A stretch of 21,497 bases of DNA from a virus. Below, piece after piece: positions 1 through 21,497 of the stretch. The stretch lies in the IMG/VR virus record IMGVR_UViG_3300047469_000164, positions 1-21,497 of that record; one strand, given 5' to 3'. Both the position numbers and the translations under genes were made by a program. Below the pieces are notes generated by a model that was given only the letters and a program-made list of their open reading frames with translations, had not been told where the DNA came from and did not search any database. Positions within the stretch are counted from its first letter, which is position 1; each line of letters opens with the position of its first letter.

Positions 1-8
1 AAATTCAT
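1..8 (-). CDS. possible start of a further leftward gene, cut by the window edge
   Basis: The first eight bases, read on the minus strand, are ATGAATTT. The ATG overlaps the TGA stop of the gene ending at 5, giving the same ATGA junction used by three other neighbouring gene pairs in this cluster. This suggests that the leftward operon continues outside the window. Only the first codons are visible, so no function can be given. Confidence 0.3.
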
Positions 9-670
9 CGCCATTCATCCCGTTTGTTGGTCGGCTTTGCCGTTGCACGTTGGCGCGCGACCTGCTCTTTGCGCCATTCGGCAATGCGCTCGTGCCGCTC
101 CTTTTCGAGCCGTGCATTAATCTCGCGCTGGCAATCGGCGAAAAACGCCTTACCGTCCGTCGAGCCAAGCCAAAGCACGACATGCTCGACCGCCTCGTAA
201 TCCTCGGCGGTGAGGTCTGGCAGTCGGTTCAAACGACCATGAACGTAGTGATCCGCAGGCGCGAGCGCGGCCTCAATGATCCGAACGCCGCCATTGATGG
301 ACGGATGCCGGGCGTTCTCAATGGCCCAGGCGGCCGCCCATGCGTCGAGCCGGTCGTGCAGTGCAGCCGCGATCTTTTCTGCGTCGCCGATGAAGCACCG
401 GCCGCAGTTCGTGCCAAGCCACTGGATAAACGATGCTGCGACCGTGGCGAGACGTTGCGAGAGCGGAAACGGAAACGACGCCATCAGCGTGCGAAACCCG
501 TACTCGTCGCATTCATCGTGAATCGACGGCGCAAAGCGTTGCATGTACGCCTGCCACCTTTCGGCCATCACGACCTCGCCGATCACGTCTTTGCGCGGCG
601 CGCGGATGCCCTCATGAGAGAACGCGAGTAGTTCGGTCTGATCGTGCCCGTAGAACGCATAGCCGATCAT
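5..670 (-). CDS. uncharacterised phage accessory protein, 221 aa
   Basis: I do not recognise this protein. The reading frame is open further upstream (to 763), but I chose the ATG at 670 because it forms an ATGA overlap with the stop of the upstream gene and because the sequence before it is low-complexity and resembles shadow translation. It starts MIGYAFYGHDQTELLAF. Visible features are an alpha-helical, aromatic-rich middle, a Cys pair in the stretch GTNCGRCFIGD, and a strongly charged C-terminal helix rich in Arg, Lys and Glu. There is no signal peptide or membrane segment. It is the last complete gene of the leftward cluster. It is most likely an early accessory protein, by position only. 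Confidence 0.7.
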   Translation of the reverse strand: MIGYAFYGHDQTELLAFSHEGIRAPRKDVIGEVVMAERWQAYMQRFAPSIHDECDEYGFRTLMASFPFPLSQRLATVAASFIQWLGTNCGRCFIGDAEKIAAALHDRLDAWAAAWAIENARHPSINGGVRIIEAALAPADHYVHGRLNRLPDLTAEDYEAVEHVVLWLGSTDGKAFFADCQREINARLEKERHERIAEWRKEQVARQRATAKPTNKRDEWR

Positions 671-1221
671 TGGGCGGGCCTCCGCAGTGCAGCGCGCTGT
701 TTCTCGTGCTGACGTTTGAGCGCGGCCTTGTAGCTTGCCTTGGCCTCTTTCATCGTCTTGCACCAGTCGCCCTCAACGTCGCGCTTGTAAAAGGCATGGT
801 TGCGGTACATGCGGTATTCCGTGTTGCGCCAGCTATCGCCGAACAACGGGCGGCGCTGCTCGAACTTTGGCATGCGGTCGCCGCACAGAAACTCGCCGAA
901 CGTATTGCCCGCGCAGCCGTCGGCATCGAGATAATCCTCGTATCGCGTGCGCGGCTTCGGTTCCGGCAGAGCCGCGAGCGCAGTCGCCCGGCCTGTATCG
1001 GTTGCAGCAAACACAATGTCACCGGCCGCGAGAAAGCCCGGCGAGCGGCGGCGCTCCATCAGGCCCATTCCCTCCAGCGCTGCGAGGTGCTTCATGTCGT
1101 GATGCCCGGCATCCGCGACGAACAGATTGCGGTGCGGCGTGTGATTGCCGCGCGTCTTGCCTGTGAGCCCTAACGTGTGCTGCAACAGTTCTATCTGATA
1201 CGGCGTTGCCTGCGCGATCAT
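667..1221 (-). CDS. uncharacterised phage protein, 184 aa
   Basis: Start ATG at 1221 (MIAQATPYQIELLQHTLGL) is chosen because it gives an ATGA overlap with the upstream gene. The frame stays open to 1512, but that extension is Arg-rich shadow sequence. The first 85 residues read like the small winged-helix-type proteins common in beta-proteobacterial phages: an N-terminal helix, then HNL/ALEGMGLMERR-like helix-strand elements. The second half contains DYLDADG, an aromatic segment around RNTEYRMYRNHAFYKRDVEG, and a basic C-terminal helix. The resemblance to phage hypothetical proteins is from memory. The winged-helix idea is an inference. The biochemical role is unknown. Confidence 0.7.
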   Translation of the reverse strand: MIAQATPYQIELLQHTLGLTGKTRGNHTPHRNLFVADAGHHDMKHLAALEGMGLMERRRSPGFLAAGDIVFAATDTGRATALAALPEPKPRTRYEDYLDADGCAGNTFGEFLCGDRMPKFEQRRPLFGDSWRNTEYRMYRNHAFYKRDVEGDWCKTMKEAKASYKAALKRQHEKQRAALRRPAQ

Positions 1222-1592
1222 TGCGTCACCTGCCCTGCTGCCGCGTGTGCCTGCGCCTGTTCGGGCGTGGCAAGCTCGAAACGCGGATGGCGCTCGCCGT
1301 CCTCTGTCTCCACCTCCAGCTTGTGCAGGCGGAACAGGCCGCCAAGACTCCAGTTGCAGGGCTTGCCGTCCGGCTTGTTGCGCGGCGAACCGGCGTCTGT
1401 GAAGCGGCCCACGCACGCGAAACCGAGATACTTTTCGACCGCATCGAAATCCGCGCCCGCACCTGCCGCGATCAGGTCGCGCGACGATTGGATCGTGGCG
1501 CACATCGGGCACACGAACGCGAAATGCTCGTGCGACTTGACGCCTTGCGCTTTGAGCGCTTCCCTAAATTGCGCGAGTGTCATTACGTTCAT
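1218..1592 (-). CDS. VVA0879-like phage protein, 124 aa
   Basis: The protein begins MNVMTLAQFREALKAQGV; a second ATG lies three codons in, at 1583. The ATG at 1592 forms an ATGA overlap with the upstream HTH-like gene. It carries FVCPMCATIQSSRDLIAAGAG, then FDAVEKYLGFACVGRFTDAG, KPCNWSLGGLF and RLHKLEVETEDGERHPRFE. This order and wording match the small phage family annotated as VVA0879, as I remember it. The CPMC pair and the later Cys residues (FACVG, KPCNW) could bind a metal ion. Family members are widespread in phages and prophages, and no biochemical function is established that I know of. Confidence 0.8.
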   Translation of the reverse strand: MNVMTLAQFREALKAQGVKSHEHFAFVCPMCATIQSSRDLIAAGAGADFDAVEKYLGFACVGRFTDAGSPRNKPDGKPCNWSLGGLFRLHKLEVETEDGERHPRFELATPEQAQAHAAAGQVTQ

Positions 1593-1786
1593 TGCTTGCT
1601 CTGCTCCTTCTGCGCCTTCCATGCCTTGTACGTCGGGTCGCGGTGTATCGAGGAAGCCGATACGCCTGTCTGCTTTGCCGCCGCGTAGGCCGTCGGGCAC
1701 TTGCCCTTTACGACCAGCGAGACGGCAACCTTGACTGCGTCAGTCTTGTGCGCTGCCATGTGTGCCCAGTTTGTAGTCCTCACCAT
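1589..1786 (-). CDS. small HTH-like DNA-binding protein, up to 65 aa
   Basis: A short basic protein with the segment PTAYAAAKQTGVSASSIHRDPTYKAWK, which has the helix-turn-helix look of small phage or transposase-type DNA-binding proteins: an Ala-rich first helix, TGVS turn and SSIHR recognition helix. The start is uncertain. ATG 1786 and ATG 1759 (MAAHKTDAVK) are both possible, and neither has a clear Shine-Dalgarno sequence at normal spacing. Its stop overlaps the next start as ATGA. It lies about 260 bases from the divergent region with repeated ATAGACATAT-like sites, so it is a candidate regulator of that region. That link is only an inference. Confidence 0.6.
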   Translation of the reverse strand: MVRTTNWAHMAAHKTDAVKVAVSLVVKGKCPTAYAAAKQTGVSASSIHRDPTYKAWKAQKEQSKQ

Positions 1787-1820
1787 TCGCGCATGAGGCC
1801 CGCCAGAAAATCCGGATGGA

Positions 1821-2024
1821 TCAGAACAGCCGCTGCTGTCCGTCCGGCTCGACCGTTACAGGGTGCGCTGGCGGCAGGCCATCCTCAAACAGCCGCGTCT
1901 GGCCTATGGCCTCCAGTTCGTCGGCTGTCAATGCGCTGCCCGTCGAGCAGCACTCGACGGCGAGGTTTCGCCGCTCGTGTGTCGCGCCGCAGGTCGCGCA
2001 GAGGTATCTAGCCGTGGTGGTCAT
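1821..2024 (-). CDS. small zinc-ribbon-like protein, 67 aa
   Basis: First gene of the leftward cluster. The frame allows ATGs at 2069 and 2051, but these overlap the predicted promoter elements at 2050-2078. I therefore chose ATG 2024 (MTTTARYLCATCGATHERR), which has GGGGA four bases upstream. Cys9, Cys12, His16, Cys25 and Cys26 are spaced like a small zinc ribbon or treble-clef finger. The C-terminal half (ALTADELEAIGQTRLFEDG) is acidic and ends in QQRLF. No family was recognised. The Cys arrangement suggests metal binding and perhaps nucleic-acid or protein contact, which is inference. Confidence 0.65.
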   Translation of the reverse strand: MTTTARYLCATCGATHERRNLAVECCSTGSALTADELEAIGQTRLFEDGLPPAHPVTVEPDGQQRLF

Positions 2025-2043
2025 CGCATCCCCGTATCGGAAT

Positions 2044-2132
2044 ATCGACATATTAATGACCAAGCGCAACTATGGCAATAGACATATCTATATTTTTAAG
2101 CCGAACAGCCGGTAGGAAAACAACATGTCTAT
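2044..2132. repeat. three operator-like copies of an ATAGACATAT element
   Basis: Within this divergent intergenic region the decamer occurs as ATCGACATAT (2044-2053), ATAGACATAT (2078-2087) and, on the minus strand, ATAGACATGT (2132-2123). The middle copy is part of a palindrome, ATAGA-CATA-TCTAT (2078-2091). The copies flank or overlap the leftward promoter and sit beside the TAGGAAAA box of the rightward operon. They look like binding sites for a regulator of both directions. That role is inferred. Confidence 0.4.
2050..2078 (-). promoter_or_regulatory. sigma70-like promoter for the leftward cluster
   Basis: On the minus strand TTGCCA (2078-2073) and TAATAT (2055-2050) are separated by exactly 17 bases, matching the -35 consensus at 5/6 and the -10 at 4/6. 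The predicted transcript would start near 2043 and give a leader of about 20 bases before ATG 2024. The TTGC core of the -35 resembles the two leftward promoters at 13470 and 13872. Confidence 0.55.
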
Positions 2133-2155
2133 GGGATACGGCGCGGCCGTAGCAT
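2113..2155 (+). promoter_or_regulatory. TAGGAAAA-type putative rightward promoter, copy 1 (tail operon)
   Basis: TAGGAAAA at 2113-2120 is followed 29 bases later by TAGCAT (2150-2155), which takes the place of the GAGAAT seen in copies 2-4. There is no -35 hexamer at 17-base spacing. A small hairpin (TACGGC-GCG-GCCGTA, 2137-2151) lies between the two. If TAGCAT acts as the -10, transcription would begin about at the ATG of the first tail gene (2162). That gene has no Shine-Dalgarno sequence, so its message might be leaderless. This is the weakest of the four copies. Confidence 0.45.
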
Positions 2156-2161
2156 TGACGC

Positions 2162-2455
2162 ATGGCAAAAATCCCCGCTTCCGACCTCGTTGATATGACG
2201 TCCCACTGGCTCGCAACGCCGCTCAATGGCTATCTGGGCAGCGATTATGGGCAGAACGTCACCGACATGCTGCAAAAGCCGCTCGCGTCCGGACTTGCAG
2301 ACGCTGTCATCGCCAAGCTGCGCAACGACGTGCCGCTCCTCGGCGCGCAGCCGCGTGGCGCGGTCAACATCTATGCGCAGGACACCGGGCCGGACAAGCG
2401 CAACCTTTATATCGAGGTCGCGGGCGAACTCGTACAGCTTGGGAGCGACAACTAA
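2162..2455 (+). CDS. small first protein of the tail/baseplate operon, 97 aa
   Basis: The protein starts MAKIPASDLVDMTSHWLATP and ends in a beta-rich tail with IYAQDTGPDKRNLYIEV and ELVQLGSDN. No Shine-Dalgarno sequence precedes the ATG. The stop TAA is directly followed by the ATG of the baseplate J-like gene. By position it is probably a baseplate component, comparable to the small gp25/gpW-type protein that often precedes gpJ. I could not confirm the gp25/gpW signature, so that is a positional guess. No signal peptide or membrane helix is present. Confidence 0.65.
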   Translation: MAKIPASDLVDMTSHWLATPLNGYLGSDYGQNVTDMLQKPLASGLADAVIAKLRNDVPLLGAQPRGAVNIYAQDTGPDKRNLYIEVAGELVQLGSDN

Positions 2456-3898
2456 ATGGCTTACAGCCGCGACGACTTCTGGACCGCCGTGCAGGCTGCT
2501 GCGCAGGACTACCCGACGGCCGCCCTCTACTATCAGGCAAGCGACCCGCGCCTGCTTATGTCGCTGTCGGCGCAGGCGACGATGCTCGCCATGCTGTCGT
2601 CGCAGATCGACGTCGAGAGCGTCGAGGCGTTCAACAAGACGCGCGATACGACCGTGCTCGCGGATGCCGCGATGAAGGGCATCCTGCCGTTCGCGGTTCC
2701 GCCGCGCGTCACGCTCACCGGCAAAAACCCGGCCGCCGTGCCGCTCAATATCGTCACCGGTCGCCGCTTTCTCGACTCCTACGGCCGGGTGTACGTCGCT
2801 GAATCGTCGGTGACCATCGCCGCAGGCGGAAGCGGCGCGGTGAACGCCAAGCAGATGACGACTCGCCCGCTCACGCACACGGTTTCGAACTCCGCACCCT
2901 TCTACCCGGTTCAGATCACGCCGAACACGGATACCGAACAGCAGATCAGCGGCCTTTCGGTAACCGTCGGCGGCACGCTCTACCCGTACACGCCTGAGTT
3001 TGCGAACCTGCTCGCGGGTGAGCCCGGATACGACCTCGCCACGGATGAACTGCGGCAGCTTTGGGTCAAGTTCGGTTGGGCTAACACGTTTGGCGTCCAG
3101 CCTTCCAATGGCACCGAAATTGACTTTGTGGTTGAGGAAACCTACGGCGCGCTCGCGGTCGATGTGAACGCGGTTTTCACGCTGGAAACGACCGTCGACA
3201 CCAACGACCGGCAAGCCACGTTCGCAATGACGGCCGTCGTTAATCCGGGTGCTGATCCTGTCGATATCGACACGCTGCGCGAGTGGGCGAGTGTGCCGCC
3301 GCAATATGATTCGTCGGCCGTCTACCTCGGCAACTTCGATGCGTTGATCCGCCGCAATCTCAACAACCTCGATTTCCTGTCCGTCTGGAATGAGCAGGTC
3401 GAGGAAACCGTGCGCGGCGGCAACATCAACAACATCAACCGGCTGTTCGTAGCATTCGCGACCTCCGACGGCAGCGACCCGACCTATATCAAGACGCAAA
3501 TCAAGAAGATCATCGCGGCGGCCGATGACTCCTACTGGGTCAAGTTCGTGGATGAGGTCGAGACGCCGCTGCCGGTGACGATCAATGCGCAGGTGTCCGT
3601 CGTGCATGATCCGGCCGATGTAACGGCGGAAATCATTTCGGAGGTGCTTGCGATCTACGGCAAGGGCGCGGCGGCTACCAAGCGCGGCATGCTCACGCTG
3701 TCGACCAAGAAAATCAACTCGACGCTCACGGACTCGAAAACCGGCGTCGTGGCGCTTCAGGATGACGGCAGCGATTTGCAGATCGTTATCCCGGCATCGG
3801 TGGGCCTGCTGCCTGAGCAGTATCGCTATGTCACGGCCGCCTCACTCACCGTGAATGTGACGCAGGCGACGTACAACGACGGCATGTGGAGCCATTGA
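2456..3898 (+). CDS. baseplate wedge protein, gpJ/Mu gp47-like, 480 aa
   Basis: The N-terminal third has the arrangement of the baseplate J/gp47 family. A helical region with LAMLSSQIDVESVEAFNKTRD and TTVLADAAMKGILP is followed by PPRVTLTGKNPAAVPLN and then the beta segment GRRFLDSYGRVYVAESSVTI with an AGGSGAVNAKQ loop. The middle contains PVDIDTLREWASVPPQY, and the C-terminal part carries a VTINAQVSVVHDPADVTAEI repeat-like domain typical of the family's wedge arms. Family members assemble around the tail hub and trigger sheath contraction. GGGAG lies ten bases before the ATG. The gene abuts its upstream neighbour and is followed by a GTG start two bases after its stop. Confidence 0.75.
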   Translation: MAYSRDDFWTAVQAAAQDYPTAALYYQASDPRLLMSLSAQATMLAMLSSQIDVESVEAFNKTRDTTVLADAAMKGILPFAVPPRVTLTGKNPAAVPLNIVTGRRFLDSYGRVYVAESSVTIAAGGSGAVNAKQMTTRPLTHTVSNSAPFYPVQITPNTDTEQQISGLSVTVGGTLYPYTPEFANLLAGEPGYDLATDELRQLWVKFGWANTFGVQPSNGTEIDFVVEETYGALAVDVNAVFTLETTVDTNDRQATFAMTAVVNPGADPVDIDTLREWASVPPQYDSSAVYLGNFDALIRRNLNNLDFLSVWNEQVEETVRGGNINNINRLFVAFATSDGSDPTYIKTQIKKIIAAADDSYWVKFVDEVETPLPVTINAQVSVVHDPADVTAEIISEVLAIYGKGAAATKRGMLTLSTKKINSTLTDSKTGVVALQDDGSDLQIVIPASVGLLPEQYRYVTAASLTVNVTQATYNDGMWSH

Positions 3899-3899
3899 C

Positions 3900-5210
3900 G
3901 TGACGACGGACCTGCTGCCTATCGACGCGCCCGCGCTACAACCGCTCGCGAACAGCGCGGAATATGACGAACTGGAAACGGAACTGAAAGCGGTTTTCAC
4001 GTCCGTTTTCAACGCCATGATCCGCGACCGCGAACGCCAGTTGAATTTCACCGGCATGCCGCACCTCGGCGATGCCGAATTGATGGAGCGCGTGCTCAAG
4101 CTCAACGGCCTCGCGATCATCCGCCGCGACGACACGCGAACCGCGTTTCTGCTGAAGGCCGCCCTTGCGCGCAACCCGCGTCGGGGCATGCTATTTCTGA
4201 AGCAATACCTTCAGGCCACCTGGCCGAATGTGTGGAAGGTCGAGCCGCTTTGGCACCCAATTGCGACGGCCAATGAATACCCGGATCACGTCACGCCGCG
4301 CACGATCATCGACATTGGCACGAACGTGCAGGCGGTCTATGACCCGGACAGCATGGACGGCCTGCCGACGATCTACCGCACCGACTGGCAGGGGGAGCAG
4401 AAGCTCTATCCGGTCGCGCGCACGAACCTGATTCAGAACTCGAATCTGGCGAGTGCGGGCGCGAACTGGACCCTGTCCAATGCCACGGTCACGTCAAACT
4501 CAGTCATCGCACCGGACGGCACGAATACGGGTGCGAAGGTCACGCGCACGGCGGCGGGCAACGACTGGGCCGCGCAGACGGAAACGGCCATTGCAGCGGC
4601 GAGCAAGACATTTACCGGGTCGGTTTATCTGCTCGGCGCAGGCATGCCGGGCAATTACACGCTTCGCCTGCGCGATAGCGCGGACACGCAATACGCCACT
4701 CAGAACATCACGCTAGACGACACCGTCGCCTGGCACCGCGTTTCGATCACGGCAGCACTTCCGGCAACAGCCGTCGGCGGCGCGAAATTCACCGTCGATC
4801 CGACGTCGGACACCGGCGCGGCAGGCGATGCGTTCTATATGTGGGGCGCGCAGCTTGAGGTCGGCGTACTGACAGGGCTGATTCAGACGCCCGTCGGCGC
4901 GACAAAGACGGTCACAGACTACACGGTTGACGCGAACGGCATTGCGACGTTCTCCGATGGCGTGTCACCAGCGACGCCCATCACGCACTTTCGCACGAGC
5001 CGCGTGCGCGTGACGCTGCCTGTCACGACGGACAACGGCCTCGGCCTGCTCGAAGTCGCCAAGGCGTTCCGGTCGGTGCTGGCCGCGCGCCTCATGATCG
5101 AACTTCAACTGTCGACCGTGTTCGAGGGCATCGGCGTAACGGGCGGCCTTGCAATGTCAAACGGTGCATCGGGCGTGATGCCGGTGCTCGCAAACGGCAC
5201 ACTGAGTTAA
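3900..5210 (+). CDS. gpI-like baseplate protein with an inserted jelly-roll/CBM-like segment, 436 aa
   Basis: GTG start directly after the J-like gene. The N-terminal ~145 residues (LPIDAPALQPLANSAEYDEL, ELMERVLKLNGLAIIRRDD, WPNVWKVEPLW) resemble gpI-type proteins, which follow gpJ in many myoviruses. The segment from about residue 173 to 320 starts PVARTNLIQNSNLASAGANW and includes GSVYLLGAGMPGNYTLRLRD and FYMWGAQLEVG. That is the wording of the beta-sandwich carbohydrate-binding-like domain often found in phage fibres and head spikes. After it, VTDYTVDANGIATFSDG leads to a C-terminal alpha/beta stretch (RVRVTLPVTTDNGLGLLEV). I infer that the receptor-type module is inserted in a baseplate protein. 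The start and fusion are clear, but the gpI assignment is moderate. Confidence 0.6.
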   Translation: MTTDLLPIDAPALQPLANSAEYDELETELKAVFTSVFNAMIRDRERQLNFTGMPHLGDAELMERVLKLNGLAIIRRDDTRTAFLLKAALARNPRRGMLFLKQYLQATWPNVWKVEPLWHPIATANEYPDHVTPRTIIDIGTNVQAVYDPDSMDGLPTIYRTDWQGEQKLYPVARTNLIQNSNLASAGANWTLSNATVTSNSVIAPDGTNTGAKVTRTAAGNDWAAQTETAIAAASKTFTGSVYLLGAGMPGNYTLRLRDSADTQYATQNITLDDTVAWHRVSITAALPATAVGGAKFTVDPTSDTGAAGDAFYMWGAQLEVGVLTGLIQTPVGATKTVTDYTVDANGIATFSDGVSPATPITHFRTSRVRVTLPVTTDNGLGLLEVAKAFRSVLAARLMIELQLSTVFEGIGVTGGLAMSNGASGVMPVLANGTLS

Positions 5211-5221
5211 ACGAGGGGAAT

Positions 5222-6091
5222 ATGGGAAGCAAAACCGGAAAGATCACGTACAACGTGCACGAGCGGGGCCGCCAGTTCGTCGGCAAGGACCGCAATTTCA
5301 ACCTCGGCGCGCTCGCCGCGCTCGTGAACAGTAACGCCGTGCAAGAGCGCGTGCGCAACCGCGACCTCACCGGCTTTTACGGGCACTGGATTCGTGCCCG
5401 GTTCGGGCTCAACCCGCCTGAGTCGCTTGTGTTCGACGGTAAGGTAGTCAACATCGAGCCCGCGCTTGTGACGACGTACCTAGCAGCCGACGATGAGGGC
5501 AACATCACGCACGAGGCTGAGTTTCTCGACACGGACGCGGGCTCGATTGCAGAGCGGCTTTTTCACTCGAAGCAAGGCGGGTTCTCGTCGGCGATTGAGG
5601 CCGCGCCGAATATCCGGCCGTCGTTCCCGACGATCTTTGCCGGGTTCGATTACGTGTTCGAGCCGAACTACTCGACCAATCGCGGTTTCATGTTCGACAG
5701 CACGCTCGCCGACGACAGCACGCTGTTCGATGCCGTCATGCAGGAATGGCATATGTCAAACGCCATGATGCGCAACCTGTTCGATTCGATGCAGGCGGAT
5801 CACCTGCTGGCAGTGCAGACGATTGAACGCCTCAAAGAGGAAAACGAGGAATTGCTGTCCATCGCCTCGCGCGCGACGGGTAAAAACGGCGCGGTGCTGC
5901 TCGACAGTACGGGCGGCCACGTCGCGCCGTTGTCGATCAGTTCGCGCGCAACGGCCGATTTCCGCGCGCGTGCCCGCTCGTTCAGCACCGGTGCGCTCGT
6001 GCCGCTCGAAAATCTGCCCGATGACGACAGCACGGTCGCGCCCGCCGAAAACCCGGTAATCGAACATGCGCGCCGCGCGTGGGGAGTATGA
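5222..6091 (+). CDS. prohead-protease-like protein with a C-terminal coiled coil, 289 aa
   Basis: GAGGGGA lies just before the ATG. Residues 50-130 resemble the herpes-assemblin/T4 gp21-type prohead protease layout. A GHW motif (His55) is followed by PALVTTYLAADDEGNITHEA, then AEFLDTDAGSIAERLF (compare the family's ILxTPxGKxxxxLI) and QGGFSSAIEAAP with Ser122/Ser123 where the family has G-I/V-SS. His55 and Ser122/123 are the candidate catalytic residues. Residues 195-215 (TIERLKEENEELLS) form a short coiled coil, and the C-terminus is low complexity, which could be a scaffold part. Its place among tail genes is unusual for a head protease. A tail protein that only resembles the fold remains possible. 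Confidence 0.45.
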   Translation: MGSKTGKITYNVHERGRQFVGKDRNFNLGALAALVNSNAVQERVRNRDLTGFYGHWIRARFGLNPPESLVFDGKVVNIEPALVTTYLAADDEGNITHEAEFLDTDAGSIAERLFHSKQGGFSSAIEAAPNIRPSFPTIFAGFDYVFEPNYSTNRGFMFDSTLADDSTLFDAVMQEWHMSNAMMRNLFDSMQADHLLAVQTIERLKEENEELLSIASRATGKNGAVLLDSTGGHVAPLSISSRATADFRARARSFSTGALVPLENLPDDDSTVAPAENPVIEHARRAWGV

Positions 6092-6915
6092 CGTTGAGCC
6101 TGTTCTCTGCACTCGAACAGGCGTTCGGCCAATACCTCGGCCGCTTTTATAGCGGCCTTGTGGCTGACACGCCGCAAATGAAAGAGTACGTCGCGCGCGG
6201 CCTCTCGAAAAGCATCGTCTATGCGCCCGGCCGCATGGTCGACAAGGTCGAGGACGTGCTCAACGAGTGGCGCAAGAATCAGAACGTGTCCGGGCCGGGC
6301 CTGTCGTCTCTGTTGCCCGTCTGCATCGTCTGCATTGACGAAGATTTCACGCCGTCACTGGTGGACTATGGTGCGTCCATCGGCGGCGCAGTCGACGTCA
6401 TGCTGCCCGGCGACGAACTGAATCGCGCGTACAAGGTGCGCCTGAGCGCGAACGATTACCGCGCGCAGATCGTGTTCATCGCGTCTGAGCGGCACTCGGC
6501 GCACAGCCTCGCGTTGCAGTTCAACCTCTTTACGAACGGCCCGTTCGGGCGGCGCTTCAGCATGGCGCACGAGTTCGCCGGGCAGAGCCTTGATTTCCCC
6601 GTCGTGCTCGAAGATATCAACGTCGGCGCGATTGCGCAGGAAGCGCAGAAGAACCTGCGCGTGAATGTCGCGGATTTCGTGCTGCATGCGACCGTGCCCG
6701 TATTCCAGGCACCGGGCGACGGCGAGCCCAACGACGGCAAGGCGGCACCGGCAGGCTATCCGGTTGTCACGGAAGTCAACGCGGTCAACCTGCGCACCGG
6801 CGTTGTGATTGACGATTCCGTGGATGCCAGCGGCGTGGTAACTGAGGTGCGCTCGTACACACAGCCGACCCTGCGCGTCCCTGTGATCGGTGACGATGAT
6901 GAGGTGCAATCGTGA
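6088..6915 (+). CDS. uncharacterised tail-module protein, possibly sheath/tail-terminator-like, 275 aa
   Basis: The start is ambiguous. ATG 6088 forms an ATGA overlap with the upstream stop, GTG 6079 lies nine bases earlier, and TTG 6094 has the best spacing from GGGGAG. I chose 6088. The protein contains LLPVCIVCIDEDFTPSLVDY, YKVRLSANDYRAQIVFIASE, FSMAHEFAGQSLDFPVVLED and KNLRVNVADFVLHATVPVFQ. This alternation of beta strands with a late conserved DFPVVLEDINV segment recalls tail-terminator or sheath-stabiliser proteins of other myoviruses. I could not verify a family, so this is a weak guess. It sits between the protease-like gene and a 160-aa unknown and overlaps the latter as GTGA. Confidence 0.6.
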   Translation: MTLSLFSALEQAFGQYLGRFYSGLVADTPQMKEYVARGLSKSIVYAPGRMVDKVEDVLNEWRKNQNVSGPGLSSLLPVCIVCIDEDFTPSLVDYGASIGGAVDVMLPGDELNRAYKVRLSANDYRAQIVFIASERHSAHSLALQFNLFTNGPFGRRFSMAHEFAGQSLDFPVVLEDINVGAIAQEAQKNLRVNVADFVLHATVPVFQAPGDGEPNDGKAAPAGYPVVTEVNAVNLRTGVVIDDSVDASGVVTEVRSYTQPTLRVPVIGDDDEVQS

Positions 6916-7394
6916 GCGTCATTACACTTCAGGTTGAAATCAACGGCTACAAAGGCCCGGCCGTCAACCTGCTCGCCGCTTGCGATGCAGGCGAGCCCGG
7001 CGACGCGGAAGCAACCGGCCTTGTCATCGTCTCGCAGGAGCTGCCGCCAGGCTCGCGCGAGCCCGGCGCAATGGTGACGTCAAACGACCCGCGCGCGGCG
7101 GCGCGTGACCTGCTCTTTGACGAAAGCATGATCGCGGCGGCCATCGACCTGTACTTTCGGGCTGAGTCGACGGGCATGCTCGAACTGCTTGCGCCGGTGC
7201 AAAAGCACAACCCTTCCGGCGCGGTGCAGGTGCGCGGTGTCGCGGCAGCGGGCACGCGGTACGAACTCAACCCGGATCTCACCAACGGGCAGGTCGCAGT
7301 GCTCGCGCTCATGTACGCATCGCACCGCTCGCTGTCTGTCGAAGATACGACGGACTTCGCTGACGAAATGGCCGACATGTATTTCAGCATCTAG
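6912..7394 (+). CDS. uncharacterised tail-module protein, 160 aa
   Basis: GTG start overlapping the upstream stop as GTGA. The sequence begins MSVITLQVEINGYKGPAVNL, carries VIVSQELPPGSREPGAMVTS, and ends in an acidic helix (DTTDFADEMADMYFSI). It has no signal peptide or membrane helix and I do not recognise a family. It closes the first tail operon. The next TAGGAAAA box begins two bases after its stop codon, which marks it as the last gene before a new transcription unit. A structural or assembly role is inferred from context only. Confidence 0.65.
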   Translation: MSVITLQVEINGYKGPAVNLLAACDAGEPGDAEATGLVIVSQELPPGSREPGAMVTSNDPRAAARDLLFDESMIAAAIDLYFRAESTGMLELLAPVQKHNPSGAVQVRGVAAAGTRYELNPDLTNGQVAVLALMYASHRSLSVEDTTDFADEMADMYFSI

Positions 7395-7396
7395 CG

Positions 7397-7439
7397 TAGG
7401 AAAACGCGCGCCGCCGCGCGCGTGAGGTGACCTGAGAAT
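7397..7439 (+). promoter_or_regulatory. TAGGAAAA-type putative promoter, copy 2 (tail-fibre operon)
   Basis: TAGGAAAA (7397-7404) is followed after 29 bases by GAGAAT (7434-7439). A CG-rich self-complementary stretch (7405-7422) follows the octamer at once. The box begins two bases after a stop codon and about 60 bases before the GTG of the tail-fibre gene. If GAGAAT is a -10 element the message would begin near 7446. If the octamer itself directs initiation, the leader would include the hairpin at 7426-7463. Confidence 0.55.
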
Positions 7440-7463
7440 CGGAGCATCCATTCTGAGGTCACC
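7426..7463 (+). promoter_or_regulatory. long inverted repeat covering the tail-fibre ribosome binding site
   Basis: GGTGACCTGAGAAT (7426-7439) pairs with ATTCTGAGGTCACC (7450-7463) at 13 of 14 positions, with a single G-G mismatch and a ten-base loop. The 3' arm contains GAGGT, the Shine-Dalgarno sequence of the GTG start at 7465. As RNA it would hide the ribosome binding site. As DNA the AGGTGACCT arm is itself near-palindromic, so it could instead be an operator. No U-run follows, so it is not a terminator. Confidence 0.6.
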
Positions 7464-7464
7464 A

Positions 7465-8910
7465 GTGACAGTTACCCTCAACCCCAAAATCACCAACGCC
7501 GGTCTGGCTCTCATGCCGACCGGGGATGCGACCGGCTTTTCGGTGCAGTTGACGCATATCGCTATCGGCCTTGGACTCTACTCGCTCGGCGGTACGGGCG
7601 ACGCCGACGACACGGCTGCGCGCTCGATGGTCGCGCTCAAGAATGAAATTGCGCGCTATGCGATTTCGAGCGGCACGAACCCCAATGCGACGTCGATCCA
7701 GATCGGCACGACCATCACCGACACGGACCCGAACGGCAAGAGCCCCAACGGAAAATCCATCGGCGAAATCGGCTTCTATGCCGGTAACACGCTTTGGGCC
7801 GTGTGGAGTCGCGCCGACTCGGCGCTGTTCGTGAAGTCGGCGGGCTTCGATATCCCGTTCGCGTACACGCTCGACACGTCGGCATTCCCTCAGAACTCTG
7901 TGACCGTCACGGTCGCAACCGACCCTCAGGGCATGGCCGCGCTGATCCTCCAGCACAAGGCAGAGCCCGACCCGCACCCGCAGTATGCGACGGATGCCGA
8001 CGTTGCCGCGCTGACGGCCGTTGTCGTCACGAAACAGCCGCTGCTCGGCTTTACGCCGGTCCAGCAAGGCGGCGTGACTGGGCAAGGTGCGAACAAGATC
8101 GCAATCGGCCTTGCCAGCGACGGCAGCGGCGCTCTGAAGGTGAGCATCGACAACGTCGACAAGGGCGGCATTGCCCTGCTCGCAAGCCCCGTATTCAGCG
8201 GCGTGCCGCAAGCCCCGACGGCGGCGGCCGGGACGTCCACCAAGCAGCTTGCGACGACTGAGTTTGTCACGGCCGCGATCAGCACGGCACTGGTCGGCCA
8301 GATCGCGTGGGAGCCGCGCACGTCGGCGCGCGCGGGCTATCTGAAGCTCAATGGTGCCCTGCTCAATCGCGCAGACTATCCCGCGCTTTGGGCGTATGCG
8401 CAGTCGAGCGGCGCGCTCGTGACGGAAGCGCAATGGTCGGCCAACAGTTTTGGCTGTTTTTCGTCGGGCGACAACGCAACCACGTTCCGCATTCCTGAGG
8501 TGCGCGGCGAGTCGATCCGGTGTTGGGATGACAGCCGGGGGGTCGACACCTCGCGCGGCATCGGTACGTGGCAGGACGGCCAGAACCTCTCGCATATTCA
8601 TGCCGCGTCGGCCGCCGCCGTCGGCGATCATGCGCATAGCGCATGGACGGACGGTCAAGGCGCGCACGGCCACAACTTTTCGCAACAGGTTCCGCAGAGT
8701 GTCGGCGACACCGACCGGGGTTCCGTGAGCAGCGGCTTCTCCATCGACACCCCTGTTTGGCCGTGGACGGACACTCAAGGCACGCACGGCCACAACGTCG
8801 GCGTGGGCGCTGCAGGCGGGCACTCTCACACCATCACCATCGGGGCGGCAGGCGGCACTGAAGTGCGCGTGCGCTCGGTCGCAATGCTCGCGATGATTCG
8901 CGCTTACTAA
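7465..8910 (+). CDS. tail fibre protein with tail-collar domain, 481 aa
   Basis: GTG start with GAGGT a few bases upstream. Residues 1-170 match the N-terminal tail-attachment region of collar-type fibres (ITNAGLALMPTGDATG, IGEIGFYAGNTLWAVWSR, and the ATDPQGMAALILQHKAEPDP hinge). Residues 175-270 are a shaft with AGTSTKQLATTEFVTAAIS. From residue 278 (GQIAWEPRTSARAGYLKLNG ... LNRADYPALWAYAQ ... FRIPEVRGE) lies a phage tail-collar domain. The C-terminus is rich in H-x-H pairs (HIHAA, GDHAHS, AHGHN, THGHN, GHSHTI), like the metal-binding tips of trimeric fibres such as T4 gp37. It acts in receptor binding. The assembly chaperone follows directly. Confidence 0.85.
   Translation: MTVTLNPKITNAGLALMPTGDATGFSVQLTHIAIGLGLYSLGGTGDADDTAARSMVALKNEIARYAISSGTNPNATSIQIGTTITDTDPNGKSPNGKSIGEIGFYAGNTLWAVWSRADSALFVKSAGFDIPFAYTLDTSAFPQNSVTVTVATDPQGMAALILQHKAEPDPHPQYATDADVAALTAVVVTKQPLLGFTPVQQGGVTGQGANKIAIGLASDGSGALKVSIDNVDKGGIALLASPVFSGVPQAPTAAAGTSTKQLATTEFVTAAISTALVGQIAWEPRTSARAGYLKLNGALLNRADYPALWAYAQSSGALVTEAQWSANSFGCFSSGDNATTFRIPEVRGESIRCWDDSRGVDTSRGIGTWQDGQNLSHIHAASAAAVGDHAHSAWTDGQGAHGHNFSQQVPQSVGDTDRGSVSSGFSIDTPVWPWTDTQGTHGHNVGVGAAGGHSHTITIGAAGGTEVRVRSVAMLAMIRAY
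8641..8796 (+). repeat. internal duplication in the fibre tip (two 36-base copies)
   Basis: Bases 8641-8676 and 8761-8796 are 31/36 identical and exactly 120 bases apart, encoding WTDGQGAHGHN and WTDTQGTHGHN. The duplication keeps frame and extends the His-x-His tip of the fibre. Confidence 0.7.
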
Positions 8911-8924
8911 ACGAGGTTATCCCC

Positions 8925-9584
8925 ATGCTTATCCATCAATACAACAATGCGACGGGCGAATACATCAGCAGCCGCCTGGCCGACCCGGACCCGCTCAATC
9001 AGGACCGCTGGCTTTTGCCCGCATTCACGACGGACGTTGCACTGCCCGACCGGCAGCGCAACGAATGGCCGTTCTTCATCGGCGGCGCATGGGTCATCAA
9101 GCCGGACTTTCGCGGCCAGATGCTGTATCGCACCGACACCGGCGAGGCCGCTGAAATCCTCATGCCGGGCATTAGCATCGAAGACGCCGGGCTCACAGCG
9201 ACGCCGCGCCCGTCCGATCAGTACATTTGGGAAAACGGCGCATGGGTGATCGACCCGGCCGCCGTCGCTGCCAAGGCGAAGGCCGATGCGATGGCGGAAT
9301 TTGACACGCTCATGAGCGAGGCGCGCACGGCGAACGCGGGCAAAAACGATGCTTACGCCGCCGACCTGCTTACGCCGCTCGAAGTCGGCATGTTCAAGGC
9401 GTGGGCCGCCTATCAGTTGGCGCTCGCCAACGTCGTGAACGCGGCCGACTTCCCCGCCAACCTGCAATGGCCCGCCAAGCCGGATGCAGATGCCGTCGAG
9501 GCGCAGGTGTTGGCTGAACTGGCGGCGAAGGCAGCGCAGCAGACACAGGCCGCTGGCGCAACTGATACCGCACAAGCCTCGTAA
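8925..9584 (+). CDS. tail fibre assembly chaperone, 219 aa
   Basis: The protein starts MLIHQYNNATGEYISSRLAD and has NEWPFFIGGAWVIKPDFRGQ, MLYRTDTGEAAEI and YIWENGAWVID. These are the repeated GxWxxxP/D-type strands typical of the Caudo_TAP/gp38-like tail-fibre assembly family. A helical region follows (AEFDTLMSEARTANAG, VGMFKAWAAYQLALANV), then WPAKPDADAVEAQ and an Ala/Gln-rich tail. Members help trimerise the fibre encoded just upstream, which is the arrangement here. The stop-to-start junction upstream uses ACGAGG as ribosome binding site, the same TAAACGAGG wording found before the gene at 5222. Confidence 0.8.
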   Translation: MLIHQYNNATGEYISSRLADPDPLNQDRWLLPAFTTDVALPDRQRNEWPFFIGGAWVIKPDFRGQMLYRTDTGEAAEILMPGISIEDAGLTATPRPSDQYIWENGAWVIDPAAVAAKAKADAMAEFDTLMSEARTANAGKNDAYAADLLTPLEVGMFKAWAAYQLALANVVNAADFPANLQWPAKPDADAVEAQVLAELAAKAAQQTQAAGATDTAQAS

Positions 9585-9904
9585 TGGCAATCACGCCCGT
9601 ATCGACGGCCGCATTCGTGCGGGCGGTTCGCCGGTTCGCCGTGCAAACGCCGGACTGGTCGACCGCGATCCGCTACCAGACGCTGCCCGATGAGCGTTTC
9701 GATATCACGCTGGCGGCGCGCCGCGTCTACGGTGACCGTGCGCAATACATGGTGATCTTCGCGGCGGCCGGGCTCGATACGCTCGAACAGGAACTGCCCG
9801 AACAGGCGCTTGTGCTGCCGAACTACTCGCAGTTGCAGATCATCAAGCGCCAGACGGGCTATCTGACTGACAATGAAGAACGAGCATATTCAGCACTTGA
9901 TTAA
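9584..9904 (+). CDS. small LysM/gpX-like tail protein, 106 aa
   Basis: The ATG overlaps the upstream TAA by one base (TAATG). The core TLPDERFDITLAARRVYGDR, YMVIFAAAGLDTLEQELPE and ALVLPNYSQLQIIK follows the pattern of small tail proteins of the gpX/LysM type. That pattern is a turn with Asp, an aromatic 'YG' step, an I-x-x-A-N/A-G helix and a final VxLP strand. Such proteins bind the tail hub or peptidoglycan. The match is by eye and moderate. Its last 32 bases overlap the following gene in another frame. Confidence 0.5.
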   Translation: MAITPVSTAAFVRAVRRFAVQTPDWSTAIRYQTLPDERFDITLAARRVYGDRAQYMVIFAAAGLDTLEQELPEQALVLPNYSQLQIIKRQTGYLTDNEERAYSALD

Positions 9905-10913
9905 CCGGGCAACCGCGCGCCTGCCGTCGGCGCGCGGTGAAGCCCAACGCAACGCGCAGGCTGACCTCGAACAGCGGCAAGCCGCGTCGACCATTCTCAA
10001 CCCGAATGAGGTGTCGGGCGAGTATGACGGCGGGCGGCTGCTGCAAACGTCGCTGCGCGGCGCGCTGCGCCCGATCACGCAGAAAGACCTGCGCGCGTTC
10101 CAGTCGAATGTCACGAACCTCAAAAAGAAGTTCGTCGGCGGCATCACCGCGCAAGGCGTGATCGACCTCGCGCTGGACGCGGACAAGCAGCGCGCGAACA
10201 AGGAAATCCGCGTCGCGGTGCCCGTCTCGATACGCGGCCCGTTGTTTCACTTCATCACGAACGCCGGGCCTGATTCGGACGTCACGCGCCACCATGTGCA
10301 CGTCGAGTTTATGGACTTCGATGCAGCCGTGGGCGCGTCGCCGAACGATCAGAAAAAGATCGGCAAGACGGTTGCGAATGGACGGCTGAAGTTCGATTGC
10401 GATTGCGGCCGTCACCGCTACTGGTTCCGCTACATCGCGACCATCGGCAAGTACAACTATGGGCGCGCGGAAACGGGTTACCCGAAAATCCGCAACCCGA
10501 AACTGCATGGCGTCGCGTGCAAGCACGTATTGCGCACGATGCACGTCATTCTGAAAGACGCGAACACGCAGCTAAAAATCGCGCAGCAGGTCATCAAGGC
10601 CCGCGCCGCGCTCGATGGCACAAAGCTCAAGACTGAGCGCACCAAGGCCGCTGACGCGCGCACACACGCGGCAGAACAGCACGCCAAGCGCAAGTCGAGC
10701 ACCAACCTCAAGACGACGGCACAAAAGCAGGCCGCGAACGCCGCGCGCCGCGCGCGCGAGTCGATGAAGAAAGCCGCCGTCGAAAAGGCCAAGGTGGACG
10801 CGAAAAAGCCGTCGGCCGCCGCAAAGAAGATCGAGCGTAGCGCGCGCAACCTGCTCGCGCTCGGCGCGATCACGCAGGAACAGTTCAACGAAATCATGAA
10901 GAACGCGAAATGA
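9873..10913 (+). CDS. SWIM-type zinc-binding phage protein, 346 aa
   Basis: Residues 170-220 read FDCDCGRHRYWFRYIATIG through HGVACKHVLRTMHVI. Cys176-x-Cys178 and Cys216-x-His218 form the CxC...CxH signature of a SWIM zinc finger, a fold used for DNA or protein contact. The N-terminal part contains GGRLLQTSLRGALRPITQKD and HHVHVEFMDFDAAVG. The C-terminal 110 residues are highly basic and helical (many Lys/Ala/Arg) with a final EQFNEIMKNAK helix. The start ATG 9873 has no clear Shine-Dalgarno sequence and lies 32 bases inside the previous gene, so it may be translationally coupled. Its role in the tail region is unknown; a nucleic-acid-contacting virion protein would fit the basic tail. Confidence 0.7.
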   Translation: MKNEHIQHLINRATARLPSARGEAQRNAQADLEQRQAASTILNPNEVSGEYDGGRLLQTSLRGALRPITQKDLRAFQSNVTNLKKKFVGGITAQGVIDLALDADKQRANKEIRVAVPVSIRGPLFHFITNAGPDSDVTRHHVHVEFMDFDAAVGASPNDQKKIGKTVANGRLKFDCDCGRHRYWFRYIATIGKYNYGRAETGYPKIRNPKLHGVACKHVLRTMHVILKDANTQLKIAQQVIKARAALDGTKLKTERTKAADARTHAAEQHAKRKSSTNLKTTAQKQAANAARRARESMKKAAVEKAKVDAKKPSAAAKKIERSARNLLALGAITQEQFNEIMKNAK

Positions 10914-11413
10914 TTAATTCGATCCCGGTTGCGATCAATCACGCGGCGCGCACGGTCACGCTCAAGCATCCCAATTCGCTCGACTGTGCGCTCTATCGCA
11001 AGGTCATTTCGCGCGTCGCCGATGACGGCACGACTGAGGGCGGTCTGCCGACCATTGGCGGGCTCGGCGTGCTCACGCCTGAGGACGAACCGGAGTTCGA
11101 GTATCAGCCGCTTGGCGAGGGCAAGCTGCTGATTACAAGCCGCTTTGAGGGGACGCTCGACCTCACCGACCGGGGCGACGCGCTCGCGCCCGATACCCAG
11201 TTGCTCGAAGCGCTCGTTGAGCCCGTCGACGTACCGGGTTTTCAGGTGAAAAAGTACGACCTCATCGCCGCGATGCCAGGCGGGGGTGTGGTCATCGCGT
11301 ATGAAGTGGTGGGAATGATAAGCGCGGTCGGCATCGCGCCCTACGCGAAAAAGTGGATTCTCGCGCCGCGCGATGAACTGTCGGACACTACGCCTTGGGA
11401 TAGCGGTCAGTAA
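10910..11413 (+). CDS. uncharacterised tail-module protein, 167 aa
   Basis: ATGA overlap with the upstream SWIM gene. It begins MINSIPVAINHAARTVTLKH and contains LYRKVISRVADDG, GGLGVLTPEDEPEFEYQPLG and KKYDLIAAMPGGGVVIAYEV. The pattern is beta-rich with an acidic centre. No family was recognised. It is the last gene of the rightward tail block, and its 3' end overlaps the end of the leftward gene at 11388 by 26 bases. A structural role is inferred from position. Confidence 0.65.
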   Translation: MINSIPVAINHAARTVTLKHPNSLDCALYRKVISRVADDGTTEGGLPTIGGLGVLTPEDEPEFEYQPLGEGKLLITSRFEGTLDLTDRGDALAPDTQLLEALVEPVDVPGFQVKKYDLIAAMPGGGVVIAYEVVGMISAVGIAPYAKKWILAPRDELSDTTPWDSGQ

Positions 11414-11720
11414 TGCTGAGTCCGTAGAACGGATTGCGCAGCAGATAGGCGCGGTCGGCGAACGGGCTCGCGCGCACCCGATCCCGATAGCGTTCGGGCA
11501 CACCGCTGATATCGGTTCCGGGCGGCACAATGATCGTGTCGCCCGCATCGAGGTCGAAGCCATGCACCTTGACCGCGTCATTAAACGCTTTGGCCTCGTT
11601 GTCGAGCAATTCCTCAACCTGCTTCATCGTTTCCTGAAAAATCTCCAGCGTGATCGCAGGGGTTTTGAATGCGGCCGTCGTTGCGGCCGTCGAAATCACA
11701 CCCGCATCGAACTTAAACAC
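11388..11720 (-). CDS. uncharacterised small protein, 110 aa, GTG start
   Basis: The frame is open to an ATG at 11768, but GTG 11720 has a strong GGAGG four bases upstream, which decides the start. The protein then begins MFKFDAGVISTAATTAAFKT and continues with TLEIFQETMKQVEELLDNEA and DAGDTIIVPPGTDISGVPER. A Cys-free, Tyr/Arg-rich C-terminus contains DRAYLLRNPFYGLS. It overlaps the stop of the upstream gene by eight bases and runs convergently into the tail block. No family was recognised. By position it is the last gene of a leftward early-type operon. Confidence 0.65.
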   Translation of the reverse strand: MFKFDAGVISTAATTAAFKTPAITLEIFQETMKQVEELLDNEAKAFNDAVKVHGFDLDAGDTIIVPPGTDISGVPERYRDRVRASPFADRAYLLRNPFYGLSITDRYPKA

Positions 11721-11937
11721 GCTTCCTCCGCGCATACGCGATGAGTGCTTCATTGACCGCCTGCGCAATCGCGCCGCGCGATCCCTCAGGACCGGTGATA
11801 TTGTCGAGCGCTTGCGCCGCCTCAGGAATGAGCCATGTATGCAGCAGGCGTTCGCCGCGCGCGATCTTATCCGCGTTGGACTTGGCGCGCCGCTCTTTCG
11901 GGCTCATCGGTGCATCGTTAATCAGTTTTCGGATCAT
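11713..11937 (-). CDS. putative ribbon-helix-helix DNA-binding protein, 74 aa
   Basis: ATGA overlap with the upstream gene. After a basic N-terminus (MSPKERRAKSNADKIARGER) comes LLHTWLIPEAAQALDNIT, then GSRGAIAQAVNEALIAYARR. This is the strand-helix-helix wording of small Arc/MetJ-type ribbon-helix-helix proteins, in which the WLIP strand would contact DNA and GSRGAIAQAV would begin helix B. It could regulate phage promoters as a dimer. The family assignment is by eye. The N-terminus resembles other small phage RHH proteins that I remember. Confidence 0.65.
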   Translation of the reverse strand: MIRKLINDAPMSPKERRAKSNADKIARGERLLHTWLIPEAAQALDNITGPEGSRGAIAQAVNEALIAYARRKRV

Positions 11938-12299
11938 TCCGCTGCCTGTAAATCACTCTCGTTGAAATCGACCGCCTGATACACGACGTTCGCCACTACT
12001 TTGCCATGCTGATCGTAATAGCCGACATAGGCCAGATACCCGTCTTTCGTGCGCACGAGGTCACCGCGCTCGAACTCGCGCGGCGGCGGCTCGACGCCCT
12101 CCAGTTCTTTCGCGGGCTCGCCGCCCGGCTTGAACTGCTTGCCAAAGATCGCGTGACCGGTCGCGAAGCGCTTGCCCTTTACGTTGTTGAGCAGCATTTC
12201 GAGCCGTTCGAGCAACGTCTCCCGATCAGCCTCGCCCGCCTCTACGGCATCCATCGCGAGATTAAGCTCGCGCTCGATGCTTTGAAAATGCTTGTCCAT
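11934..12299 (-). CDS. uncharacterised early-type protein, 121 aa
   Basis: Two in-frame ATGs exist, at 12305 and 12299. GGAG lies seven bases before ATG 12299 but only one base before 12305, so 12299 is chosen. The N-terminal half is a long helix (MDKHFQSIERELNLAMDAVE, ADRETLLERLEMLLNNVKG). The C-terminal half (PPPREFERGDLVRTKDGYLA, YVGYYDQHGKVVANVVYQAV) looks like a small beta-barrel of the KOW/SH3 kind. No family was recognised. It lies directly downstream of a terminator, so it either has its own unseen promoter or depends on read-through. Confidence 0.65.
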   Translation of the reverse strand: MDKHFQSIERELNLAMDAVEAGEADRETLLERLEMLLNNVKGKRFATGHAIFGKQFKPGGEPAKELEGVEPPPREFERGDLVRTKDGYLAYVGYYDQHGKVVANVVYQAVDFNESDLQAAE

Positions 12300-12315
12300 T
12301 AGCATGCTCCATGCG

Positions 12316-12338
12316 AAAAATCCCGCGCGAGGGCGGGA
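12316..12338 (-). terminator. Rho-independent terminator on the leftward strand
   Basis: Read on the minus strand: TCCCGC, loop CCTCGC, GCGGGA, then TTTTT. The stem is six GC-rich pairs. It lies between the stop at 12347 and the start at 12299, inside the leftward block, so it probably attenuates rather than ends all transcription there. Confidence 0.75.
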
Positions 12339-12346
12339 CCGTGATC

Positions 12347-12670
12347 TTAGTAACGCGGGTGACGCGTAAGCGCCTCGCGTCTGTGTGTCCAGAGCGCGTG
12401 AAGCGCTTCGTTGCGGCTCTCGAATTTGCCCAATGTGCGGCAGTCGCTATCGGTTTCTGGATCGTGGTGCGTGTGAATATCCGCGCGCCACTTGCCATCC
12501 ACTTTCAGGTCATAGCCGCCCACGCATTCCGCGCCTTCCGGCGACGTCATCGACACCGCGCAACGGCGCATCAGAAAGCCGTTACCCGCCGTCGGCGGAT
12601 AGTTGACGTTGTGCTGCACGAAATACTCGCCGTCATCGAGAAGCACCAAACCGTTTTCTGTGTCGCTCAC
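12347..12670 (-). CDS. uncharacterised early-type protein, 107 aa
   Basis: ATG 12670 overlaps the upstream stop (ATGA). The sequence begins MSDTENGLVLLDDGEYFVQH and contains PTAGNGFLMRRCAVSMTSPE, GYDLKVDGKWRADIHTHHDP and ESRNEALHALWTHRREAL. Strands dominate, with a final helix. The HTHHDPETDSDC stretch is rich in possible metal ligands, but no known motif fits. No family was recognised. A terminator follows its stop at once. Confidence 0.65.
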   Translation of the reverse strand: MSDTENGLVLLDDGEYFVQHNVNYPPTAGNGFLMRRCAVSMTSPEGAECVGGYDLKVDGKWRADIHTHHDPETDSDCRTLGKFESRNEALHALWTHRREALTRHPRY

Positions 12671-12870
12671 TTGTCGCCTCCCGTCAACAGCATGTCAATG
12701 CGCGGGACGATGCCCGGCCAGTTCGCATTCGGCGCGAGCACGGTGCGGAACCGGGGTTCCACGCGCGCCGGGCGCACGCATACGGTTGTTGTGCTCTTTG
12801 CCGCCTGCGCGGCGGCGAGCATCGTTGTGTGGCGCTTCACGATGGATAGCGCGTTAGCCTTGCGGGGCAT
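12667..12870 (-). CDS. small uncharacterised protein, 67 aa
   Basis: The ATG is preceded by a purine-rich GAGGGAGAGGGA that gives a very strong ribosome binding site. It begins MPRKANALSIVKRHTTMLAA, is basic at the N-terminus and Ala/Thr-rich, and later carries NANWPGIVPRIDMLLTGGDK. Twelve bases separate it from the DUF6011-like gene upstream, so the two are probably co-transcribed. No domain was recognised. Confidence 0.6.
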   Translation of the reverse strand: MPRKANALSIVKRHTTMLAAAQAAKSTTTVCVRPARVEPRFRTVLAPNANWPGIVPRIDMLLTGGDK

Positions 12871-12882
12871 TCCCTCTCCCTC

Positions 12883-13443
12883 TCAAAATCCGAAGCGCTT
12901 GCGGCAGATCGGGCCGATGGAAAGCGCGATGCTTTCCTCGTTCGTCAGTTCGAGCCCGCAGCACGCGCAGCGGCCGGTTTCCTTGCCGAACGCTTCAGCG
13001 GCCTGTTTCGGGTCGGCGCAGACGTCGAGCACCTTGGCGCGCTCTGCCGTCGTACATGCGTCGCTCGCAACGAATTTGCCGTCGGCAACCTTGCCAAGGT
13101 AACGGCCGCCGCGCTTCTGGTTGCCTGCCGTGACCCAAATCGCGCCCTTGTTGCGACCGCTCATCGCGAGCGCGAACGTGAAATCAGCCAGGAACATGCG
13201 CGGGTACTTCAGGCCGCTTTCAGCCGCGTTGTTAAACGCCGTCACGATGCGATCAACGCCAGCGGCATCGACCGCCACGGCTGACGCATTGCGCGCGAGA
13301 ATGCGCGCGACCGCCTGAATCATCGGGTCAGTCAAGTCACCCGTCTCGCGCAGTCGCTTGTCGAGAGAGCGCGCGAAATCGTCGATTGCCGCATGGTGGA
13401 TGATCCACTTGACTTCCGGTGCGTTCGATTTCAGTTGAAACAT
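12883..13443 (-). CDS. DUF6011-like zinc-binding phage protein, 186 aa
   Basis: GGAG lies six bases before the ATG, and a promoter (13470-13498) gives a leader of about 20 bases. The N-terminal 90 residues are helical (ARSLDKRLRETGDLTDPMIQ, DRIVTAFNNAAESGLKYPRM). The C-terminal part contains GGRYLGKVADGKFVAS, then DPKQAAEAFGKETGRCACCG and LTNEESIALSIGPICRKRFG. The 'TGxCxxCGxxLT...SxxxGxGPxCxxxF' signature is that of the DUF6011-type phage domain, with Cys159, Cys162 and Cys180 as likely zinc ligands. It is common in phage early regions, with an unknown exact function (nucleic-acid binding is plausible). Confidence 0.75.
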   Translation of the reverse strand: MFQLKSNAPEVKWIIHHAAIDDFARSLDKRLRETGDLTDPMIQAVARILARNASAVAVDAAGVDRIVTAFNNAAESGLKYPRMFLADFTFALAMSGRNKGAIWVTAGNQKRGGRYLGKVADGKFVASDACTTAERAKVLDVCADPKQAAEAFGKETGRCACCGLELTNEESIALSIGPICRKRFGF

Positions 13444-13469
13444 GCCGCGCTCCTGTCGGGTGAGACTTG

Positions 13470-13498
13470 ATTGTATGTTGTCACGTTATCCAGTGCAA
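13470..13498 (-). promoter_or_regulatory. leftward promoter A, upstream of the DUF6011-like gene
   Basis: Minus strand TTGCAC (13498-13493), 17 bases, TACAAT (13475-13470). The -10 fits consensus at 5/6. The bases from -10 back into the spacer (AACGTGACAACATACAAT) are identical to promoter B at 13872 over 18 bases. A transcript would begin near 13463. Confidence 0.7.
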
Positions 13499-13502
13499 GC
13501 GC

Positions 13503-13841
13503 TTATGCCGCGAATCCTGCAACCGGCTCAAGCTGGCGCATGAGGCCGCGCCAAGCACTGTTTTCGCCGAAAAACGGCTTGCGTTCTTCGTCCGTCGTGC
13601 ACGCCGCGAGCGACACCTCAAGCACTGCAAGGCGCGCCGTTGCATGGCCGCGCAGGCGTTCGACGTCGGCATCGCCCAGTTCGACGCTGATCGAGCCGTC
13701 TTTCGCGATACCGCCCGCCGCCCACTTGCCGCGAATGACCACCTGAATCAGTTCCGCGCCATCGAACGGCACCGTACCGGCCGCCTCGCCTTCCGTCGGC
13801 AGGATGAGCGATTGCAGTTTCTTCGTGAGTTTCAGTTTCAT
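13503..13841 (-). CDS. uncharacterised early-type protein, 112 aa
   Basis: The sequence begins MKLKLTKKLQSLILPTEGEA and includes GTVPFDGAELIQVVIRGKWA, KDGSISVELGDADVERLRGH and CTTDEERKPFFGENSAWRGL. A beta-rich N-terminus is followed by helices. No family was recognised. GGGGTG lies close before the ATG, and promoter B (13872-13900) gives a leader of about 24 bases. It is the first gene of the leftward block. Its stop is five bases from the -35 of promoter A, so each of the first two genes has its own promoter copy. Confidence 0.65.
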   Translation of the reverse strand: MKLKLTKKLQSLILPTEGEAAGTVPFDGAELIQVVIRGKWAAGGIAKDGSISVELGDADVERLRGHATARLAVLEVSLAACTTDEERKPFFGENSAWRGLMRQLEPVAGFAA

Positions 13842-13871
13842 GGGTCACCCCGTTGTGTGATTGAGCCTCAA

Positions 13872-13900
13872 TTGTATGTTGTCACGTTTGAACATGCAAC
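13872..13900 (-). promoter_or_regulatory. leftward promoter B, head of the leftward block
   Basis: Minus strand TTGCAT (13900-13895), 17 bases, TACAAT (13877-13872). It shares an exact 18-base core with promoter A plus TTGCA at the same distance. Its -35 lies ten bases from the divergent TAGGAAAA box at 13910, so leftward and rightward initiation may interfere here. Confidence 0.7.
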
Positions 13901-13909
13901 GGATTCCGT

Positions 13910-13950
13910 AGGAAAAGTGCCGCCGCTCGCGCGCGCGCGCGACCCGAGAA
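13910..13950 (+). promoter_or_regulatory. TAGGAAAA-type putative promoter, copy 3 (polyvalent operon)
   Basis: TAGGAAAA (13910-13917) is followed after 27 bases, including a CG-alternating run, by GAGAAT (13945-13950). The ATG of the first polyvalent gene is at 13958. If GAGAAT is the -10 the mRNA would start at about the ATG and be leaderless. No strong Shine-Dalgarno sequence precedes this ATG. Confidence 0.55.
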
Positions 13951-13957
13951 TGGCTCA

Positions 13958-16615
13958 ATGGACACCTATTCGCACATCGAGCAAGCCGCGCACGACAGCG
14001 CATTCGGGCACAACAGCCGCCCGCTGCCGTCCGTCGCGCAGCAGGACGCCGGGAACTACAAAAAGGGCCGCGCCGCCGTCGCGGGCATCCCCGTTGTGAT
14101 CGAGAACCCTCGCGGCTCGCTGCGCGAGTGGCGTGCCGCCGACGGCACGAGCGGCGCGAACCTCATGAAGTTCCATTACGGCTACGTCGAAGGCGTCACC
14201 GGCGCGGACGGCGATGAACTGGATTGCTACGTCGGCCCGTACCCGGAATCCGCAGCGGCCTACGTCGTCAATCAGAACGTGCGTGGCGCGTTCGATGAGC
14301 ACAAGGTGATGCTCGGCTTTCCCGATCAGCGCACGGCTGAAGCGGGCTATCTGAGCAACTTCAATGCGGGCTGGCCGGGCCTGCAAAGCTGTGTGCCTTG
14401 CTCGATTCCGCAATTACGTTGGTGGATGACCAACGGCGATATGTCCATCCCGCTTACGCAAGATCAACTCCCTCAAGAGGAAAGGAACCCCATGCAAAAG
14501 GTGCTTTGGGATAGCGCGAATATGCCCGTCGGCAAAACCCTCGCGCAGGTGCTGTACGACATTCGCGCGAACGATGGCGCGGACGGGCTCATTTTCGACC
14601 CGGTGACCATCGCCGATATCATGGGCGATGCTGACGGCGTGGTGACGCTCGATGCGCTCGTGATCCCGTTCGCGAAGCTGCCGCAGCGCATGGAAATCCT
14701 GCGCAAGGTGATGGACCGCAAGGGCGGCGATATCAAGGTGCTGTCGGTGCAGGTCACGGAACCTTTCACGCAGCGCGGTACGACCAACGTCGCATCCGTG
14801 TTCGAACTGAGCGACGGCCAGACGGTCACGATCTTTTTTCACAATCCGGACGTCACGCCGAAAAAGATCGTCGCGACGGATGAGGTCGTTTCGTGGAAAT
14901 GGATGCTCAACAAAAAGGACATCACGATTGTCGTCGCGCCGGAAAAAGGCCGCGACCTCAACATTCAGAATGTCGCCGCGCGCGTGATGACGCTCGCCGC
15001 GCGCAACAGTTCGCGCTTTGCGCAGACCAACGCCAAGCGGGCCGAACGCATGGAGAACATCGCGGGCCTGCAAAAGCAGTATGACGATGGCGTGGTGACG
15101 CTGCAAAACCTCAATAAGGAAATCGGCGAACTGGAAATCACCGTCGAGCAAAAGCAGCGCGTGACGCCCGTTGTCCCCGATCCGACGCCAGAGCCGCAGC
15201 CGGTCATCGAGCCGACACCGGAACCGACGCCGGAACCCACGCCCGCTGCGCCGGTCGACGTCGATTCGTTGCCTGCTGTCGTCTCGGCCGACCTACCCTT
15301 TGATGACGTCGGCGATACGGCCCGCTGGCTCGTGATGAACGCGCCGCGCCCGCTTGTGGGCGATTCCGTACTGGACAACGGCCCGATGCTCGAAGGCCGC
15401 TTCTATGCCCTGATCGACCTTTCGGACGGCAGCGCAGGCAATCTGATCGCTGAGAACCGCCAGAACGGCGCGGTCGCAGTGTTCGCCGCCGACAGCGCGA
15501 CGCAAACCGCGATGGCACTGAATCTCGCCGACCCGGAATACCTGCCCTCCTACCTCGCGATGGACGCGCAGGAACTGAGCGAAAGCATCGGCGGCCTGTT
15601 GTCGCAACTGAAGGAAGGTAAGACCTACGGCGAATTGAAGGCGCTCGCCGCAAAGGGAATGCCCGTTGCACCGGTTGTCGAGCCGGAACCCGTTGCGCAA
15701 GGTGAGCCGGTGCTCGAAGCGGCCGGTTTCAAGAATGTGCATGCGAACGTATGGGTGCGCGCGATCACGCTCGATGATGGCAAAAAGCTGCAGGTCAATA
15801 TCAACGTGGCGGACAACGGCTATAACGCCGTCAAGTCGGTGACGTTTCCCGGCATCACTGGCGCGAGCCAGGCAATCGGCGTGTTCGAGACGGCAGAGGC
15901 GGCCGCTGCTGCCGCGCAGGCTGAGTTCGACGCATTCACGGCAGAAGCCGCCAAGCCGACCTATCCGGGCGCTGACGTGCTCGAAGCAAACGGATTCGTG
16001 CACAGCGCTGACAACGTGTGGACGCGGTCGGAAAGCAACGCTGACGGCGTGAAACTCGCCCTGATCGCGTTCGTTCAGACTGACGGCACCTATGCGCTGC
16101 GCAAGGCGATCATCGGCCTGACGGAAACCGGCGCAGTTGAGGACGTCGGCACGTATGCCAAGCCGGGCGAACTAGTCGACGCCGCAGTTGACGAAATGAC
16201 GGCGTTCCTTAGCGAGCCGCAGCCGGAACCGACACCTGAGCCCTCGCCGGACCCACTGCCGAATCCCGGCCCTACGCCGCTGCCGCTGCCTGAGCCGCTG
16301 CCTGATCCCACGCCGACGGCCGATGAACAGGCTGCCGCAGAGGAAGCTGCCCGCATGGCCGCCGAACAGGCGGCAGCAGAGCAGGCCGCCGCCGAAGCTG
16401 CCGCAGCGCAGGCCGCCGCGCGCACCGCTGACGCGACGTTTGTCCAGTCGGCCGCCGACGGAAACGAGAACTTCTACGATAAGGCCGTCACCGACCGGCT
16501 TGCCGCGCTCGCGACGCAATACGCGGGCGATGATGAGTTCGCCGCGCTGATCGCATCCGCCAAGACGGCCGCAAAGTACTTTTTCATCGCTGAGTTCAAA
16601 AAGAAGGTGGGCTAA
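13958..16615 (+). CDS. polyvalent protein: pyrophosphatase-like domain fused to a DarA-like region and repeat modules, 885 aa
   Basis: Residues 33-155 form an inorganic-pyrophosphatase-like domain of the phage polyvalent type. NYKKGRAAVAGIPVVIENP and KFHYGYVEGVTGADGDELDC include DGDELDC (84-90), which fits the PPase active-site pattern D-x-D-[PE]-[LIVMF]-D. Residues 179-400 (KVLWDSANMPVGKTLAQVLY, SVFELSDGQTVTIFFHNPDV, VVSWKWMLNKKDITIVVAPE) match proteins annotated as DarA-related (defence against restriction), as I remember them. A Pro/Glu/Thr linker (401-435) follows. Two AGF/NVW repeats (585-660, 674-752), a second Pro-rich linker, an Ala-rich helix and a C-terminal tail (824-885) complete it. 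P1 Dar proteins are virion proteins injected with DNA; a similar role is inferred here. An internal start at 14492 is likely. Confidence 0.75.
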   Translation: MDTYSHIEQAAHDSAFGHNSRPLPSVAQQDAGNYKKGRAAVAGIPVVIENPRGSLREWRAADGTSGANLMKFHYGYVEGVTGADGDELDCYVGPYPESAAAYVVNQNVRGAFDEHKVMLGFPDQRTAEAGYLSNFNAGWPGLQSCVPCSIPQLRWWMTNGDMSIPLTQDQLPQEERNPMQKVLWDSANMPVGKTLAQVLYDIRANDGADGLIFDPVTIADIMGDADGVVTLDALVIPFAKLPQRMEILRKVMDRKGGDIKVLSVQVTEPFTQRGTTNVASVFELSDGQTVTIFFHNPDVTPKKIVATDEVVSWKWMLNKKDITIVVAPEKGRDLNIQNVAARVMTLAARNSSRFAQTNAKRAERMENIAGLQKQYDDGVVTLQNLNKEIGELEITVEQKQRVTPVVPDPTPEPQPVIEPTPEPTPEPTPAAPVDVDSLPAVVSADLPFDDVGDTARWLVMNAPRPLVGDSVLDNGPMLEGRFYALIDLSDGSAGNLIAENRQNGAVAVFAADSATQTAMALNLADPEYLPSYLAMDAQELSESIGGLLSQLKEGKTYGELKALAAKGMPVAPVVEPEPVAQGEPVLEAAGFKNVHANVWVRAITLDDGKKLQVNINVADNGYNAVKSVTFPGITGASQAIGVFETAEAAAAAAQAEFDAFTAEAAKPTYPGADVLEANGFVHSADNVWTRSESNADGVKLALIAFVQTDGTYALRKAIIGLTETGAVEDVGTYAKPGELVDAAVDEMTAFLSEPQPEPTPEPSPDPLPNPGPTPLPLPEPLPDPTPTADEQAAAEEAARMAAEQAAAEQAAAEAAAAQAAARTADATFVQSAADGNENFYDKAVTDRLAALATQYAGDDEFAALIASAKTAAKYFFIAEFKKKVG
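14477..14494 (+). promoter_or_regulatory. strong internal ribosome binding site and ATG inside the polyvalent gene
   Basis: GAGGAAAGGA (14477-14486) lies five bases before an in-frame ATG at 14492 (Met179). This is a better ribosome binding site than the one at the annotated start. Translation from here would give a 707-aa protein beginning MQKVLWDSANMPV, exactly at the border between the pyrophosphatase-like and DarA-like regions. Confidence 0.6.
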
Positions 16616-18525
16616 TGAGTGCCGATGGTGAGATTTTCACGGCCATCGGCGAAGGCGCGGCGCTGCTCGCCGCGCTCGATGAGAACGCGCCGGATTTTTT
16701 TGACCGTCTGAATCGCCTGCGCGAAATCCTCGCCATGCTCGGCGGCCCGGCACCGCTCGCGGTGTCGCTGTCGGATCGCGAGGGCGCGCGCGCGTCGCTT
16801 GCCCGCTACATGCAGACCGGGCTCGCCGACCTGCCGCCCGTGCTGGCCGCACTCGAAGCAGAAACGGTAGCGGAACTGGCGGCAATGGCGGGCCTGCCCT
16901 CCATCGCGCAAGAGGCGAAGAACTGGGCAGCGAGCACGCAAAGTGAGTTTCAGGCGCATACCGACACGACCAAGCTCGCCGCGTTCGATCACTTTTCGGC
17001 GCGCGGCATCGGCCGCAGCATGAATACGGCGCGCCTGCGCGACAACGTACGCGACGCCGACAAGCTGCTGCAGACGAGCGTGCGCGACGATCCCGAATAC
17101 ACCGCCTCTCGCGAGCGCTATAACGAAGTCACCCGCGCGCGCATTGCCCGCATCCGCGAACTCGACATGGTCATCGCCGAATACAAGCGGCAATACGATG
17201 ACCTGCTCAATTCGCGCAATGTGACGGAAGTCGACCGTAACGACGCGTTCGTGCGGCTCGACCGCGCGCGCCGCGACCGCGAGGACTATTACAACGAGTC
17301 GGACGCGGAACAGACGCGCGCCTATGAGGAAATGATGGCCGCCGCGAAGCGTTTCGACGCGGACAAGGCGGCGGCGCACCTGGCTCTCTTTGAGGACAAC
17401 GGCAAGCAGATTCTGTCGAAGCTGGCTGAAGCGTCTCCCGTCACCGAGGAAGCCGCGCGCGCATGGGCGGCCGAACAGGTCATTGATGACAACGCCAAGA
17501 CGAAGCTCAAGCGGCTCGGCTACAAGCCCGATGACGTCGTTCGCGACATGGCAGAGTATTACCGCCTGAGCGGCGGCAAGGCGTCCACCATCCGCATCAG
17601 CGCGGGCGGCAAGCGCGCCAACGCGGTAGGCGTCGACACGCGCGTAGGCGAAAAGGTCATCAACCTCGGCACGTATTTCAACAAGACGGTGCTCTTTCAC
17701 GAACTGGCGCACCATCTGGAGAATGATCCGATTGCCAAGGCCGCGTCAAACGGCTTTCTGCTCAAGCGGCGCGACGATGAGAAGGTCTACAGCCTGCGCG
17801 ACCTCACCGGCATCAAGGCATACGGCCGCGATGAGGTGGCGTGGAAAGACGGCTTTACCGACCCGTATGTTGGTAAGGTCTATCGTGGCGGCATCACTGA
17901 GGTTTGGTCTATGGGTGTCCAATACCTAGCAAACCCCAAAGACGCCGCGTGGTTCGCCGGTAAAGACCCGGAAATGTTCAACCTCATCACCGGCTACCTG
18001 AGCGCGGCAGCAACGCCCGCGATGCGCGCAAAGCTGAACCTGCACGCTGACGCGATTGACGACAAGCAGGATCAGGCCGCTGCGCTCGAAAGCCAGTATG
18101 AGAAGGCGCTCGCCTACCTCGCGTCGAAAGCACCTGTGACGGACGATGACTGGTATAGCACGTTCGACAAAAACACCGTGCAAGGCGAGCAGGTCGAATA
18201 CATGCTCAGGCGCGATAAATCGAAGAACCCGCAGTATGTGGGGGCGAACGGTGAATACAAGGTATTTTCGGGTACGTTCCGCAACAAGAACACGAAGCGC
18301 AACGCGAAAGGCTATCTGATCCTCACCATCCGGGGCGATGACTACCCCGAATATGAGTACGTGCATGGCGACATGCAACTGGTGCGGGCCGTTATCGCCG
18401 CGTCGCGCCTGAATGGCATTACCCTGTCGAGCACCTTTTATCGTTACTTCTACGATGGCCTTGGCTCGGCAGCAGACCGCCAGCAAAAGCTGATCGACCT
18501 CGTAGGCCCGGAGAATGTGCAATGA
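16615..18525 (+). CDS. polyvalent metallopeptidase protein, 636 aa
   Basis: TAATG overlap with the upstream gene. Residues 1-47 are the GEGAALL module shared with the next gene (IFTAIGEGAALLAALDEN). Residues 150-250 are long charged helices, probably coiled coil (SRERYNEVTRARIARIRELD, DRARRDREDYYNESDAEQTR). Residues 355-440 hold a zinc-peptidase signature: VLFHELAHHLEN with His362, Glu363 and His366, and GITEVWSMGVQYL with Glu429 as a likely third ligand, as in phage polyvalent metallopeptidases. The C-terminal 120 residues (NPQYVGANGEYKVFSGTFRN, GYLILTIRGDDYPEYEYVHG) are a separate beta-rich domain of unknown role. The enzyme may process virion proteins or host targets, which is inferred. 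It ends ATGA with the next gene. Confidence 0.75.
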   Translation: MSADGEIFTAIGEGAALLAALDENAPDFFDRLNRLREILAMLGGPAPLAVSLSDREGARASLARYMQTGLADLPPVLAALEAETVAELAAMAGLPSIAQEAKNWAASTQSEFQAHTDTTKLAAFDHFSARGIGRSMNTARLRDNVRDADKLLQTSVRDDPEYTASRERYNEVTRARIARIRELDMVIAEYKRQYDDLLNSRNVTEVDRNDAFVRLDRARRDREDYYNESDAEQTRAYEEMMAAAKRFDADKAAAHLALFEDNGKQILSKLAEASPVTEEAARAWAAEQVIDDNAKTKLKRLGYKPDDVVRDMAEYYRLSGGKASTIRISAGGKRANAVGVDTRVGEKVINLGTYFNKTVLFHELAHHLENDPIAKAASNGFLLKRRDDEKVYSLRDLTGIKAYGRDEVAWKDGFTDPYVGKVYRGGITEVWSMGVQYLANPKDAAWFAGKDPEMFNLITGYLSAAATPAMRAKLNLHADAIDDKQDQAAALESQYEKALAYLASKAPVTDDDWYSTFDKNTVQGEQVEYMLRRDKSKNPQYVGANGEYKVFSGTFRNKNTKRNAKGYLILTIRGDDYPEYEYVHGDMQLVRAVIAASRLNGITLSSTFYRYFYDGLGSAADRQQKLIDLVGPENVQ

Positions 18526-19871
18526 CCATTACGACCGTTTATCGGGTGCTCACGCCGCACGGCGGCTTTGAGGCCCAATGGGATGAGGACGAGGAAATCC
18601 CCGTCGCCTACGTGGGCGACGAAAGCGCCATCGCGTTTTTTAAGTCGTTTCTTGACCTCAATCCCATTTCCGCGCGCGGCGGCTCGCTCGTGCAGTTCGC
18701 CGCCCTCCAGCCCGGCGACATGGCCTTTTGCCAGAATGCGCAGTACGGCATTAAGGTTATCGAGCCGCTTGACGATTTGATTGACGACGACACCGGCGAC
18801 ACGCAAATGCCCACTATCTACGACTCCGCGAGCGACGCGGACACCTTTACCCTCATCGGCGAGGGCGCAGCCCTGCTCAACGGGCTCGACGAAAACTCCG
18901 ACACGTTCTTTGTCGACCTCGGCCGCCTGCGCGAAATCGTGATCGCGCTCGGCGCTGCCGCGCCGGTGCCTGAGCCCATGCCCTACGACGTCACGCAGGA
19001 TCAGCCCGCTCTGGCTGCGGCCGGGTATGCCAAGGTGAAGGACAACCCGACAGGCAACGAATGGTTGCGCGAGGTCGCGCTCGCCGACGATATGGGCTCG
19101 CTGCTGTACCGCGTGTTCGTTGAATGGGGCTCCCCGGTGCAATACCGCGTCACGGTCACGGCAGCGCTCACCGGCGTGCGCAAGCCGGGCTCCGACTCGC
19201 TTGGCTGGTATGCGACGCCTGAGGAAGCCGTAGCCGCCGCGCAAAAGTCGTGCGACGCGTTCCCGTTCCCGAAGCTGGTCGTACCCGTCGCAGACCCGGA
19301 GCCGACCGGTACGGAAAACGAGCCGGTCATCGAGCCGCCCGCCCCTGATACCTTGTCGACCTCCCCTCTCTCCGACGAAACCATGCTGAAGTACATCGCC
19401 ATTGCCGCCGACTCCATCACCGCGCTGCGCCGCATCGACGTCTATCGCGTGCTCTACTCGCTCGCGGCCGACAACGCCAACGGCGTGACGCGCGCCGCGC
19501 TCGCGACGTGGATCGCGCAGAAGCGCCCGGACCTCGCCGCCGAAGTAACGGCCGTGATGGCCGAAGAATGGCCCGACGACGGCTGGACGCCGCCCGCTGC
19601 TGATCCCGTTGTGGCGGTGACGGACCCGCTGCCGGAGGGCGGTACGGTCGTGCCGCCCATCGAGCCCGCGCCGAACGGCGAGCGCGCCGACGACCTCGCG
19701 TTTCTCCTGTCGGTGAGCGCGCAAAGCATCGACATGATGGCCGACGGCATCGCCGAACGCATCGAGGCGACGCTCGGCAAATATCCGGGCGATGCCGATA
19801 TCGAGCAGGCCGTGCGCGAATCTGTCGCCTCGTACACGGACTACATGCAAAAGCTCATCGGCGGGCAGTAA
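18522..19871 (+). CDS. modular companion of the anti-restriction block, 449 aa
   Basis: ATGA overlap with the metallopeptidase gene. Residues 1-95 form a compact N-terminal domain (VYRVLTPHGGFEAQWDEDEE, AFFKSFLDLNPISARGGSLV, GDMAFCQNAQYGIKV) that I do not recognise. Residues 103-150 repeat the GEGAALL module of the upstream gene. Residues 163-247 (ALAAAGYAKVKDNPTGNEWL ... EEAVAAAQKSCDAF) are a third copy of the AGF/NVW module. Residues 285-350 include IAADSITALRRIDVYRVLYS and a Trp-rich PDDGWTPP. Residues 389-449 resemble the C-terminal tail of the 885-aa protein. No catalytic motif is visible. It looks like an assembly of adaptor or packaging modules. A terminator follows. Confidence 0.65.
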   Translation: MTITTVYRVLTPHGGFEAQWDEDEEIPVAYVGDESAIAFFKSFLDLNPISARGGSLVQFAALQPGDMAFCQNAQYGIKVIEPLDDLIDDDTGDTQMPTIYDSASDADTFTLIGEGAALLNGLDENSDTFFVDLGRLREIVIALGAAAPVPEPMPYDVTQDQPALAAAGYAKVKDNPTGNEWLREVALADDMGSLLYRVFVEWGSPVQYRVTVTAALTGVRKPGSDSLGWYATPEEAVAAAQKSCDAFPFPKLVVPVADPEPTGTENEPVIEPPAPDTLSTSPLSDETMLKYIAIAADSITALRRIDVYRVLYSLAADNANGVTRAALATWIAQKRPDLAAEVTAVMAEEWPDDGWTPPAADPVVAVTDPLPEGGTVVPPIEPAPNGERADDLAFLLSVSAQSIDMMADGIAERIEATLGKYPGDADIEQAVRESVASYTDYMQKLIGGQ

Positions 19872-19883
19872 CACCGGCACCGG

Positions 19884-19908
19884 AAAGCCCCTGAAACAGG
19901 GGCTTTTT
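19884..19908 (+). terminator. Rho-independent terminator after the polyvalent operon
   Basis: AAAGCCCCTG, loop AAA, CAGGGGCTTT, ending in a run of five T (19904-19908). The ten-base stem is perfect. It separates the 449-aa gene from the DarB-like gene, whose TAGGAAAA box begins three bases later. Confidence 0.9.
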
Positions 19909-19910
19909 CA

Positions 19911-19953
19911 TAGGAAAAGCCGCGCCAGTAAAGGCAGAAAGGGCCGCGAGAAT
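19911..19953 (+). promoter_or_regulatory. TAGGAAAA-type putative promoter, copy 4 (DarB-like gene)
   Basis: TAGGAAAA (19911-19918) follows directly on the terminator. GAGAAT (19948-19953) comes 29 bases later, the same spacing as in copies 1 and 2. The DarB-like ATG is at 19986, leaving a leader of about 26 bases if GAGAAT is the -10. Because a strong terminator lies immediately upstream, this gene needs its own promoter, which makes this the best-supported copy. Confidence 0.65.
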
Positions 19954-19985
19954 TTAACGCGCCCAACTACCTTTATTGGCGACCA

Positions 19986-21497
19986 ATGACCTCTCTGCAA
20001 ATTGACCTCGAACGCCTGAAGCTGGCGAAAGAGGCGCGCGACCTCATCACTGAGCGCGCAACCCTGTCAGCCGATACCGGCGACGTAATCCGGGCACTGA
20101 AGATCGGCAAGCGCCTGCGCGATATCGCGCTCGCGCTCGGCGTGCGCCCGCCAGTCGCGGTCGAGCCGCAGCCGGAACCCGTGCCGGTGCGCACGGAACC
20201 GACGGGCGAGTTTTACCCTGAGGAAGGCCGCAAGACGCTCGCGCAACGCCAGCGCGACAACAACGCCGCTATCGCCCTCATCCGCGAGATTCAGGCCGAA
20301 GGCCGCGCCGTCACCGACGAAGACCGCACTGTGCTCGCGAAGTATTCGGGCAATGGCGGCGGACTCACCGGCGCGGACGGCCTCACCGGCTCGCCGCACG
20401 AGTATTACACCCCGAAGCCCGTTGCTGCCGCCATGTGGGGCCTGCTCGGCGAATTGGGATTCCAGGGCGGCTCTGTGCTCGACCCGTCGGCAGGCACGGG
20501 CGTATTCACCGCGACGCGCCCGGCATCGGCCGTGATGACGCAGATCGAACTCGACGCAACGAGCGGCGCAATCAATGGCGCGATCAACGACGGCCCGACT
20601 GTCAGCACGACGGTTTCGCCGTTCGAGGCTGTCGCGGCGGCCACGCCCGATGAGATTTACGACGCGATCATCACCAACGTCCCGTTTGGCGACAACGCCA
20701 TGCGCGGCGATGCGAAGCTGGCCGACAAGCGTTTCCAGAAGGCGAACCTGCAAGAGTATTTCATCCTGCGCTCGCTTCAGAAGCTGCGCCAGAACGGGCT
20801 CGCCGCTTTCATCGTGCCGCCGTCGATTGTCAGCGGCAAGGGTGCGAAGGCTCAGAAGCTGCGCCTGCAAGCGTCTTTGATGGCTGAGTTCGTGGGTGCG
20901 TACCGCCTGCCGAACAAGATTTTCAGCGAGTCGGCCGCCGCCGACACGATCACCGACGTTATCGTTTTCCGCAAGTTCGCGCGCGACGCGGCGACGAAGA
21001 TCGGCGAACTCGAAACGCAGAGCCCGGACACGCTGCGCACGGCCAATGTGCTGTGGGATGAGTTTCTGGAAGGCCGCTATTTCACCGGCACAGGCAAAAA
21101 GTATGTGCTCGGCGAGGTCGGCACGACCAACGGCAAGTATGGCGAGGTCGAAGCCGTCATTTCCGACGACTCGATCAGCAACATCGCAAAGATGATCCGC
21201 CGTTTCCCCGATTCGCATATCGACTGGGAACTGCTGAACACGACGGAAACCGCGCCCATCGTCTACAAAGACGGCGACGTGATCCATAAGGACGGGCAGA
21301 CGCTGGAATACCGCGACGGCCAATGGACTGCGCTCGATTCGTCGGTTGCCGATGACCGCGCAATGCTCGACGTCGGCACGAAGATCAGTACGGCATTCGC
21401 GGCCGTGACGGCGGGCGTGACGCTCGCAGACGCGCAGGGCTATGCGCGCTATGCCAACGCCAAGGGCAGCTATTCCGACGTGCCTGCATGGCTCACG
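19986..21497 (+). CDS. darB: DarB-like anti-restriction N6-adenine methylase, partial (first 504 aa)
   Basis: An open frame from ATG 19986 runs to the right edge without a stop. Residues 1-60 are helical, then a short Pro/Glu linker. Residues 95-150 contain VLAKYSGNGGGLTGADGLTG and SPHEYYTPKPVAAAMWGLL, followed by methylase motif I in VLDPSAGTGVFTATRP (Asp166-Gly172) and motif IV as NVPFG (231-235), the variant of NPPY/F seen in the DarB family. EYFILRSLQKLRQNGLAAFI and GAYRLPNKIFSESAAADTIT continue the match. DarB-like proteins protect incoming phage DNA from type I restriction and usually carry a helicase region after the methylase, which would lie outside this window. The start has no strong Shine-Dalgarno sequence. 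Confidence 0.85.
   Translation, partial: MTSLQIDLERLKLAKEARDLITERATLSADTGDVIRALKIGKRLRDIALALGVRPPVAVEPQPEPVPVRTEPTGEFYPEEGRKTLAQRQRDNNAAIALIREIQAEGRAVTDEDRTVLAKYSGNGGGLTGADGLTGSPHEYYTPKPVAAAMWGLLGELGFQGGSVLDPSAGTGVFTATRPASAVMTQIELDATSGAINGAINDGPTVSTTVSPFEAVAAATPDEIYDAIITNVPFGDNAMRGDAKLADKRFQKANLQEYFILRSLQKLRQNGLAAFIVPPSIVSGKGAKAQKLRLQASLMAEFVGAYRLPNKIFSESAAADTITDVIVFRKFARDAATKIGELETQSPDTLRTANVLWDEFLEGRYFTGTGKKYVLGEVGTTNGKYGEVEAVISDDSISNIAKMIRRFPDSHIDWELLNTTETAPIVYKDGDVIHKDGQTLEYRDGQWTALDSSVADDRAMLDVGTKISTAFAAVTAGVTLADAQGYARYANAKGSYSDVPAWLT

Follow-up and report, generated by a model that had tools for sequence, protein, structure and literature searches.

The window, a 21.5-kb viral record that was analysed over its full length and is itself a fragment, contains four copies of the octamer TAGGAAAA, each followed at a fixed distance by a -10-like hexamer. 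Judged by sequence, these sites are very likely late promoters of the phage, at which the host RNA polymerase with sigma-70 would be assisted by a phage activator bound at about -45. The same promoter class appears to be common to a large family of contractile-tailed phages that carry DarA/DarB.

All four octamers are located on the plus strand, at 2113, 7397, 13909 and 19911, and a search of the minus strand of the window for TAGGAAAA gave no copy. The exact count agrees with the original prediction of four plus-strand copies and no other on either strand; three of its positions stand, while the third copy begins at 13909 and not at 13910. Dinucleotide shuffling gives an expectation of 0.13 copies, and four or more were seen in 0 of 100 shuffles. 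Each octamer is intergenic and lies ahead of a rightward unit, with 41, 60, 41 and 67 bases between octamer end and start codon for copies 1-4, in line with the 40-67 bases proposed for the first gene of each unit, and on recount a G again precedes three of the four copies. The units begin with a baseplate-operon gene (2162), a collar/fibre gene (7465), a DarA/polyvalent gene (13958) and a DarB-like methylase gene (19986). The hexamers had been correctly described as GAGAAT in three cases and TAGCAT, at 29 bases, in one, but the spacer, given as 27 or 29, is exactly 29 in 4 of 4 sites. A TTGACA-like hexamer at normal -35 spacing is absent from all four, as had been claimed, and no sigma-70 -35/-10 pair overlaps any of the octamer sites.

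In promoter 1, the box at 2113-2120 (+), predicted to span -49 to -42, is followed by the -10 element TAGCAT at 2150-2155 (+). T(-7) is separated by six bases from the ATG at 2162 (+), the A of which is the predicted, leaderless transcription start. The baseplate operon behind it opens with gene 1 (phrog_4683, 2162-2455, +) and a baseplate protein (phrog_1369, 2456-3898, +). Promoter 2, with orthologous sites in G002, G019, G008 and others, consists of a box at 7397-7404 (+) and GAGAAT at 7434-7439 (+), with a predicted start at about 7446, upstream of the tail collar domain (fibre) gene (7465-8910, +), which has a Shine-Dalgarno-like GAGG ahead of its start. Its -10 lies inside an inverted repeat, GGTGACCTGAGAAT ... 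ATTCTGAGGTCACC (7426-7463), the right arm of which covers the Shine-Dalgarno sequence; comparable inverted repeats occur at several class A sites, slightly enriched over shuffles (score >=8: 11/110). For promoter 3, the box at 13909-13916 (+) and GAGAAT at 13946-13951 (+) place the predicted start at 13958, again on the ATG and thus leaderless, of a gene for a polyvalent protein with InPase and DarA_N domains (13958-16615, +); the box-to-ATG distance of 49 is identical in G002 and G019. The box of promoter 4 (19911-19918, +) is found just past a hairpin-plus-T-run terminator at about 19886-19908, with GAGAAT at 19948-19953 (+), a predicted start at about 19960 and the DarB-like N6-methylase gene at 19986-21497 (+), which continues beyond the window.

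The leftward units, which begin at 13443 and 13841, both have ordinary -35/-10 promoters outside the late class: TTGCAC-N17-TACAAT at 13470-13498 (-) and TTGCAT-N17-TACAAT at 13871-13899 (-), the latter back to back with promoter 3 and 10 bases from its box. Hence, it is only the rightward set that lacks a -35. Both leftward promoters contain AACGTGACAACATACAAT, and six copies of TGACAACAT are present in G002; since these words are repeated and, in G002, mostly positioned 23-45 bases upstream of a gene, they appear to be an early-gene operator set.

Megablast of the window against named phages gave no match. A scan of IMG/VR for the exact 14-base pattern had G019, by DNA alone, among the matches listed, with four sites on one strand, while most of the single-hit records listed are probably due to chance. 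G002, a 93-kb contig from Paraburkholderia sp. C35, contains 10 octamers, 10 of them on one strand, and G019, a 94-kb contig, contains 11, with 10 on one strand; in both they mostly precede genes of the capsid, tube, baseplate, fibre, dar and terminase regions. Among the 8-mers found upstream of genes in G002, G019 and G008, TAGGAAAA shows the strongest over-representation, with 7 copies observed against 0.11 expected, 10 against 0.11 and 6 against 0.04. The possibility that the octamer is scattered within genes elsewhere is not borne out in complete relatives: among eight related genomes, which are not independent of one another, 63 of 66 copies are intergenic, and intergenic DNA makes up only about 12% of G002 and G019. 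Behind 46 of the 63 intergenic octamers, xAnn[AC]T follows at exactly N29 (other spacers: mean 1.3), and the orientation of the element nearly always matches that of the downstream gene. At the end of terL the octamer overlaps the stop codon (TAG) in G002 (68288), G019 (57243), G008 (10959) and G005 (18073), and because it lies 11 bases ahead of the next ATG in three of these four genomes, it can double there as a Shine-Dalgarno sequence.

More distant members were analysed by a blind search in each genome for any 6-mer combined with xAxxxT at a fixed distance. A GG[AT]AA-N28-30 layout was among the top five results in 30 of 31 related phages of Beta- and Gammaproteobacteria, and the late-box word ranked first in 27 of 31, including two in which the top word covers a portion of the box; G032 was without a signal. 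In Rb1, G025, G027, G029 and G042 the word is the expected one, with a signal that alone fails correction for all words tested. When spacers of 8-44 were allowed, ordinary promoters were recovered as well (CTTGAC in G021 and G026, TTGACG in G024), which indicates that the blind method works. The box reads CGGAAAA in Rb1 (Xanthomonas), G015, G012 and many more, CGGAAAG in G028, G030, G031 and G033, CGGTAA(G) in G010 and G014, and TGGAAC in ABMM1 (Acinetobacter). Across 25 genomes, GGAAAAN30ANNMT gave 156 matches, largely on one strand, against 16 for the reversed control. Some sites of the GGTAA class fall within called genes. The hosts of the family include Paraburkholderia, Collimonas, Nitrosomonas, Acinetobacter, Avibacterium, Halomonas and others.

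Two further words, GTGCTTTA in G015 and TTTACCCGCAGGTAT in Rb1, were considered as diverged boxes and rejected; they are operator-like repeats, and the correct box in these phages is CGGAAAA. G015 has numerous operator-like intergenic AGTGCTTTA repeats, including AAAGCACA in opposite orientation (word count 6, 0.03 expected). In the Xanthomonas phage Rb1, TTTACCCGCAGGTAT is repeated close to the CI repressor region and elsewhere and is probably a repressor operator.

Conservation of the hexamer was evaluated at 74 class A sites, for which only A at hexamer position 2 and T at position 6, i.e. A(-11) and T(-7), had been required. The unselected positions 4 and 5 are A in 61/74 and 56/74 sites, respectively, and A at -11, -9 and -8 together with T(-7) is, at the level of sequence, the signature of a sigma-70 -10 element. 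The spacer between box and hexamer is rigid (28-30) and 71% GC; the -35 position within it scores slightly below that of shuffled spacers. An extended -10 (TGn) is present at 9 of 260 sites and was rejected. CA is found at -1/+1 in 70/260, and the predicted start sites are consistent with both the start-codon positions and this CA initiator. A dyad or second half-site adjoining the box was found in no phage other than the Avibacterium paragallinarum phage G043, where the palindrome TTTTCCTATTAGGAAAA was considered as a dyad operator. This was rejected, as the sequence reads as a pair of promoters placed back to back, each having its own -10; in G043, such back-to-back boxes at about 12726-12732, 20913-20919 and 30616-30622 form compact divergent promoter pairs.

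The position of the -10 relative to the start codon separates two classes of sites. The distance from T(-7) to the start codon is bimodal in the 260 sites, with 46 at 5-7 bases, 4 at 8-22 and a broad peak at 23-38. A Shine-Dalgarno-like sequence accompanies 2 of the 46 short-distance starts and 50 of 110 starts with a leader, and is thus lost only in the short class. A start of transcription about 7 bases past the -10 would produce such a pattern, since the transcript would then either have the AUG as its 5' end or need space for a leader. The 46 leaderless-type sites belong chiefly to the baseplate gene (19) and DarA (13). With start codons 5-7 bases past the -10 and mostly no Shine-Dalgarno sequence, the baseplate and darA mRNAs should therefore be leaderless, as predicted from the -10 position. 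The gene starts were taken from a simple caller that favours Shine-Dalgarno-like sequence, a bias that works against detecting leaderless starts.

The arrangement was also examined at gene 1 of the baseplate operon. GGAAAA is found at -52 to -42 from the ATG, a distance equivalent to that of promoter 1, in 69 of 102 non-redundant loci of relatives (other windows 0-2, shuffled mean 0.57). An A-N3-T pair, corresponding to A(-11)/T(-7), has its T 7 or 8 bases ahead of the A of the ATG in 63 of these 69 loci, against a background of 2.4 per offset. The ATG is preceded by C, at the predicted -1, in 56/69 and by a Shine-Dalgarno-like sequence in 1/69.

To find a protein that might read the box, the conserved core of G002 was compared with distant members by phmmer. 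The sole protein with the appearance of a DNA-binding protein is 235 aa long and has an Xre-like HTH, in a screen that took its genes from a simple caller and extended to proteins whose conservation suffices for detection by phmmer. It matches the profile phrog_7396 (function unknown) and is encoded in 25/25 genomes tested, 24 of them new. In most genomes its gene is located 0.9-2.3 kb upstream of terL on the same strand, while in class C phages it is 20-28 kb away. The recognition helix reads GY.NS[TS]Q in TAGGAAAA phages, GY.N[SP]SK in most CGGAAAA phages and G[HQ] with TQ or SQ in CGGAAAG phages, and is different again in GGTAAG and GGAAC phages. It thus broadly tracks the box class, with G015, G027 and G043 as exceptions; as phylogeny alone could yield such tracking, it is support rather than proof. 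An AlphaFold model of modest confidence (pTM 0.42) contains an HTH domain as well as a long helical portion. Structural relatives were found for the HTH domain alone, a five-helix DNA-binding domain, whereas the helical C-terminal part gave no convincing structural match. The phrog_7396 protein is the leading candidate for the box-binding activator.

From these observations we infer the following course of late gene expression. The activator, most likely the phrog_7396 Xre-like HTH protein, whose gene is usually just upstream of the terminase genes, would be made earlier in infection and bind the GGAAAA-type box at -49 to -42. There it would recruit or remodel host RNA polymerase, with sigma-70 recognising the -10 element ([GT]AnAAT) where a usable -35 is absent. 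Activator bound at the box would therefore turn on the structural and DarA/DarB genes late and together. Transcription would begin about 7 bases past the -10; the mRNAs of the baseplate operon and DarA would be leaderless because this start is the A of the ATG, while the other units would have a 5' leader, about half of them with a Shine-Dalgarno-like sequence. An activator-dependent promoter, with the octamer near -45 and the hexamer as -10, had been put forward in the original prediction and is the best fit to the -10 signature, the rigid spacer and the lack of a -35.

Taken as a whole, the picture of a non-P1 phage family with an undescribed late switch, in which a phrog_7396 activator acts on a GGWAA box at about -45 with a bare sigma-70 -10, box and helix have diverged together clade by clade, and the absence of leaders from baseplate and DarA mRNAs is a conserved design, has in our view a little less than an even chance of being right. 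It is also quite possible that the promoters are the same and the box is bound by another phage protein or a host regulator, with phrog_7396 acting, e.g., as a repressor or as a regulator of the packaging operon. Xre-like proteins are often repressors, the HTH gene does not adjoin terL in some genomes, and the core-gene screen is limited by its gene caller and by phmmer-level conservation; yet no other DNA-binding protein was seen in the conserved core, the gene is universal among the genomes tested and occupies the place that lpa has in P1, and the recognition helix of its product varies broadly in step with the box class.

Readings that dispense with a phage activator or with sigma-70 fare worse. 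The four A residues at about -45 to -42 amid GC-rich DNA would suit an UP-element-like A-tract contacted by the polymerase alpha subunit, the proximal subsite of which has a similar location, so that the promoters would be constitutive. We consider this very improbable, as the two G residues are conserved to the same degree as the A run, the flanks are not AT-rich given the GC-rich spacer, the box shifts to GGTAAG or GGAAC between clades, and there is no -35 to compensate. The G at hexamer position 1 of promoters 2-4, unusual for sigma-70, and the 29-base gap, to our knowledge unlike that of any sigma factor, might point instead to a bipartite element read by a phage-encoded or alternative sigma factor or by a phage RNA polymerase. 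The hexamer, however, retains A(-11), A(-8) and T(-7). Sigma-70 region 2 (Sigma70_r2) was detected in the positive control and in none of 19 related genomes, so a non-sigma70 initiation signal, the second option of the original prediction, is disfavoured. A T7-type polymerase (RNA_pol, PF00940) gave no match in related genomes in a search in which the positive control was also undetected; overall this reading is very improbable. Hardly to be expected, finally, is a fixed DNA or RNA site for recombination, packaging or translation control in place of a promoter. TAGGA can double as stop codon and Shine-Dalgarno sequence at terL 3' ends and in a few other places, but the element nearly always points the same way as the gene downstream of it, its hexamer resembles a -10, and both the initiator and the spacing to the start codon match a transcription start.

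Late promoters driven by sigma-70 and a phage activator thus remain the preferred reading, and the closest known parallel is phage P1. Its late promoters depend on the activator Lpa (gp10) and sigma-70, have a -10 without a -35 and serve the tail-fibre and dar units, and lpa is located just upstream of the packaging genes (PMC10695390). The sites described here share the -10, the lack of a -35, a presumed activator and the equivalent units. In P1, however, a 9-bp box directly upstream of the -10 is centred at about -22, while the box here is at about -45, and the P1-box position is GC-rich and unconserved at our sites, which lack the P1-type box. Phmmer found no homologue of Lpa (phrog_1704) among all called proteins of these phages, and tblastn with Lpa gave 25 phage records, all P1-type enterobacterial phages by organism name. 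The system therefore resembles the P1 late system in its working and, with a different box position and no Lpa homologue found, is not a member of it. In the P1 late promoters that were extracted for comparison the start codons are further downstream, so that leaders are expected.

Phage-coded activators that replace the -35 at a sigma-70 -10 also act at T4 middle promoters (MotA box) and P2/Mu late promoters. The MotA box is near -30, and P2 Ogr and Mu C/Mor recognise dyads that are positioned differently; the sites described here differ from all of these in sequence and spacing, and the candidate protein is a different one. Activators that work from a site upstream of the -10 are known in the Xre family; of its activators with solved structures, restriction controller proteins such as C.Esp1396I, PlcR and ComR, as well as the fold relatives SinR and 434 repressor, have a five-helix DNA-binding domain like that of the candidate. 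Binding in this family is usually to palindromes or paired operators near -35, whereas what is conserved here is one asymmetric box at about -45. In a leaderless mRNA, e.g. that of lambda cI, the transcript begins at the AUG and has no Shine-Dalgarno sequence. Unlike the case of cI, leaderless transcripts are predicted in this study throughout an entire family of phages, for the same late structural genes and for DarA. Leaderless mRNAs of phages are mentioned in PMC5312081.

We found no relevant account of the octamer, of Rb1 or of the late promoters of these phages in the literature, promoters are absent from the published description of ABMM1, and the literature searched contained no account of late transcription in this family. 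The present analysis provides a regulatory map, with late promoters, start sites and a candidate activator, for a widespread and almost unstudied group of phages, and suggests that late control of P1-like genome modules is exerted by at least two systems that are unrelated. The box variants and the matching protein family would form a natural series of promoter-activator pairs. The conserved leaderless mRNAs predicted for specific structural genes are a direct test case for leaderless translation and, if they exist, the leaderless baseplate and DarA mRNAs could favour translation when ribosome initiation changes late in infection.

Follow-up and report, generated by a model that had tools for sequence, protein, structure and literature searches.

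The virion genes and the P1-Dar-type genes of this virus probably form one late regulon transcribed from an activator-dependent promoter, with the Dar-type proteins packed into the particle and ejected with the DNA against type I restriction. The pattern of promoter sites makes a common late regulon of virion and anti-restriction genes a well supported reading; we infer the late timing, the activator and the anti-restriction effect, and, by analogy with P1, the packaging and injection of the Dar-type proteins. Since the common promoter lies ahead of capsid, tail and Dar-type genes, synthesis of the counter-defence proteins is probably late, and the new particles probably take them up.

The window, meaning the whole stretch of DNA that was analysed, is a viral fragment of 21,497 bases from IMG/VR (Table 1). 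Its proteins match a group of viral contigs of approximately 87–98 kb; among annotated phages, Xanthomonas phage Rb1 (PQ569993) was the nearest found. One of the relatives, G001, is contig NZ_QBUY01000024.1 of Paraburkholderia sp. C35, a separate contig of 93,160 bp, and its genes for ParA-like and XRE repressor-like proteins and for a replication initiator make it resemble a phage-plasmid, like P1. P1 DarA, DarB, DdrB, Hdf, Ulx, Pro, Prt and gp23 all have matches in the relatives of the window. The window is best explained as a piece of a temperate myophage (phage-plasmid) related to P1, with hosts resembling Paraburkholderia. In the element of Paraburkholderia sp. C35 (G001; L035–L039), in-frame stop codons interrupt darB (after ~599 codons) and the portal gene; both frames are open in relatives, and the stops reflect either decay or sequencing error.

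Table 1. Promoters, genes and other features of the window, in order of position.
Feature	Position	Strand	Details
Promoter 1	2113..2155	+	TAGGAAAA 2113-2120 and -10-like TAGCAT 2150-2155; same layout in relatives
Baseplate/assembly operon	2162..7394	+	After promoter 1
Baseplate protein	2456-3898	+	phrog_1369; P1 BplA-like in relatives
Counterpart of relatives' P1 Pro (prohead protease) homologues	5222-6091	+	Within baseplate operon
Promoter 2	7397..7439	+	TAGGAAAA 7397-7404 and GAGAAT 7434-7439; ahead of tail-fibre gene 7465
Inverted repeat	7430..7459	+	CCTGAGAAT...ATTCTGAGG; overlaps -10 of promoter 2
Tail-fibre operon	7465..11413	+	Tail fibre/collar, fibre assembly, baseplate wedge subunit, further tail genes
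Promoter 3	13909..13951	+	TAGGAAAA 13909-13916 and GAGAAT 13946-13951; ahead of DarA-like gene 13958
DarA-like protein	13958..16615	+	InPase aa 27-157, DarA_N aa 230-351, Pro-rich linkers, repeats
P1 DdrB-like HExxH metallopeptidase	16615..18525	+	HELAHHLE; N-terminal LREI module
Companion protein	18522..19871	+	~95-aa N-terminal part, LREI module aa ~100-148, C-terminal module aa 388-449
Intrinsic terminator	19884..19906	+	dG -18.9 kcal/mol; closes DarA-like operon, directly before promoter 4
Promoter 4	19911..19953	+	TAGGAAAA 19911-19918 and GAGAAT 19948-19953; ahead of DarB-like gene
DarB-like N6-methylase (5' part)	19986..21497	+	Frame continues past window end

A two-part promoter in the window and its relatives

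Four exact copies of TAGGAAAA occur in the window, all intergenic and all on the plus strand, against a chance expectation of 0.13 (dinucleotide shuffles); at least four copies were reached in 0/100 shuffles. The genes that follow are the first of the baseplate operon, a tail fibre, the InPase/DarA_N gene and the DarB-like gene. Each box start is followed 37 nt downstream by a hexamer, TAGCAT at the first site and GAGAAT at the other three, and an ordinary sigma70-type promoter match was found at none of the four. The sequence-only reading had claimed that one box precedes the tail operons and the anti-restriction block, and that it stands at both parts of the latter. The exact copies confirm the first claim, and the second holds as well, because the intrinsic terminator lies between the DarA-like operon and the DarB unit, both of which have a box of their own. 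A longer repeat was rejected as the box, the general repeat search having returned coding repeats only, and a version of TAGGAAAA with one mismatch was dropped because chance matches inflated its counts. A literature search for TAGGAAAA in phages gave no relevant report among the matches listed.

Sites collected from relatives, which align without gaps, reveal TAGGAAAA as half of a two-part signal, TAGGAAAA-N29-GANAAT. GANAAT lies exactly 37 nt from the box start in 34 of the 82 distinct TAGGAAAA sites, with at most one site at any other offset, and a looser -10 pattern is present at offset 37 in 50 of the 82. Some copies lack the second element or adjoin a start codon. The fuller promoter consensus is TAGGAAAACGC-N26-GANAAT. 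The hexamer has A at position 2 and T at position 6, as a -10 should, these two positions being also part of the filter that picked the 56 matrix sites. With GANAAT as the -10, the box would occupy about -49 to -42. No -35 is present; 29 nt separate the conserved upstream element from the -10.

The signal is strongly oriented. Counts of TAGGAAAA on the two strands are 10/0, 8/0, 15/0 and 10/1 in G001, G002, G004 and G005, respectively, compared to 0–2 for a reversed-pattern control. A weight matrix applied by leaving one genome out, so that the genome under test was excluded from training, yielded 52 sites in the window and four genomes of ~93–98 kb, a few of them weak or inside ORFs, and 0 on the opposite strand; it yielded none in the box-less relative G008 or the examined part of Rb1. 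Scanning 2.9 million IMG/VR contigs with the DNA pattern alone, which reduces bias in the choice of sites, returned 25 stretches, some of which are source genomes of the pattern but most of which are not. Among 27 classified sites (in 24 stretches), 24 are followed, 49–109 nt downstream, by a capsid, tail-tube, tail-fibre or InPase-DarA gene. When the spacing was changed by -1 or +1, the scan gave 0 stretches and 1 stretch, respectively, vs. 25.

This dependence on spacing bears on whether TAGGAAAA is instead an RNA or translation element, such as a Shine-Dalgarno sequence or leader motif. The box does contain AGGA, and it overlaps a stop codon or ribosome-binding position at two G001 loci. 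However, its distance to the start codon varies from 49 to >800 nt, while that to GANAAT is fixed at 37, and together with the spacing controls this leaves a translation element highly improbable. The two G001 loci (reverse-complement 24873 and 83531) have TAGGAAAA 11–19 nt before a start codon, where its apparent role is that of a stop codon and/or a ribosome-binding site and not that of a promoter.

Inverted repeats with arms of at least 7 nt occur around or just after the -10 in 16 of the 56 promoters, vs. ~2 in shuffled sequence, and their arms differ by site; an upstream control stretch also has 6, so part of this signal may be composition.

Genes behind the promoter

All matrix sites lie on the late-gene strand. 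The loci that they precede encode capsid, tail tube, portal, baseplate and fibre proteins, DarA-like and DarB-like proteins, and terminase. In G001, strong sites on the virion side lie ahead of the major capsid protein (a homologue of P1 gp23, E 3e-24), the tail-tube operon, a collagen-like fibre, the baseplate operon and the tail fibre, and on the anti-restriction side ahead of the InPase-DarA gene and darB; the portal gene is preceded by a weaker promoter variant.

In the window, the ATG of the DarA-like gene and that of the first gene of the baseplate operon each come 6 nt after the -10 of their promoter, and a distance of 6–7 nt for these two genes recurs in every examined relative with the site (12 distinct sequences). 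Taking the hexamer as the -10 puts the transcription start at or beside these ATGs and predicts leaderless late mRNAs for the DarA-like and first baseplate genes.

The collagen-like fibre operon has a conserved leader after its late promoter (G001 reverse-complement 39690–39900), found also at L010 3198, L011 2551 and L042 276 and in G002, G003, G005 and G006. Its outer stem, GCGCGAA...TTCGCGC, is invariant, and its inner stem appears to covary between phages (TCCGC/GCGGA, TCCAC/GTGGA and TCGGGG/CCCCGA). An Rfam search of this leader gave no match above threshold.

Early-type genes have a different promoter, TTG(C/A)..-N17-TACAAT-like, with AACGTGACAACATAC lying across the spacer like a repressor operator. 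It occurs in the window at 13479–13488 and 13880–13888 (minus strand), and in G001 at minus-strand genes and one plus-strand gene.

The anti-restriction block

The genes that the sequence-only reading had called in this block were identified correctly: an InPase domain (PF18823, E 1.3e-42) and a DarA_N domain (PF18788, E 9e-41) in the DarA-like protein, a metallopeptidase with an invariant HELAHHLE motif, a companion, and an N6-methyltransferase of DarB type. The same reading had also proposed a regulon shared with the tail genes. A common promoter, to which relatives add capsid, portal, tail tube and fibre, bears this out, and the block is homologous to the P1 Dar proteins found in virions; the promoter itself is not the P1 late promoter. 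Its description of the block as a candidate complete injected counter-defence set needs correcting, since by the P1 standard the set in the window is incomplete: Hdf-like and Ulx-like genes are not in this fragment. In G001 the former (phrog_1620, E 6e-40) is within the box-driven tail-tube operon, and the latter (phrog_1629, E 5e-29) comes after darB.

The DGDELDC motif in the InPase domain presumably fits the PPase signature. For the DarA part of the protein there is a match to the P1 DarA cryo-EM chain (PDB 9ukm, E 1.6e-16), and for the InPase part one to the C-terminus of a phage portal protein (PDB 9b41, E 8.4e-32). Start-to-stop overlaps run throughout the three-gene operon, as TAATG between the DarA-like gene and the metallopeptidase and as ATGA between the metallopeptidase and the companion. 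P1 DdrB matches the metallopeptidase orthologues of G004 (E 2e-13) and Rb1 (E 7.5e-10). In relatives the operon comprises 1, 2 or 3 genes, with the domains fused differently. The C-terminal module of the companion is common to the DarA/DdrB-like proteins of relatives, and this 62-residue module ends the last protein of the operon in relatives where it was found. The model of the companion is of low confidence overall (pLDDT 52). Met 96 of the companion (codon at 18807), just before the LREI module, is invariant in three companions of ~40% identity and is a possible internal start.

Full-length DarB-like relatives have ~2,280 aa and join the N6-methylase to an SNF2-type helicase. Motif IV of the DarB-like protein is NVPF, as in P1 DarB. 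Its N-terminus carries a DdrA-like helical module (aa ~5–58) with a weak PHROGs match to DdrA (E 0.022), and the metallopeptidase N-terminus and the companion have in common a helical module ending in LREI..LG. Profile comparison of these two modules (probability 77) is suggestive of a relationship, not conclusive. The first 30 residues of P1 DarB are enough to bring a reporter into the head (PMC9024508), which makes the LREI/DarB-type N-termini candidate capsid-targeting signals; by this analogy they are possibly a packaging module.

In P1, all six Dar proteins are contained in the virion (PMC9024508), and DarA-Hdf pairs line the capsid, DarA and Hdf acting in head morphogenesis (PMC12810830). 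The DarA-like protein and the companion might thus be mainly head-morphogenesis proteins whose co-regulation reflects assembly and not counter-defence, a reading with which the portal match of the InPase-like domain also agrees. Against it, the DarB-like methylase-helicase and the DdrB-like peptidase, which have no known assembly role, are encoded alongside, and P1 combines both roles; we therefore regard assembly as the main function as unlikely.

Under the counter-defence reading that we prefer, a putative phage late activator would bind TAGGAAAA(CGC) and recruit host RNA polymerase to a -10-only GANAAT promoter late in infection, such that the DarA-like, DdrB-like metallopeptidase, companion and DarB-like proteins would be made alongside the structural proteins. 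These Dar-type proteins would then be packed into the head, the DarA-like protein probably being processed by the Pro homologue of the common regulon, and would leave it together with the DNA, countering type I restriction in the way known from P1. The Pro prohead protease of P1 cleaves DarA.

A proposed late activator and comparison with known systems

Because the two-part promoter lacks a -35, dependence on an activator is expected. An Lpa homologue was not found by phmmer in the predicted ORFs of G001, G002, G004, G005, G008 or the Rb1 part (best E 0.75). A conserved XRE-type HTH gene lies directly upstream of the packaging genes (G001 reverse-complement 21747–22454; L038:10707–11414), where P1 has lpa-pacAB. 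Its product occurs in box-bearing genomes but, in more divergent form, also in the box-less G008, G009, G010 and Rb1, and its AlphaFold model is poor (pLDDT 51); we keep it as a late activator only as a lead.

Common promoters need not mean late expression if host RNA polymerase and a host regulator use them at any time. That no phage activator was found agrees with such use, as does the resemblance of the -10-like hexamer to the sigma70 type. However, the sites are nearly confined to virion and Dar units on one strand, the minus-strand early-type genes use the other promoter described above, and the expected activator dependence also argues against it. On balance we consider host-driven, untimed expression improbable, and a phage-encoded late activator remains our preferred reading.

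With this motif, late, virion-bound genes can be marked from sequence alone in a phage-plasmid group that is largely uncultured. Candidates for packaged counter-defence proteins can thereby be listed for each genome, and the search for a new late activator becomes directly testable.

In P1, the late promoters LPdar, LPpro, LPsit, LP23, LPs, LPpac and LPlyz are activated by Lpa. As here, they are several and dispersed, lack a -35, and each combine one extra box with a -10; their targets are capsid, tail-tube, tail-fibre and portal genes and darA, just as the promoters described here precede virion operons and the DarA-like gene. The box itself differs. That of P1 is a 9-bp inverted repeat centred at about -22, which starts 13 nt before the -10 in 4 of 5 late promoters compared (18 nt in LPhot), whereas TAGGAAAA starts 37 nt before it at 4/4 window sites and is absent from the P1 stretches examined. 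LPdar already places darA under late control, whereas P1 darB is annotated only with a predicted sigma70 promoter, unlike the DarB-like gene here with its TAGGAAAA box; late control of darB need therefore not be universal. Since box, spacing and activator differ, the system appears to work like that of P1 without being a member of it. We think it somewhat probable that this P1-related phage-plasmid clade replaced, or never had, Lpa and the -22 box and uses TAGGAAAA (about -49 to -42) plus GANAAT with a new activator, the DarA-like and first baseplate mRNAs being leaderless. Dar and capsid genes would then have stayed co-regulated although the late promoter changed completely, an argument for late timing and packaging being essential to Dar function.

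The Dar systems themselves are alike in DarA_N, the DdrB-like metallopeptidase and the DarB methylase-helicase, with Hdf and Ulx homologues elsewhere in relatives. Unlike in P1, the DarA-like protein here has an InPase domain, a DdrA-like helical module is apparently fused to DarB, with a related one on the metallopeptidase and the companion, and gene boundaries vary between relatives (1 to 3 genes).

Xanthomonas phage Rb1 has a DarA-peptidase-DarB cluster of identical gene order, with 51% identity in the N-terminal part of DarB. TAGGAAAA is absent from the 41 kb of Rb1 examined and from G008, and counting of 8-mers brought up no recognisable cognate box in either. Rb1 also has an unannotated ORF of 154–158 aa (L002 17068–17541) between its DarA-like and peptidase genes, where P1 has ddrA; this ORF is weakly similar to the DarB N-terminal module.

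Polyvalent proteins are multidomain phage proteins with DarA, peptidase and methylase-helicase domains, for which packaging and injection have been predicted (Iyer et al., 2017, PMC5512222). There, packaging was deduced from gene context, to which the shared late-type promoter adds further evidence here.
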